54,139 nucleotides of DNA from Acidimicrobiales bacterium (lineage in GTDB: Bacteria; Actinomycetota; Acidimicrobiia; Acidimicrobiales; Palsa-688), in the NCBI GenBank assembly GCA_036378675.1, contig DASUWA010000010.1, positions 78,661 to 132,799 of the forward strand, written 5' to 3'. The position numbers were made by a program, and so were the translations under genes. Numbering within the stretch: position 1 is the first letter of the stretch; every line of letters starts with the position of its first letter. This document shows, one piece after another, positions 1 to 54,139 of the stretch. The notes below the pieces were generated by a model that searched no databases, was not told where the DNA came from, and saw only the letters and a program-made list of their open reading frames with translations.

Positions 1-423
1 GATCGTGCCGTAAGCACCCGTGTGCCTATCTGCGCTGCCATCGGTTCGCTTCGGCCCGAGGAGCGTGGTCCACAAAGTGGACCCGCTGTTCAGGTCGAGG
101 GCATAGAACTTGCCGGACCAGTCGCCGACGTAGACAACGCCGTCATACACGGTCGGACTGGCCGTCACCACGTCGTCGGTGTGGATGTGCCAGCGGGGGA
201 GCATTCCGCTGACGCTGGAGGCCGTCGGTGCGAGCGAGCACCCGGTCGACATCGTCCTCGTCGGGTCGTGACCGTACATCGGCCAGTCGCAGGCGGATTG
301 GGTCGAGTTGGCGCCCGTGTTCACCGAAGAAGAGGAGGCGGCCGGCCCGAGGGCAAGCGCGGGGGTAGCCGCCGAAGCCCCGGCGACGAGAAAGGCTGCC
401 GTCAAAACGCGCCCTGCGCGCAT
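1..423 (-). CDS. Secreted PQQ-like beta-propeller protein, partial
   Basis: Reading the minus strand from the ATG at 423-421 gives an open frame of 141 codons that runs off the left edge. The first 24 or so residues form a signal peptide (MRAGR, hydrophobic stretch, ATPALA). After a linker come CDWPMYGHDPTRTMSTG and the blade-like VYDGVVYVGDWSGKFYALDLN, typical of the first blades of PQQ-binding-like (quinoprotein or polyvinyl-alcohol-dehydrogenase-like) propellers. The role is probably an exported dehydrogenase or a surface propeller; whether PQQ is bound cannot be seen because the rest is missing. It is transcribed away from the P450 gene. The family call is fairly sure, the substrate is unknown. 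Confidence 0.8.
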   Translation of the reverse strand, partial: MRAGRVLTAAFLVAGASAATPALALGPAASSSSVNTGANSTQSACDWPMYGHDPTRTMSTGCSLAPTASSVSGMLPRWHIHTDDVVTASPTVYDGVVYVGDWSGKFYALDLNSGSTLWTTLLGPKRTDGSADRHTGAYGTI

Positions 424-454
424 CCCCACGAAAATGAAGATTTCACACGTGGGG
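424..454 (-). promoter_or_regulatory. Leader hairpin next to the propeller start codon
   Basis: On the minus strand CCCCACG (454-448) and CGTGGGG (430-424) form a perfect 7-bp inverted repeat with a 17-base spacer. The 3' arm touches the ATG at 423. It contains the only purine-rich stretch that could serve as a ribosome binding site, so folding would hide it. A regulatory role is inferred. Confidence 0.4.
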
Positions 455-594
455 AGGTTGTCCTGCCTGGACGGGGCCACATTTGCGGGTTGCTCGACAA
501 GCGAACTGGGTATATGACAGAATCTACGGAAGTTGTTCTATCTGTCGTTGCTGTCTAGTCGTACCCTTCGCCGGTGCGGCCGGGGAGGATTCCT

Positions 595-1899
595 ATGACG
601 CAGACACATCCCTCTACCACGCTGGACGCCGAAGAATCGGTGGACGGCCAGGTCGGGAATCAGGCCGCTCAAGATGGTGCGCCGGAGGCGGAACCGTACG
701 ACACCTCGGAACCGGGGTGGTCGCTCAAGATCATGATGGACCCCGAGTTCGCCAAGGACCCGAGGCCCTACTTCGCACGCATGAGGAGCGGCCCGCCGGC
801 ACGTGACGACATTGACATTCCAGGCCGCAAGCCGACCATCCTGGTTACGCGAGCGAAGGACGTGGAGGACACCCTCCGCAACCCGAAGCTGTTCTCTTCG
901 CAGTTCGGGGAGGGCATGGGCGGTATCGGCAACGATCGTCCGCTCATCCCTTTGCAGATCGACCCGCCGGACCACAAGAAGTACCGCGTGCTGCTCGACC
1001 CCTACTTCGCACCGCGCCAGATGGCCAAGCACGAAGAGGCGGTCGCCGCGCTCGTCAACCAGCTGATCGACCGGTTCATCGACCAGGGAAGCTGCGAGTT
1101 CACCTCAGACTTCGCGATTCCGCTGCCGTGCACCGTGTTCCTGGAGCTGATGGGCCTGCCGCTCGAGAAGCTGGACTACTTCCTTTGGATCAAGGACGGA
1201 ATCATCCGCGGCCACGGTGAGACCAACTTCGTAAAGCAGAGCGAAGCGCGTAAGACCGCCGGGACCGAGTGCTACCGGTACTTCGAGGAAGCACTCGACC
1301 AAATCGCCGCCGAGCGCACACCGGGACTGCTGCTCGACCTCCTCGAAGCAGAGATCGACGGTGAACGGCTGACCCGCGAAGAGATCTTGGACATCTGCTA
1401 CCTGTTCATCATCGCCGGCCTCGACACGGTCACCGACAGCCTGTGCTGCTTCTGGTCGTATCTCGCGGAGCATCCGGATCGCCGCCGCCAGATAGCCGAG
1501 GACCCGAGCGTCATCCCTGCGGCAGTTGAGGAGTTGCTGCGGTGGGAGTCACCCGTAAGCGGCGTGGCCAGGATCGTCGCCGAAGACACCGAGATCAGCG
1601 GGTGCCCGGTAAGCGCCGGAGAATCTCTGCTCATATTCGTCGGCGCAGCCAACACCGACCCGGACAGCGTTGAGAACGCTCACCAGGTCGACTTCGACCG
1701 GCCGGTCAACCGGCACTCGGCGTTCGGTCAGGGCATCCACCGATGCCTGGGTTCGCACCTCGCCCGGCTGGAGCTACGGGTGGCGATGCGCGAATGGCAC
1801 CGCCGGATACCCGAGTACCGCATCCGCGAGGGCGCCGATCTGATCTGGACTCCCATGCTTCGTGCCGTCCTCGAGATGCCCCTGGAGTTCACTGGGTAA
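595..1899 (+). CDS. Cytochrome P450
   Basis: A 434-residue soluble bacterial P450, a heme monooxygenase needing an external ferredoxin and reductase, neither of which is nearby. The I-helix has AGLDT (274-278), the K-helix EELLR carries E313 and R316, and FGQGIHRCLG places the heme-thiolate at Cys384; the B-C region has DPPDHKKYR. Length is normal. The ATG at 595 follows GGGGAGG with good spacing, so it is preferred over the GTG at 574. The first 45 residues are acidic and poorly structured. Next to acyl-CoA ligases and a MaoC protein, it probably hydroxylates a terpenoid, steroid or fatty-acid-like compound at the start of the pathway; this is inference. The TetR gene follows 83 bases downstream. 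Confidence 0.93.
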   Translation: MTQTHPSTTLDAEESVDGQVGNQAAQDGAPEAEPYDTSEPGWSLKIMMDPEFAKDPRPYFARMRSGPPARDDIDIPGRKPTILVTRAKDVEDTLRNPKLFSSQFGEGMGGIGNDRPLIPLQIDPPDHKKYRVLLDPYFAPRQMAKHEEAVAALVNQLIDRFIDQGSCEFTSDFAIPLPCTVFLELMGLPLEKLDYFLWIKDGIIRGHGETNFVKQSEARKTAGTECYRYFEEALDQIAAERTPGLLLDLLEAEIDGERLTREEILDICYLFIIAGLDTVTDSLCCFWSYLAEHPDRRRQIAEDPSVIPAAVEELLRWESPVSGVARIVAEDTEISGCPVSAGESLLIFVGAANTDPDSVENAHQVDFDRPVNRHSAFGQGIHRCLGSHLARLELRVAMREWHRRIPEYRIREGADLIWTPMLRAVLEMPLEFTG

Positions 1900-1982
1900 A
1901 GCCCCGCGACACCGTCCGCGGCGACCGCTACTGACTGAAGTAGCAGGTTTCGTCACGTTCGGGGCGCTACGGTCGAGGCGCC

Positions 1983-2612
1983 ATGAGCGACCTCGTGCCC
2001 GCCACCCGGGACCGGATCCTCGAAGGAGCCCTTCTCGCGATGGGCCGCGTCGGGATGCGCCGGCTCACCATGAGCGACGTCAGCGAGCGTTCGGGCGTGT
2101 CCCGGGGGACGGTTTACCGGTACTTCCCCTCGAAGGAGGATCTCCTCGCGGTTCTCGCCGAGTACGAGAGAGACAGGTTCTCGGAGGGGTTGCGCAGCGC
2201 GCTGGCAGACGTGCCAGGGACCGAACTCGGCCTCGGCACCGTCGCCGAGTACATCCTCGGCTATCTCCGCCGGCACCCGGCGCTGACGTTGTTGATCGAG
2301 ACAGAGCCCGCGTTCGTGCTCGGTTTTCTGCGCCAGCAGCTGCCCGTGTTCCATCAGATCACTGCCGAGCTTCTCGATCCGGTCATGCAAAACGCCGTCC
2401 CGGTGAAGGAGGGCTGGATCAGCGTCGCCGAACTGAACGAGCTGCTGCTGCGCGTGGTGCTGTCGGTGTTCCTCGTGCCCGGCGAATCCAGGCAGGAAGT
2501 GGTCGGAACCCTCGAAGGGGCATTGGAGAGCCTGATCCGCCTGGCGGAAGGGCGGCAGCGGGAGCCGCTTAATCGCCGGGCAGCTCGACCTCGACAGTCG
2601 CCTTCGCCATAA
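1983..2612 (+). CDS. TetR/AcrR family transcriptional regulator
   Basis: A 209-residue TetR-type repressor. The N-terminal three-helix DNA-binding domain (about 8-55) contains RRLTMSDVSERSGVSRGTVYRYF followed by SKEDLL, the classic signature. The rest is the variable helical ligand domain, here without a recognisable ligand class. TACGGT (1968-1973) lies 9 bases before the ATG and there is no ribosome binding site, so a leaderless start is likely. It reads in the same direction as the P450 and its last 44 bases overlap the end of the convergent hydratase gene. It could control the P450 or the hydratase/ligase pair. The TGAC-N6-GTCA sites further right are less likely targets, because another TetR gene sits among them. 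Confidence 0.9.
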   Translation: MSDLVPATRDRILEGALLAMGRVGMRRLTMSDVSERSGVSRGTVYRYFPSKEDLLAVLAEYERDRFSEGLRSALADVPGTELGLGTVAEYILGYLRRHPALTLLIETEPAFVLGFLRQQLPVFHQITAELLDPVMQNAVPVKEGWISVAELNELLLRVVLSVFLVPGESRQEVVGTLEGALESLIRLAEGRQREPLNRRAARPRQSPSP

Positions 2613-3783
2613 CCGCGTCGTGCTGATTGGTCAGCTCGACCGCCACAACCGCCATGTGACGGCGCCGGCGCTCGACCCGCTTGTCGATCACCTTGCCGCG
2701 AAGGTAGGTCACGTCACCCGTGAAGGCCGGATTGCGGTACTGCGCGTCGGAGTGACGGATGAAGCCCCACTCGCCGGCCCAGGCGGCCACGTAATCCAGG
2801 ATCCACGCGCCCATCGACGCGCCGTAGCCGTAGCCGCGCGCCATACCGACGTGCTGGGCCCAACGTGGCTGGAGATGACCACGGGACGGGCCGTAGTAAG
2901 CACCGTCGGTCAGCTCGGGATTGACCTTCTCCATCCGGCGGTCCCCTTCGAACCCGGCCATCTCCTTCGTGTAGCCGAGGGCCTCCGCCCGGACCGTGGT
3001 CGGCCCCTTCAACGTTCCGCCCCAGATGGTCATGGGGTACGCCCGCCATTCGGTGGCGAAGCTGGCCAGGCTGTGCGGTCCCAGAGCGTTGATCGCCAGA
3101 TCGTCGCCCACCGCGACTGAATCGAACATCCGCTTGTCGTGGCGCAGGTCCTGGATCTGAGAGATGAACTTGCCCTTGGTCTCCTCTAGTTCGAGAAGCT
3201 GGTCGTCGGTCCACTCCGGTTCTGCAGGCTCATCGAACATCCGCTTCTCACGCGCTTGGCGCACTTGGTAGCGGATCGACGTCGATCTCTGAAGCGCAAC
3301 CCGCTCTCCGCGCTGATTTATGTACAGCGTGTCCCCCCGTTGAAAACACGTCGGTCCCGCGAACTTCGTATCCGTCACCTTGTAGTCGAACGGCATGCGG
3401 TGACAGACCAGATGGTCACCCGATTCGACGCGCGGCCCGAAGAACCACCATTCGTCGCCTCCGAAGATCAAGTGCGAGTTCGGGATCTTGCCGACCTGCG
3501 CGGGTGACGCGCCGTGGCTCGTATCGCACGCAACCGTGAACGACTGTGGTGCGATGATCTTCCCGAAACGGCTCCCCTCGGCCCATTCCTCGTCGTAGTG
3601 CAACGGATTCGGGTAATGCATCCCCTGCACCCAACGGCGTATGTCGTTGAGAGCGACCGGCTCCTTGAGCTCTCCGGGCTCCATCGGCACCCCGATGTAC
3701 TGATCCAGGTCCGAAGTGTCGAGCCCACCGCCGGTATCGGCCGACTGCTCGTCGCCGGTCACGTCGCTACCAGTTGTCGTCAA
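2569..3783 (-). CDS. MaoC-type double hot-dog acyl-CoA hydratase/dehydratase
   Basis: A 404-residue protein with two hot-dog halves. The N-terminal half (about 25-190) contains NPLHYDEEWAEGSRFGKIIAP, which resembles the hydratase motif with its His and Asp. The C-terminal half (about 225-400) contains RWAQHVGMARGYGYGASMGAW and YRNPAFTGDVTYLRGKV. Such proteins hydrate enoyl-CoAs, often bulky ones such as steroid side chains. The start is TTG at 3783-3781, which overlaps the TGA stop (3782-3780) of the upstream ligase as TTGA, so translation is probably coupled. It forms an operon with that ligase. The hot-dog fold is a confident call; the exact substrate is not known. Confidence 0.8.
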   Translation of the reverse strand: MTTTGSDVTGDEQSADTGGGLDTSDLDQYIGVPMEPGELKEPVALNDIRRWVQGMHYPNPLHYDEEWAEGSRFGKIIAPQSFTVACDTSHGASPAQVGKIPNSHLIFGGDEWWFFGPRVESGDHLVCHRMPFDYKVTDTKFAGPTCFQRGDTLYINQRGERVALQRSTSIRYQVRQAREKRMFDEPAEPEWTDDQLLELEETKGKFISQIQDLRHDKRMFDSVAVGDDLAINALGPHSLASFATEWRAYPMTIWGGTLKGPTTVRAEALGYTKEMAGFEGDRRMEKVNPELTDGAYYGPSRGHLQPRWAQHVGMARGYGYGASMGAWILDYVAAWAGEWGFIRHSDAQYRNPAFTGDVTYLRGKVIDKRVERRRRHMAVVAVELTNQHDAVMAKATVEVELPGD

Positions 3784-5402
3784 TTTCTGACTCCAGTCTC
3801 AGAAGCCCTTCGCTCGCGGAGCCGCTCTTCGACCAGCTTCCGAAGCGCGTCGTCGCGCACCTTTGTGTCGCTCGAGGTCATTGGCACCTCACCGTCCGAC
3901 ATGAAGAGGATCTCCTTGGGAACCTTGTACGCCGCCAGCCTTTCCCGCAAGAACACACGAACGTCATCGGCAGTCGCGATTGCACCGTCGCGCAGCACCA
4001 CGCAGAGCACAACTACCTCACCCAACCGCTCATCTGGCCTCCCCAACACACGGGCGAGTTTGATGGGCTGGAAGGCTCGAAGGGCAACCTCGATCTCCGC
4101 CGGCGAGACGTTGGCGCCGGCCGTCTTGATCATCTCCGAGCGTCTCCCGGTCCAGTGAAGGTAGCCGTCGTCGTCGAACCAGCCGGCGTCGCCGGTACGG
4201 AAGAAACCGTCGGAATCGAAGCACTCTTCGGGGGTCATTCCCACGTAGCGGTCCATGAGGGTCGGGCCGCAGATGGCGAGCTCTCCGGACTCTCCGGAAC
4301 CAAGAACGCGCCCGGTGTCGGGGTCGATGACCCGCAAGCGGTTACCTGGCAGCAGCCGTCCGGTGCTCTCCTTGAGCAGTTGCCGGGGCGTGTTGAAGTA
4401 GTGAGTGGCGAAAATCGCACACGTCTCGGAAAGGCCGTAGGCGACCGGCATGTTCCATCCAGGATCGCCGTTCACGCTCGGATGCCGGGCGAACGCCGAC
4501 TTGCCGTATACGAACTTGAGCGACGAAAGATCCGCCCGCTCCCAGTCCGGCAGCTCCGCCATGGCGGCAGTTTGATGCGGCAGGGTGTACGGCTCGGTGA
4601 CCTTCTCACGCTCCAGCAACCCGAGCGCCTCGGCGGGCTGGAACGTTTCCTGCATCACCCAGCACCCACCGGTCGCGAGCGTCGCGCCCATTGCGGTGTT
4701 GAGACCTGCAGTCCAGAACATCGGCAGGGCGGTCCACATCCGGGTCTGCTCAGTCCGCCCGAACACTTGCCCCTGGAGCCAGAACTGCAAGCTGGGAGCG
4801 CCTTGCCGGTGAAGGACACCTTTCGGCCGGTCGGTGGTGCCGGAGCTGTAGATGATCGTGCCGGGATCGTCCGGGGAAACCTGCGGCCCGACCTCGCCGG
4901 CGCCGCGCTCGAGAAACTTCTCCCACTCGGTCGTCCCGACTGCAGCGACGTCGCGTACTCGTTGGGGCCGCACCGGTTCGATCTCCTCGACGAAATTGCG
5001 GCCGAGCAGCTGCTGTTGGGTCAGCACGACTTCGACGCCGGAATGGTCGAGGAGGAACTCCAGCTCCGCCTGGGATGAGAAGGTGGACAAAAGAACCGCC
5101 ACTCCGCCCGCAAGCGCGACCCCGAAGAACGCGGATACCGCCTCAGGACGGGTGCCCATCAGGATCCCGACGGGCGTACCAGGACGAACCCCGCTCGCGA
5201 TCAACGCCGAAGCGACACGCCGGGCTTGCAGCAGTAGGTCGCCGTAGGTCCAGCGCACCGTCGACCCCCCGAGGAGGGGGTCCTCGAAGACCAGGGCTTC
5301 GTTGTCGCGAAAACGACCCGCCACCTCTTCGAGAAATCCCCCCAACGTCAAGGACCCGACGCCGGCAGCTTCAGAAAGGGGCGGGCCCTCCAAGGTGCTC
5401 AC
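3780..5402 (-). CDS. Acyl-CoA synthetase (AMP-binding, ANL superfamily)
   Basis: A 540-residue ligase that activates a carboxylic acid to its CoA thioester through an acyl-adenylate. The P-loop is IIYSSGTTDRPKGV, followed by YGLSET (A5), TGD (A7) and GRRSEMIKTAGANVSPAEIE (A8 hinge). The C-terminal lysine motif appears as SSDTKVRDDAL. Length is typical. The start is GTG at 5402. It is the first gene of a two-gene minus-strand operon with the MaoC protein, a natural pair for activation and hydration in beta-oxidation. It is related to the ligase at 24891, which has the same A8 pattern (IKTAGSNVAPAEVE). Substrate unknown. Confidence 0.9.
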   Translation of the reverse strand: MSTLEGPPLSEAAGVGSLTLGGFLEEVAGRFRDNEALVFEDPLLGGSTVRWTYGDLLLQARRVASALIASGVRPGTPVGILMGTRPEAVSAFFGVALAGGVAVLLSTFSSQAELEFLLDHSGVEVVLTQQQLLGRNFVEEIEPVRPQRVRDVAAVGTTEWEKFLERGAGEVGPQVSPDDPGTIIYSSGTTDRPKGVLHRQGAPSLQFWLQGQVFGRTEQTRMWTALPMFWTAGLNTAMGATLATGGCWVMQETFQPAEALGLLEREKVTEPYTLPHQTAAMAELPDWERADLSSLKFVYGKSAFARHPSVNGDPGWNMPVAYGLSETCAIFATHYFNTPRQLLKESTGRLLPGNRLRVIDPDTGRVLGSGESGELAICGPTLMDRYVGMTPEECFDSDGFFRTGDAGWFDDDGYLHWTGRRSEMIKTAGANVSPAEIEVALRAFQPIKLARVLGRPDERLGEVVVLCVVLRDGAIATADDVRVFLRERLAAYKVPKEILFMSDGEVPMTSSDTKVRDDALRKLVEERLRERRASETGVRN

Positions 5403-5531
5403 CGGTCACCGATCTTACGATCGAAGCACGTCCATCCATTCGGCGGCGAACCGGTGTCCACCAGCGGAAAGGATAAGACAGGCGGCACGCAGAATGTGTA
5501 GTACGTCCAGGCCTGTGGGAGGGGTCGAATC

Positions 5532-6653
5532 TTGTCGGAGCGCTTTTCTCGCCGCCAGTTCCTCGCGGCCGCGGCCGCAACTGGCGGTGCTGCTCTGCTG
5601 CCGACAGCGCTGAGAGCTGCTGCGCGCGCGGCAACCTCTGCACCTGTGGCGGCGAAACCGGTTTTCTACTTTCTCAACCCGACGGAAGTGGCCACCTGTT
5701 CGGCGATCTGTGCCCGTGTCGTACCGAGCGCAGACCCGATTACCGGTGCGCCAGCTCTGGGAGCCGCCGAGGCGAACGCGGTCGTCTTCATCGACCGGTT
5801 GCTGGCGGCGTTCTCGATGCCCGAGACGGTGGCGGACAATCCCGCGATCTACCTGCGTGGTCCGTTCAGCAACCGCAACGCCTACCCGGACTACACCCGG
5901 GGCGCACCGCAGCCCCACTTCCCGGACGGCTTCCTGTCCGATGGTCAGACCCATTACGTGTCGTTGAGCCCTTTGCAGGAGCTGTCTTGGCGGGCGCTGA
6001 TCGAGGGCGTCGACGCCGCGCTGGCTGCTGCGCCGGCCTGGGTGGTGGGGACTCCGGCCCAACCTACCCCTTGGGCGGCCCAGATCAAATCGGGGCTTAT
6101 CCCGGGACCGCTCGCCGCCGGTTTGCAGCACGTGTACCGGGCCGGCCTGGCCGCCTTTGATTCGTATTCTCAGTCGCTCTTCCAGGTTCCTTTCTCTCAC
6201 GCCAGTCCGGCTGACCAAGATCTGTTGCTCGAAGCGGCGGGCAACGTCGTCCTCAGCCAGGTGCCACTGCCAACCCCGCCCGGGGCTCCGGCCGACGCCA
6301 AGACGCTGTTCCCGTTCGTCGTGTCGCACACGTTCGAGGGTTGTTACGGGCTGCCCGAGTACAAGGGCATGGACTCGAATCCCTTGTGGGCCGAGATCGC
6401 CTGGGACGGCGACACCCAGCCGTTGGGTAACAGCATCTACGACGACAACGCCTACGGACCCGGAGAGGGGCCCAACGCCGGATTCGGAGAGGAAGGCGTG
6501 TTCGTCCCGCGAGGGGATTATCGGGAGTACCGGCCGGTGTCATTCTTGGCGACCAGCCCCGGCTCACCGACCTTGACCCCGGCCGATATCGCCCCGCTCG
6601 TGGAGGCCTGGCAGAAGGCCGGGCTGCTCGGACGGGTCGCTGGTACGAGATGA
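5532..6653 (+). CDS. Tat-exported gluconate 2-dehydrogenase subunit 3-like protein
   Basis: A 373-residue protein starting at TTG 5532, preceded by GGGAGGGG. Residues 5-40 are a twin-arginine signal (SRRQFLAAAAATGGAALL), so the folded protein should be exported, probably carrying its partner with it. The body resembles the small subunit (subunit 3) of membrane gluconate or sorbitol dehydrogenases, with LNPTEVATCSAICARVVPSAD near the mature N-terminus. It is longer than the classic subunit of about 200 residues. Its stop overlaps the next start as ATGA. In known systems this subunit accompanies a GMC flavoprotein, which is exactly the next gene, so the two very probably form one periplasmic dehydrogenase. 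Confidence 0.8.
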   Translation: MSERFSRRQFLAAAAATGGAALLPTALRAAARAATSAPVAAKPVFYFLNPTEVATCSAICARVVPSADPITGAPALGAAEANAVVFIDRLLAAFSMPETVADNPAIYLRGPFSNRNAYPDYTRGAPQPHFPDGFLSDGQTHYVSLSPLQELSWRALIEGVDAALAAAPAWVVGTPAQPTPWAAQIKSGLIPGPLAAGLQHVYRAGLAAFDSYSQSLFQVPFSHASPADQDLLLEAAGNVVLSQVPLPTPPGAPADAKTLFPFVVSHTFEGCYGLPEYKGMDSNPLWAEIAWDGDTQPLGNSIYDDNAYGPGEGPNAGFGEEGVFVPRGDYREYRPVSFLATSPGSPTLTPADIAPLVEAWQKAGLLGRVAGTR

Positions 6654-8659
6654 GTCGGCCTAGACCTCGGGCGGTGATCGTGGGCAGCGGTTCGTCGGGG
6701 TCGACCGTCGCCCGCCTTCTGGCACGCAGCGGTCAGTACGACGTCGTGGTGCTGGAGAAGGGCCGCAACTACTTCACCGGACTGGGCGGCGACCCCTCCC
6801 AGGTGACGACCGTGTTCGCCAACGACGAGCTCAACTACGAGATCGAAAACGCGCCTCTCATTAGCCAGGACCCGGTCCTCGAGCCGCGCAGCTTCCGCAC
6901 CGACCCTTCAGCGGGGAAACGCACGTTCGTCGGGGATGTGGACAACCTCGCCACCACCGTCGGAGGCAGCTTCGCGCACGCAGACGTGAAAGCCCGTCGC
7001 TTCCGCGAGGTCGATTTCATCGCCAACAGCCTTCTCCACGGGACAGCCGACCAGCCGGCGATTCCCGGCACCAGCTACGCCGACTGGCCGATCACCTACC
7101 CGCTGATCGAACCGTTCTACGCCGTTGTTGAAGAGATCGTCGGCGTGCAGGGCCCGGCCCGGCGGGTGGGCGGCCGGATCGTGAACCCGAACCCGTACGA
7201 GTCGCCTCGTTCCACCCCTTTCGCGATGCCCCCCGGGGTGCAGCAGCTGAACAGCCTGCTGCCTGCCGAGGCGGCCCGCCGGCTCGGATACACCCCGGCG
7301 CCGGTGCCGACCGGGGCGGTGTCTCGCCCCTATCGCGGTCGCCAGCCATGTAACGACTGCGGCTTCTGCAACAACTACGGCTGCCCGAACGGAGCCAAGG
7401 CAGGTGGCATTTGGCAGCTCAACGACGCCATTGCCGCCGGCGCGACACTGATTTCTGAGGCCAACGTGATCAGGATCGAGTGGTCGTCGCCGGCCAACGG
7501 ACAGCGGGCTCGGGCCACGGGGGTGACCTACATCGACGCCGATCCGACGTCGAGCACGTACGGCCAGCAGAAGACCCTCGCTGCCGACTTGGTGGTGCTG
7601 GCCAACACCCCCATCGAGTCCACCCGGTTGTGCCAGCTGTCGGGTATTTCCAAGGCCCCGAACGAGAGCAACGTCTCGCAGCTGCTGCCGACCGCCACCG
7701 AGCCGAGCGGCCTTCTGGGCCGCAACCTGATGCTGCACCTGCAGACCATCGTCCTGGCCCTGATGGATCAGGACATCCACGCCTTCCGGGGCCGCACCAG
7801 CACCCAAGTCCTCGACGCCTTCGCCGGGCCGGGTCCGTCGGCCGCCGACTTCGACCCGGACGTGCTGATGGGCGGGCTCCTGGAGATCGGCGGGAACGAA
7901 AACCCGATCGGCCAGGCGATCCATTTGATGCCCGTCGGAATCGGCGCCCGTCACAAGCTCCTCATGCAACTGGCTCCCCTGGTCAACCACATCAGCAGCT
8001 TCACGCTGCAGGGCCAGGACATGCCCCAGCTCACGAACTACGTGGACCTCGACCCCGACATCAAGGACGTGTGGGGCCAGCCGGTTCCCCGGGTCACCTA
8101 CAAGAACCATCCCTACGAAGTGGCCGCCGCCGCGTTCTACATCCCCAAGATGATGGAGATCATGGCCGCCGTCGGCGGCCCGGGCTCCGCCTACCCGACG
8201 GTGAAACCGATCTTCATCGCCTCCCTCAACACCACCACCCCGGCCGTGCTACCGGGCAGTGTCGACGCCGGCGTATCGCCGCTGGTGGGGGCGACACCGT
8301 TCAGCGACGTGCCCCTCGACCGCCACATCATGGGCACCCACCGAATGGCTGTCGACCCCGATCACGGAGTGTGCGACCCCTACGGGCGGATGTGGGCTTT
8401 CGACAACCTCTACGTCACCGGCGGGGCGCTCTATGTCACCGCCCCCGGTTTCAACGTGACCCTCACCATGTACGCCTTGTCGTACTGGGTGGCAGCGGCG
8501 ATCGTTGCCGGCGTCGGCGGCGCCCCCCGCTACACCACCGGGCCCTCCGGCTACCTGGAGAGCAACTGGACAAAGATGCTCAACGTGATAACCACACTCG
8601 ATGGCGACACCATGATCGCCCGAGCCATCAACGCCGGACAGCTGATCCCACTGCGGTAG
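6650..8659 (+). CDS. GMC-family FAD-dependent oxidoreductase
   Basis: A 669-residue glucose-methanol-choline oxidoreductase. The dinucleotide fold is at the N-terminus (VIVGSGSSGSTVARLLARSG, then VLEKG). The C-terminal substrate part has GTHRMAVDPDHGVCDPYGRMW and YVTGGALYVTAPGFNVTLT, which carry the active-site His and Asn of the family. A cysteine cluster, CNDCGFCNNYGCPNGAKAGG, lies near residues 231-250. The protein has no signal of its own and overlaps the upstream Tat-signal subunit by 4 bases, fitting co-export as a complex. It would oxidise an alcohol or sugar and pass electrons to a membrane acceptor; no cytochrome subunit is encoded beside it. The family is certain, the substrate is not. 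Confidence 0.92.
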   Translation: MSRPRPRAVIVGSGSSGSTVARLLARSGQYDVVVLEKGRNYFTGLGGDPSQVTTVFANDELNYEIENAPLISQDPVLEPRSFRTDPSAGKRTFVGDVDNLATTVGGSFAHADVKARRFREVDFIANSLLHGTADQPAIPGTSYADWPITYPLIEPFYAVVEEIVGVQGPARRVGGRIVNPNPYESPRSTPFAMPPGVQQLNSLLPAEAARRLGYTPAPVPTGAVSRPYRGRQPCNDCGFCNNYGCPNGAKAGGIWQLNDAIAAGATLISEANVIRIEWSSPANGQRARATGVTYIDADPTSSTYGQQKTLAADLVVLANTPIESTRLCQLSGISKAPNESNVSQLLPTATEPSGLLGRNLMLHLQTIVLALMDQDIHAFRGRTSTQVLDAFAGPGPSAADFDPDVLMGGLLEIGGNENPIGQAIHLMPVGIGARHKLLMQLAPLVNHISSFTLQGQDMPQLTNYVDLDPDIKDVWGQPVPRVTYKNHPYEVAAAAFYIPKMMEIMAAVGGPGSAYPTVKPIFIASLNTTTPAVLPGSVDAGVSPLVGATPFSDVPLDRHIMGTHRMAVDPDHGVCDPYGRMWAFDNLYVTGGALYVTAPGFNVTLTMYALSYWVAAAIVAGVGGAPRYTTGPSGYLESNWTKMLNVITTLDGDTMIARAINAGQLIPLR

Positions 8660-8675
8660 CCCGGCGCCGCGGTGT

Positions 8676-9857
8676 CTACGCGGGGAGCCGGTTGTTTCTG
8701 GCCACCTCGGAAAACCACCTCGCGCTCGGCTTCGGGCGCCGCTCGAATGTCGTGCGGTCAACTGCCACCAGACCGAAGTGCGGCCGGTACCCGAAGGCCC
8801 ATTCGAAGTTGTCGAGGAGCGACCAGTACGTGTACCCGTCGACACGCACGCCCTCATCGATCACGTCGAGAACGCCTCGCAGCGCTGCCGCGACGAAGTC
8901 GATCCGCTGCTGGTCGTCGTCGGTGCCGATGCCGTTCTCCGTGACCCAGAGGGGCACTTCGCCGCCGGTCACCGCCCATGCCCGCCTGAGGCAGGCGGCC
9001 AGGGCCTGGGGCCAAAGCTCGTATCCCATCGGCAACACCTCGACGCCCGGCTCTGGACCTACCCATCCGTTCGGGCCGATCAGCATCCGGGTGTAGGTCT
9101 GCACGCCTAGGAAATCGTCGCCGGCGATCGCCTGGAGGAAGACATCCTCGTGCGCCGCGCGGATGTTGGCGGTCTTCTCCTCGCCGCCCTCGGCCGGCTG
9201 GTAGTCGGTCATCGATAGGGTCAACCCGACCGGCACGCTCGGAGCTTCAGAGCGAATGGCTTCGACAGCCGTCCGGTGCGCGGCCACCATGTTCGCGGTC
9301 ACGTCCCTTGCGGCGTCGGGGTCATTGCGTCCGGGCGGGAACATCCCCATCACGTAACCCATCGTGGCGACGACGTTCGGCTCGTTGAGTGTGCAGGCGC
9401 GACCGATCGATTGCCCGAGTGCCGCGGCGCTTCGGTGGCAGAACTCGGCGAAGCGATCGACGATCCCCTCTTTTTCCCAGCCTCCATCATCAGCGAGCCA
9501 CGCCGGGGTCGTGAAGTGATGGAACGTCACGATCGGCTCGACGTCCCGCTCGCGCAAGTAGTCGCACACCCGGCGGTAGTGGTCGAGAGCCGCGACCGAC
9601 CACTCTCCACGCGCCGGTTCGATCCGGCTCCACTCGAGAGAGAAGCGGTAATGGTCGAGGCCCAAACCCGCCACGATGTCGCCGTCCTCGTTCCAGCGGT
9701 GCCATGAGTCGCACGCGTCACCGCTCGGCTCGGCGACCCCCGAGCCGGACGTGTGCTCCCAGCGCCACCAGTCGTTGTTGGTGTTGCCGCCTTCGATCTG
9801 GTGCGCTGCAGTCGCAGTCCCCCATCGGAACCCGTCGGGGAACGAGTTGCCGGCCAC
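8676..9857 (-). CDS. GH1 family beta-glycosidase
   Basis: A 393-residue retaining beta-glucosidase-type enzyme, slightly short for GH1 (usually 430-480). It opens with FPDGFRWGTATAAHQIEGG, has the acid/base Glu159 in TLNEP and the nucleophile Glu307 in WVTENG, and ends with the aglycone-side motif YWSLLDNFEWAFGY. There is no signal peptide, so it acts in the cytoplasm on an imported glycoside. The GTG start (9857-9855) comes one base after the stop of the acyl-CoA dehydrogenase gene, so it is the third gene of the kinase-dehydrogenase-glycosidase operon. A glycosidase inside a beta-oxidation cluster hints at a glycosylated substrate; this is inference. Confidence 0.93.
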   Translation of the reverse strand: MAGNSFPDGFRWGTATAAHQIEGGNTNNDWWRWEHTSGSGVAEPSGDACDSWHRWNEDGDIVAGLGLDHYRFSLEWSRIEPARGEWSVAALDHYRRVCDYLRERDVEPIVTFHHFTTPAWLADDGGWEKEGIVDRFAEFCHRSAAALGQSIGRACTLNEPNVVATMGYVMGMFPPGRNDPDAARDVTANMVAAHRTAVEAIRSEAPSVPVGLTLSMTDYQPAEGGEEKTANIRAAHEDVFLQAIAGDDFLGVQTYTRMLIGPNGWVGPEPGVEVLPMGYELWPQALAACLRRAWAVTGGEVPLWVTENGIGTDDDQQRIDFVAAALRGVLDVIDEGVRVDGYTYWSLLDNFEWAFGYRPHFGLVAVDRTTFERRPKPSARWFSEVARNNRLPA

Positions 9858-9858
9858 G

Positions 9859-12069
9859 TCAGGCCTTCGCCGGTTCCGGATCCCGCGGAAGTCCCAGGAT
9901 CCGTTCGGCGATGACGTTGCGCTGAACCTCGCTGGTTCCGCCGGCGATGGTCAGGCAACGGTTGGCCAGGAACCCGAACGCCCATTGCTGGGCCGCCCCC
10001 TCGACGCTCACGCCCTCCCCTCCCAGCAATCCGAGACCGAACTCCTGGGTCCGCTGGTCGTGCTCGGCGGCCAACAGTTTTCGCACGCTGGCTTCGGGCC
10101 CGGGGCGGGCACCGGTTACCGCTCTCTCGGTCGATCGCTGGCCAAGCAGCGCAACCGAATGCGCTTCCGCCACGAGCGCTCCAACGCGGTCGAGGGTCAC
10201 CGGATCGGCTCCGCGCGAGCTGACCAGGGTTAGAAGCGCCTCGATCCCGCCGCCGAACGACGAGCCGCTGCCCATGGCCACCCGTTCGTTCGCAAGCGTG
10301 GTGCGCGCCAGGGGCCACCCACCGTCTACCTCTCCGACGACGCAATCGTCGGGGACGAACACATCGTCGAGAAACACCTCGTTGAACATCGCCTGCCCGG
10401 TCAGCTCCCGCAGCGGGCGGACGTCGATGCCCGGACTCTTCATGTCGACGATGAAGTAGGTGATCCCCAGATGCTTCGGCGTGTTCGGATTGCTTCGGGC
10501 CAGGCAGATCCCCCAGTCGGCCTGCGCGGCCATCGAAGTCCAGACCTTCTGCCCGTTGAGGCGCCAGCCTCCCTCGACGCGCGACGCCTTGGTCGAGAGC
10601 GACGCGAGGTCCGAGCCCGCTCCCGGCTCGCTGAACAGCTGGCACCAGCTGATCTCGCCGAGAAGCGTCGGGCGCACCCACCTCTCCTGCTGCTCGGGCG
10701 TCCCGTGGGCTGCGATGGTCGGTGCCGCCCACGCGCCTACCTGGAGATGGGGCCGGCGAAGGCGCGCCTCTTTCAGCTCTTCGTCGATCACCAGCTGCTC
10801 CACCGCGCCGGCGTCGCGCCCCCACGGCGGGGCCCAGTGCGGCACGAAGAGCCCCGAATCGACCAGAGCTCGCCTCCGCTCCTGTTGCGGTTGTGACGCG
10901 ATCGACGCGGCTTCCTTGCGGATCTCATCGCGGAACGCGTCGAAGCCCACTGGGAGCTCCAATCGCATCCGGTGCCGCTCGCCTGAAACCGCGAGGTCCG
11001 CCACCCGCCGGCGCCAAGGCGCGGGTCCTCCGAGAAGCTGGCGCAAGGTGAGCGCCCTTCGCAGGTACAGGTGGGCGTCGTGTTCCCACGTGAATCCGAT
11101 TCCTCCGAGCACCTGAATGCAGTCCTTGGCGACCGTGCAGAACGCCTCGGGGGCCAAGGCGCCGGCGACTGCGCCGGGAAGTCGTGATGGACTGTCGCCG
11201 TCGTCACCGAGACACTCGTCGATCGAGCGCAACGCCGACCAGGTGACCGCCTGCGCCTGCTCGAGCGCGACGAGCATGTCCGCACAGCGGTGTTTCACGG
11301 CCTGGAACTGCCCGATCGGCCGGCCGAACTGTTCGCGGACCTTGGCGTATTCGGCCGCGGTGTCGACGCACCAGGACGAGCCACCGGTCGCGTCCGCGCC
11401 CGACAACGCGGAGAGCAGCGACTCGAGAAGGTCTCGATCGACGCGCAACTGCCGCTCGGCTGGAACGCGCAAACGTTGGACGGTCACCGAGGCGCAACGG
11501 CGGATCGGGTCAAGGCTGGCGATCTCTTGAGCATCGACGTTCGCGCCCTCAACGACGCACCAGACCTCCCCGTCTTCCCCCGCCGCTGGGAGGACCAGCC
11601 ACTCGGCCAGCGCGCCCCCGAGGACGGGCCGAGCGGTACCGGTGACAACGACGGCTCCGTCGTTGTCGGGCTTGGTCGAGTCGAGTATCGACGTCGACGG
11701 AAACGCGATCGCCGCGACACCGCCGGATGCCAATGCCGGGAGCACGGCCTGTTGCAGCGCCGGTTCGCCCCACGCGGCGATCGCCGCCGATGCGGCGACC
11801 GTCGGCAAGAAGGGGCCCGGGGCGCATGCGCGCGCCAGCTCCTCGACGAATATCGCCAACTCCTGGATGCCGTAGCCCTGCCCCCCGAACGATTCGGAAA
11901 GGTGCAAGCCGAGCCAGCCGAGATCGGCGGTCTCCTTCCAGAACGAGGGCAGCTCCTCTGTCGGTGCCTCGATGCCCGCGCGCGCGATGTCGCGCGGGCA
12001 GCGTTGCCCCAGAAATCGCCGGACGGACTCGCCCAGCTGTACGTGCTCCTCGGTTATGCCGAGTCCCAT
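9859..12069 (-). CDS. Tandem-fused acyl-CoA dehydrogenase (two FadE domains)
   Basis: A 736-residue protein made of two acyl-CoA dehydrogenase units. Unit 1 (about 1-350) ends with VLGGIGFTWEHDAHLYLRRA. Unit 2 (about 370-736) has WCQLFSEPGAGSDLASL, LNGQKVWTSMA and GGTSEVQRNVIAERILGLPR. The lengths match two complete subunits, like the fused FadE34-type enzymes of mycobacteria that act on CoA esters of steroid side chains. Each unit should bind FAD, or only one if the second is structural as in the alpha2beta2 FadE enzymes. It lies 9 bases after the kinase gene and 1 base before the glycosidase gene. Function as a dehydrogenase of bulky acyl-CoAs is a good inference. Confidence 0.9.
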   Translation of the reverse strand: MGLGITEEHVQLGESVRRFLGQRCPRDIARAGIEAPTEELPSFWKETADLGWLGLHLSESFGGQGYGIQELAIFVEELARACAPGPFLPTVAASAAIAAWGEPALQQAVLPALASGGVAAIAFPSTSILDSTKPDNDGAVVVTGTARPVLGGALAEWLVLPAAGEDGEVWCVVEGANVDAQEIASLDPIRRCASVTVQRLRVPAERQLRVDRDLLESLLSALSGADATGGSSWCVDTAAEYAKVREQFGRPIGQFQAVKHRCADMLVALEQAQAVTWSALRSIDECLGDDGDSPSRLPGAVAGALAPEAFCTVAKDCIQVLGGIGFTWEHDAHLYLRRALTLRQLLGGPAPWRRRVADLAVSGERHRMRLELPVGFDAFRDEIRKEAASIASQPQQERRRALVDSGLFVPHWAPPWGRDAGAVEQLVIDEELKEARLRRPHLQVGAWAAPTIAAHGTPEQQERWVRPTLLGEISWCQLFSEPGAGSDLASLSTKASRVEGGWRLNGQKVWTSMAAQADWGICLARSNPNTPKHLGITYFIVDMKSPGIDVRPLRELTGQAMFNEVFLDDVFVPDDCVVGEVDGGWPLARTTLANERVAMGSGSSFGGGIEALLTLVSSRGADPVTLDRVGALVAEAHSVALLGQRSTERAVTGARPGPEASVRKLLAAEHDQRTQEFGLGLLGGEGVSVEGAAQQWAFGFLANRCLTIAGGTSEVQRNVIAERILGLPRDPEPAKA

Positions 12070-12078
12070 GAGGCCTCC

Positions 12079-13449
12079 CTAGCCTGCCGCCGCCGAACCG
12101 GATCGGTCGAGAAACAGGGCGTAGCGCTCGTCGGCCCCGCGGACCCACAGCTCGTCCGGCTCGACGATGTGGCCGGTGCGCGCCCAACGAGCTGCGTCGT
12201 TCACGTCCGACTCGAGTCCTGCCGCGACCCTTGCGAGAAACGCCGCGCCCCGCGCTGCTCCTTCTGGGTCGGCCGCCACGTGAACCGGCAGCGCGGTCAC
12301 GTCGGCGAGGGCGCGCATCCACCCGTCGACCTTCGTCCCGCCGCCGGTGACCACGAGGCGCCGCGCTTTCACACCGGCGAGCTCCAGGTGGTGTCGCACG
12401 ACGAACGCCGACGCCTCCCACCCCGCCCGGTGCAGCGCAGCCGGTCCGTGGGTCAGGTTCAACCCGTGCAGCGAGGCTCTCATCGCCGGGTCGTGGTACG
12501 GGGTTCTCTCGCCGCGCGGGTAAGGCGCCCACACCGGGACGTTTGCCGGATCCACACGGTCTCCGGTTGAGTCCCGTCCGATCATCCGGTTGGCCCAGTC
12601 GAGAAAAAGACCGCCGGCGTTGCTGGCACCGCCCACCATGTGGAGTCCCTTCGCGCCGGGGACACTCCAAAGCCCCGGGGCCGACACGGGCTCAGTGCTC
12701 ATCGCCCAAATGATGAGCGTCGTGCCGCACACCACGTGCACGTCGCCGGGGTCGTCCGCACCGGCCACCAGCTGCTCGCACCACACGTCGACCGTCCCGG
12801 CGGCGAGCGCGGGGCCGTCTCCGAACAGCTTGCCGACCTGGGCACCCGGAAATTCCAGCACCGCCAACTGGTCCGCTCTCACGCCGAACTGATCGCAGAT
12901 CTCTTCGTCCCAACCGTGGTCGCGAAACAGTGGCAGCGAAGTGAACGCAACGCCGTAGTCAACGGCCGGCGAGCCTCCCAGTGATTTGTTGGCGACCGCT
13001 TGAGCCGGCCAGTAACCGTGCGCTCCCGGCGCCTGCTCAACCGTCCAGCGGAGAAAACCGACGATCTCCCCGGTCCCCTCCGGTCCGTCGCCCTCCGTGC
13101 CTTGGTGCGATCCGGCGTTGATACGGCCGCGCTCGTCGCCGTACAGCAACCCGGGCGTCACCGGGCGGCCGCGCCGGTCGACGGCCGTCATCGACGGGAC
13201 CATCGCGGATACCGCAACACCCTTGGCGTCTATCGCCCCCAGCATCTTCAACGCCTTTACCGGTCCGCTTATCCATGCCCGCCTGGCGTCGTGCTCCATC
13301 CGACCTTCGGACGGCACGATGATGCGGTGCGGGACGCGCGACCGCGCGAGGACAGTCCCTTTGTCGTCGACGGCCACGGCTTTGACCGACGTCGTGCCGA
13401 TGTCGATGCCAACGGTCACCTGAGGCAATGGATCCCCCGAATATGACAC
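12079..13449 (-). CDS. FGGY-family carbohydrate kinase
   Basis: A 456-residue sugar kinase with the N-terminal ASKHA phosphate motif VGIDIGTTSVKAVAVDDKG and the C-terminal adenosine motif VVTGGGTKVDGWMRALAD followed by GAARGAAFLA. The family phosphorylates sugars or polyols such as xylulose, ribulose, fuculose or autoinducer-2. The most likely start is GTG 13449: it lies 7 bases after a TACTCT -10 box on the minus strand and inside the operator, so the message is probably leaderless. It leads an operon with the fused dehydrogenase and the GH1 enzyme and faces the hydroxyacid dehydrogenase and aldolase across a 28-bp gap. The substrate cannot be read from the sequence. Confidence 0.9.
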   Translation of the reverse strand: MSYSGDPLPQVTVGIDIGTTSVKAVAVDDKGTVLARSRVPHRIIVPSEGRMEHDARRAWISGPVKALKMLGAIDAKGVAVSAMVPSMTAVDRRGRPVTPGLLYGDERGRINAGSHQGTEGDGPEGTGEIVGFLRWTVEQAPGAHGYWPAQAVANKSLGGSPAVDYGVAFTSLPLFRDHGWDEEICDQFGVRADQLAVLEFPGAQVGKLFGDGPALAAGTVDVWCEQLVAGADDPGDVHVVCGTTLIIWAMSTEPVSAPGLWSVPGAKGLHMVGGASNAGGLFLDWANRMIGRDSTGDRVDPANVPVWAPYPRGERTPYHDPAMRASLHGLNLTHGPAALHRAGWEASAFVVRHHLELAGVKARRLVVTGGGTKVDGWMRALADVTALPVHVAADPEGAARGAAFLARVAAGLESDVNDAARWARTGHIVEPDELWVRGADERYALFLDRSGSAAAG

Positions 13450-13457
13450 GAGCGTCA
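13444..13457. promoter_or_regulatory. TGAC-N6-GTCA operator 1
   Basis: TGACACGAGCGTCA lies between the divergent kinase and hydroxyacid-dehydrogenase genes. On the minus strand it overlaps the end of the -10 box TACTCT and the GTG start of the kinase gene. On the plus strand TACGAC (13461-13466) follows it. It is one of five matching sites. Confidence 0.7.
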
Positions 13458-13477
13458 GAGTACGACAGGATGGTGCC

Positions 13478-14461
13478 GTGGACGAAACAGACCGGCCCCG
13501 CGCCCTGATAACCGCTCCGCTTCAGGGACCCGGCCTTTCGTTGCTTCGGGATCTCGCCGACGTCGTGTACGACCCCTGGATCGATCAGAACCCGCTCAGG
13601 ATCTACTCATCGGTTCAACTCAGGGAGCGCGCCGAACGCGAACGCGCCGACGTTCTGATCGTCGAGGCCGACATGATCGGCCCGGAAGTACTGGAACTGC
13701 CGCTACGAGTCGTCGCGGCCACCCGAGCCGATCCGGTCAACGTTGACCTGGGCGCCGCGACGAAGGCCGGCGTTCCCGTCCTGCGATGCCCCGGGCGCAA
13801 TGCCGATGCGGTCGCCGAGCTCGCGGTCGCCCTCGTGTTTGCACTGAATCGCCACATTCGCGCCGCAGACGCCGATGTGCGAGCGGGCGCCGTTTACCGC
13901 GACGGGAAGATCCCGTACCAGCGATTCCGTGCATGGGAGCTGTCCGGCCGGACCGCCGGGTTGGTGGGGCTCGGGGCGGTTGGGCGGGCACTGCGCTGGC
14001 GGCTCGAAGGTTTGGGGATGACAGTCGTCGCCCACGATCCGTACAGCGACGAGGCCAAGCTCTCGTTGGACGAGCTATTGGAGCGGTCCGACCTCATCTC
14101 CATGCACGCCCCCGTCACGCCGGAAACCACCGGCATGATCGGTGCGGACCAGTTTGCAGCAATGCGCCCGGGATCTCTGTACGTGAACACGGCACGGGCT
14201 CAGCTTCACGACACCGACGCGCTGGTCGCCGCGCTCCGCTCGGGTCCGCTGGCGGGTGCAGCTTTGGATCATTTCGTCGGAGAGCATCTCCCCGAAGACC
14301 ACCCCTTGATCGGCATGGACAACGTCCTGTTGACCCCGCACATCGGCGGCGCGACCTGGGACACCGAGTCGCGACAAGCGTCGATGGTCGCCGACGACCT
14401 GGCCCGCCTTTTGGAGGGGCAACAACCCCTGAACCTCGCCAACCCGGAGGTGTACTCGTGA
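13478..14461 (+). CDS. D-isomer-specific 2-hydroxyacid dehydrogenase
   Basis: A 327-residue NAD(P)-dependent dehydrogenase. The Rossmann motif is GLVGLGAVGRALRWRLEGLG (about 150-170). The catalytic Arg lies in NTARAQL, the Glu in HFVGEHLPEDHPL and the His in LTPHIGGATWDTES, so the active site looks complete. Members reduce 2-oxo acids or oxidise D-2-hydroxyacids such as phosphoglycerate or erythronate. It starts at GTG 13478 and overlaps the aldolase gene by 4 bases (GTGA). It is the first of five plus-strand genes in the sugar/beta-oxidation operon and lies downstream of operator 1. The opposing kinase suggests a joint sugar-acid route. Confidence 0.9.
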   Translation: MDETDRPRALITAPLQGPGLSLLRDLADVVYDPWIDQNPLRIYSSVQLRERAERERADVLIVEADMIGPEVLELPLRVVAATRADPVNVDLGAATKAGVPVLRCPGRNADAVAELAVALVFALNRHIRAADADVRAGAVYRDGKIPYQRFRAWELSGRTAGLVGLGAVGRALRWRLEGLGMTVVAHDPYSDEAKLSLDELLERSDLISMHAPVTPETTGMIGADQFAAMRPGSLYVNTARAQLHDTDALVAALRSGPLAGAALDHFVGEHLPEDHPLIGMDNVLLTPHIGGATWDTESRQASMVADDLARLLEGQQPLNLANPEVYS

Positions 14462-15114
14462 GGCACGTCGAAAACGCCCCGGAGGCGGTGCTCGCCGCAG
14501 CGAAGGACATGCTACGCAAGGGCCTCGTCGAGGGAACGGCCGGGAACATCTCCGCTCGCCAGGCCGACGGAAGCATCGTGATCACTCCGTCATCGGTCGA
14601 CTACGAGGACATGCAGCTCGACGACCTCGTGGTGATCGACCCGGACGGTAAGACCTTGTCGGCGAAGGAAGGCCGGTCACCGTCTTCCGAGAAGCTTCTC
14701 CACCTGGCCTGCTACCGGGCCTTCGACGACGTCGGATCGGTGATCCACTCGCACCCGGTTCACGCCACGATGTTCGCGATCACCCACACGTCGATACCCG
14801 CGTGCATCGACGAGTTTGCGATCTTCGTCGGTGGAGACGTGCGCTGCACCGACTACGCCGCCAGCGGGACCCCGGATGTCGGCGAGCAGGCGGTGAAAGC
14901 TCTCGAAGGGCGCGGCGCCGCGCTGATCGCGAATCACGGCATGGTCGCGGTGGGCCCCAAGCCGTCGACGGTCCTGCACATCACCGCGCTCGTCGAGCGA
15001 AGCGCTCACATTGTGTTTGGCGCCACGGTCCTCGGGCAGGTTCAACACCTCCCCGAGCAGGTGAACGAGGGCTTCGCCGGCATCTACGGGTATCTCCGCC
15101 AGAACCCGCTCTAG
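14458..15114 (+). CDS. Class II aldolase (fuculose-phosphate aldolase-like)
   Basis: A 218-residue class II aldolase/adducin-family enzyme. Zinc ligands are His97 and His99 in IHSHPVH and His160 in NHGM; the catalytic Glu is probably E79 in SSEKLLH. GTAGNISAR (about 27-34) is the phosphate-binding loop. It should cleave, epimerise or decarboxylate a phosphorylated sugar or sugar acid. The start is GTG 14458-14460, overlapping the upstream stop, with CGGAGG about 8 bases before. With the kinase and hydroxyacid dehydrogenase it forms a set of the kind used for fuculose, tetronate or similar C4-C6 compounds, but none can be chosen from the sequence. Confidence 0.9.
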   Translation: MRHVENAPEAVLAAAKDMLRKGLVEGTAGNISARQADGSIVITPSSVDYEDMQLDDLVVIDPDGKTLSAKEGRSPSSEKLLHLACYRAFDDVGSVIHSHPVHATMFAITHTSIPACIDEFAIFVGGDVRCTDYAASGTPDVGEQAVKALEGRGAALIANHGMVAVGPKPSTVLHITALVERSAHIVFGATVLGQVQHLPEQVNEGFAGIYGYLRQNPL

Positions 15115-15116
15115 AC

Positions 15117-15926
15117 GTGCCGATTCACTACGAGCTCGGAGGCGACCACGTTGTCGTCATAACCATCGACCGGCCCGAGGCTCGCAACTCGCTGGACCTG
15201 TACCACTTCCGTGACCTGGCGAACGCGTGGCGGCGTTTTCGTGACGACGAAGACGCCTGGATTGCGATCATCACCGGCGTGGAGGGCAACTTCATGACCG
15301 GGGCCGACCTGAAGACTTACATCCCGCAGATCACCGCCTTGCAAAAGCAGATTGCCAAGGGAGAGGTCACCGAGTTGGACGGCTGCCAGCTCAGAGACGG
15401 GACCGACGCCGTGCTCAGAAGCCTCACCATCTACAAGCCGATCATCGCTGCGGTCGACGGACCTTGCGTCGCGGGCGGCATGGAAATGCTCGGAGGCGTG
15501 GACATACGAGTTGCCACTCCGCGTGCGAAGTTCGGTGTCATGGAACCGAAGAGGGGACTGTTCGCCGGCGGTGGCACCACGGTCAGGCTCCCCCGTCAGC
15601 TCAACTATCCGGCCGCGATGGAATTCCTGCTCACCGCCGAGGCATTTCCAGCGGAGAGAGCCTTGGAGCTCGGTCTGGTCAACGAGATCGTCGCTCCAGA
15701 AGAATTGATGGATCGGGCACGGGATTGGGCGTCGCGGATCACCGCCAACGCCCCGCTCGCCGTCCAGGCGACCAAGGAGAGCGTGCTTCGCGGGCTCGGT
15801 GTCGACATGCACGAGGCGTACAAGATCGAGAGCGAGCTGGCAACGAAGGTGTTCTCCAGCGATGACGCCAAAGAGGGCCCGGCCGCGTTCGCCGAGAAGC
15901 GGGCACCGGAATGGAAAGGCCGTTGA
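15117..15926 (+). CDS. Enoyl-CoA hydratase/isomerase family protein
   Basis: A 269-residue crotonase-fold protein. The oxyanion-hole segments are GVEGNFMTGADLKTY (about 55-70) and DGPCVAGGMEMLGGVDIRVAT (about 118-138); the Glu in GGMEM and the acidic MEPKRGLFAGGG lie where the hydratase glutamates normally sit. It probably hydrates or isomerises an enoyl-CoA. The GTG start at 15117 is two bases after the aldolase stop and has no clear ribosome binding site, so it is likely read by coupling. It continues the operon into the thiolase genes, giving hydratase and thiolase steps together. Hydratase versus isomerase cannot be decided. Confidence 0.88.
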   Translation: MPIHYELGGDHVVVITIDRPEARNSLDLYHFRDLANAWRRFRDDEDAWIAIITGVEGNFMTGADLKTYIPQITALQKQIAKGEVTELDGCQLRDGTDAVLRSLTIYKPIIAAVDGPCVAGGMEMLGGVDIRVATPRAKFGVMEPKRGLFAGGGTTVRLPRQLNYPAAMEFLLTAEAFPAERALELGLVNEIVAPEELMDRARDWASRITANAPLAVQATKESVLRGLGVDMHEAYKIESELATKVFSSDDAKEGPAAFAEKRAPEWKGR

Positions 15927-17476
15927 GCGGCGGGTCACCCAGTAACGGATCTCGCACCGCGCCGTGCATCATCGGCGCTGCGCAAAGGACATGGCACCCT
16001 GGACCGGACCCCGCCCCGGAGCCCCTGTTGATGTGGCAGGAAGTCGCTGAGGCTGCGGCCGACGATACCGGAGCGTCTCCCCGCGCTGTGCTGGGGCGTG
16101 TTGGCAGCCTGGACGTCCTGTACTGCCAGAGCTGGCCGTATGACGACCCCGCCGGCCGGTTGGCGTCGGCCCTCGGCATCTCGCCGGCCCGCCAGGTCTA
16201 TTCCGGCATAGGAGGGACGACACCGCATCTGCTCGTGGCTCGAGCTGCCGCTGCCATCGCCGCCGGCGACTTGGACGTGGCGGTAGTGGTAAGCGGCGAG
16301 GCGCTCGACACGGTCCGCAGGGCGAAGAAGGCCGGCGAGAGGCTCGCGTGGTCCCACCGCGACCCGGAGAAGAAACCGTTCCCCTTCGAGGAGCCGTTTC
16401 ACCCGGCGGAGATCGCCCATTCCGTCTTCCAGGCGTGGCTGACTTTCGCGGTGTTCGACGTCGCCCGCCGGGCGCATCTGGGCGTGGATCCCGATGGCTA
16501 CAGGCGCGCTCTGGGCGACCTCCTCGCACGGCTGAGCGATGTCGCGGCATCGAATCCGCATGCGTGGTTCCCTTCCCGGCGCAGCGCCGGCGAGCTGATC
16601 GAGCCCACCCCGTCGAACCGGATGGTCGGCTACCCCTACACCAAGACCATGGTGTCGGTGATGGATGTCGACATGGCCGCGGCGGTCGTCATTGCCAGCG
16701 ACGAGGCGGCCGACAGCCTCGGGATCGGCTCCGACCGGCGCGTGTACCTGCACGGGACCGGTTACGCGCTCGATCCCGTCTACGTCGCCGAACACGAGCC
16801 GATGTGGGCCTCACCGGCGATGAGTTCCGCTTCCGCGTCAGCGCTGTCGTCGGCCGGGATCGGTGTCGACGACATCTCGTTCTTCGACCTGTACAGCTGT
16901 TTCGGGAGCTCGCTGAACTTCGCGTGCGACGTTCTCGGTCTCCAGCCCGACGATTCGCGCGGCTTGACGGTTACCGGTGGCCTCCCCTTCGCCGGCGGTC
17001 CGGGAAGCGGCTACATGCTTCACAGCACCGCCGCGATGGTCGAGAAGCTTCGCGACACGCCTGGCGCCTACGGGATGGTCAGCGGTGTCGGAATGCACAT
17101 GACCAAGCACGCGTTCGGCGTCTATCGATCGGCGCCGCCCGACGAGAACGTGGTAGCTGCTCTCGCTGCTGGTGAGGGTGGAGCGAGTCAGGTGGTGGTA
17201 CCCGGTGCGGGCAGGGCGATTCAGGACGTTTACGCTGGCGACGCGACGGTCGCCGCCTACTCGGTGGTCCATTCAAAGAGCGGTGAACCCGAGTGGGGTC
17301 TGGCCGTCTGCGATCTGCCCGACGGCAAGCGGGCCTACGCTCGGATCGAGGACCAGGCGGTACTGACCGACATGGAGAAGGACGAGTGGGTTGGTGCCGA
17401 AGTGCGCCTGGACGCCGGCGGCGACGGGGTCAACAGGATGATCGACAGGAAGGAGTCCCGTGGTGGCCGTGCGTGA
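15911..17476 (+). CDS. Thiolase-like protein lacking the usual nucleophilic Cys
   Basis: A 521-residue thiolase-superfamily protein of the large acetyl-CoA acetyltransferase type, with an OB-like C-terminal part (about 440-515). Where thiolases carry the nucleophilic Cys, this one reads YSGIGGTTPHLLVARAA (97-113) with no Cys. A later Cys in YSCFGSSLNFACDVLG and the His in GGPGSGYMLHSTAAM remain. It may work as an aldolase or partner protein rather than a classic thiolase, as Ltp2-type steroid aldolases do; this is inference. The ATG at 15911 overlaps the hydratase gene by 16 bases; a TTG at 15923 is an alternative start. The next gene is a complete thiolase. Confidence 0.8.
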   Translation: MERPLSGGSPSNGSRTAPCIIGAAQRTWHPGPDPAPEPLLMWQEVAEAAADDTGASPRAVLGRVGSLDVLYCQSWPYDDPAGRLASALGISPARQVYSGIGGTTPHLLVARAAAAIAAGDLDVAVVVSGEALDTVRRAKKAGERLAWSHRDPEKKPFPFEEPFHPAEIAHSVFQAWLTFAVFDVARRAHLGVDPDGYRRALGDLLARLSDVAASNPHAWFPSRRSAGELIEPTPSNRMVGYPYTKTMVSVMDVDMAAAVVIASDEAADSLGIGSDRRVYLHGTGYALDPVYVAEHEPMWASPAMSSASASALSSAGIGVDDISFFDLYSCFGSSLNFACDVLGLQPDDSRGLTVTGGLPFAGGPGSGYMLHSTAAMVEKLRDTPGAYGMVSGVGMHMTKHAFGVYRSAPPDENVVAALAAGEGGASQVVVPGAGRAIQDVYAGDATVAAYSVVHSKSGEPEWGLAVCDLPDGKRAYARIEDQAVLTDMEKDEWVGAEVRLDAGGDGVNRMIDRKESRGGRA

Positions 17477-18653
17477 GGCAGTGATCGTCGACTTGACGCG
17501 AACCGCGTTCGGCAAGCGCAACGGTGCCCTGGCGGGATGGCATCCGACCGATCTCCTCGGGTTCACGCTGCGCCACCTGGTCTACCGAAATGGGGTCGAC
17601 CCTGAGCTCCTGGACGACGTCGTCTGCGGTTGCGTCACGCAGTCGGGAGAACAGGGCTGCAACGTCGGCAGGAACGCGGTCATCGCCGGCGGACTTCCGT
17701 GGACGCTCTCCGCCACGAGCGTTGACCGGCAGTGCGGCTCTTCGCAGCAAGCGCTCCACTTCGTGGCGGCCAGCGTGATGTCGGGCATGTACGACCTGGC
17801 CATCGCGTGCGGCGTCGAGTCGATGTCCCGGGTGCCGATGGCTTCGAACGCGCGCGGCGGAACCGGTCCGTTCTCGCCGGCCTTCATGAGCGAGATCGAC
17901 AACCAGCTGTGGGCGCAGTTCCGGGTCGCGCAGGTTCTTGCCGATCAGGAGGGGATCACCCGCGAGGAGATGGACGCCTACGCGCTGGAAAGCCACCGTC
18001 GCGCGGCGGAGTCAACCCAAAGCGGCCACTTCGCGAAGGAGATCCTCCCCGTCCCGATCAAGGATCCCGAGTCGGGCGAGCTGACCGACGCGGTGCTCGA
18101 ATCGGACGAGGGGATCCGTCCCAACTCGACGATGGAGGCGCTCGCGGCGCTTCCGCCGGCGCAGTCGTGGGAACCGGAGACCGCGCCGGGGATCACCGCC
18201 GGCAACTCTTCGCAGATGACCGATGGAGCGGCGGCCGCTCTCATCGCAGACCGGTCCACCGCGGAGCGGCTCGGGCTGCCGATCCGCGCCCGGCTGATCC
18301 ATTTCGCGGTCGGGGCAGAAGATCCGGTCCTCGTGTTGTCTGCTCCCAACCGGGTGACCCGCCGGCTCCTCGACCGTTCCGGGATGAAGATCGCCGACTT
18401 CGACGCCATCGAATGCAACGAGGCGTTCGCCGCGATCGTTCTACGGTGGGCGCGAGAGTTCTCACCCGATCCGGAGTTGCTCAACCCTCGCGGCGGCGCG
18501 ATCGCGATAGGTCACCCACTCGGCGCGAGCGGGGTACGCATGACCGCCACTCTGCTCAACCACCTCGAGGCGACCGGAGGGCGTTACGGGCTGCAGACGA
18601 TGTGCGAGGGCGGCGGGCAGGCCAACTGCACGGTCATCGAGCGCCTCGGGTAG
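17463..18653 (+). CDS. Acetyl-CoA acyltransferase (thiolase)
   Basis: A 396-residue thiolase with the full catalytic set: nucleophile Cys91 in DRQCGSSQQA, His351 in GHPLGASG and the second Cys381 in CEGGGQAN. NSSQMTDGAAA is the usual thiolase signature. It should cleave 3-oxoacyl-CoA to acetyl- or propionyl-CoA in beta-oxidation. GTG 17463 is preferred over 17460 because AGGAAGGAG (17447-17455) then has a 7-base spacer; the gene overlaps the previous one by 14 bases. It is the last gene of the operon that begins at 13478, and a palindromic repeat follows. Confidence 0.93.
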   Translation: MAVREAVIVDLTRTAFGKRNGALAGWHPTDLLGFTLRHLVYRNGVDPELLDDVVCGCVTQSGEQGCNVGRNAVIAGGLPWTLSATSVDRQCGSSQQALHFVAASVMSGMYDLAIACGVESMSRVPMASNARGGTGPFSPAFMSEIDNQLWAQFRVAQVLADQEGITREEMDAYALESHRRAAESTQSGHFAKEILPVPIKDPESGELTDAVLESDEGIRPNSTMEALAALPPAQSWEPETAPGITAGNSSQMTDGAAAALIADRSTAERLGLPIRARLIHFAVGAEDPVLVLSAPNRVTRRLLDRSGMKIADFDAIECNEAFAAIVLRWAREFSPDPELLNPRGGAIAIGHPLGASGVRMTATLLNHLEATGGRYGLQTMCEGGGQANCTVIERLG

Positions 18654-18683
18654 GCGTGGGCCTAGGCGAGCTTCCTAAGGTTG

Positions 18684-18777
18684 CTCACGTTTGGGCGGGT
18701 GAATCTCGGTTTGGGAGTGGATTCGTGCCATCGATTGCCTGAATCCACTCCCGAACGCACATTTCACGCCCAGTGAG
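18684..18777. repeat. Imperfect palindromic repeat between convergent genes, possible terminator
   Basis: Arms at 18684-18724 and 18741-18777 are inverted copies. The inner 12 bp (GGGAGTGGATTC against GAATCCACTCCC, 18713-18724 and 18741-18752) match perfectly around a 16-base loop. It lies between the convergent thiolase and alcohol dehydrogenase genes and could end both transcripts, but it has no T tract. A related copy lies at 47184-47221. Confidence 0.7.
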
Positions 18778-18815
18778 TCCCCGGGGCGGCGTAACCGCGC
18801 CCGACCACCAGGCAA

Positions 18816-20054
18816 CTACCGGTGGTCGAAGGCGACCTTGATCGCCCCGCTCGACGCCTGGTCTGCGAGCGCCGCGAAGGCGTCCCGCCACTCGGAAAGC
18901 CGGAACGTATGCGTGAGCATCGGGGTGATGTCGACCCGCCCCTCTTGAACAAGTTCGAGGTAGTGCTCGATGGCGTGCCGGCGAACGCCTTCGACCTCCT
19001 CAACACCGAAGGCGTTCGAACCGACCCAGTTGAGCTCCTTGAAGTACAAGGGGCTCCACTCCCAGCGACCCGGCGCATGAAAACCGGACTTAACCAGAGT
19101 CCCACGCGCTCGCAGCAGTCTAACGCCCACTTCCAGTGTTTCAGGTTTACCGATGGTGTCGTAAACGACGTCGATCCCGCCGGGATGGCACATGGGAAGC
19201 CCGGTGGTGCCGCCGACCAGCTTCCCGCCGGACCACGCGGCGAGCTCCTCGATGATCTGCATCCGGTCGTCCGGAGGCAGCACCACCGACGCTCCCAGCT
19301 TCCGAGCCAGCGAAGCCTGAGCGTCGAAACGCGCGATCACCGCAACCTCGACGTCGGGGTACAGGGCTCGAAGCACTCCGAGGGCCGCCGTTCCCAAAGC
19401 GCCCGCCCCGTACACGAGCGCCCGGCCCCCCGCTGGCGGCGCGTGACGGGTAACCGCGTGCAGCGAAACGGAAAACGGATCTGCCAGCACCGCCTGCTCG
19501 TCGCGCACCGCGTCGGGTACCGGGAACAGCATGGTCGGGTGAGCCGGCATCAGCTCCGCGTACCCTCCGGTCGCGTCGCTCGACAATCCGATATGGATAC
19601 CTACTGCGATGTCGCCGGCGGTGAAGTTGTAACAGAGGCTGTAGTCGCCTACTTCGCACGACGCGCACAGCGGAGAGATTCCGCGCGGCACGCAGGAGAG
19701 CCACGGGTTCAACACGACCCGCTGACCGACTTCCACGCCGGTAGCTGAAGGTCCGAGCTCGACGACCTCGGCCACCACCTCGTGGCCCATTACTTGTGGG
19801 AAGGAGCAGAGGCCGGCCATGGCGTTGTCGGTGTCCTCGTCGCCGAAGTCGAGCAACGCCATCTTCGAGTCAGAGCCGCAGATCCCGACCAGCAAAGGAC
19901 GGGTCACGACCCAGTCGGGCCTGAGCGGCTTGGTGTCGTTCACCTCCATGAGCCGCATCGGGGTGACGGCAAGATTTCCGAGCAGCCTGTTCGAAGCGGC
20001 CTCTGCCGGCGGGTCCCAGGGCTCTGCGTCAACGCCCCACAAGAGTGCCTTCAT
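18816..20054 (-). CDS. Zinc-dependent medium-chain alcohol dehydrogenase
   Basis: A 412-residue MDR-family dehydrogenase, longer than usual (about 350). Catalytic zinc ligands fit GICGSD and GHE. The structural zinc lobe shows four Cys spread over CVPRGISPLCASCEVGDYSLC. The NAD(P) fold reads VYGAGALGTAALGVL. It probably oxidises a hydroxyl group in the catabolic pathway. The first 60 residues hold a family-atypical insert (EPWDPPAEAASNRLLGNLAVTP). It is the third gene of the minus-strand operon after the acyl-CoA dehydrogenase and SDR, overlapping the SDR stop as ATGA. Family confident, substrate unknown. Confidence 0.9.
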   Translation of the reverse strand: MKALLWGVDAEPWDPPAEAASNRLLGNLAVTPMRLMEVNDTKPLRPDWVVTRPLLVGICGSDSKMALLDFGDEDTDNAMAGLCSFPQVMGHEVVAEVVELGPSATGVEVGQRVVLNPWLSCVPRGISPLCASCEVGDYSLCYNFTAGDIAVGIHIGLSSDATGGYAELMPAHPTMLFPVPDAVRDEQAVLADPFSVSLHAVTRHAPPAGGRALVYGAGALGTAALGVLRALYPDVEVAVIARFDAQASLARKLGASVVLPPDDRMQIIEELAAWSGGKLVGGTTGLPMCHPGGIDVVYDTIGKPETLEVGVRLLRARGTLVKSGFHAPGRWEWSPLYFKELNWVGSNAFGVEEVEGVRRHAIEHYLELVQEGRVDITPMLTHTFRLSEWRDAFAALADQASSGAIKVAFDHR

Positions 20055-20857
20055 GTGTCCTCCGATCCTCCAGGCACAACGGTGCCCCTTGCCGGGATCA
20101 CTGACGCGATTCCCGAAATGTAGGAGTCGATGTCTGCGTCCTTGCCGGTGACTATCTCCTTCATGTCCGGGAGGTAGTGCTCGAACCGGTCACCTTCGAT
20201 CGCCGCGACGATGCCCTCCGCAACGACGAGCGGCGGAACCTTGGGAATCTCGAACAACGCCGGGTCCTCTCCGGGCCGGTCCCAGATGTCGGTGTCGATC
20301 GGGCCTGGCTGGATCAAGCGCACCGCCACGTTGGTGCCCGCGAGGTCGATAGCCATCGACTCGCTCCAACCCGTCAGCGCGAACTTGCTGGCGCAGTACG
20401 CGGCTTCGTGGGGGATGCCGAGCCTTCCGCCCGTGCTGGCGACGTTCACGATCACCCCTCCGGGGCCTTCGAGCAGGCGGGGTAGCAGGCGCAGAGTCAT
20501 GCGGGCGGGCGAAAGGAAGTTGACCCGAAGGGTGAGCTCGACTTCGTCGGTGGTCAGCTCGGTTACAGCACGGCGTTTCGGGATCGCCGCGTTGTTCACG
20601 AGCACCTCGAGACCCCCGAACTCGTCCCAGGCCTCGTCGACCAATCGTTCGGCAAGGTCCAGGTCGCCAAGATCGGCGACCCACATCCGGCTCGCCGGGG
20701 AGTCCTTCTTGCAACCGTCGAGAACGGACTGCAGGAGCGCCGACCGGCGGCCCACGAGCCCGACGGTCGCTCCCATGCTTGCCATCAACCGGGCAGTTGC
20801 CGCGCCGATCCCGGAGCTCGCACCCGTAACCAGAACCCTCGCACCTTCAACTCGCAT
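20051..20857 (-). CDS. Short-chain dehydrogenase/reductase
   Basis: A 268-residue classical SDR. The cofactor loop is VTGASSGIG near the N-terminus, followed by LVNNAAIP, the catalytic Ser in NVASTGGRLG and the Tyr and Lys in YCASK. The ATG at 20857 directly precedes the fold and lies 8 bases after the upstream stop; a longer open frame exists but would run into the preceding gene. It probably oxidises or reduces a hydroxyl or keto group. Gene order acyl-CoA dehydrogenase, SDR, alcohol dehydrogenase points to one pathway. Confidence 0.9.
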   Translation of the reverse strand: MRVEGARVLVTGASSGIGAATARLMASMGATVGLVGRRSALLQSVLDGCKKDSPASRMWVADLGDLDLAERLVDEAWDEFGGLEVLVNNAAIPKRRAVTELTTDEVELTLRVNFLSPARMTLRLLPRLLEGPGGVIVNVASTGGRLGIPHEAAYCASKFALTGWSESMAIDLAGTNVAVRLIQPGPIDTDIWDRPGEDPALFEIPKVPPLVVAEGIVAAIEGDRFEHYLPDMKEIVTGKDADIDSYISGIASVIPARGTVVPGGSEDT

Positions 20858-20865
20858 GTCGGCCC

Positions 20866-22065
20866 CTACCTGCGCGGTAGCTGGATGGCCTTGTCGGCGA
20901 TGATGTTCTTCTGCACTTCCGTCGCGCCGGCACCGATCGACGTATACCTCTGCCACGGATAATTGTGTGCGGCGTGACCGCCGTTCACCGCGTCGGCTCC
21001 ACCTTTTTCAAGGATTCCTATCGGTCCGAGGATGTCGATGTAGAGCTCGGCCAGGCTCTGTGAGAGAAAGCTCCATTGAAGCTTCGCTAACGGCACCTCC
21101 GGCCAGTTCTTTTCACCCTTGAGAACCTTCGACAAAGCACGCACGTTCAGCAATCGGGTGAACTCGATGTGTGTCCACATGCGGGCAATCCGCTCCCTGA
21201 TGTCGGGATCGCTCAAAGCCGCCGGGTTGTGCTTGCGTGCGGCCTCGATCATGTCCTCCAGCTCCTGCTTGAGCCCGATCGACAGGCCGGACGTTCCCAC
21301 CCGTTCGTGGCCGAGAGTCCCCATCGCGACACCCCAACCGTTGCCCTCGTCCCCGAGCCGGTACTCGACCGGGATCTGCGCGTCGGTGAAGAAGACCTCG
21401 TTGAAGAGGCACTCCCCCGTGACGTCGCGTATCGGCCTGCATTCGATTCCCGGCAGCTCCATGTCGACGATCAGCGCGGTGATTCCCTCGTGCTTCGCAC
21501 CCCGCTCGATGGCCGTGGAGTCGGTGCGGACCAGGAACAGGCCCCACTTGGCCAGGTGCGCAGTCGAGATCCAGATCTTCTGGCCATTCAGCACATAGAC
21601 GTCGCCGTCGCGAACCGCTTTGGTGCGAAGGTTGGCGAGGTCGCTCCCGGCTTCGGGCTCGGTGAAACCCTGGCACCAGTGAACGTCCGCGTTGATGATT
21701 CCGGGCAACCACATCTGCTTCTGCTCTTCGGTGCCCCAGCGGATGATCATCGGGCCGATCTGCCAGATGCCGTTGGCGTTGTAGATGCCGGGGGCCTTCG
21801 CGGCGGCCATCTCCTGCGAGTAGATGACGTTCTGCATGATCGTCGCTTCGCGGCCGCCCCACTCTCTCGGCCAGTTGATGGCCGCCCACTTGCCCTCGTT
21901 GAGCCGGCGTTGCCAGGCCTGGCGGCGCTGCATCGTCCGCTTGGTGGTGTCCGATTGGGCGGGCCCGATCTCGCCCTGGTCGCGAAAGTCCGGAAGGTTG
22001 GCGTCGAGCCAGGCACGAAGCTCGGCCCGGAACTCCTCGTCCTCCCGTTCGTAGGAGAAGTCCAC
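20866..22065 (-). CDS. Acyl-CoA dehydrogenase, FadE-type, catalytic-like subunit
   Basis: A 399-residue acyl-CoA dehydrogenase with WCQGFTEPEAGSDLANLRT and LNGQKIWISTAH (FAD and substrate motifs) and GAGATEVQKNIIADKAIQ at the C-terminus. It begins with VDFSYEREDEEFRAELRAWL, typical of the longer subunit of alpha2beta2 FadE enzymes. The GTG at 22065 lies 7 bases after a minus-strand TACCTT -10 box, so the message is probably leaderless. The divergent gene at 22133 encodes a shorter dehydrogenase that looks like its partner; in mycobacteria such pairs are usually adjacent in one operon. The shared control region carries operator 2. Confidence 0.92.
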   Translation of the reverse strand: MDFSYEREDEEFRAELRAWLDANLPDFRDQGEIGPAQSDTTKRTMQRRQAWQRRLNEGKWAAINWPREWGGREATIMQNVIYSQEMAAAKAPGIYNANGIWQIGPMIIRWGTEEQKQMWLPGIINADVHWCQGFTEPEAGSDLANLRTKAVRDGDVYVLNGQKIWISTAHLAKWGLFLVRTDSTAIERGAKHEGITALIVDMELPGIECRPIRDVTGECLFNEVFFTDAQIPVEYRLGDEGNGWGVAMGTLGHERVGTSGLSIGLKQELEDMIEAARKHNPAALSDPDIRERIARMWTHIEFTRLLNVRALSKVLKGEKNWPEVPLAKLQWSFLSQSLAELYIDILGPIGILEKGGADAVNGGHAAHNYPWQRYTSIGAGATEVQKNIIADKAIQLPRR

Positions 22066-22098
22066 GCGGACAAAGGTAACGCGCTGCCGTCCGGGATG

Positions 22099-22112
22099 TG
22101 ACACGCGTGTCA
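22099..22112. promoter_or_regulatory. TGAC-N6-GTCA operator 2 (perfect palindrome)
   Basis: TGACACGCGTGTCA is a perfect 14-bp palindrome in the 67-bp gap between the divergent dehydrogenase genes. A -10 box TACGAT (22120-22125) follows on the plus strand, 7 bases before the GTG at 22133. TACCTT serves the other side. A bound repressor would cover both promoters. Confidence 0.8.
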
Positions 22113-22132
22113 GGGTTTGTACGATCACGTCC

Positions 22133-23245
22133 GTGGATTTCACCTTCAGCCCGGAGCAGGAAGCGCTGCGCGAGACGGTCCGTTCTTTTCTGACCAGGCC
22201 TTCAGACGCCGGATACACCCGGCGGATGATCGATGACGAACGAGGATTCACCGACGAGTGGTGGTCCGAGATCGCCTCACTGGGCTGGACGGGGATGCTG
22301 GTGCCGGAAGAGTTCGGCGGTGCCGGACTGGGACTGATCGACCTCGTGGTCCTGCAGGAGGAGATGGGCAAGCTGCCGCTTGCGGGACCGTTCTTCTCGT
22401 CGTCGGTCGCGGCAACGCTGGCTGCGATCCACTTGCGCGACGCCGGCTTACAGCGCAGCCTGGCGGCCGGAACGATCAAGGGCACCGTCGCAATCGAAGA
22501 GGGACAGAGCGGCTCGCCCCTCGACTCGATTACCACGACCGCGACGTCGAGCGACGGCGAATGGGAGCTTCACGGTTCGAAACCCGTCGTTGTAGACGGC
22601 CACACCGCGGACGTCGCGGTCGTAGTCGCGCGCGAACCCGACGGGAAGCTCGCCTCGTTCGCACTCGACCGGCCCGCGGGCGAACTCGTCCCGGCACTCG
22701 ACGTGACTCGCAAGGTCGCCCGGGTCACCCTTGACGGTCGTCGAGCGAGGCGCATCGGACCGCCGGGCGATCAGACCGCCCTTCTGGAGAGGATTGGCGA
22801 CGACATCGCGATCGCCCTCTGCGCGGAGACGGTAGGGGCCGGCGAGCAGGCCCTCCGCATGGCGATCGAGTACTCGAAGCAACGGGTGCAATTCGACCGG
22901 CCCATCGCGACGTTCCAGGCAATCAAGCACAAGATCGTCGACATGCTCCACCAGTTGGAGCTCGCCCGGGTCGGCACCCACTGGGCCGCGTGGGCCAGTC
23001 AGGTCGACGACCCGGTTCGCGCCTCTGCTGCGGCGGCGTGCAAATCGTTCGTATCAGAGGCCGCAGTGATGGTCACCGCCGAAAACATCCAGGTCCACGG
23101 CGGGGTCGGGTTCACCTGGGATGTCGACTGCCATCTGCTCTTCCGGCGGGTGAAGCAGAACGACGTGCTGTTCGGTTCGCAAGCCTGGAACCGTCAGCGC
23201 CTGGCAAGCCTCATTCTTGACGCTGCTCAACCAGCGCGCGCTTAA
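22133..23245 (+). CDS. Acyl-CoA dehydrogenase, FadE-type, small subunit
   Basis: A 370-residue acyl-CoA dehydrogenase with LVPEEFGGAGLGLIDLVVLQEEMG near residue 65, YSKQRVQFDRPIATFQAIKHKIVDM and HGGVGFTWDVDCHLLFRR. The middle domain is shortened and lacks a normal EPGAGSD motif, as in the non-catalytic or FAD-sharing beta subunits of FadE heterotetramers. GTG 22133 is preceded by TACGAT at a 7-base distance, so it is probably leaderless. Its likely partner is the divergent gene ending at 22065. Its last 35 bases overlap the convergent ligase gene. Heteromer formation is inferred. Confidence 0.9.
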   Translation: MDFTFSPEQEALRETVRSFLTRPSDAGYTRRMIDDERGFTDEWWSEIASLGWTGMLVPEEFGGAGLGLIDLVVLQEEMGKLPLAGPFFSSSVAATLAAIHLRDAGLQRSLAAGTIKGTVAIEEGQSGSPLDSITTTATSSDGEWELHGSKPVVVDGHTADVAVVVAREPDGKLASFALDRPAGELVPALDVTRKVARVTLDGRRARRIGPPGDQTALLERIGDDIAIALCAETVGAGEQALRMAIEYSKQRVQFDRPIATFQAIKHKIVDMLHQLELARVGTHWAAWASQVDDPVRASAAAACKSFVSEAAVMVTAENIQVHGGVGFTWDVDCHLLFRRVKQNDVLFGSQAWNRQRLASLILDAAQPARA

Positions 23246-24725
23246 CCACTTTTCCGGTGGCGTTGCGCGGGAGCTCGTCGACGAAGGAGATCTGGCGAGG
23301 GATCTTGTAGTCGCTCAACCGCTCGGACAGAAAAGCGCGCACCTTCTCCGTGTCCACGTCCGCGCCTTCCACCGTCACGATCCACGCGGCTACGTCTTCC
23401 CCGAGAACCGCATGGGGTATGCCTGCGACCGCGGCCTCACGAACCCCGGGATACTCGAGAAGAACCGACTCCACGTCGGAGGCATGGACGTTGTTCCCGC
23501 CGCGGATGATGACGTCCTTCGCTCTCCCGACGATGTACAGATAGCCGTCCTCGTCCAGGCGGGCGAGATCGCCGGTGTGCAGCCACCCGTCCCGCCACGC
23601 GTCCCTGGTGGCCTCCGTGTCGTTGAAGTACTCGCGTTCCTTGCCCGGGTTGGAGACGAGCAGCTCTCCGACCTCGCCGGCGGGTAGCTCCTCGCCCTCC
23701 TCCCCGATGATCTTCACGGTCATGGGCGGGACCGGTCTGCCCACCGAGCCGACCCTCCGCTCCGCCTCCTCCGGGGGCAGGACGCAGTACGCGGATCCGG
23801 CTTCGGTCATGCCCCAGTTGTTCGAAACCCAAGCGCCGGGAAGGCGGTCTCGAAGCCGGCGGAAGGTCTCCGGGGCCAGGGGGGCGCTCCCGAGGCTCAC
23901 CATCTTCAGGCTCGACAGATCGGCTGCCTCGAAGCGCGGGTGTGCGAGCAGCAGGTGCGCCATCGCGGGTACGAGGAACACGGCTGACGGCCGCCGGTGC
24001 TCGACGATGTCGAGCCACTGGCCGGCGTCGAAGCGCGGCTGGTAGAGACTGGTCATGCCGAGCTTCATCGGGTTGTAGAGCGACGAGATCCCGGCGAAAG
24101 TGAACAACGGCGACGAGTGAAGCCAGCCGTCACCGGTCCAGTTGGGCAGCATGTTGGGCATCATCGAGGCGTTGCTGTGCCTCACCACGACGCCCTTCGG
24201 GCGCCCCGTAGTCCCGGACGTGTAGATGATGTCAGCCATGTCTGTCGGGTCGAGTGGCACCTGGATCGGGTCACCTCTCCGCCCAACGTCGGCCCATCCG
24301 TGGTGGTCTCCCGATGCTTCACCGGTCGTCGCGGTCCACCGCAGCGATCGCAGCGAGGATCTGACCTGATCGAATGCGGACTGGGTAGCCGCGCCGACGA
24401 AGGCAGCGACTGCGCCGGAGTGGTCGAGCACGTACTCGAGTTCTCGACGGGCGAGCCGGGTGTTGGTGGGGACTGCGACCGCCCCTGACTTGTGGATCCC
24501 CGAGTAGGCGACGATCCACTCCAGGCAGTCTTCCATGGGGAGGTAGATCGCCACCCTGTCGCCCTTGGCGACACCGGCATCGATCAACGCAGAGGCGATT
24601 CGGTCCGATTCGCCGTCCCACTCGGAGAAAAAGAGAGCACGGTCACGCCCCAGGTCCACGTGAGCGATCTCGCCCGGGAAGTGCTCGGCCATCATTCTCA
24701 GCTGGTCGGTCAACAGATCACTCAA
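23211..24725 (-). CDS. Acyl-CoA synthetase (AMP-binding)
   Basis: A 504-residue ANL-family ligase with DIIYTSGTTGRPKGVVV (P-loop), NNWGMTEAG, TGDLARLDEDGYLYIVGRAKDVIIRGG split across A7-A8, and the catalytic lysine motif ELPRNATGKVVKRAL near the end. All core motifs are intact. It starts at TTG 24725, close to operator 3, and stands alone on the minus strand. It activates a fatty or aromatic acid to CoA; the substrate cannot be told. It differs clearly from the three other ligases here, which suggests division of labour rather than recent duplication. Confidence 0.92.
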   Translation of the reverse strand: MSDLLTDQLRMMAEHFPGEIAHVDLGRDRALFFSEWDGESDRIASALIDAGVAKGDRVAIYLPMEDCLEWIVAYSGIHKSGAVAVPTNTRLARRELEYVLDHSGAVAAFVGAATQSAFDQVRSSLRSLRWTATTGEASGDHHGWADVGRRGDPIQVPLDPTDMADIIYTSGTTGRPKGVVVRHSNASMMPNMLPNWTGDGWLHSSPLFTFAGISSLYNPMKLGMTSLYQPRFDAGQWLDIVEHRRPSAVFLVPAMAHLLLAHPRFEAADLSSLKMVSLGSAPLAPETFRRLRDRLPGAWVSNNWGMTEAGSAYCVLPPEEAERRVGSVGRPVPPMTVKIIGEEGEELPAGEVGELLVSNPGKEREYFNDTEATRDAWRDGWLHTGDLARLDEDGYLYIVGRAKDVIIRGGNNVHASDVESVLLEYPGVREAAVAGIPHAVLGEDVAAWIVTVEGADVDTEKVRAFLSERLSDYKIPRQISFVDELPRNATGKVVKRALVEQRQE

Positions 24726-24735
24726 CGGCGAAACC

Positions 24736-24749
24736 TGACGCGCGTGTCA
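24736..24749. promoter_or_regulatory. TGAC-N6-GTCA operator 3
   Basis: TGACGCGCGTGTCA sits between two divergent ligase genes. On the plus strand TATACA (24750-24755) directly follows and fits a -10 box, placing transcription near 24762. The site would block this promoter and lie just upstream of the TTG start at 24725 on the other strand. Confidence 0.75.
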
Positions 24750-24816
24750 TATACAGTGGAACCGAATGTAGCGGGCCGGCGACTGACCAGTCGAGCGACG
24801 GTCGAGTGAGGGATGG

Positions 24817-24888
24817 ATGGCAGAAACCCACCAACGCGACGCACTCATTCGATTGGAGCGCGTCGACCCGGCAGAGAGACGCCTCTAG
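24817..24888 (+). CDS. Possible leader peptide upstream of ligase
   Basis: A 23-codon frame (MAETHQRDALIRLERVDPAERRL) starts at ATG 24817 with GAGG five bases before it and stops at 24886-24888. Two bases later the GTG at 24891 opens the ligase frame. It may only serve to carry ribosomes to the ligase start. There is no similarity to a known leader peptide, so this is a weak call. Confidence 0.35.
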   Translation: MAETHQRDALIRLERVDPAERRL

Positions 24889-24890
24889 CC

Positions 24891-26594
24891 GTGCGACATA
24901 TCGCGACCACCGCCATGCCGGCGGAGCCCTCGTTCCCTGAATACACGCCGACCGTTCCCGAGCTGCTCCGTTCCGGCCGCGACCGATTTGGTGCGAACGA
25001 CTGCGTCATCACGCCGGACTCGAGGCTGAGTTACTCAGAGCTCGACGAGATGTCGCGCCGCCTGGCGGCGCACCTCGTCCGAATGGGGATCGAGAAGGGC
25101 AGCCGGGTCGGCCTACTGTTCCCCAACGGCGCCGACTGGGTGGTGTCCTGGGCGGCCACGACACGCATCGGGGCCGTCGCCATACCGGTCAACACCTTCT
25201 ACAAGACGCCCGAACTGGCCAAGTTCCTGCGTCACGCCGACGTCCAGTACTTGCTCGGAGTCGGACAGTTCCTCCAGCACGACTATCTGTCGAGGTTGGA
25301 ATCGATCGCACCCGAGATCTCCGAGCAGCGGTCCGATTCGCTTGCCCTTCCGAGCCTGCCGCAGCTGAGGCGCGTGCTCTTATGGGAGTCATCCGATCGC
25401 GAGTGGGCCGACGGTGGGGTCGGCGAATCCCTGAGTCAAGACGTCGATCAAACCCTCATCGGCGTGGTCGACGGGCTGGAAGACGATGTCGCCCCCGGAG
25501 ACGTTCTCCTCGTGACCTACACATCGGGTTCGACCGGCGAGCCGAAAGGCGTGGTGCACAGCCATGGAGGTGTGATCCGCCACGCCCACAACCTCGCTTC
25601 TTTGTCGGGCATCGATCCGGAATCGCGCATCTGGACACCGATGCCCCTGTGCTGGGTGGGCGGGTTCTCGTTCAGCATGCTACGGGCGATGGTCGCCGGT
25701 GGTTGCTTCCTGACCCAGGAAGTGTTCGAGCCTGGCGCGGCCCTCCGGATGTTCGCGACGGAGAAGGTGACCAACATCTCCGCTTGGCCGGCGGTTGCCA
25801 AAAGCCTGAGGGAGCACCCCGACTTTCCTGCGACGGATTTGAGTTCGCTTCGGAGCGGTGTGTCGTTCTACGAGGCGGTGCCCCCCGATCGAAGGCCCGC
25901 CGACCCGACGCTTGCGATCAGCTCCCTGGGTATGTCGGAGACCTGTGGGCCTCACACCTTCTGGAACGTGAACGAGGAAGTTGCTGGGGTCCCTGAGCAG
26001 TACCGCGGTGCGTTCGGCCACGAAGTTCCGGGGACCGAGCACCGAATCATCGATCCGGAAACCGGCGAAGACGCGCCGGACGGCCATGAGGGTGAGGTCC
26101 TGGTCCGCGGGTACAGCATGATGCTCGGCCTGTACAAGCAGGAGCGGTCCGAAGTATTCGACAGCGAGGGTTGGTACCACACCGGAGACCGCGGCTACTT
26201 CCGCGACGGATGGTTCTTCTTCACGGGCCGGCAGACCGACCTGATCAAGACCGCAGGCTCCAACGTGGCACCCGCGGAAGTCGAACGGTGCCTTGGTGCA
26301 TACGACGATGTGAAGCTCGCCTTCGTTGTCGGGGTTCCCCACGAGATCAAAGGCCAGGAAGTGGTGGCCCTCGTCGTGCCTTGGCGGACTGGAACCGATG
26401 GTGAGTCGCCGGCGCCACCCGAACCCGACGCGCTGCGCCAGCGGCTGAGGGAAGAGCTGTCGTCGTATAAGGTCCCTGCGCATTTCCTCGTAATCGAAGA
26501 CGAGCAGGTGCCCTGGCTGGTCAGCCAGAAGGTCGATCGACGCGCACTGACCACACTGGCCGAGAAGATGCTCGCAGAGCAGGTCGCAAGGTAG
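24891..26594 (+). CDS. Acyl-CoA synthetase (AMP-binding)
   Basis: About 567 residues from GTG 24891. An upstream ATG at 24813 abuts its purine stretch; an ATG at 24915 is also possible. Motifs are VTYTSGSTGEPKGVVHSHGG, SLGMSETCG, TGDRGYF and GRQTDLIKTAGSNVAPAEVE. The C-terminal lysine lies in SQKVDRRAL. It belongs to the same subgroup as the ligase at 3780-5402. Its TAG stop (26592-26594) is followed, in the same reading frame, by the TetR gene, so the two are co-transcribed. Operator 3 lies upstream. It probably activates a pathway acid, and the regulator may sense the product. Confidence 0.9.
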   Translation: MRHIATTAMPAEPSFPEYTPTVPELLRSGRDRFGANDCVITPDSRLSYSELDEMSRRLAAHLVRMGIEKGSRVGLLFPNGADWVVSWAATTRIGAVAIPVNTFYKTPELAKFLRHADVQYLLGVGQFLQHDYLSRLESIAPEISEQRSDSLALPSLPQLRRVLLWESSDREWADGGVGESLSQDVDQTLIGVVDGLEDDVAPGDVLLVTYTSGSTGEPKGVVHSHGGVIRHAHNLASLSGIDPESRIWTPMPLCWVGGFSFSMLRAMVAGGCFLTQEVFEPGAALRMFATEKVTNISAWPAVAKSLREHPDFPATDLSSLRSGVSFYEAVPPDRRPADPTLAISSLGMSETCGPHTFWNVNEEVAGVPEQYRGAFGHEVPGTEHRIIDPETGEDAPDGHEGEVLVRGYSMMLGLYKQERSEVFDSEGWYHTGDRGYFRDGWFFFTGRQTDLIKTAGSNVAPAEVERCLGAYDDVKLAFVVGVPHEIKGQEVVALVVPWRTGTDGESPAPPEPDALRQRLREELSSYKVPAHFLVIEDEQVPWLVSQKVDRRALTTLAEKMLAEQVAR

Positions 26595-26603
26595 CTTCCC
26601 ACG

Positions 26604-27278
26604 ATCACCGCCCCCGGCAAGTCCCCCGAACAGCGCCCAACCACCACTTCCGGTGGCGCACCCGCGCAGAACCGCCAGCTCCGAAAGCAAGGCAAGGAAA
26701 CCCTCAGGAAGCTCCTCGAAGCCGCGATCGTCGTGTTCGACGAGCGGGGATACCACGCCGCACGCGTAGACGACATCGTCAAGGTCGCGAAGACATCGCA
26801 CGGAACCTTCTACCTCTACTTCCGCAACAAGCAGGACCTGTTCCTCGCGCTCGTCGACGACGTCACCGCGGCGATGCGTGAACTCGCCGAGTCGCTGCCG
26901 CCCATCAAGCCTTCGAAGGCGGGATACGACGAACTCAGATCATGGCTCGACCGCTTCTACGGAATCTACGAGCACTACCACCCGGTGATCCGCGCCTGGA
27001 CAGAGGCAAACGCACAAAACGTGGAGATGGCGAGGACAGGAGCACGTGTGCTGCGCAGGTTCATCGACCAGCTCGTCTTGCGAGTCCAGGAGTCCGACCG
27101 CGCGGCTGTACCCGACCCGGATATCGCCGCCTTCGCGATGGTTTCCATGGTCGAGCGGGTGAGTTTCTACGCGGTGGCCAGAATGGTCCCGGTCGATCGG
27201 GAATCCCTGATCGACAACCTCGCCACGATCCTGCATGTCGGGCTCTTTGGCGGTGTCCGCCGGCGTGCCGGCGACTAG
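26604..27278 (+). CDS. TetR family regulator without an ordinary start codon
   Basis: The TetR DNA-binding domain is clear: LRKLLEAAIVVFDERGYHAARVDDIV, split by the first GTG, then AKTSHGTFYLYFRNKQDLF. That first GTG, at 26733, would cut off helix 1. Between the ligase stop at 26594 and 26733 the same frame is open for 46 codons but holds no ATG, GTG or TTG; only ATC (26604) or ACG (26601) could start. It may use a rare start, arise by readthrough of the TAG, or make a shortened protein. Its place amid five TGAC-N6-GTCA sites makes it the best candidate regulator of that set. It overlaps the convergent ligase by 4 bases. Confidence 0.8.
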   Translation: MTAPGKSPEQRPTTTSGGAPAQNRQLRKQGKETLRKLLEAAIVVFDERGYHAARVDDIVKVAKTSHGTFYLYFRNKQDLFLALVDDVTAAMRELAESLPPIKPSKAGYDELRSWLDRFYGIYEHYHPVIRAWTEANAQNVEMARTGARVLRRFIDQLVLRVQESDRAAVPDPDIAAFAMVSMVERVSFYAVARMVPVDRESLIDNLATILHVGLFGGVRRRAGD

Positions 27279-28948
27279 GCGTCCGGTCGCGGCCAGAAGC
27301 CCCTGCGGCCGTTGGACCGAAACCGCTCACATAGAGCGTCCTCGTCTGCTTGTGTGAAAGGGCGGTAGACCAGCGCCGGGTCCGGCCTCCACCAGACCGG
27401 GTCGGTTGCGATCCATGCAGCCCTACGGAGTGGTGCCTTGTCAAGCTTGCGCGCGCCAGTGACCGGAAGCTCAGCGACGATCCTGACGAAACGAGGCGCC
27501 CACTTCGTGCCGAGGTCCGGTTGACCCGCAAGGAAGTCGGCGAAGTCGGCGGGGTCGAACGCTTGACCCGCGGGGATCTCGAGAGCGGCCATCACCTGAT
27601 CGCCGCTGACTGGGTCCGGGACGCCGTACACCGCCACCCCGGACGCAGACGGAAACCGGTTCAGAATCCTCTCCACCCCGCCCGCGGAGAAGTTCTCCCC
27701 GTCCACTCTCAACCAGTCCGCACTACGCCCCGCGAAGTAGAAAAAATCCTCGGCGTCGCGATACCCGAGGTCACCAGTCCAGTACCAGCCGCCGCGAATA
27801 CGTTGCGCTTCGGCTTCGGGGTTGTTGTAGTAGCCCTCAAAACGGTCGGCGGTGTTGCGCCCCACGATCTCCCCGACGGCCTGCTCAGGATTCGTCAGCC
27901 GGCCGTGCACGTCGAACCTGGCGGGGGAGCATTCTCGCCCGGTGGCCGGGTCTACGACGGTGACATCCATTCCCCCTTTGGGTTTGCCCATCGCTCCTGG
28001 CGGCATCCCACCCACCGGCGATATCACCACCGCGTTCTCGCTCGACCCGTACCCTTCGAACACGGGGCAGTTGAAGCGCCTGGTGAACTCGGCGATGTTC
28101 TGCGGCGAGGCCTCCGACCCGAGCGCCCACTTCAGTTGGTTGTCGCCGTCTTCGGGTGTTTCCGGAACCGCGACGATGTAGGACAGCGCGCGCCCGACGT
28201 AGTTGAAGTAGGTGCAGCCGTGGCGACGGATATCCGGTCCGAACGACGACGCCGAGAACCTCCGGCGCAGCACGACCGACGCGCCGGTTATGAGGGCCGG
28301 GAACAGGTTCGCAAGCAGCGCGTTGCCGTGGAACAGCGGCATGGAGCAGTAGAGAACGTCTGCAGGCCCGAACGCGATCGCGGAGTCCGCGGAGGTGCGG
28401 GCCGCTCGACCTTGCGACATGCGCACCGCTTTCGGCGCGCCGGTCGAACCGGCGGTGAACAGGAGCAGATAGAGCTCCTGAGGATCCGGCTGCCGATCAC
28501 GCTGCGCGGGCTGCCCGTCCAGCAATCGGCGGTATGGCTCCGACTCGACGTCGATGACCCGCCCGCTCGCCGCCCCCAGGTCTAGGTCATCGAGGAGAAC
28601 GCCTCCTGCCTCGTCGGTGAGGACGAACTGGCAGTCGGTGTGCGAGACATCGCGTGCGAGCTCCGCTCCCCGCCTGGTCGAGTTGATCCCAACGACGGTC
28701 GCGCCGCTGAGCGCTGCACCGAAGAGAACGAAGACGTACTCGGGAACGTTCTCTAGGAGAACCCCCACGTGAAATGGGCCGGGGCGCCTTAACTCGGAGA
28801 GCGCTGCCGCGCGGCGCCGTGATTCGGCGACGACCTCCGACCAGCTCCAAGTCGTGTCCTCGAAGATCAAGCCGGGCCCCGGGTCCGCGCTCCGCGCGGT
28901 CACGTAGCCGGCGATAGTGGGGCTCGCCTCCGACCCCTCGTCGTTCAC
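27275..28948 (-). CDS. Long-chain acyl-CoA synthetase (FadD17/FATP-like)
   Basis: A 557-residue ligase with LLLFTAGSTGAPKAVRMSQGR as the P-loop, VFEGYGSSENAV, the A7 YWTGDLGYRDAEDFFYFAGRS region and ELPVTGARKLDKAPLRR near the C-terminus. The tail PVWWRPDPALVYRPFTQADEDALCERF is typical of the very-long-chain/FATP-like group that includes mycobacterial FadD17, which acts in cholesterol side-chain breakdown. The GTG at 28948 lies 6 bases after TAGAGT, fitting a leaderless start. It shares operator 4 with the divergent amidohydrolase. The steroid-like role is an analogy only. Confidence 0.9.
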   Translation of the reverse strand: MNDEGSEASPTIAGYVTARSADPGPGLIFEDTTWSWSEVVAESRRRAAALSELRRPGPFHVGVLLENVPEYVFVLFGAALSGATVVGINSTRRGAELARDVSHTDCQFVLTDEAGGVLLDDLDLGAASGRVIDVESEPYRRLLDGQPAQRDRQPDPQELYLLLFTAGSTGAPKAVRMSQGRAARTSADSAIAFGPADVLYCSMPLFHGNALLANLFPALITGASVVLRRRFSASSFGPDIRRHGCTYFNYVGRALSYIVAVPETPEDGDNQLKWALGSEASPQNIAEFTRRFNCPVFEGYGSSENAVVISPVGGMPPGAMGKPKGGMDVTVVDPATGRECSPARFDVHGRLTNPEQAVGEIVGRNTADRFEGYYNNPEAEAQRIRGGWYWTGDLGYRDAEDFFYFAGRSADWLRVDGENFSAGGVERILNRFPSASGVAVYGVPDPVSGDQVMAALEIPAGQAFDPADFADFLAGQPDLGTKWAPRFVRIVAELPVTGARKLDKAPLRRAAWIATDPVWWRPDPALVYRPFTQADEDALCERFRSNGRRGFWPRPDA

Positions 28949-28978
28949 GGCCCGACTCTAACGACAGCCGCCCGTCTA

Positions 28979-28992
28979 TGACGTGCGTGTCA
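28979..28992. promoter_or_regulatory. TGAC-N6-GTCA operator 4
   Basis: TGACGTGCGTGTCA lies in the 78-bp gap between the ligase (minus) and amidohydrolase (plus) genes. TACGAT (29013-29018) follows on the plus strand, 8 bases before GTG 29027. TAGAGT serves the minus strand. Confidence 0.75.
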
Positions 28993-29026
28993 CAGTCTGG
29001 GCGGCGCCGGTCTACGATCGTTGCTG

Positions 29027-30184
29027 GTGACGCAAATGGCTGGCCCGACCATCATCTCGGTAGACGACCACCTCATCGAACCACCCGTCCTCTTCGAAGG
29101 TCGGATGCCCTCCAGCCTCGCCGACCGGGCGCCGCGGATCGTTGAGTTCGAAGACGGCCGGCAGGCGTGGGACTACGAGGGCAACTTGTACGCCAACGTG
29201 GGACTCAACGCCGTGGTCGGGCGCCCGCGGGACGAATGGAGCATGGAGCCCGCCCGGTTCGACGAGATGCGCCCGGGTTGCTACGACATTCACGAGCGGG
29301 TCAGGGATATGGACGCAGGCGGCATCTGGGCGTCGGTTTGCTTCCCGTCGCTCATCGCCGGCTTCTGCGGCGCAGTCTTTTCGAACAGCAAGGACCCCGA
29401 ACTCGGCCTCGCCTGCGTCCGGGCGTGGAACGACTGGCATCTCGAGGTCTGGGCGGGCACATATCCCGGCCGGGTAATCCCTCTCCAGCTGACCTGGCTG
29501 CGCGATGCCGAGATAGCGGCAGAGGAGGTCCGCAAGAACGCAGAGCGAGGGTTCAAGGCGGTGAGCTTCGCCGAGCTACCGTCGAAGCTGGACTTGCCGT
29601 CGCTGCACTCGCGCCACTGGGACCCGTTCCTTTCCGCGTGCGAGGAAACCGGAACCGTCATCTGCTTGCACACCGGATCGTCAGGATGGGCGCCGCTGCC
29701 TTCGCCCGATCCTCCGTTCGAGCTGTACCCGACTCTGTTCCCGGCCAGCAGTCTGGTGGCGGCCACCGACTGGTTGTGGTCGCGGGTATGCGTGCGGTTC
29801 CCTCGTCTCCGCATCGCGATGTCCGAGGGTGGCATCGGCTGGGTGGCGATGCTGGCCGACAGAGCGGACTACGTTCTCGACCACTCCGCTTCTGGAAACG
29901 AAAGCAGGGCCTGGAAGAGCGACCTTCGTCCTAGCGAGGTTCTGGCCCGGAACTTCTGGTTCTGCACGATCGACGACCCGAGCAGCGTGGATGCGGTGAT
30001 CCAGAGGGTCGGTCCGGATCACATCATGGTGGAGAGCGACTACCCGCACGCCGACTCGACCTGGCCAACGACGTGGGATCGAGTGAAGGCAAACTTCGGA
30101 CATCTTCCGCAGGAGATCATCGACAAGGTGACGTTTCGGAACGCGGCCGAGCTGTTCGGGGTGCCGCTGCCCCCGGGGGCTTAG
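29027..30184 (+). CDS. Amidohydrolase family protein (TIM-barrel)
   Basis: A 385-residue metal-dependent hydrolase of the amidohydrolase-2 type. It begins with ISVDDHLIEPPVLFEGR, the D-x-H-x-x-E-P form of the first metal site. ICLHTGSSG supplies a second His, and MVESDYPHADSTW holds the late Asp and His. Family members hydrolyse or decarboxylate cyclic acids and lactones. GTG 29027 is chosen because TACGAT lies 8 bases before it; a TTG at 29021 is also in frame. It is related to the enzyme at 35198-36316 (ADSHITEP at the same place). The reaction is unknown. Confidence 0.88.
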   Translation: MTQMAGPTIISVDDHLIEPPVLFEGRMPSSLADRAPRIVEFEDGRQAWDYEGNLYANVGLNAVVGRPRDEWSMEPARFDEMRPGCYDIHERVRDMDAGGIWASVCFPSLIAGFCGAVFSNSKDPELGLACVRAWNDWHLEVWAGTYPGRVIPLQLTWLRDAEIAAEEVRKNAERGFKAVSFAELPSKLDLPSLHSRHWDPFLSACEETGTVICLHTGSSGWAPLPSPDPPFELYPTLFPASSLVAATDWLWSRVCVRFPRLRIAMSEGGIGWVAMLADRADYVLDHSASGNESRAWKSDLRPSEVLARNFWFCTIDDPSSVDAVIQRVGPDHIMVESDYPHADSTWPTTWDRVKANFGHLPQEIIDKVTFRNAAELFGVPLPPGA

Positions 30185-30245
30185 CCGGGCCCCTGCCCAC
30201 TGCGGACGCGCAGAACTGCTTCGTGACTCAGCCCGTCTTCGTGAC

Positions 30246-30716
30246 TCAACCCTGCAGCGACTTCCAGTAGGACATTGGCAGCAGCTCGATGAGCTGTCCA
30301 TCGGGGTCTCGCACGAAGAGCGCAGCCCCGATGTCCGTCCCTTCGACCAAGGTCCCGCCCAGGTCAGTTGCCCGCGTTGCCGTCTCGTGCACGTCTTCGA
30401 CGCTGAAGGACAGATGGGTGAGCCCGGCTTCGTTCATCGGTCGCTTTCGGGCAGGCGGGTTGCCAGACCGGTCGAAGTGCAGCAACTCGAGTACGAAGTC
30501 ACCTTTCCGCATGTACGACGCCGTCATCCCGAGGGGCGCTTCGACCTGCAGCAGCCGATCGGACGGCTCGTCAGGGACCTTCAGCTCCCGTACAAGCTCG
30601 AAGCCGAATAGTTCCTGGTAGAAGCGCCCGGCACGCTCGAGGTCCGTGACGCAGTGCCCGATGTGGTTCAGGACGACTGCCTCGCCGTCCGGATTCTGGT
30701 TCCCGTCGACTGCCAC
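30246..30716 (-). CDS. VOC family protein (glyoxalase-like)
   Basis: A 156-residue vicinal-oxygen-chelate protein. It has two beta-alpha-beta-beta-beta repeats: LNHIGHCVTDLERAGRFYQELFGFEL near the N-terminus, split by residue 30, and THLSFSVEDVHETATRATDLGG in the second half, ending in FVRDPDGQLIELL. The His in NHIGH, the His in LTHLSF and the late Glu fit metal ligands, so it may be a lyase, isomerase or dioxygenase. The start is GTG 30716, nine bases after a possible minus-strand TAGGTT. Operator 5 lies just upstream. A role in the catabolic pathway is likely but unspecified. Confidence 0.85.
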   Translation of the reverse strand: MAVDGNQNPDGEAVVLNHIGHCVTDLERAGRFYQELFGFELVRELKVPDEPSDRLLQVEAPLGMTASYMRKGDFVLELLHFDRSGNPPARKRPMNEAGLTHLSFSVEDVHETATRATDLGGTLVEGTDIGAALFVRDPDGQLIELLPMSYWKSLQG

Positions 30717-30734
30717 CGGCCTAGGAACCTACTA

Positions 30735-30748
30735 TGACAGGCGTGTCA
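30735..30748. promoter_or_regulatory. TGAC-N6-GTCA operator 5
   Basis: TGACAGGCGTGTCA overlaps both the -10 box TACTAT (30730-30735) and the GTG start (30743) of the deacylase gene. This is the same geometry as operator 1 on the kinase side. Binding here would block initiation directly. Confidence 0.75.
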
Positions 30749-32416
30749 GAGTTTGATGTCGTCATTCGCGGCGGGACGGTCATCGACGGTACGGGGGCTC
30801 CTGCCCGCAGAGCCGACGTCGCCGTCGCTGGCGATCGGATCGTTGCCGTCGACGGGGGAAAGCTCGAGGGCAAGACCGAGCTGGATGCGTCGGGGCAGGT
30901 CGTGGCTCCCGGCTTCATCGACATTCACACCCACTACGACGCACAGGTGTTCTGGGACCCCTGGCTGAGCCCTTCATGCTTCCACGGCGTCACGACCGTC
31001 GTCGCCGGTAACTGCGGCTTCTCGATCGCGCCGATCCGATCGGACGGCGTGTCGCTCTTGGCCCGCACGCTCCAGCACGTCGAGGACATGAGCTTCGACA
31101 CGCTGTCAGCCGGAGTTCCGTGGGACAGCTTCGAGAGCTTTCCCCAGTACCTGGACGCGGTGGAGCGGCGAAAGCCAGCGCTGAACTACGGCTGCTACGT
31201 CGGACATACGGCAGTCAGGCTCTACGTGATGGGAGACGACGCGTACGAGCGTCCCGCCAAACACGATGAGATCGAGCGGATGCAACGCGCCGTGGCTGAA
31301 GCCATGGAAGCCGGCGCGATGGGATTCGCCAGCAGCGCTTCGCCGACGCACAACGGAGACAAGGGACGGCCGGTTCCGTCGCGGGTCGCGGACGTCGAAG
31401 AGCTCCGGGCCCTTCTTCAGCCAGTGCGCACGTCCAAGCGAGGCGTGGTGGCGCTGCTTCCTGGCGGGGTCATAAAGCACCAGGAAGTCTTCGAGCTCCA
31501 GAAGGAGATCGGGCGGCCGTTCACCTGGACGGCGTTACTAACCGTCCAGGGTTACCCCTACCACGAGAAGGTCATCGCCGAGCACGACGCTGCATGGGAG
31601 GGGGGCGCCGAGGTCTGGCCCCAGGTTTCGTGCCGTCCGTTGGTCTTTCAGATGAATCTCGCCGAGCCGTTCACGCTGAACATGCGGCCTTCGTTCTCGG
31701 CCCTCATGGGCTGTACGCGCGACGAGCGGATGGCTGCGTACCGGGATCCCGCATGGCGGGAGTCGGCTTGGGCCGAGCTCAGCGGTCAGAGCGGAGGCTT
31801 CGGCTTCAACTGGAAGACGCTGTCGGTCGCCGAATCCGAGTCGCGTCCGGACCTGGTCTCCCGCAAGGTCGTCGATCTCGCCGAGGAGTGGGGATGCACC
31901 CCTCTCGACGTGATCCTCGACATCTCGCTTGGAGACGCCCTCCACAGCCGGTTCTGGTCGGTGCTCGCGAACGACGACCCCGAGGGGATCGCCTGGCTCC
32001 TTCCCCGCGACCACGTGTTGCTCGGGCTAGCCGACTCTGGCGCGCATGTTTCCCAGCTCTGCGACGCCTGCTTCGCGACCGACCTTCTCGGCAACTGGGT
32101 CCGCGAACGCCAGGTGATGCCCCTTGAGCGAGCGATCCACAAGCTGACCGGTGAACCGGCGGCGGTCTACGGACTGAACGACCGCGGGATCATCAGCGAG
32201 GGCAAGGCCGCGGACATCTGCGTGTTCGATCCGGATACCGTCGCTCCGGGCTCGCTCCGCCGGATCCGCGACTTCCCGGCCAACGGCGAAAGGCTCACCG
32301 CCGATTCGCCGTCGGGGATGACACATACGCTCGTCAACGGGGTCCCGATTCGCGTCGATGGTCAACCCTCCAAGGAGGGGTTGGCCGCCGGGCCAGGGAA
32401 GTTGCTGCGCTCGTAA
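30743..32416 (+). CDS. N-acyl-D-amino-acid deacylase family amidohydrolase
   Basis: About 557 residues from GTG 30743 (ATG 30734 is also in frame). The leaderless GTG is preferred because TACTAT ends 7 bases before it. The first metal site is DIHTHYDAQVFWDP, followed by VVAGNCGFSIAP; the late motifs are GLADSGAHVSQLCDACFAT and ISEGKAADICVFDPDTV. The family hydrolyses N-acyl-D-amino acids and other cyclic amides. It is a paralogue of the enzyme at 36339-38045 (DIHTHYDGQATWD, GNCGVGFAP). It lies alone on the plus strand, opposite the VOC gene. The substrate is unknown; the family is clear. Confidence 0.9.
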   Translation: MSEFDVVIRGGTVIDGTGAPARRADVAVAGDRIVAVDGGKLEGKTELDASGQVVAPGFIDIHTHYDAQVFWDPWLSPSCFHGVTTVVAGNCGFSIAPIRSDGVSLLARTLQHVEDMSFDTLSAGVPWDSFESFPQYLDAVERRKPALNYGCYVGHTAVRLYVMGDDAYERPAKHDEIERMQRAVAEAMEAGAMGFASSASPTHNGDKGRPVPSRVADVEELRALLQPVRTSKRGVVALLPGGVIKHQEVFELQKEIGRPFTWTALLTVQGYPYHEKVIAEHDAAWEGGAEVWPQVSCRPLVFQMNLAEPFTLNMRPSFSALMGCTRDERMAAYRDPAWRESAWAELSGQSGGFGFNWKTLSVAESESRPDLVSRKVVDLAEEWGCTPLDVILDISLGDALHSRFWSVLANDDPEGIAWLLPRDHVLLGLADSGAHVSQLCDACFATDLLGNWVRERQVMPLERAIHKLTGEPAAVYGLNDRGIISEGKAADICVFDPDTVAPGSLRRIRDFPANGERLTADSPSGMTHTLVNGVPIRVDGQPSKEGLAAGPGKLLRS

Positions 32417-32451
32417 CCCCGGCACGCCGCGCAATCGCCAAACGAGGTCCC

Positions 32452-33363
32452 TCAGAAGCCGATCCCGAAGCGGGGTATTCGCCTGCGGCGCTCACCAAAC
32501 AGCTGGCTCTGCGCCTCGATGAGATCGCCGACCGTCCATCGATCCTCGCGAGTGATGCCGGAGGCGTCGCGGTAGCCGTCTATGAGATGCACCCGGCCGC
32601 CCGTGACCACGAACACCTGGCCGCTGACGTCTGACGCTGCCTCGCTCGCCAGCCAACCGACGACCGGCGCGATGTTGTCCGGATGCAGGTCGTCGAAGCC
32701 TTCGCCCGCTGCGGGCTCCTCAAAACCGGCCCCAAGAGTCTCGGTCATGCGGGTTCGGGCACGTGGCGAGATCGCATTCACCGTTACTCCGAATCGCTCG
32801 AGTTCCCGCGCCAGCGTAAGGGTCATCGCCGCGATGCCTCCTTTGGCCGCGGCGTAGTTCGCTTGGCCTGGAGTTCCCCACAGCCCGGCTTCGCTAGTTG
32901 TGTTGATCACCCGGCCGTACACCGGCTGGTCAGCCTTTGATCGCGCCCGCCAGTGCGCGGCAGCGAATCGCACCGGGGCGAAGTGCCCTTTCAGATGAAC
33001 CAGCACGACGGCCTCGAAGTCTTGCTCGCTCATATTGAAGCTCATTCGGTCGCGGACGAAACCCGCGTTGTTGACCAGCACGTTGAGGTCCCCGAACGTT
33101 CCCACCGCTTGGTTGATCAGCCGCTCTGCTCCGGCCCAGGACGAAACGTCGTCGTCATTTGCGACCGCCTCACCCCCGCTTGCGGTGATCTCGTCCACGA
33201 CCCGCTGAGCCAGCGAAGGATCTGTACCGCCGCCGTCAAGAGCGGTACCGAGATCGTTCACCACGACTTTGGCGCCCTCCGCAGCGAGCAGCAGGGCCTC
33301 GCCCCGCCCGATCCCTCGACCCGCGCCGGTGACCACGGCGACTTTCCCGTCCAGATGTCCCAC
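32452..33363 (-). CDS. Short-chain dehydrogenase, HSD17B4-like
   Basis: A 303-residue SDR with VVTGAGRGIGRGEALLLAAEGAKVV split over the cofactor loop, the spacer VVNDLGTALDGGGTD seen in 3-hydroxyacyl-CoA dehydrogenases of multifunctional-enzyme type 2, NNAGFVRDRM, the Ser in NTTSEAGLWG and Tyr/Lys in YAAAKGG. It probably oxidises a 3-hydroxyacyl-CoA. GTG 33363 is chosen because GAGGAGG lies just upstream. The C-terminal 50 residues extend past the core. It stands between the deacylase gene and the non-coding RNA region. No TGAC-N6-GTCA site precedes it. Confidence 0.9.
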   Translation of the reverse strand: MGHLDGKVAVVTGAGRGIGRGEALLLAAEGAKVVVNDLGTALDGGGTDPSLAQRVVDEITASGGEAVANDDDVSSWAGAERLINQAVGTFGDLNVLVNNAGFVRDRMSFNMSEQDFEAVVLVHLKGHFAPVRFAAAHWRARSKADQPVYGRVINTTSEAGLWGTPGQANYAAAKGGIAAMTLTLARELERFGVTVNAISPRARTRMTETLGAGFEEPAAGEGFDDLHPDNIAPVVGWLASEAASDVSGQVFVVTGGRVHLIDGYRDASGITREDRWTVGDLIEAQSQLFGERRRRIPRFGIGF

Positions 33364-33454
33364 TTCGCTCCTCCTCGCTCTGGTCACGCCGGGAGTGGGC
33401 TGCCGAGTGGGCGACTTTTCTACCAGAGCGGCCTCGCTGGACAGGAATGGGGGC

Positions 33455-33482
33455 TTGAACTCGCCAGTCGAGGTTCTAAAAT
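33455..33482 (+). promoter_or_regulatory. Sigma-70-type promoter for non-coding RNA
   Basis: TTGAAC (33455-33460) and TAAAAT (33477-33482) are 16 bases apart, the most AT-rich promoter-like pair in this GC-rich neighbourhood. A start near 33489 would begin at a hairpin. No coding frame with a good start follows for 450 bases. Confidence 0.6.
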
Positions 33483-33488
33483 GTTTGT

Positions 33489-33860
33489 ACGGCTCGGTGT
33501 GGGCCGAGCCGAGTGGAAAGTGTCACTCATCACAAGAGCGAGGTAGTGCCAATGCTCTTGGGTTCTTTAGAACGCTCACCGCCGGTTCCTTTGGCGGTGC
33601 CCCTTTCGGGTCGCATCCGATAAGACCCTGGGTCGTGTCGCCAAGTCGCGGTTTAAGGCCCAGACGGCGGTGACGGGGAGTGCCCATTCGAAAGTGGGGT
33701 GATGCAAGTTGATGCCGCGGAAGGTCCCGGCGACAGACGGCACAGGCCCATAACCGCCAGTCGTGGTCTCCCACCATTGAGCGTCGGCAGAGCGAGTCGT
33801 ACTCAGGGCTTACAACCGAATAGCTCGGGCAAGGGGGAACGGGTTGTGCCGTTCCCCTTG
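33489..33860 (+). ncRNA. Putative structured non-coding RNA, about 370 nt
   Basis: This stretch has no convincing reading frame but many stems. CGGCTCGG/CCGAGCCG is at 33490-33497 and 33504-33511. AGTG/CACT is at 33512-33515 and 33524-33527. CAAGAGC/GCTCTTG is at 33533-33539 and 33554-33560. CACCGCC/GGCGGTG is at 33577-33583 and 33593-33599. CCCA/TGGG lies around 33683-33698. An 8-bp pair, GTTCTAAA (33473-33480) with TTTAGAAC (33566-33573), encloses the first three stems, though it overlaps the -10 box. A promoter precedes and a terminator ends the stretch. It lacks recognisable RNase P, tmRNA, SRP or riboswitch core motifs. It could be a new RNA, an Ms1/6S-like RNA, or a leader of the DUF1918 gene. 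Confidence 0.6.
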
Positions 33861-33865
33861 TTCGA
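33834..33865 (+). terminator. Rho-independent terminator
   Basis: GGGGAACGG (33834-33842) and CCGTTCCCC (33849-33857) form a perfect 9-bp stem with a 6-base loop, followed by the T-rich TTGTTCGATTT. It ends the putative non-coding RNA on the plus strand. Confidence 0.8.
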
Positions 33866-33912
33866 TTTGCCTTGTTCAATTTGCCTTGTTCAATTTGCCT
33901 TGTTCAATTTGT
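33857..33912 (+). repeat. 14-bp tandem repeat, four copies
   Basis: Four head-to-tail copies of CTTGTTCAATTTGC start at 33857, 33871, 33885 and 33899; copy 1 has G for A at one position and copy 4 ends in T. The first copy overlaps the terminator tail. The array is AT-rich and ends about 18 bases before the ribosome binding site of the DUF1918 gene. Confidence 0.9.
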
Positions 33913-33944
33913 TGGTCGCAAGGTTTAGACAGGAGGCTTAGGTC

Positions 33945-34139
33945 GTGGACGCGCACGTGGGAGATCAGATCATCGTCGAATCCCGCAAGGTGGGGGGTGG
34001 GCGCAAGACCGGCGAGGTCGCTGAAGTCGTCAGCGGAACCAGCGGGCAGCATTACCGGGTGCGGTGGGACGACGGTCATGAGTCGATCGTGTACCCGAGC
34101 ACCGACGCTTTCGTGGTTGGCGGGTCCGACCGGCGCTGA
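33945..34139 (+). CDS. DUF1918 domain protein
   Basis: A 64-residue protein beginning VGDQIIVESRKVGGGRKTGEV after the start and containing HYRVRWDDGHESIVYPSTDAF split near residue 45, the usual DUF1918 pattern of a small SH3-like barrel found in actinobacteria. Its function is unknown. AGGAGG (33931-33936) is 8 bases before GTG 33945, a strong ribosome binding site, unlike most neighbours. It follows the tandem repeat and the RNA terminator, so its message may be separate or a readthrough product. It converges on the F420 gene with a 3-base gap. Confidence 0.9.
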   Translation: MDAHVGDQIIVESRKVGGGRKTGEVAEVVSGTSGQHYRVRWDDGHESIVYPSTDAFVVGGSDRR

Positions 34140-34142
34140 GTC

Positions 34143-35201
34143 TCAGCGAAGCTTCGGCAGAACCTGTTCCGCGAGCATTCGGCGCGAGTCGCGTGCAGCC
34201 TCACGGTTCATGCCGATACCTCCGCCGAGCAGTACGAGCTTGTCCAAACCCAGGTCGATCATCTGGATAAGCCTGTCGACGCAGTAGGAGGGCGGACCGG
34301 CAATTCCGAACGAGTCGACCAACTCCGGCGGAAGGTCGCGGCTCTGAGGCGAGCCGTGGGTGAAATGGTGATGCATGTCGTAGCGCTCGTGTACCGCGGA
34401 CAGGGCGGACCGTTCCACTTCGTTCGCTGGTCCCGAGACGGTTCCGTGCATGACAGAGAAGCGCGCGAACGAGGCAACCGCTCCGCCGATCAACTCGCGT
34501 GCGATCCGGCGATCGGCGTGCACCACGACGGGTACGTACGCGCCGAGTGGGGGACAGCCCGCGCCTGCGGCCCGCCTCGCTTCATCCATCGCCCAATTGA
34601 GACGCTCGGCGTCGGATCCGACTGCGAAGGTGATTCGGTCGGCCAGCGACGCAGCGATCGCTATCACGCGGGGTCCGGTCGCTGCCACGTCCACCGGAAC
34701 CTTTCGATCGCTTGCACCCGCGATCCAGTGGATCCGGCTGCCTTCTGGAGCATCAGCCATACCGAGACTCGATGCGGGTCGCGCTAAGCCCGCACCATCG
34801 TTGGTCGGGTCGAAGGTGACCTCTTCCCCTCGCAGGTATCTCTGCAATCGGGAGAGATACCGCTCGAATGCCGCAGGTGACGCCGGTGCGAGCCCGAGGT
34901 GCGCCAGTGACGAGTCGCCGCGACCGATACCGAGGACCGCTCTGCCCCCTGATTCGATGTGGACGGTGGCGATCGCAGCCGCGGTCACCGCTGGGTGGCG
35001 GGTCAAGGGGTTGGTCACCCCGGTGCCGAGCTTCAGACGCTCGGTCGCCGAAGCCGCGATCCCCAGGTGCACGTAGGGGTCGACAGCGAGGTTCTGCGAG
35101 TCCACAAGTGCCAACCCGTCCCAGCCCTCCTGCTCGGTCCTGGCGGCGAAGGTCGCCGTCCTGCCGGGCATGCCGGCGCCGGCGATCCACAACTCCGTCA
35201 T
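34143..35201 (-). CDS. LLM-class F420-dependent oxidoreductase
   Basis: A 352-residue luciferase-like TIM-barrel protein. AATERLKLGTGVTNP-type sequence appears as SATERLKLGTGVTNPLTRHP, followed by GGRAVLGIGRGDSSLAHLGL, typical of the F420-dependent methylene-H4MPT reductase-like group. It probably uses F420 to oxidise or reduce a pathway intermediate. The ATG at 35201 overlaps the stop of the upstream amidohydrolase gene (ATGA), so the two form an operon with the D-aminoacylase further upstream. Substrate unknown. Confidence 0.9.
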   Translation of the reverse strand: MTELWIAGAGMPGRTATFAARTEQEGWDGLALVDSQNLAVDPYVHLGIAASATERLKLGTGVTNPLTRHPAVTAAAIATVHIESGGRAVLGIGRGDSSLAHLGLAPASPAAFERYLSRLQRYLRGEEVTFDPTNDGAGLARPASSLGMADAPEGSRIHWIAGASDRKVPVDVAATGPRVIAIAASLADRITFAVGSDAERLNWAMDEARRAAGAGCPPLGAYVPVVVHADRRIARELIGGAVASFARFSVMHGTVSGPANEVERSALSAVHERYDMHHHFTHGSPQSRDLPPELVDSFGIAGPPSYCVDRLIQMIDLGLDKLVLLGGGIGMNREAARDSRRMLAEQVLPKLR

Positions 35202-36316
35202 ACGCTCAGGGCCAGGTTGCTGGTGTCGATTCCGTAGAGCTCGGCGACGTTCGCAGAGAGAATGGCCTGCTTCTGCTCGGCCGACAGCTGCCTGGTGTGC
35301 TCGGCGAGTAGCTCCTGGCTCCAGGGCCAGGTCGAGTCGGAGTGGGGGAAATCGTTGGCCCACAACAAGTGGTGCCAGTTCATGTCGCCGGCGAAGCGGA
35401 ACGCGGTCCAGTCGTCCTGGAAAGTTACGTAGACGTTCTCGGCGAAGTACTGGGACGGTGAACGGGTGAGCTCCTGCCCGGCGGGAAGCCAGTTGCGATG
35501 CCGGTTGTAGGCGTGGTCCATGCGGTATGCGAAGTGCGGGACCCACCCGGCGTCGGCCTCCGCGCAAACGACCCGCACTTGAGGGTTGCGCTCGAACACC
35601 CCACCGAGCACGAGCATCCCCATCACGTCCTGACATCCGCGAACGATCGATAGGAACGAGTTCATCTTGGGTCCGCGCGTGAACCCCGGCTTCATGGTCA
35701 GGATGTGGAACGATGGCACCATCTCGAGTTCGACGGTCGCCGCCCAGAACTCGTCGTAGATGGGCGAGTCGTAGTCGTCCACACCGGGCTCCCCGGGCAT
35801 CATCACGCCCCGTAGCCCGAGGCGTTTCATCTCCTCGAGATCGGCTATTCCCTCGTCTGGGGAGCGCATCGCCGTTTGCCCTAGGCCGATGAGTCGATCG
35901 GGATGTGCGGCGCAGTAGCCCGAGAGCCACCGGTTGTACGCGTCGAAGCAGGCCCTCTTGTAATCGACGTCCGGGTGGTTGCAGATGACCATCCCGATGC
36001 TGGGGTAGATCACCTCGGCAGCGACCCCATCGCTCACCTGGTCCGCCATGCGCGCCTCGGGGTCCCATCCTCCCCTATGCAAATCGGAAAACCTCGACCC
36101 CTTGAGCTTGATCTCCTCCGCCTTTTTGCCAGCGGCTGCGACGGTTCCAAGGGAAAGCGGCTTGGGAAACCCGTCGATCACGAATGCGTCGCCGATGTCC
36201 GGTCCGCAATCCTCGAGCCGAGGGGCGCGATCCGCAAAGGCGGGATCGATGTGATCCACGTAGGTCTCGGCAGGCTCGGTGATGTGCGAGTCCGCGGAGA
36301 TGATCGGAAAGTTCAT
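35198..36316 (-). CDS. Amidohydrolase family protein (TIM-barrel)
   Basis: A 372-residue amidohydrolase-2 type hydrolase: ISADSHITEPAETYVDH at the start (metal site), FHILTMKPGF in the middle and WANDFPHSDSTWPWS with the late Asp and His. It resembles the enzyme at 29027-30184 in both motifs and is probably a paralogue with a different substrate. It is the middle gene of a three-gene minus-strand operon: D-aminoacylase, amidohydrolase, F420 protein. The reaction could be hydrolysis or decarboxylation of a ring-opened acid; this is not resolved. Confidence 0.88.
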   Translation of the reverse strand: MNFPIISADSHITEPAETYVDHIDPAFADRAPRLEDCGPDIGDAFVIDGFPKPLSLGTVAAAGKKAEEIKLKGSRFSDLHRGGWDPEARMADQVSDGVAAEVIYPSIGMVICNHPDVDYKRACFDAYNRWLSGYCAAHPDRLIGLGQTAMRSPDEGIADLEEMKRLGLRGVMMPGEPGVDDYDSPIYDEFWAATVELEMVPSFHILTMKPGFTRGPKMNSFLSIVRGCQDVMGMLVLGGVFERNPQVRVVCAEADAGWVPHFAYRMDHAYNRHRNWLPAGQELTRSPSQYFAENVYVTFQDDWTAFRFAGDMNWHHLLWANDFPHSDSTWPWSQELLAEHTRQLSAEQKQAILSANVAELYGIDTSNLALSV

Positions 36317-36338
36317 CGTTTCCCCCAGTGATTACAAG

Positions 36339-38045
36339 TCAGTTCGGGTCGGGTCGGGCGCCTCGAACCAAGCACCCGGGAAGGGCGCCCGTCTCTTCTC
36401 CGTCCCGGTAAGTTTCCACCCCGGATACGAGGGTGTGCAGATAACCGGTGGCGGACTGCACGAGCCGCTTTCCTCCCGCGGGCAGGTCGTTGACGATTCT
36501 CGGGTGTCCCATGCCGAGATTGGCGAAGTCGATGACGTTGAGATCGGCCTTGTAGCCGGGAGCGATGAGACCGCGATCCAAGAGCCCAACGGCTTCGGCG
36601 GTCGCCCTGCACTGGCGGTTGACGACCCACGGCAGCTCGAATCGCTCCCCGCGGCTTCGGTCGCGTGCCCAGTGCACGAGCAAGGTTGTCGAGAAGCTGG
36701 CGTCGCAGATGGTGCCCACGTGCGCGCCTCCGTCGCCTAGTCCTGGAACCGCGTAAGGGTGGGACAGCATCTCGGCCGCTGCATCGAGGTTTCCATCGAA
36801 GTAGTTGGCGAAGGGGAGGTAGAGAAGCGTTGTGCCATCGCCTCTTACCAACAAGTCGTAATAGAGATCCTCGGCCCGCCGGCGGTCCCGGGTGGCTCTG
36901 GCCGCCACGCTGCAGTCGGGATCTGGCTCGTAGTCCGGGGGGTCACCCAGTTCGAAGATTCGGTCGAGGGGTTGCCGCATGCCGCCCGGCCTGTCGAGGA
37001 TCTCGCCGAGCACAGCGTCACGTGTCTCGGGATCGGCCAGCCTTTTGGCTCTTTCGGCCAGAGGCAGATGCTCGAGCGAGCGGTACGTCTGGGACGGTTT
37101 GAGCGGGTTCACCGAACCCTGGAGCCCGATGAGCAAGCCGATCGCCCGCGAGGCGACTTGGGCCCGCATTTCGAGGCCTGCCTGCTGCGCGGATGTGATC
37201 GCGTCAAGGCTCCGCCGATATTCGGTGCCCGGCTTGGCCTGAGCGAGGGATATCGAGAGCGGACGCCCCGATACGCTCATCATGTCGATGAGGGTCTTCA
37301 TCTCGTCATCGAAATCCGGGAAGTCGGAGATCACCTGCAGGACTCCCTGGCCGGTCCCACTTATGGCTTCGGCGATGCCCACAAGTTCCTCCCGCGCGGC
37401 CGTAAGGGTGGGCGTCGGCTCGCCTTTGCTGGTGCGGTGGTTGAGCGTCCTCGATGTGGTGAACCCCAAGGCCCCAGCACGGATGCCGGCCGCTGCAAGG
37501 CGGCCCATCTCTTCGATCTCCGCCCGTGTCGCAGGCTCGCGATCTGCTCCTCGCTGCCCCATCACGTAGAGGCGAAGCGGGCCATGGCAGACCTGTGCGG
37601 CGAAGTCGACGTCATGCCGACGCCGTTCTAACGCGTCGAGGTACCCCTCGAAGGACTCCCAGTCCCAAGAAAGCCCTTCGTGCAGCACCGTCCCCGGAAG
37701 GTCCTCCACGCCTTCCATCAGCTCGATGAGCTGGCCCTGGTCGCCCTCGCGTACAGGTGCGAAGCCAACGCCACAGTTCCCCATGACCACCGTCGTCACG
37801 CCGTGGTTCGACGAAGGCGAAAGCCGTGAATCCCACGTGGCCTGGCCGTCGTAGTGGGTGTGGATATCGACGAACCCCGGGATCACAACTGCGCCGTCAG
37901 CGTCAACCAGCTCCCGGGCGGAAGAACGGTCGAGGTGCCCGATCTCGGCGATCAGCCCGCCGGCGACACCGACGTCGGCGGTGAAGGGAGCGCCACCCCT
38001 ACCGTCGACGACTTTCCCACCTCGAACGAGCAAGTCATATCTCAC
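36339..38045 (-). CDS. N-acyl-D-amino-acid deacylase family amidohydrolase
   Basis: A 568-residue amidohydrolase-3 enzyme, paralogous to that at 30743. Metal-site motifs are DIHTHYDGQATWDSRL and VVMGNCGVGFAP; later GDGGAHVGTICDASFST gives the catalytic Asp region, and LIAPGYKADLNVIDFANLG closes the small beta domain. It starts the minus-strand operon and is followed after 22 bases by the amidohydrolase gene. Such enzymes hydrolyse N-acyl amino acids or related amides. No clear operator of the TGAC-N6-GTCA type precedes it, only a degenerate half-site. Confidence 0.9.
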   Translation of the reverse strand: MRYDLLVRGGKVVDGRGGAPFTADVGVAGGLIAEIGHLDRSSARELVDADGAVVIPGFVDIHTHYDGQATWDSRLSPSSNHGVTTVVMGNCGVGFAPVREGDQGQLIELMEGVEDLPGTVLHEGLSWDWESFEGYLDALERRRHDVDFAAQVCHGPLRLYVMGQRGADREPATRAEIEEMGRLAAAGIRAGALGFTTSRTLNHRTSKGEPTPTLTAAREELVGIAEAISGTGQGVLQVISDFPDFDDEMKTLIDMMSVSGRPLSISLAQAKPGTEYRRSLDAITSAQQAGLEMRAQVASRAIGLLIGLQGSVNPLKPSQTYRSLEHLPLAERAKRLADPETRDAVLGEILDRPGGMRQPLDRIFELGDPPDYEPDPDCSVAARATRDRRRAEDLYYDLLVRGDGTTLLYLPFANYFDGNLDAAAEMLSHPYAVPGLGDGGAHVGTICDASFSTTLLVHWARDRSRGERFELPWVVNRQCRATAEAVGLLDRGLIAPGYKADLNVIDFANLGMGHPRIVNDLPAGGKRLVQSATGYLHTLVSGVETYRDGEETGALPGCLVRGARPDPN

Positions 38046-38139
38046 GGCCGGCCCTCCCTGTGTCCGTAGCCGGTGGCAGCGCGAGTGTCACATACGGCAC
38101 CCGTGGATGTCACGTGGGGTTCGGGGATAGCGTCTGGTC

Positions 38140-38598
38140 GTGCACGCATCCGTGACGGTCCACATCGACGCGCCGCCCGAAAAGGTCTGGAACCTGGTCA
38201 GCGACGTGACCCAGATAGGCAACTTCAGCCCGGAGACCTTCGAAGCCGAATGGCTTGACGGCGCCACCGGACCGGCACCCGGGGCCAGGTTCCGCGGCCA
38301 CGTTCGCCGGAACGAGAAGGGCCCGGTCTACTGGACGACCTGCTCGGTGATCGAGTCCGAACCCGGCAAGGTCTTTTCATTCGGCGTCGGCAAACCGGGG
38401 GCACCCCTGAACACCTGGAGCTACCGATTGGAGCCGAACGGCGGTGGAACGGATATCACCGAGTCGTTCGCTCTCGCGCCGAATCTGCTGCTACGTGTCT
38501 ACTGGTCGCTGTTCGGCTGGGCCAGGGGGCGCCGGAACCGGAACGACATGCGACGCACCCTCGAAAAGGTCAAGGCACTCGCGGAGTCCCGGTCATGA
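38140..38598 (+). CDS. SRPBCC family protein
   Basis: A 152-residue START/Bet v1-like protein: VHIDAPPEKVWNLVSDVTQIGNFSPETFEAEWLDG opens the fold (broken here only by function), with SRLEPNGGG-type strands seen as YRLEPNGGGTDITESFALAP, and a basic C-terminal helix. These proteins bind hydrophobic ligands or act as cyclases and hydrolases. TAGCGT (38128-38133) lies 6 bases before GTG 38140, so it is probably leaderless. The stop overlaps the next start as ATGA, so it is co-expressed with the VOC protein. Ligand unknown. Confidence 0.88.
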   Translation: MHASVTVHIDAPPEKVWNLVSDVTQIGNFSPETFEAEWLDGATGPAPGARFRGHVRRNEKGPVYWTTCSVIESEPGKVFSFGVGKPGAPLNTWSYRLEPNGGGTDITESFALAPNLLLRVYWSLFGWARGRRNRNDMRRTLEKVKALAESRS

Positions 38599-38951
38599 AT
38601 GTGTCCGGCGTACACCACGTGTCGATCAACGTTGAGGATGTCGAATCGGCCAAGCGTTTCTACACCGAGGTCCTCGGACTGAGCGAGAGGACTGATCGGC
38701 CGGACTTCGGTTTCGCCGGCGCCTGGCTCGACGCCGGCGGCCAACAGGTTCACCTCATAAACGCGCCGACTCCGCCCCTGCAGGGACAGCATTTCGCGCT
38801 GCAAGTGGACGATCTGGTGTCGGTCATCACGGAACTGCGCGGTCGCAGCCTCGAAGTGAGCGACGCGATCCCGGTCGCCACAAGCCTCCAGGCGTTCCTG
38901 AGCGACCCTTCCGGAAACCAGATCGAGCTCCACCAGGTTGGTGTCAGCTAG
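38595..38951 (+). CDS. VOC family protein (glyoxalase-like)
   Basis: A 118-residue vicinal-oxygen-chelate protein: VHHVSINVEDVESAKRFYTEVLG at the start of the first repeat, HFALQVDDLVSVITELRGR in the second, and FLSDPSGNQIELHQ at the end, with the conserved Glu. The His in VHHVSI, the His in QHFALQ and the final Glu fit metal ligands. It overlaps the SRPBCC gene by 4 bases. It meets the convergent F420 gene with no gap. Enzymatic role unknown. Confidence 0.9.
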   Translation: MNVSGVHHVSINVEDVESAKRFYTEVLGLSERTDRPDFGFAGAWLDAGGQQVHLINAPTPPLQGQHFALQVDDLVSVITELRGRSLEVSDAIPVATSLQAFLSDPSGNQIELHQVGVS

Positions 38952-39833
38952 CTAGTTGGAGCTTCGAGCGAGCTCCGAGAGCGCTTCCAGCTGTTCGAGA
39001 TAGTCATCCAGAGAGTGGTGCAGGAAGGCGCAGTGGACCGCGGTAGCGCCGGCGCGCTGCAAGGAGTCGAGTCTCTGTACGGTTTCTTCAGGCGAACCTC
39101 TCGGATCCAGCGGACCGGACGGCAGGATTACTTCGAATCCATCGGCCGGATCGGCACGGGAGAGCATGTCCGAGATCTCATCCGCCGACAGGCCGAACGG
39201 TGTCCAACCGTCCCCAAACTCAAGCGCACGCCTGAGGGAACGCTGGGTGGAACCACCGACCCAGACCCGTGGCTGCTTGCGGGGCGAGTGGGGCTCCACG
39301 GTGAGATCGCGGTAGTCGAAGTAATCACCCTCGAACTCGACACTCGAGCTTCCCCATCCGGCGCGAATCGCGGCCAGTGCATCGTCCGCACGGCTGCCCC
39401 GGTCGCCGAAGGGCGAACCCAGAATCTCGAACTCCTCCCGCAATGTCCCCACACCTACTCCGAATATCAATCGGCCGCCGCTGAGACGATCGAGGGTTCC
39501 GTAGGTCTTTAGTAACTCGAGGGGATGGTGATAGCCGACAACGACGACGTTGGTGGCGAGAAGGATCTGGGATGTAAGCGCGGCGATCCAGCCCAACGTC
39601 GAAGCCGGATCCCAGTAGACGACGCCGCGCCACTTGTTCTGATGCAGGGGAATGGCGAAATGTTCGCTGCAGGTCAGGTGGTGGTAACCGAGGCGGTCCG
39701 CTGCAGCGACCAAAACGCGCAGCTCGTCCGGGCCGGCGCGTTCCTCCCAACGGGCGTGCCCTCCGGGCGTCTGTATGACGATCGGCGTGTGAATGCCCAA
39801 CGTCAACTCCCCACCGGCCGCAGGGAATCGCAT
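38952..39833 (-). CDS. LLM-class F420-dependent oxidoreductase
   Basis: A 293-residue luciferase-like protein of the TIGR03619-like group: ADRLGYHHLTCSEHFAIP early, ALTSQILLATNVVVVGYHHPLELLKTYGTLDRLSGGRL in the middle (F420 phosphate region), and a final helix. It is similar in build to the proteins at 34143 and 45720. It follows the tandem-barrel gene after three bases and is probably co-transcribed with it. It may act on a pathway intermediate through F420; nothing here identifies it. Confidence 0.9.
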   Translation of the reverse strand: MRFPAAGGELTLGIHTPIVIQTPGGHARWEERAGPDELRVLVAAADRLGYHHLTCSEHFAIPLHQNKWRGVVYWDPASTLGWIAALTSQILLATNVVVVGYHHPLELLKTYGTLDRLSGGRLIFGVGVGTLREEFEILGSPFGDRGSRADDALAAIRAGWGSSSVEFEGDYFDYRDLTVEPHSPRKQPRVWVGGSTQRSLRRALEFGDGWTPFGLSADEISDMLSRADPADGFEVILPSGPLDPRGSPEETVQRLDSLQRAGATAVHCAFLHHSLDDYLEQLEALSELARSSN

Positions 39834-39836
39834 CGT

Positions 39837-40625
39837 CTATGCGCCGGTCCCCTGCCGGTCGAACCAACCCCACTGCCAAGGGCGGATGTCGAGCAGAGGC
39901 GAATCGAGTAGCACCCTTTCCGTCGGTGCGGTGTCAAGAAGCCGGCCGGCGGCCTTCCAATCGGCCATGTGCTGCTTTCGTGCGGCCACAAATTCGAGGG
40001 GATCGCCATCGAGGTAAAGCAGGGTGACCCTCGCTCCTCCCGGCATGCGGCGCTGGTCATCCTCGAGCAGGGTGTTCCACTCGCTGTAGAAAGTCCATGC
40101 CCCGGCGACACCGGCGCAAGACACCAGGTCCGGAATGTGAACCGTGTCGTACCACGAGTACATCTCTTCGGTCGCTGACGAATGTGGCTCGCTGATGAGG
40201 CTGACCGTGACATGCACGCCCTTGACCGGCCGGAAAGGCAGCGCGTCTTCGGAGACTCGTACCCGCGGATTCACGTAGCCCTTGAGCGGAACGAAGTACC
40301 CGACCTCGCGCCGTGACCAGTCGGTGTCGGGCTTGCGGCCCCACTGGAACGCCTTCTCACCGAGTTCGCGCCACTCGTTGATGGACTCGTCGACCGGATC
40401 CGCGAACCAGTACATCGCGACGTACTGGACGCGATCGAGGGGCTTGCGTGCCGCTCCGCTCGCATCCGCGCAGTCAGGCGTCCGCACCCACCGGTCGCCC
40501 CACACGACCGAAGGAAGCGCGAGGTTCGAGGGTCGGTGGTCCAGCTGGTGGTACTCGTTGTACTGGTGGTGTTTGGTCGAGTCGGTCAACTCGACAAACG
40601 AGAAGAAGGCCTTCCGTGAGAGCAT
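39837..40625 (-). CDS. Two-repeat dimeric alpha-beta barrel (EthD-like) protein
   Basis: A 262-residue protein not recognised as a named family. Two parts look alike: FVELTDSTKHHQYNEYHQLDHRP (about 10-32, shown split) and EEMYSWYDTVHIPDLVSCAG (about 153-172). Both carry the Y-N/W-Y/W-x-x-x-H-x-P/D pattern of EthD or Dabb folds, so the protein may be a tandem-domain form of a normally dimeric barrel. These often bind aromatic or polyketide-like ligands. ATG 40625 is preceded by a purine stretch. The F420 gene follows directly. The fold is inferred. Confidence 0.6.
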   Translation of the reverse strand: MLSRKAFFSFVELTDSTKHHQYNEYHQLDHRPSNLALPSVVWGDRWVRTPDCADASGAARKPLDRVQYVAMYWFADPVDESINEWRELGEKAFQWGRKPDTDWSRREVGYFVPLKGYVNPRVRVSEDALPFRPVKGVHVTVSLISEPHSSATEEMYSWYDTVHIPDLVSCAGVAGAWTFYSEWNTLLEDDQRRMPGGARVTLLYLDGDPLEFVAARKQHMADWKAAGRLLDTAPTERVLLDSPLLDIRPWQWGWFDRQGTGA

Positions 40626-40687
40626 GGCTCGCTCACTCTATTGATTAATCCCGTGACCCTTACGGCTCGCCCCGTCATGATTAACGA

Positions 40688-41338
40688 ATGACGTCGGATT
40701 TCTGGCCGCTGTTCGGGCTGAAGCTGGTCACTCGCCGGCTGGTTCTGCGCCCGCCGACAGACGATGACTTTGCAGGGCTCCTGGATTCGATTGATGAAGG
40801 GATCCACGACCCCGGAACGATGCCCTTCTCGATTCCGTGGACCGACGCCAAAGGGACGGTCCGCCGCGTCGGTTCCGTGCAGCACTGGTGGAGCCAACGG
40901 GCGAGCTGGAGCGTCGACGATTGGCATCTCGGGATGGCGGTGTTCGACGCCGGCCGGCCGGTCGGGGTTCAGAGCCTCATCGGGAAGCACTTTCAGGTAC
41001 TCAAGGAAGTGTCGACCGGCTCCTGGCTGACCGCGTCCGCACAGGGGCAGGGCTTCGGCCGGGAGATGCGCGCAGCCGTCCTGCAACTCGCGTTCGAAGG
41101 CCTCGGTGCCGAGATAGCCCGATCGGCTGCGTTCCTCGACAATCCTGCGTCTCAGGCCGTATCGCGAGCGATCGGGTACAGGGAAAACGGGCGGCACCGG
41201 GAGGCACCACGCGGTGTCCCCAAGGAGATACTCGCCTACGAGCTCACACGCGAGGGGTGGGAGGAGGCGTCTCGCGCCTTCGAACCAGCTGAGATCGTAG
41301 GCCTCGACAAGTGCATACACATGTTCTTCGGGAGCTAG
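40688..41338 (+). CDS. GNAT family N-acetyltransferase
   Basis: A 216-residue acetyltransferase of the RimJ/RimL type. TRRLVLRPPTDDDFAGLLD opens the fold, and the acetyl-CoA loop is TASAQGQGFGREMRAAVLQLAF (Q/R-x-x-G-x-G/R form), followed by RSAAFLDNPASQAVSRAIGYRENG. It may acetylate a small molecule or a protein N-terminus. ATG 40688 has no clear ribosome binding site. It shows no link to the catabolic genes around it. Confidence 0.9.
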   Translation: MTSDFWPLFGLKLVTRRLVLRPPTDDDFAGLLDSIDEGIHDPGTMPFSIPWTDAKGTVRRVGSVQHWWSQRASWSVDDWHLGMAVFDAGRPVGVQSLIGKHFQVLKEVSTGSWLTASAQGQGFGREMRAAVLQLAFEGLGAEIARSAAFLDNPASQAVSRAIGYRENGRHREAPRGVPKEILAYELTREGWEEASRAFEPAEIVGLDKCIHMFFGS

Positions 41339-41497
41339 CGCGGCGGCGGGGATCCCCCCGGGGGTTGCTGTGTCACCCGGAACGGATGACTCTGGATCAC
41401 CCGGTCACCCCTTTTTCCGACGGCCAGATCGGGGTTGAATGGGGCTGTTCGCACTGACCCTGGAAGAGCAGGGACACGGGAAGAAGGAGCAGGACAG

Positions 41498-41668
41498 ATG
41501 CCTACCTATCGCATGGTCTACGGAGACGACAACCAGGTTGTCCGAGAGACCTTCGAAAACGTCGACGTGCAACGGGAGGACGGCTGGGTCGTCCTCTTTC
41601 GCGGTGACGATGCCATCCTTCGCGTACAAGAGGAGCACGTGCAGTCGCTCGAACCCGTCGAGTCGTGA
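41498..41668 (+). CDS. Small conserved-looking hypothetical protein
   Basis: A 56-residue protein, MPTYRMVYGDDNQVVRETF followed by REDGWVVLFRGDDAILRVQEEHVQSLE. GAAGGAG lies well placed before ATG 41498, and the sequence is regular, acidic and barrel-like with alternating hydrophobic residues, so it is probably real. The earlier in-frame ATG at 41435 has no such site. I do not recognise the family. It stands alone between the acetyltransferase and the DapB-like gene. Confidence 0.65.
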   Translation: MPTYRMVYGDDNQVVRETFENVDVQREDGWVVLFRGDDAILRVQEEHVQSLEPVES

Positions 41669-41866
41669 GGGATGCAGGCACACCAACTGCTCCAATCACA
41701 CGGCTCGGCCCATCCGTAGCTGCCGAGGGGTCGCTTCGACGATCACAGCTAATCGCGACAAGTGGCTCGGCCTGGAGCCGCCGGTGTCGGTCTCGTCATC
41801 GCGCGGCTATTTCACGGCACCGGGGCGTGATTCGCTGAAGTTGCCCGGACGCTAGCGTTCCCAGCC

Positions 41867-42937
41867 ATGGCCAAGCGCGTTGTCGTGTGGGGTACGGGTT
41901 TCGTCGGGAAAATGATGATCGCCGAGATAGCCCGCCACCCTCAGTTCGAACTTGCAGGCGTGGGAGTGCACGATGGCAAGAAGGTCGGCACGGACGCCGG
42001 TGAGCTGGCAGGTATCGGCCCTCTTGGAGTAGCCGCGACTGATGACCTCGAGTCGCTCATCGCTCTGAGACCCGACGCGCTCGCTCACTATGGCCCGACC
42101 GCAGCGCACGCCGATGAGAACATCCGTGTGATCGGAGGCTTTCTCCGTGCGGGTATCGATGTCGTGTCGACCGCGATGACGCCCTGGGTGTGGCCTACCT
42201 CGAAATGGAACCCACCGAACTGGATCGAGCCGATCACCGAAGCTTGCGAGGAAGGTCGGTCATCTTGCTTTACCACCGGTATCGATCCTGGATTCGCCAA
42301 CGACCTGTTTCCAATGACCCTGATGGGGCTGTGCGGCGAGGTCAAGTCCGTTAGAGCATTGGAGTTGCTCGACTACACCAACTATGAGGGGGACTACGAG
42401 TCCGAAATGGGCATCGGAAAGCCCCCGGATCACAAATGCATCCTGGAAATTCCGGATGTGCTCGTGCTCGCATGGGGGCCCACCATCCCGATGATCGGAG
42501 CGGCCGCGGGCGTCGAGGTCGACGAGATCACCACGACATGGCAAAAGTGGACCACCGACCACCCGATTGACACCGCGAGGGGCGTCGTCGAACCCGGTTG
42601 CGTTGCCGCGGTGCGATTCACAATCAACGGGATCGTGAAGGGGCAACCCCGAATCTGCTTGGAGCACGTAAATCGGGTAGGGCCCGGCTCAGCCCCTGAG
42701 TGGCCCACCGGAAATCAGAACGACGTGTACAGAGTCGAGATCGAGGGAAGCCCGTCGATCGCCCAGGAGACTGCGTTCCGGTTCACCGATGGAAGCGGTC
42801 GTGACGCGGCGACCGCTGGGTGCCTCGCCACCGGTTTGCGAGCGCTGAACGCCATCCCGGCGGTCAATGACCTCCCACCCGGGTGGGTGACCCCCTTGGA
42901 TCTGCCGTTGATCGCCGGGAGGGGAACGATCAGGTAG
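41867..42937 (+). CDS. Dihydrodipicolinate reductase-like NAD(P)-binding protein
   Basis: A 356-residue oxidoreductase with the Rossmann loop VVVWGTGFVGKMMIAEI at the N-terminus and the DapB-like central part (ALAHYGPTAAHADENIRVIGGFLRAGIDVVST, broken by function here). It belongs to the broad group of DapB-related dehydrogenases that includes diaminopentanoate dehydrogenase; many in actinobacteria act in catabolic clusters. TAGCGT (41863 region) lies 8 bases before ATG 41867, fitting a leaderless start. Substrate unknown. Confidence 0.82.
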   Translation: MAKRVVVWGTGFVGKMMIAEIARHPQFELAGVGVHDGKKVGTDAGELAGIGPLGVAATDDLESLIALRPDALAHYGPTAAHADENIRVIGGFLRAGIDVVSTAMTPWVWPTSKWNPPNWIEPITEACEEGRSSCFTTGIDPGFANDLFPMTLMGLCGEVKSVRALELLDYTNYEGDYESEMGIGKPPDHKCILEIPDVLVLAWGPTIPMIGAAAGVEVDEITTTWQKWTTDHPIDTARGVVEPGCVAAVRFTINGIVKGQPRICLEHVNRVGPGSAPEWPTGNQNDVYRVEIEGSPSIAQETAFRFTDGSGRDAATAGCLATGLRALNAIPAVNDLPPGWVTPLDLPLIAGRGTIR

Positions 42938-42964
42938 CGAGCCGTTCGGACGGTCCGGAGTTCG

Positions 42965-43465
42965 TCACCGCCGGAAGACGAGCACTGGGCAATGCGCATT
43001 CGTGACGCAGTGCTCGCTGACCGATCCGAGCAGCATGCCAGCGAACTCGCCGTGCCCGCGGCTCCCGACCACCAACAAGTCTGCTCCGCGCGAGGCTTCC
43101 ACCAACACGGGCGCCGGATGCCCTTCCGTGACAGTCACGCTGATGCTCAGCGACGGGTGAGCCTGGCGAGTCCGAGCCACTGGTTCGTCGGTCACCTTGG
43201 TGGCGTCGTCTCGAGGGTTCCATCCCTCCGGGTAGGGGACCGCCCAGCCGTAGCTGGTCGGCCATTCCCATGTCACGACCACCTCGATTTCCGCTCCGGT
43301 GAGCTCGGCCTGACCCGCCGCCCAATCCAATGCACCGAGAGACGACTCCGAGCCGTCGACACCGACCACGATCCGGCCCCCCGCTGGTCGCGTCGAACCG
43401 CTCTCGCTTTCCGTTGCAGTCTGGGCCACAGCCCATATTTGGCCAGGAGTCGGACCCGACGCCAA
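42965..43465 (-). CDS. Universal stress protein (UspA family)
   Basis: Up to 166 residues from TTG 43465; a GTG at 43429 in the same frame leaves a more usual length of 154. The domain starts at RIVVGVDGSESSLGALDWA, and the ATP-binding motif GSRGHGEFAGMLLGSVSEHCV closes it (broken only at residue 20). It is a single Usp domain, probably ATP-binding. It is divergent from the MFS-cyclic-nucleotide fusion gene, 86 bases away, which hints at joint stress control. Confidence 0.9.
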   Translation of the reverse strand: MASGPTPGQIWAVAQTATESESGSTRPAGGRIVVGVDGSESSLGALDWAAGQAELTGAEIEVVVTWEWPTSYGWAVPYPEGWNPRDDATKVTDEPVARTRQAHPSLSISVTVTEGHPAPVLVEASRGADLLVVGSRGHGEFAGMLLGSVSEHCVTNAHCPVLVFRR

Positions 43466-43551
43466 CTCGCTCCGACGGTCCCCGGAAATTGCGTCTGCCG
43501 TTCATCCAGAGTCTGTTGCGCGGCCTCGGACGCTCGGGCATATTCCATTCG

Positions 43552-45618
43552 ATGAAAGCCCCCGCCGGCGAGACAGGCCGGTCTCGTCGGCAGCCATGGG
43601 TTCGGTCCGACCAGTCCAGGCGGTCGCTGCGGCCCGAGAGCCCGATCCAGACGCTTCTCGCCAACCGGTATCTCGGGCGTCTGGTGGTCGCGTTCGCTTT
43701 CGTGACGATCGCCGAGTGGGGGTACGTGACAGCCCTGTCGGTTGACGCCTTCCGCACGAACGGTTCTATCGCCGTGGGGTTCGTCGGGGCCCGCCTGTTC
43801 TTGGCATCGATCAGCAGCCTGTTCAGCAGCGCAGTCGTTAGTCGATGGCCCAAAGTCCGCGTGCTGAGTGCAGTTGCGGTGACCCGCGGAGTTGGAGTTG
43901 CTGGCAGCGCACTGGTAGCGGCTTCGGGCGCGCATCTCCTGCCGTTACTGATTCTTCTGAGCGTGGACGCCTTAGTCTCGGCTCTCTACCGGCCAGCCCA
44001 GGCGGCCCTCATACCGGCAGCAGCGAGGTCGCCCCACGAGGTAGTGATCGCGGCAACAACTCTGAGTACGGTCAAGACCCTGAGCCAGGCGATCGGCGCC
44101 GTCCTCGGGGGTGTCCTACTCGCGGCCACAACACCCCAAGCGGTGTTCGCGGGGGCGGCTGCTCTATTCGGTGTCTCCGCAGTGCTCACGTCAGGTCTCG
44201 GAACGACAACGCAGCGTGCGGCCCAACCGCCCGAAGGGCTTCGTCGCTGGACCCCCGGTTCCCCCTCGGTCGTCCGGGAGGCCTTCAACGAGGTCCGCAA
44301 TCCAGCCGTCGCTGGAATCCTGGTGGTGAGCGGGCTCCGCACGTTCGTGCGAGGGATGTGGATTGGAGTGGCTGTAATTGCATCGCTCCGCTTGCTCCAC
44401 GCCGGCAGCACCGGAGTCGGCCTTTTGATGATGGCCGCCGGCATCGGATCGCTGATAGCTGCTCCGATATCTTCACGGCTGGTCACGCGACGCCGAATAG
44501 GCACCCCCGCAGCGGCTGCTCTCGCCGCATGCGGGATTCCGTTGGCGGTGATAGCCGGCGTACCCGTGTTTGACGTTGCTATGGCATTGGTCGTCGCGTG
44601 GGGCATCGGAATGGCGGTGTCGGATGTCGCCACGTCATCGATCCTGATGAGGCTCGTCGATTCACCGCTCATTCCGAGCGTGACCGGAACGATCGAGTCG
44701 ACGAAGCTGGCGCTCGAAGGCTTCGGCGGGTTCCTCGGACCGCTTATGGCTTCGACGATCGGGATACGGCCCGCCCTGCTCATCGCGGCCGTTCCGCTTC
44801 CGCTCGTCGTCGCGAGCGGGTGGCGAGTGCTGCACCACGTTGATGTCACCGCCGAGGAACGATCCGCTCTGCTTGATCTGCTTCACGGGGTGCCCTGTCT
44901 CCAGCGTCTCGACATCGCGTCCCTCGACTCTCTCGCAAGCCAAGTAACCCCGTTGCTCGTCTCCGAGGCAGGTGTCGAGGTGGTTCGTCAAGGCGAGACC
45001 GGAGACCGTTTCTACGTGATCAAGGACGGGTCAGCGGAGGTTCTCGTGGATGGGTACGCGGTGGACGTCCTCAGCGCGGGGCAGAGCTTCGGGGAGAGAG
45101 CCTTGCTGCGGGATGCGCCTCGAGCCGCAACGGTTAGGTCGCTGTCCCCGATGCATCTGCTGATACTGGCCCGAGACGCCTTCTTGGCCACCGTAACGGG
45201 GAGCGAAGATCCAAAGCTCGACTCGCTCGATTTGGCGCCGATCGTCGATGCAGGAGACATGACTCGGCACCGGAGAGCCTCGATTCTGTCCACCGGTCTG
45301 CTGTCCCATCTCGATTCATTCGCCCTGAACCGCCTTGCCGATCGAAGTGTCGTCGACCGCTGGCCTGCCGGGGCAACGATCGTGCGCCAAGGTGAGCGTG
45401 GAGACCGGTATTACGTGATGGTCGACGGTCGGGCGGACGTGCTCATCGACGGCGACAAGACAGGTGAACTGCAGCGAGGCGACCAATTCGGGGAGATCGC
45501 TCTTCTTCACTCGGTTGACCGCAGGGCGGACGTGGTCACTTCGACTCCGTCTAGGACCCTTAGCCTCCATCGAGACGACTTCGTGCCCGCGGCTCGTGCC
45601 CGGCTCGCCATGGGATAG
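43552..45618 (+). CDS. MFS transporter fused to two cyclic-nucleotide-binding domains
   Basis: A 688-residue fusion. Residues about 40-430 form an MFS-like transporter of 10-12 membrane helices (FAFVTIAEWGYVTALSVDAF, then many hydrophobic runs). Two CAP-ED domains follow. The first (about 445-555) has VVRQGETGDRFYVIKDGSAEV, split at 20, and SFGERALLRDAPRAATV. The second (about 575-685) has IVRQGERGDRYYVMVDGRA and QFGEIALLHSVDRRADVV. The Glu and Arg that hold cAMP or cGMP fit FGERALL...R-A. It may be a nucleotide-gated exporter. ATG 43552 is chosen because earlier starts lie inside the divergent Usp gene. Confidence 0.85.
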   Translation: MKAPAGETGRSRRQPWVRSDQSRRSLRPESPIQTLLANRYLGRLVVAFAFVTIAEWGYVTALSVDAFRTNGSIAVGFVGARLFLASISSLFSSAVVSRWPKVRVLSAVAVTRGVGVAGSALVAASGAHLLPLLILLSVDALVSALYRPAQAALIPAAARSPHEVVIAATTLSTVKTLSQAIGAVLGGVLLAATTPQAVFAGAAALFGVSAVLTSGLGTTTQRAAQPPEGLRRWTPGSPSVVREAFNEVRNPAVAGILVVSGLRTFVRGMWIGVAVIASLRLLHAGSTGVGLLMMAAGIGSLIAAPISSRLVTRRRIGTPAAAALAACGIPLAVIAGVPVFDVAMALVVAWGIGMAVSDVATSSILMRLVDSPLIPSVTGTIESTKLALEGFGGFLGPLMASTIGIRPALLIAAVPLPLVVASGWRVLHHVDVTAEERSALLDLLHGVPCLQRLDIASLDSLASQVTPLLVSEAGVEVVRQGETGDRFYVIKDGSAEVLVDGYAVDVLSAGQSFGERALLRDAPRAATVRSLSPMHLLILARDAFLATVTGSEDPKLDSLDLAPIVDAGDMTRHRRASILSTGLLSHLDSFALNRLADRSVVDRWPAGATIVRQGERGDRYYVMVDGRADVLIDGDKTGELQRGDQFGEIALLHSVDRRADVVTSTPSRTLSLHRDDFVPAARARLAMG

Positions 45619-45719
45619 GGGTCCCGCCCAGCGGTCCGGCATTCATCGCTCGGGCCACAAGATTGACTAAACACGACCACCGTGTCGACTCGGTTCCCGA
45701 TGGGGTCAGGTGATTGCTC

Positions 45720-46568
45720 GTGAGATTCAGCCTCGTCCTTTTCACCAGCGACAGGGGTATCCGCCCCTCGCGAGCAGCAATGGCGGCGGAGGAGCACGGC
45801 TTCCATGCCTTCTATGTGCCCGAGCACACCCATATCCCGGTGAAGCGCGAGACCATCCATCCCGCCACCGGGGACGAAACCCTTCCCGACGACCGCTACA
45901 TGCGGACCCTCGATCCGTGGGTCGCCCTGGCATCGGCGGCCTCGGTCACGAGCCGAATCCGCCTCGGAACCGCGGTGGCGCTCCCATTCGAACACGATCC
46001 GATCACCCTGGCCAAGACCATCGCTACCTTGGACTTCCTCTCGGGGGGGCGGGTGGTTCTCGGAGCGGGCTTCGGGTGGAACGTCGAGGAGATGGCCGAC
46101 CATGGCGTCCCGGCGAAAAAGCGCAAGACGGTTCTGCGCGAGTACCTGGAAGCCATGGGGGAACTCTGGCAAAACGAGACGGCCGCATACGAAGGGGAGT
46201 TCGTAAGTTTCGGCCCGAGCTGGGCCTGGCCGAAGACACTCCAGCAACCACGGGTTCCGGTGCTCCTGGGCGCACGCGGCACGCAGGCGAACTTCCGGTG
46301 GATCGCTCGCTCGGCTGACGGATGGATAACCACCCCCCTGGAGGAGAACGTCGCCGATTTAGCCCGGCAACTCGGTTCCGTGTGGCAGGAATCCGGGCGT
46401 GCGGGACGTCCGGAGATAGTCGTCCTTCACCCGAAACCTGACCAGCAGATGCTCGATGAGTGGGAGGCGGCCGGCGTCACCGAGGTGATGATGGGCCTGC
46501 CAGATCGCTCCGAGGACGACGTACTCGCCTTCATCGAACGCCGAGGCAACGCCTACCGCTCCTCTTAG
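45720..46568 (+). CDS. LLM-class F420-dependent oxidoreductase
   Basis: A 282-residue luciferase-like protein of TIGR03619 type. The start at GTG 45720 gives MRFSLVLFTSDRGIRPSRAA, the usual N-terminus; AGGTG lies 8 bases upstream. FYVPEHTHIPVKRETIHP, SRIRLGTAVALPFEHDPIT and GGRVVLGAGFGWNVEEMADHG (split) are family motifs. It probably uses F420 as cofactor. It converges on the carboxymuconolactone-decarboxylase-like gene, sharing 4 bases. Substrate unknown. Confidence 0.92.
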   Translation: MRFSLVLFTSDRGIRPSRAAMAAEEHGFHAFYVPEHTHIPVKRETIHPATGDETLPDDRYMRTLDPWVALASAASVTSRIRLGTAVALPFEHDPITLAKTIATLDFLSGGRVVLGAGFGWNVEEMADHGVPAKKRKTVLREYLEAMGELWQNETAAYEGEFVSFGPSWAWPKTLQQPRVPVLLGARGTQANFRWIARSADGWITTPLEENVADLARQLGSVWQESGRAGRPEIVVLHPKPDQQMLDEWEAAGVTEVMMGLPDRSEDDVLAFIERRGNAYRSS

Positions 46569-47050
46569 ACCAGCAGCCTCTCATCGGGTGCGCGGACGCC
46601 CAGCACCGCGAGCATCCGACCCATCCCGAGCCACGCCCCGCAGCACATGGTGAGATCCGCGATTTCGTCGTCCGCGTACGCTCGACGGAGCCGGCCCCAG
46701 AACTCGTCGTCCATCGCCTGGTGGTCCAAGGCGAAATGGAATGCGAACTCGGCAGCCAGTCGTTCCCGCTCGGTCAACTCGGTGGTAGTTCTCCACTCCG
46801 TGACTTGCGCGTAGAAGTCCTCGTCTATCCCGGAAACATCGGCGTGCTTGGCCCGGGTGTTCTGGCAGACGACGCAATCGTTGATCAGCGCGATCGTCCA
46901 CCGGGCGGCCTCGCGTTCACGGAGGTCGAGCTTCGACTTCTCATAGACGGCGGAGGACAGTGCCCCCATGCCCATCCCTATCTCGGGCCTCAGGAGCGCC
47001 CAGTCGGCATGCTCCCCCAGCCCCCGTGCGGGGAACTCGATTCGTGCCAC
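46565..47050 (-). CDS. Carboxymuconolactone decarboxylase/AhpD-like protein
   Basis: A 161-residue helical protein with the CxxC pair NDCVVCQNTRAKHAD and WTIALINDCVVCQ before it, the AhpD-like redox motif of this family. It may reduce peroxides or act on small lactones. The true start is probably GTG 47050 (VARIEFPARGL); the longer frame to 47248 runs through repeat-rich, unlikely sequence. It ends 4 bases into the F420 gene. It appears to be alone on the minus strand. Confidence 0.85.
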   Translation of the reverse strand: MARIEFPARGLGEHADWALLRPEIGMGMGALSSAVYEKSKLDLREREAARWTIALINDCVVCQNTRAKHADVSGIDEDFYAQVTEWRTTTELTERERLAAEFAFHFALDHQAMDDEFWGRLRRAYADDEIADLTMCCGAWLGMGRMLAVLGVRAPDERLLV

Positions 47051-47183
47051 GCCCGAGATGCTAATCCGAGTCCAGCACCTTGCCGGCGTCCGCGAGGCAT
47101 CGGTCGTTGGTTTGACAGAGTAGGTGGACTCCCGGACGGGTGAGGGAGTGGGGCGGCTTGGAGTGCGGCGGATGTCTGGTGCA

Positions 47184-47221
47184 GTTCGGGCGTAAATCTC
47201 GCGTTCGGGCGTGGAATTTGG
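47184..47221 (+). repeat. Second copy of dispersed GTTYGGG repeat
   Basis: GTTCGGGCGTAAATCTCG followed by CGTTCGGGCGTGGAATTT closely matches the left arm at 18689-18724, with substitutions mainly between pyrimidines and one small gap. It lies in the 254-bp gap between the epoxide hydrolase and the AhpD-like gene. No other role is seen in that gap. Confidence 0.6.
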
Positions 47222-47304
47222 CTCCGCGCCGCTCGTCCTCACACCCAAAAGACCATGGGTCCTGCCAACTCGGGATCCTGCCCTCGAAGAACTCCTTGCA
47301 CCTT

Positions 47305-48525
47305 CTAGCTAGAAGACTCAGGTCGACGTGTGGCTACCGCACGGAGCGATCTGAAGGCGGCGCGGAGCTCGTCCGAAAACAGTTGTGGCTCCTCCCAGGC
47401 TGCGAAGTGGCCGCCCTTGTCGACTTTGTTGAAATAGGTGAGGGTTGGGTAGGCCTGCTCCACCCAAGTGCGCGGGGTTGCGACGATCTCGCCCGGGAAC
47501 GTCGTGAATCCGACCGGTACCGTGACCGGCGGTGGAGCCTGCCCGGCCGCGCGCGCGGTGGCTTGTCCGCTCTCCCAGTAAGACCGGGCGGCTGAGGCCC
47601 CCGTGCCCGTCAGCCAGTAGAGCGTGATGTTGTCGAGGATGTGGTCCCGGGTGAGATTTCCGGCGGGCTGGTCGTCAACAAAGGCGCGGGAGATCTTGTA
47701 GTAGCTGTCGGTGTCATGATCGAGCATCCATGCCGCCAGCGCGACCGGCGAATCCAGCAGGGCGTACCCGATCGTCTGGGGCCGAGTGGCCTGCTCGAGG
47801 AAGTAGCCGAAGCCGCTCGCCCTGAACGCGGTCCCCGCAGCAACCGCAGCGCGCTCCTCCTCGGTCTCGTGCGGGAATGAGCCGCCCGCCAGTCCTGGGA
47901 CGAACAAGTTTGTATGAATGCCGATCAACCCTTCGGGTGCCTGTCGGCCCATCGCGTCGGTGACTGCTGCGCCAACGTCACCGCCCTGGGCGACGTAACG
48001 CGTGTAACCGAGGCGGTGCATCAGCTTCGGCCAAGCCTCGGCTACCCTGCCGGCCCACCAGCCGAGCTCGGCTGGTTCGGAGGAGAATCCGTAGCCGGGG
48101 ATCGACGGCAGCACCAGGTCGAACGCGTCCTCGGCGGAGCCGCCGTGCGCGGTCGGATCGGTGAGCGGGCCGACGGTCTCGAGCAGCTCGATGATCGAGC
48201 CGGGCCATCCGTGGGTCATGATCAGCGGCAACGCGTTCTCGTGGTGCGACTCGACGTGAATGAAGTGGATGTCAATCCCGTCGATCTCGGTTGTGAACTG
48301 CGGCAGCGCGTTCAGTTTCTTCTCACATCGACGCCAGTCGTATTCAGTGGTCCAGTAGCGCGCGAGGGCCTGAATTGCCGCCAACTGGACCCCCTGTGAC
48401 CGATCTGTGACCAGCTCCTTACTGGGCCAGCGCGTCGCGGCAATCCGCCGGCGGAGGTCAAGCAGGTCCTCTTCCTCGACGTGGACCTCGAAGGGCCGGA
48501 CGGAATCAGCTGTCGTGGGTGCCAT
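47305..48525 (-). CDS. Epoxide hydrolase (EHN/alpha-beta hydrolase type)
   Basis: A 406-residue alpha/beta hydrolase with the epoxide-hydrolase N-terminal domain (RPFEVHVEEEDLLDLRRRIAATRWP, broken here). The oxyanion motif is MTHGWPGS, the nucleophile Asp sits in QGGDVGAAV, and the His in DKGGHFAAWEEP. These enzymes open epoxides to diols, as in juvenile-hormone-type hydrolases. ATG 48525 has GAGG nine bases before it. It may follow a monooxygenase in a catabolic route, perhaps the P450 or an F420 enzyme; this is inference. Confidence 0.92.
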   Translation of the reverse strand: MAPTTADSVRPFEVHVEEEDLLDLRRRIAATRWPSKELVTDRSQGVQLAAIQALARYWTTEYDWRRCEKKLNALPQFTTEIDGIDIHFIHVESHHENALPLIMTHGWPGSIIELLETVGPLTDPTAHGGSAEDAFDLVLPSIPGYGFSSEPAELGWWAGRVAEAWPKLMHRLGYTRYVAQGGDVGAAVTDAMGRQAPEGLIGIHTNLFVPGLAGGSFPHETEEERAAVAAGTAFRASGFGYFLEQATRPQTIGYALLDSPVALAAWMLDHDTDSYYKISRAFVDDQPAGNLTRDHILDNITLYWLTGTGASAARSYWESGQATARAAGQAPPPVTVPVGFTTFPGEIVATPRTWVEQAYPTLTYFNKVDKGGHFAAWEEPQLFSDELRAAFRSLRAVATRRPESSS

Positions 48526-48869
48526 AGCGATGTACCTCGCTTTCAAGTCTCCGAGAGGTCGGTTGGTGTACGCGGCGAATCAGGAAGTCCCGAACTTCGG
48601 TGGTGCCGACCGACGAGAGCGCGAAGGGCGGCGGGAAGGGGACGATGAAGGGTGCGGTCGGGGTTGCGAAACTTGAAGGATTTGCCCGATGGTGCATCGC
48701 GCGCCTCCCGCGGCCACTGACGAGAAGGTCTACGCCAGCAAGGCCAGGAAGTCAACGGCAAGCGAGTTGCAGGCGTAAGAGAGACCCCACCCGGTTCCGG
48801 GGGTGATTCCAGTCGCCCGTACAGGTGCCCGCGGCTCTGACCGCCGTTCGGCGCACCGCTCGGATCCTC
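48526..48869. other. Intergenic stretch with no recognisable gene
   Basis: Reading both strands, I found no frame with a good start and plausible protein. Short frames at 48506-48697 and 48600-48806 are arginine- and proline-rich and look like chance openings. No promoter pair or repeat stood out. Confidence 0.6.
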
Positions 48870-49093
48870 CTAGGCGAGCTGTTCTTTATCGGGTGAGGTA
48901 GCGCCGGCTTCCTCGGCCTTGGCGGACCCGCGCAGGACGGACGCAACGCCGCCGGCGATGACCGCGCCCACTACGGGGCCGACCAGGTAGACCCACCATT
49001 AGCGAGTTTTAGGACCATGAGCACCAGTCCGAAGGTGATTATCGCCTCGAAGCCCGCCGCCTGCCACGACTGTCCGGGCTCTCCCGAGAACTT
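48870..49093 (-). pseudogene. Aquaporin (MIP family) remnant with internal deletion
   Basis: On the minus strand 49093-48996 encodes GEPGQSWQAAGFEAIITF then GLVLMVLKLANG, matching membrane helix 4 of aquaporins. At about 48998 the frame breaks, and WWVYLVGPVVGAVIAGGVAS continues to a stop at 48872-48870, matching helix 6. Helix 5 and the second NPA loop are missing and so is the whole 5' half, so the gene cannot work. It lies 35 bases from the tRNA fragment. I am fairly sure of the family, as both pieces match it in order. Confidence 0.7.
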
Positions 49094-49127
49094 CCTAGTC
49101 CAGCACCCCTTCTGAGCACGGCTCTTG

Positions 49128-49174
49128 TGGGGCTAGGTGGAATCGAACCACCGACCTCAGCATTATCAGTGCTG
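49128..49174 (-). tRNA. tRNA-Ile(GAT) 3' half, incomplete
   Basis: On the minus strand the anticodon arm CAGCA-CTGATAA-TGCTG (49174-49158, anticodon GAT) is followed by GAGGTC, a perfect T-arm (GGTGG-TTCGATT-CCACC, 49152-49136) and acceptor TAGCCCC plus A. The 27 bases that should hold the 5' acceptor strand and D-arm do not pair or match. This is a usual footprint of integration into a tRNA gene, and may be an attachment site. Confidence 0.75.
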
Positions 49175-49199
49175 CGCAAGCGGACGACCACAATGGAGC

Positions 49200-49549
49200 C
49201 CGCCCAGAATTTTCGCTGGTCAGCCGGTTAATCGAATGATTGCGAACGACGACGTATAACGCCATACGCGGGATGGACGCGGGATGGAGCAGCTCCTCTG
49301 CCGGGTCTGAGTGATCCAGGGTCGCCAGCCATCAGTCGGCAATAGTTAGCTTCGCGTCGAGCGGTCGCAGGTGATACGTCCTCCTTCACTAGTACCGGTT
49401 CGATACCGCGGGCGCCGCATAAGTCGACGAGACCGTAACGCTCTGCCTTGCCGCTCGGACCTCGGGTTCGCGAAGAGGACGGTGTGAACCGACCCCATTT
49501 CGTAGGAGTGGGTCATCCCCTCTCGACCATCGACCTCGACTCGAGCCAG
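49200..49549. other. Intergenic stretch with no recognisable gene
   Basis: About 350 bases between the tRNA fragment and the promoter at 49550. No frame with a credible start or protein was seen; GCGGGATGGA is repeated at about 49270 and 49282. It may be the edge of the island. Confidence 0.55.
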
Positions 49550-49587
49550 TTGACAATGACTCATCAGTATTGTATTCTTTCATCAGT
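49550..49587 (+). promoter_or_regulatory. Promoter with direct-repeat operator, HdeD-like gene
   Basis: TTGACA (49550-49555), 17 bases, TATTCT (49573-49578): a near-ideal sigma-70 promoter. CATCAGT occurs at 49562-49568 and again at 49581-49587, 19 bases apart, flanking the -10 box. The same arrangement is found at 53228-53191 (minus strand) and 50227-50264. Confidence 0.85.
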
Positions 49588-49643
49588 TCTGTGGTGCCCG
49601 TACCAGAATGGGGAGCCACAGCCATCACCCGAAAGGAGCTGTC

Positions 49644-50252
49644 ATGTTCAAGTCATTGAGTACGTCCCTCATATGGCGAGGCATCCTGGCCGTCGCCATC
49701 GGTGTCGTGGCGCTGGCGTGGCCCAGCGTCACCGTCCTGGCGCTGGTCGTCATGTTCGCCGTCTTCGCCCTCATGGCCGCCAGTCTGGAGGCCACCCGGG
49801 CCTTCAGCAGCGGGACGGCCGGCCCGGTTGTACGTCATCTATTGATCGGTCTCCTCGACATCGGGGCCGCGGTGGTCGCTCTGGCCTGGCCCGCACCGAC
49901 GGCGCTGGTATTGGGGCTGCTCGTCGGCGCATGGGCGACGCTCACCGGCCTTGTCGAGATCTATGCCGGGTTCAAGGTTGACGAAACTGCCGGAACTCGC
50001 GCCCTCTTCTTCGTGAGCGGTCTGATTTCGATCGCCTTCGGGATTGCGCTGTTCGCCCGACCCGGCATTGGCGCGGTCACCTTGGCCTTGCTGTTCGGAC
50101 TGTTCAATCTCGTGTACGGGGTCTCGACGCTCGTCCAGGGCATCGAGATGCGGCGAACTCAGCACACAGTGGAATCGCTGCGAAACAAGCGGCCGGAATT
50201 CCCCGTTCATGCCCGCAAGCATTCCCGTGACCATATAGGATCAGTTGTGTAG
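49644..50252 (+). CDS. HdeD-like DUF308 membrane protein
   Basis: A 202-residue protein with six hydrophobic helices in three similar pairs (WRGILAVAIGVVALAWPSVT, LLIGLLDIGAAVVALAWPAP, FVSGLISIAFGIALFARPGI), the pattern of the HdeD acid-resistance/DUF308 family. The C-terminus is a basic cytoplasmic tail. GAAAGGAG lies 6 bases before ATG 49644. HdeD proteins are found in heat- and acid-tolerance islands of other bacteria; membrane protection is the general idea, the mechanism is unknown. It is preceded by the direct-repeat operator and followed by the TetR gene. Confidence 0.9.
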   Translation: MFKSLSTSLIWRGILAVAIGVVALAWPSVTVLALVVMFAVFALMAASLEATRAFSSGTAGPVVRHLLIGLLDIGAAVVALAWPAPTALVLGLLVGAWATLTGLVEIYAGFKVDETAGTRALFFVSGLISIAFGIALFARPGIGAVTLALLFGLFNLVYGVSTLVQGIEMRRTQHTVESLRNKRPEFPVHARKHSRDHIGSVV

Positions 50253-50264
50253 TTGTTCGTCAGT
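50227..50264 (+). promoter_or_regulatory. Direct-repeat operator before TetR gene
   Basis: GATCAGT (50239-50245) and CGTCAGT (50258-50264) are 19 bases apart, as at the other two promoters, and the bases between match them closely (TTGTGTAGT). A weak promoter, GTGACC with TAGTTG, occupies the equivalent positions. It overlaps the end of the HdeD-like gene. Autoregulation by TetR is inferred. Confidence 0.65.
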
Positions 50265-50280
50265 AATGATCGTTCCTCCT

Positions 50281-50322
50281 CCGGCGGCTCAGCCCACGTC
50301 TCTTCGTGTGCGGAGCCGCCGG
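50281..50322 (+). promoter_or_regulatory. Strong hairpin in the TetR leader
   Basis: CCGGCGGCTC (50281-50290) pairs perfectly with GAGCCGCCGG (50313-50322); the 22-base loop holds an inner CACG/CGTG pair. It has no T tract. It may end the upstream message or tune TetR expression. Confidence 0.5.
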
Positions 50323-50360
50323 GTAGCGAACCTGATACGACGGCGAGATTGGAGGCTGTT

Positions 50361-51014
50361 GTGACTGCGGCATCGGCGAGCACGTCGTCTGGCCCCACCC
50401 GCTTGGACCGGCGCAAGGCGCGGACCCGGCAAGCGCTTATCGACGCCGCGATCCGGTTGATCGCCGAAGGGCGCGGGGACCGAGCCAGTATCCAGGAGAT
50501 CACCGAAGTTGCCGACATCGGATTCGGGTCGTTCTACAACCACTTCGAGAGCAAGGAGCAGCTGTTCGAGACGGCCTCGACCGAGGTCCTCGAACGCTGG
50601 GGCCGCATGATCGATCTCGCCTCCGCCGGCATCACCGACCCGGCGGAGGTGTTCGCGACATCGCTCCGGCTATCGGCCCGCCTGGGCTGGACCCACCCTG
50701 AGGTTGCTCGGTTCATCACCGGCGCCGGCCTCGATCTCCTCGACGTGCCGGGCGGCCTGGCGCCTCGTGCATTGCGGGATATCCGGGCCGGGCAAGCCGC
50801 GGGGCAATTCAGTTTCGGTGAGGCGGAGGTCGCCCTCAGCGCCGTGGCTGGAGGCCTGATTGGGTTGCTGCGGCTGCACCAGAGTCAGCCCGACCGGCTC
50901 GAGGACAGCTCGGTCGACGATCTGTGCGAAGCCTGCCTACGCCTGCTAGGGCTCCCGGCCGCCAAGGCCAGGCGCCTGGCAAGACTGCCTCTGCCCGCTA
51001 CCGATCCGTGGTAA
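50361..51014 (+). CDS. TetR family regulator of the stress island
   Basis: A 217-residue TetR protein. After a short basic N-terminus, TRQALIDAAIRLIAEGRGD and ASIQEITEVADIGFGSFYNHF then ESKEQLFETAS form the DNA-binding domain. The C-terminal domain (TetR_C-like) is intact. GTG 50361 has GGAGG 6 bases upstream and begins VTAASASTSSG, better than the far upstream start at 50253, which would lie on the operator. Its own promoter region and those of the HdeD-like and rhomboid genes share one operator, so it is very probably their repressor or sensor. The ligand is unknown. Confidence 0.9.
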   Translation: MTAASASTSSGPTRLDRRKARTRQALIDAAIRLIAEGRGDRASIQEITEVADIGFGSFYNHFESKEQLFETASTEVLERWGRMIDLASAGITDPAEVFATSLRLSARLGWTHPEVARFITGAGLDLLDVPGGLAPRALRDIRAGQAAGQFSFGEAEVALSAVAGGLIGLLRLHQSQPDRLEDSSVDDLCEACLRLLGLPAAKARRLARLPLPATDPW

Positions 51015-51059
51015 GGACCCACGAGTTCAGTCGACGGCGCACCGCGGACTCGAGCGGAG

Positions 51060-51885
51060 ATGCTCGAAGCCGGACGCGCGCTGCGCGCCCGGGTTCCCCG
51101 CCGCAGTCACGGCCGATGGACACCGCCACCCGACCGTCCTGACCCGATCGAGATCCTGATCCGGTCCAACGCGAACCGGCTGCCCGAGCTGGTTGCGGTT
51201 CGGAACGGGCGGATGATGGCGTCGCCGTTTTCCTTCTACCGTGGCGCGCCAGCCGTAATGGCGTCAGATCTGAGCCGCACACCCCTCCACCGGTATACGT
51301 CTGCAGATCTGCGGAGACCCCCATCTTCGCAACTTCGGCACCTGTGCCACCCCCGAACGCAACCAGGTATTCGATGTCAACGACTTCGACGAGACCCAGC
51401 CGGGACCGTGGGAATGGGACGTCAAGCGCCTCGCCGCCAGCCTGGTGGTGGCGGCCCGGACCGCGGGGCTCTCCGATGGGGACGGTTTGGCGGCTGTGGA
51501 GGGCTGCCGCTCAAACCAGGGGAAGCGGGTCGTGGTCGGACAGCGCATCATGCAGGCCGCCAGCGATGTGTTCCTGGGTTGGGCCCGCGCCGGCGGTTTC
51601 GACACTTACGTGCGTCAGCTGCGCGACATGAAGGGCACGGTCGAGCTCGACGACGCCCGTCCCGACGACCTGACGTTGTATGGGCGGCTCTGCGCGGCGG
51701 CGCTGGCCCGTGCTCATGCTCGAGCCGGTCACCCTGCGCTCATCAGCTGCTACCTGCCAGCCGAGCGCGGCGTCACTTTGGGGGGATCCGTCAACGCCCA
51801 CCACAATGATTTCGCTGTCGCTGAGGCAATCGATGCTGCCCGGCTCAGGCACGCTCTAAGCGTAAAGCCCAGTGGGCGTGGATGA
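51060..51885 (+). pseudogene. DUF2252 family gene, disrupted
   Basis: Frame 1 (51060-51290) reads RVPRRSHGRWTPPPDRPDP, LPELVAVRNGRMMASPFSFYRG and ASDLSRTP, the start of DUF2252. One extra C in the CCCC run at 51282-51285 shifts the frame; removing it restores TPSTGIRLQICGDPHLRNFG. Then VFDVNDFDETQPGPWEWDVKR and LAASLVVAARTAGLSDGDG follow normally. At about 51510 about 200 residues of the family are missing, joined to GKRVVVGQRIMQAASDVFLGW and VRQLRDMKGTVE, and the end is degenerate. The frameshift alone could be a sequencing error, the internal deletion not. DUF2252 function is unknown. Confidence 0.8.
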
Positions 51886-52134
51886 AATAGAGCCCAACGT
51901 CACAACTCGAAACGACCGACGTATCAGCTGCACGCCAGCGCTTCACAAGTCGCCCGATCGCTCCAGGTATTGGGCGGAGAGCCAACCGATCGGTATCGGC
52001 AGCCAGGCCTTTTTTCGCCAACTGTCTCCGTATCCTCAGTATTCCGGAGGTCTCCAAGCGGATTCGGCGGCCGCGAGCGTCGTCCTTTGTCCCCTTCCTT
52101 CTCTCGTCCTAGCCGCCCGATGGCCACCGGCTGC

Positions 52135-52860
52135 TTATCGCCACCCGCTGCCGCTCCACGCTGGTGGTTGCTCAGCCTGGGTCCTCGACTGGTCCCCGAT
52201 GCGCGGCCAAAGGATGCGGGTTATCACGAGCCCGAAGACGAATCCGCCGACGTGGGCGAAGAAGGCGACGCCGCCCCCGTTTGCCTGAGCGTTGAACATG
52301 CCGAAGTTGGCTTCGACCAATTGGTAGAGGAACCAAAGTCCGAGGAATACCCAGGCCCGGATCCTGACAAAGAAGATCGGGAAGATGTAGGTGCGGACCT
52401 TGGATTGGGGATACAGGACGAAGTACGCGCCGAGTACCGCCGCGATCGCCCCGCTGGCCCCCAGTTCCGGGACCCGCGCGTTCTGGGCCGAACCCGCAAG
52501 AAGAGTCGCGGCGGTCTGACTCATCATCGCGATGAATCCGCCGGCGAAGTAGAACAAGAGATACCGCAGAGGCCCGAAGGCGTCCTCGACGTTCTTGCCA
52601 AAGATGTACAGGAAGAGCATGTTTCCGAGGATGTGGTCCCAGCTGCCGTGGAGGAACATGGCTGTGATCCAGCTGACCCCCCAAGGTTCGGGCGCTTGGC
52701 AGGCGTTGTCGACGGAGCAGGGATAGAACGAGGCGTGGTAGATCGACGAGTTGAGATGCGGCAGCTCATACAGGATCCACACCGCGAAGTTGGCGACGAT
52801 CAGCGAGATGTTGACGATCGGGAACCGTCGCGCAGGCACGCCGTCGGAGAGCGGGATCAT
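52135..52860 (-). CDS. Rhomboid family intramembrane serine protease
   Basis: A 241-residue rhomboid from ATG 52860. MIPLSDGVPARRFPIVNISL is the typical start. Catalytic Ser136 lies in ELGASGAIAAVLGA and His203 in FFAHVGGFVFG; the HGSWDHILGNMLFLYIFG segment supplies His71 and Asn80. Six membrane helices are visible. It cleaves membrane proteins within the bilayer; targets are unknown. Upstream in the same frame is a fragment of FtsH, so translation may instead start earlier. ATG 52860 overlaps the stop of an out-of-frame short ORF (ATGA), so coupling is possible. The promoter at 53191-53228 drives it. Confidence 0.92.
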   Translation of the reverse strand: MIPLSDGVPARRFPIVNISLIVANFAVWILYELPHLNSSIYHASFYPCSVDNACQAPEPWGVSWITAMFLHGSWDHILGNMLFLYIFGKNVEDAFGPLRYLLFYFAGGFIAMMSQTAATLLAGSAQNARVPELGASGAIAAVLGAYFVLYPQSKVRTYIFPIFFVRIRAWVFLGLWFLYQLVEANFGMFNAQANGGGVAFFAHVGGFVFGLVITRILWPRIGDQSRTQAEQPPAWSGSGWR

Positions 52861-52917
52861 GTTGGCGATCCGTTCATCCCGGCGGGTACAGAGCTGTCGG
52901 GTCGACGCGCCCCGGCT

Positions 52918-53049
52918 GATCCCCGCGGCGGCATAAGCCTCGTCCTCCTCCAGTGTTTCCTGGTCCAGGAGGTTTTGTGCGAGCTTCTGCAGCCGATCCC
53001 GGCTGCCCTTAAGGGTCTCGACGGCCTGCTCGTAGCACTCTTCAAGTCC
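52918..53049 (-). pseudogene. FtsH C-terminal remnant fused ahead of rhomboid
   Basis: In the frame that continues into the rhomboid, 53049-52918 encodes GLEECYEQAVETLKGSRDRL then QKLAQNLLDQETLEEDEAY and AAAGI, the C-terminal helix of FtsH zinc proteases with the LLDQETL motif. The AAA and peptidase domains are absent. A short ORF of 89 codons with a good ribosome binding site (ATG 53126 to TGA 52857) crosses it in another frame and starts MLKPLGTS, close to the HdeD-like start. A deletion that fused an HdeD-like gene start to the ftsH end explains this. Confidence 0.6.
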
Positions 53050-53190
53050 AGCCCGTGTCGGTGGCTCAGGACTCGCGGCCGAGTTCGCCGCCGCGTGGTG
53101 TGCGAAGTGCCCAACGGCTTGAGCATGACAACTCCTCTCAGTCGGTAGGCGATGAGCCGGGGCCAACCCCACTTGGCATGCCCACTCGAT

Positions 53191-53228
53191 TCTGATAAGA
53201 GACTACAGAACTGATGGCATGCTGTCAA
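53191..53228 (-). promoter_or_regulatory. Promoter with direct-repeat operator, rhomboid locus
   Basis: On the minus strand TTGACA (53228-53223), 17 bases, TAGTCT (53205-53200). CATCAGT (53216-53210) and TATCAGA (53197-53191) are 19 bases apart and stand at the same offsets from the -10 box as at the HdeD-like promoter. Ribosome binding site and first codons are also alike. Confidence 0.8.
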
Positions 53229-53485
53229 CGGGTCCACTCGAGACGGCGAACAGGGCGCGACGGGACAGCGCCGAGTCAGCCACGAACGTCGACAAGACGA
53301 GCAAGACCCTGACTGAACGCGCCAGCCAGCGCGGCCACTCGAGTGTCCCTGTAGTTGCAGTGCCGCCAGGCAAACGAATCGGTCCAGACACACGAGCACG
53401 GCACCATCGGCTTCGATATCGCGATGGCGCAGCCGGTGCAGCGCTGTCGAATAGATCGCCGTCGAGGTGCCAGATCCTCTCAGCG

Positions 53486-53896
53486 CTACTCGACGAAGAT
53501 GACCTTTTCGGGAGTGATTCGGATGACGGTCCGTTGCTGCTCGTCGAGCGTCGACACGAGCGAGGCGGGATCCGGTCGCGGCGTATTGGAGAGCTTCGCG
53601 AATACATCCGCACTCAGTTCCGCTCGCAACGGGTCGGTTTCGATGGTCTCGGCTCTGCCGTATATGACCAGATGGGTCCGTCCGTCGGGGACGGTCATGG
53701 AGACCTTCGGATTTCGGCAAGCGTTCTTCCACTTGGCGGTGTACCGCTTGGCGGACACAACCAACCGCCCGTCGCCATCGACGACGTAACCCACCATGGA
53801 CTGCTGCGGCGACCCGTCGGACCTGCCGGTGGCCAGCACCGCCCACATGTGGTCCTCCAGGTAGCGCTCCTGCTCGGAGCTGAACATCGGCTTCAC
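53486..53896 (-). CDS. PPOX-class F420/flavin-dependent oxidoreductase
   Basis: A 136-residue split-barrel protein of the pyridoxamine-oxidase superfamily. YLEDHMWAVLATGRSDGSPQ and SMVGYVVDGDGRLVVSAKR with TAKWKNACRNPKVSMTV form the flavin/F420-binding barrel; the group is common in F420-using actinobacteria. The GTG at 53896 overlaps the stop of the partial FAH gene (GTGA), so they are co-transcribed. It lies outside the stress island. Cofactor choice is not certain. Confidence 0.9.
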   Translation of the reverse strand: MKPMFSSEQERYLEDHMWAVLATGRSDGSPQQSMVGYVVDGDGRLVVSAKRYTAKWKNACRNPKVSMTVPDGRTHLVIYGRAETIETDPLRAELSADVFAKLSNTPRPDPASLVSTLDEQQRTVIRITPEKVIFVE

Positions 53897-54139
53897 CGTC
53901 CGTCGGGGACGGATACGAGCCGGTTCCGTAGGTGACCGATCCCCTCAACCCAGGTCTCCAGAAGATCACCAGGCTGCAGGAATCGGGGTGGTTGGCGCAC
54001 CGCGCCGATCCCTGGAGGAGTGCCGGTGAAGATCACGTCCCCGGGCAGAAGCGGGACCACGGCGGAGATCTCGGCAATCAGGCGCGGAATGCCAAAGATG
54101 AGATCCCCGGTGCGGCCGTCCTGCATCTTCTCGCCGTTG
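53893..54139 (-). CDS. Fumarylacetoacetate hydrolase family protein, partial
   Basis: The C-terminal 81 or so codons of an FAH-type protein, running in from the right edge. NGEKMQDGRTGDLIFGIPRL and LLPGDVIFTGTPPGIGAVRQ with QPGDLLETWVEGIGHLRN are the standard FAH end motifs. These enzymes hydrolyse C-C bonds in dicarbonyl acids or act as hydratases and isomerases in aromatic breakdown. The start is not in the window. It is followed directly by the PPOX gene. Confidence 0.9.
   Translation of the reverse strand, partial: NGEKMQDGRTGDLIFGIPRLIAEISAVVPLLPGDVIFTGTPPGIGAVRQPPRFLQPGDLLETWVEGIGHLRNRLVSVPDGR

Follow-up and report, generated by a model that had tools for sequence, protein, structure and literature searches.

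The five palindromes at the divergent promoters of this catabolic cluster, whose genes resemble those of lipid breakdown, are very likely operators of TetR1, a TetR-family protein encoded within the cluster, which would act as a pathway-specific, EthR-like repressor that holds ten transcription units off together and is released by a ligand. Comparison across genomes establishes the motif, its link to TetR1, and its promoter-proximal position. An undescribed TetR-type regulon had been proposed for the cluster in an earlier, sequence-only reading, and this proposal is supported because the motif follows TetR1 in 69 of 79 loci and tracks it at orthologous promoters. The regulon is new, although its kind is already known. 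For many TetR proteins the operator is not known, and almost all of the relatives identified in this analysis are metagenome assemblies, which are difficult to study genetically. Here, sequence alone ties an operator to its likely reader and to the genes it targets over dozens of genomes.

All five palindromes reported by the sequence-only reading were found exactly in place in the window, the whole stretch of 54,139 bases that was analyzed (Table 1). A scan of the window with TGACRNGMGYGTCA returned no match beyond the five, in agreement with the earlier statement that there was no other full match; the chance expectation is 0.04 (mean of 100 dinucleotide shuffles). The window holds no further TGAC-N6-GTCA, and the next best sequences have one arm mismatch. 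The palindrome is real, but its flanks are longer and its core looser than first written: the putative operator is a dyad of 20 to 22 bp, approximately wACCTGACRCSSGYGTCAGGTw, with the core TGAC-N6-GTCA. The R/Y refinement of this core was derived partly from the same sites that it describes, whereas the unbiased dyad tests used TGAC-N6-GTCA alone. All five sites do lie between divergent genes, but two overlap open reading frame starts. The site at 30735 covers the ATG (30734) of the Amidohydro_3 frame, and the site at 13444 overlaps the start (13449) of an over-extended kinase frame, for which a start near 13419 appears likelier. An Rfam scan of the window at gathering thresholds gave no match.

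Table 1. Putative operators and genes of the cluster (window coordinates)
Feature	Position	Strand	Location or basis
Operator 1, TGACACGAGCGTCA	13444..13457		Between FGGY kinase operon (-) and 2-hydroxyacid dehydrogenase operon (+)
Operator 2, TGACACGCGTGTCA	22099..22112		Perfect palindrome; between ACAD1 (-) and ACAD2 (+)
Operator 3, TGACGCGCGTGTCA	24736..24749		Between AMPL2 (-) and AMPL3 (+, then TetR1)
Operator 4, TGACGTGCGTGTCA	28979..28992		Between AMPL4 (-) and Amidohydro_2 protein (+)
Operator 5, TGACAGGCGTGTCA	30735..30748		Between glyoxalase-fold protein (-) and Amidohydro_3 protein (+), on the latter's ATG
Glycoside hydrolase family 1	8676..9857	-	Pfam; last gene of kinase-side unit, membership inferred from spacing
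Fused double acyl-CoA dehydrogenase, 736 aa	9859..12069	-	Pfam
FGGY-family carbohydrate kinase	12079..13419	-	Pfam; inferred start
D-2-Hydroxyacid dehydrogenase (2HADH)	13478..14461	+	Pfam
Class II aldolase	14458..15114	+	Pfam; NCBIfam PRK05874 (L-fuculose-phosphate aldolase) above cut-off
Enoyl-CoA hydratase	15117..15926	+	Pfam
Thiolase-like protein type 1	15911..17476	+	Pfam
Acetyl-CoA C-acyltransferase (thiolase)	17460..18653	+	Pfam, NCBIfam
Zinc-type alcohol dehydrogenase	18816..20054	-	Pfam
Short-chain dehydrogenase	20051..20857	-	Pfam; start from gene caller
Acyl-CoA dehydrogenase ACAD1	20866..22086	-	Pfam; inferred start
Acyl-CoA dehydrogenase ACAD2	22133..23245	+	Pfam
Acyl-CoA ligase AMPL2	23211..24725	-	Pfam
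Acyl-CoA ligase AMPL3	24813..26594	+	Pfam
TetR1, proposed cognate repressor	26604..27278	+	Pfam TetR_N, association tests, model and fold search, helix-turn-helix conservation
Acyl-CoA ligase AMPL4	27275..28948	-	Pfam
Amidohydro_2 family protein	29021..30184	+	Pfam
Glyoxalase-fold protein	30246..30716	-	Pfam
Amidohydro_3 family protein	30734..32416	+	Pfam

The substrate of the pathway was sought with NCBIfam models. CasI, CasG, IpdE2, EchA19, and a steroid thiolase were among the nearest, with the steroid-22-oyl-CoA synthetase CasI nearest to AMPL4, but all of these steroid-pathway models scored below their cut-offs and therefore no substrate is claimed. The FGGY kinase is xylulokinase-like, yet it too falls under the NCBIfam cut-off.

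The link between motif and regulator was evaluated in 79 loci that were chosen by TetR1 homology alone, with the motif disregarded in the selection. When 256 arms were combined with 15 spacers, TGAC-N6-GTCA ranked first of the 3,840 dyads, with 153 occurrences versus 10.8 expected; seven control dyads occurred 1 to 25 times in the same DNA. In the 300 bp that precede the TetR gene there were 29 occurrences versus 0.54 expected, distributed over 26 of 78 stretches. The proportion of loci with a site was 19/20 at TetR1 identities of at least 50%, 23/25 at 45 to 49%, and 27/34 below 45%. The 10 loci without TGAC-N6-GTCA include that of G008, whose TetR1 is about 61% identical. Outside the order, seven short TetR1-like loci were examined: one carries a site that follows the R/Y rule, and two carry sites that break it.

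Orthologous promoters were compared as well. 2HADH was found in 37 of 38 TetR1-positive genomes versus 43 of 260 others, and the exact site lies upstream of it in 28 of 36 TetR1-positive places versus 2 of 43 TetR1-negative ones (Fisher P = 5e-12, a value that overstates independence because the sequences are related by descent). Requiring the R/Y rule as well left 25 versus 2, and allowing one arm mismatch gave 30 versus 9. Three of the 28 matches break the R/Y rule and sit 83 to 198 bp away, and eight TetR1-positive places have no exact site upstream of 2HADH. The difference persists within families, tallied by hand, that contain both kinds of genome (14/17 versus 2/11; P = 0.0015, with the same reservation about descent) and when family f9 is left out (13/15 versus 2/11). 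A TetR1-like gene lies on the contig of one of the two TetR1-negative places with an exact site; the other place, in G223, was still TetR1-negative on closer inspection, with only more distant TetR1-like genes. G012, a 76%-complete genome, has sites in the cluster and no close TetR1.

Individual intergenic gaps are conserved to different degrees. TGAC-N6-GTCA is present in the operator 1 gap of G007, G001, G020, and G012. The operator 2 site is conserved in G001, has one arm mismatch in G007 and G113, and is absent from G012 and G145. Operator 3 is conserved in G007 and G001, and in G113, G070, and G145 a site occurs at the AMPL2 promoter, there opposite a P450 gene. Operator 4 is conserved in G007 and G145, has one mismatch in G113, and is absent from G070, while operator 5 keeps its start-overlapping position in G007. 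Several orthologous gaps have lost the site. Sites that follow the R/Y rule are concentrated in divergent gaps, which hold 57 of 130 although they make up 3.5% of the sequence.

The sequence-only reading had put forward two TetR proteins as candidates. Its first choice, TetR1, is singled out by the association in the homologue loci and by the orthologous-promoter comparison, and it is very probably the reader of the operator. That the operator belongs to the second, TetR2 (1983 to 2612), is very unlikely, and this suggestion was not borne out. TetR2 orthologues adjoin cluster genes in G001 and G020, and all four sampled genomes with TetR2 also carry TetR1, but TetR2 was detected (E ≤ 1e-30) in just 4 of the 298 genomes sampled from the order, too few for it to account for so wide a motif. 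Many TetR1-positive genomes that lack TetR2 still have the site upstream of 2HADH, and the single one of the four returned TetR2 loci that contains TGAC-N6-GTCA has it in a form that breaks the R/Y rule. TetR2 was therefore rejected on distribution. It is improbable that the motif is read by several TetR paralogues from a single subfamily and that the five sites are cross-regulated nodes. The 27 site-bearing loci with homologues below 45% identity would fit such an arrangement, and because the site lies just upstream of the TetR gene in only 4 of the 34 loci of that class, paralogous regulators may share the motif. The genome also encodes 21 TetR1-like matches at E ≤ 1e-3, TetR1 included, and has promoter-proximal sites at other gene sets. 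However, the strongest motif link comes from close TetR1 orthologues, and among the matches listed the other TetR proteins of G000 are at most 34% identical to TetR1, some over only part of their length.

Two explanations that involve no regulator were also considered. The palindromes might be -35 elements (TTGACA-like) in mirror image, belonging to divergent promoters that are packed closely together, since TGACA is similar to a portion of a -35 box and, read by eye, operator 2 has GTGACA and TACGAT 16 bp apart. This explanation is highly improbable and was rejected because 41 of the 43 orthologous 2HADH promoters of TetR1-negative genomes lack the exact motif and because the motif occurs in 43 tandem gaps as well; moreover, TANNNT hexamers lie at several offsets from the operator rather than one. 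Chance recurrence in GC-rich DNA is almost certainly not the explanation, although the genome-wide scan proposed in the sequence-only reading gave a mixed picture. Ten distinct sites in the genome match the strict pattern (14 strand matches versus 4 for the reversed-pattern control). Five fall within this 17-kb stretch and three are promoter-proximal, but two lie inside genes, where most loose matches beyond the window are also located. A more relaxed pattern, TGACRNNNNYGTCA, has 35 sites genome-wide versus 7 for its reversed control, and in relatives the strict pattern has no match in 20 of 40, with 1 to 3 strand matches in most of the others. Chance is contradicted by the enrichment in the window, by the 14-fold excess in the 79 independently chosen loci, and by the orthologous 2HADH promoters.

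The properties of TetR1 are consistent with a role as repressor. Its N-terminal helix-turn-helix matches TetR_N (PF00440, 57.3 bits versus a cut-off of 24), and the recognition segment SHGTFYLYF is present in 29 of 31 aligned homologues. The AlphaFold2 model (mean pLDDT 86.9) has the all-helical TetR fold with a C-terminal ligand domain, and sequence association places a short palindrome at its own or neighboring genes, as in the TetR family. A fold search with the model gave 296 matches in the PDB (E ≤ 0.001), and EthR and FadR led the best 50 of these. EthR of Mycobacterium tuberculosis is the closest solved fold (Z 19.1 to 20.2, rmsd 2.7 to 3.0, 177 to 192 aligned; next entry Z 16.9), so the fold is EthR-like, with about 24% identity, while the EthR_C domain scored 25.7 bits, below the Pfam gathering score of 27. 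EthR adjoins the Baeyer-Villiger monooxygenase gene ethA. Unlike EthR, TetR1 is not adjacent to such a gene, but the operator motif precedes a Baeyer-Villiger monooxygenase-related gene at C13:64531 in this genome. The EthR motif is described as larger, more complex, multicopy, and not a classical palindrome (PMC4482099), whereas the TetR1-linked motif is a simple dyad at many operons.

KstR and FasR are actinobacterial TetR regulators of lipid genes. FasR and Bacillus FadR, of the TetR family, are fold relatives of TetR1, and the FadR proteins of Bacillus and Thermus, which sense acyl-CoA, resemble the proposed regulator in controlling fatty-acid degradation genes. TetR1 falls below the NCBIfam cut-offs for KstR (NF033703, 18.9 against 280), FasR (NF053731, 39 against 330), and FadR (NF053878, 52.4 against 200), and the Thermus FadR consensus, given as TTRNACYNRGTNYAA (PMC5597230), differs from TGAC-N6-GTCA. 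BkaR (Rv2506, MSMEG_4718) resembles the proposed regulator as a TetR repressor that acts on its own gene and on a catabolic cluster through palindromic sites, but its core, GTTA(N)T(N4)A(N)TAAC (PMC3920632), does not occur in the five sites. In Sulfolobus acidocaldarius a single TetR repressor, FadR, controls a cluster of fatty-acid genes that contains a few dyad sites (PMC6449355); it differs in being archaeal and in its 16-bp motif, which was compared by description rather than by letters. A literature search by exact motif letters and combined terms did not find the TGAC-N6-GTCA notation among the matches listed. Neither TGAC nor GTCA occurs in the text of the binding-network paper on M. 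tuberculosis (PMC4301838), but its motifs are not printed there as letters, and those in Table 2 of PMC4482099 are logos, so a mycobacterial motif may match.

In the mechanism that we infer, which takes in binding, repression as the sign of control, a ligand, operon structure, and autoregulation in this genome, TetR1 would be produced from the AMPL3-TetR1 unit, and its dimer would read the two TGAC half-sites, about 20 to 22 bp overall, covering the core promoter of one divergent unit or of both. Ten divergent units with about 19 genes, including tetR1, would be kept off together, as might a few loci elsewhere, perhaps the Baeyer-Villiger monooxygenase among them; C13:64531, C13:175138, and C34:5706 are candidates. 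The dimer would leave the DNA when its C-terminal pocket is filled by a ligand from the pathway, for which the acid substrate or its CoA thioester is the likeliest choice. The uncharacterized cluster thereby becomes a testable regulon whose operator can serve directly as probe and reporter and whose repressor offers a means to fish for the natural substrate. We consider it unlikely, but conceivable, that TetR1 represents a class-wide EthR-fold branch (Acidimicrobiia, perhaps beyond) of master switches for the catabolism of polycyclic steroid- or terpenoid-like lipids, with one dyad helically spaced across numerous core promoters, that of a Baeyer-Villiger monooxygenase operon among them. Mycobacterial EthR/EthA would then be a reduced descendant of such an arrangement.

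TANNNT hexamers favor certain offsets from the edge of the operator, relative to a control rate drawn from mostly coding DNA. A period of 9 to 9.5 was the best of those tried and 10.5 fits less well, which suggests, rather than proves, helical phasing of the operators to the hexamers. The spacing fits a repressor that acts by blocking RNA polymerase.

All five 14-bp palindromes reported by the sequence-only reading were found exactly where it had placed them. Each does lie between a divergent gene pair (see the table); in the fifth case, the site and the start codon (ATG) of the Amidohydro_3 open reading frame overlap. As claimed, there were no further copies in the window: the five sites were the sole matches to TGACRNGMGYGTCA (0.04 expected from shuffles). 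The ten flanked transcription units were also recovered and comprise ~19 genes, with operon membership inferred from spacing. The palindrome is a real feature of the window.

Coordinates of features in the window, of operator copies elsewhere in its genome (G000), and of tandem TetR1-like frames in other genomes
Feature	Position	Context
Operator 1	13444	kinase / 2-hydroxyacid dehydrogenase, divergent
Operator 2	22099	ACAD1 / ACAD2 (acyl-CoA dehydrogenases), divergent
Operator 3	24736	AMPL2 / AMPL3 (acyl-CoA ligases), divergent
Operator 4	28979	AMPL4 (acyl-CoA ligase) / Amidohydro_2, divergent
Operator 5	30735	glyoxalase / Amidohydro_3, divergent
TetR1	26604-27278 (+)	proposed cognate repressor
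TetR2	1983-2612	second TetR gene
2HADH	13478-14461	D-2-hydroxyacid dehydrogenase
Aldolase	14458-15114	class II
Long acyl-CoA dehydrogenase	9859-12069	736 aa
tRNA-Ile (GAT)	49127-49202 (-)	sole tRNA of the window
Strict site	C13:64531	upstream of flavoprotein gene (L001 4210-6012, G000:C13)
Strict site	C13:175138	overlaps 3' end of enoyl-CoA hydratase gene; 45 bp before second hydratase and ligase
Strict site	C34:5706	ahead of ORF without Pfam match
Strict site	C24:69402	within called gene
Strict site	C47:2143	within called gene
Loose site	C47:10368	acyl-CoA dehydrogenase/SDR divergent gap
Loose site	C18:20135	SBP_bac_5/2-hydroxyacid dehydrogenase gap
Tandem TetR1-like frame	G018:C12:52126-53436
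Tandem TetR1-like frame	G223:C27:45542-46696
Tandem TetR1-like frame	G303:C29:306-1484
Tandem TetR1-like frame	G163:C20:5455-6732

The operator could be related to TetR1 through 79 loci (954 kb; best 80 homologue matches) selected solely for encoding a TetR1 homologue, some of which are the same contigs as relatives' loci used elsewhere in the comparison. Among all inverted repeats with four-base arms (256 arms by 15 spacings), TGAC-N6-GTCA was the most over-represented in these best-matching loci, with 153 occurrences versus 10.8 expected. CTGA with spacer 8 (56 versus 4.8) is this site widened by one base; otherwise the top 25 dyads were frequent, mostly GC-rich words with ~2- to 4-fold excess, and seven related control dyads occurred 1 to 25 times each. 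When the count was confined to the 300 bp ahead of each TetR gene, a stretch usable in 78 of the 79 loci, TGAC-N6-GTCA again ranked first, with 29 copies in 26 stretches versus 0.54 expected. A site was present in 19/20 loci with at least 50% identity to TetR1, 23/25 with 45-49%, and 27/34 with <45%, and it lay no farther than 600 bp ahead of the TetR start codon in 11/20, 14/25, and 4/34, respectively. Of 130 sites obeying the purine/pyrimidine (R/Y) rule for the inner bases, located with a simple gene caller whose training set was the window, 57 fell in divergent gaps, which make up 3.5% of the sequence. Tandem gaps held 43, the deep interior of genes (84% of the sequence) 24, locus ends 6, and convergent gaps none; four control dyads totaled 7 in the same count. 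The closest locus records listed are titled Acidimicrobiaceae, Acidimicrobiia, Acidimicrobiales, Actinobacteria, and Actinomycetes, and lower-ranked ones come from assemblies labeled Frankiaceae, Streptosporangiales, Bifidobacterium breve, and Acidobacteria. The window itself probably derives from Acidimicrobiia. The link between operator and TetR1 is thin outside the order: seven short TetR1-like loci found in other families within the phylum included one with an R/Y site and two with rule-breaking sites.

Presence and absence across the order pointed to the same regulator. TetR1 was detected in 38/298 sampled genomes (E<=1e-30) and 2HADH in 80/298 (E<=1e-80), including 37/38 TetR1-positive genomes versus 43/260 others. 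The DNA ahead of 2HADH was usable at 79 of 81 places, and it held an exact site no more than 250 bp away at 28/36 in TetR1-positive versus 2/43 in TetR1-negative genomes (p 5e-12); the counts were 25/36 versus 2/43 under the R/Y rule and 30/36 versus 9/43 with one arm mismatch permitted. Within families holding both kinds of genome, a hand tally gave 14/17 versus 2/11 (p 0.0015), or 13/15 versus 2/11 without family f9, whose single TetR1-negative place had been dropped. Closer inspection of seven genomes found a TetR1-like gene on the 2HADH contig of G186, one of the two TetR1-negative exceptions with an exact site; the other exception, G223, had only more distant and tandem TetR proteins. Four genomes carried tandem double TetR1-like domains in open frames of ~480-630 aa, which we take to resemble Mce3R. 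TetR2 was found in just 4/298 sampled genomes and, besides these, in G001 and G020.

TetR1 matches TetR_N (57.3 bits), and its recognition segment, SHGTFYLYF, is identical in 29/31 aligned homologues. It scored below the cut-offs of the FadR, KstR, and FasR equivalog models. The predicted structure (pLDDT 86.9) was nearest to EthR (Z 19-20), followed by 2oer (16.9), FasR (~16), and FadR (~15). With EthR as its nearest fold and a score just short of the Pfam EthR_C cut-off, TetR1 is classed as an EthR-like TetR and not as EthR itself. No in-frame ATG, GTG, or TTG occurs between the AMPL3 stop and the conserved TetR1 N terminus (26592-26735), where the first candidate start is an ATC at 26604; the G007 orthologue has a GTG, and the sole start seen in G113 is a CTG overlapping the upstream stop.

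The 153 sites, aligned in both orientations, gave the consensus wACCTGACRCSSGYGTCAGGTw, with weak flanking positions (commonest base 39-59%). TANNNT hexamers, the usual actinobacterial -10 form, are most frequent at offsets of 0, 2-3, 8-9, and 18-22 from the edge of the operator, with few at the positions in between; the 76 offsets left after removal of repeats have a strongest period of 9-9.5 bp. In the window, 6/10 operator flanks carry TANNNT, at offsets 2, 3, 7, 18, 20, and 20. This placement is compatible with repression by promoter occlusion, in which a TetR1 dimer would straddle the core promoter and shut out RNA polymerase.

TGAC-N6-GTCA recurs with different core bases at the same divergent gaps in the orthologous clusters of G007, G001, G020, and G012. 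G113, G070, and G145 keep the AMPL2 promoter site, opposite a P450 gene. The operator losses in orthologous gaps are real: the ACAD gap lacks the site in G012 and G145 and has one mismatch in G007 and G113; at the AMPL4 gap, G113 carries a copy with one mismatch and G070 has no site. The strict pattern by itself is a weak marker in relatives, with no match in 20 of 40 scanned.

Within its own 4.14-Mb assembly, the strict pattern TGACRNGMGYGTCA has ten distinct sites, five in the catabolic stretch (14 matches counted by strand versus 4 for the reversed-pattern control). Of the other five, 2 are within called genes and 3 are promoter proximal. The looser TGACRNNNNYGTCA has 35 sites versus 7 for its reversed control; 8 of the 30 outside the window fall outside called genes, and most of the 30 are probably chance matches. 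By these locations, the sites are concentrated at the catabolic cluster without being confined to it. The flavoprotein behind C13:64531 has as its nearest solved structure 5mq6, whose deposition names it a pyridine nucleotide-disulfide oxidoreductase-like protein; next in rank are phenylacetone and steroid monooxygenases, which are Baeyer-Villiger enzymes. The genes downstream of it code for a short-chain dehydrogenase and a protein of the Amidohydro_2 family. A strict operator copy 20 bp ahead of a Baeyer-Villiger monooxygenase relative parallels the EthR/EthA pair.

The interpretation of the cluster as a TetR-type regulon is supported, and a literature search found no description of it; the regulon is new to the literature searched, though of a well-known kind. 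Its enzymes include acyl-CoA ligases, paired acyl-CoA dehydrogenases, a hydratase, thiolases, alcohol and short-chain dehydrogenases, amidohydrolases, a 2-hydroxyacid dehydrogenase, and an FGGY kinase. Several steroid side-chain and ring enzymes were among the nearest curated models of cluster proteins, all below cut-off. Our guess is that the substrate is a large lipid acid, probably cyclic or branched. The class II aldolase exceeds the NCBIfam cut-off for PRK05874 and, with the adjoining 2-hydroxyacid dehydrogenase and FGGY kinase, presumably resembles the M. tuberculosis Rv0727c-Rv0729 group; a literature search on it found no paper. In the long acyl-CoA dehydrogenase, the N- and C-terminal dehydrogenase domains were each matched over two stretches, and therefore the protein probably consists of two fused halves.
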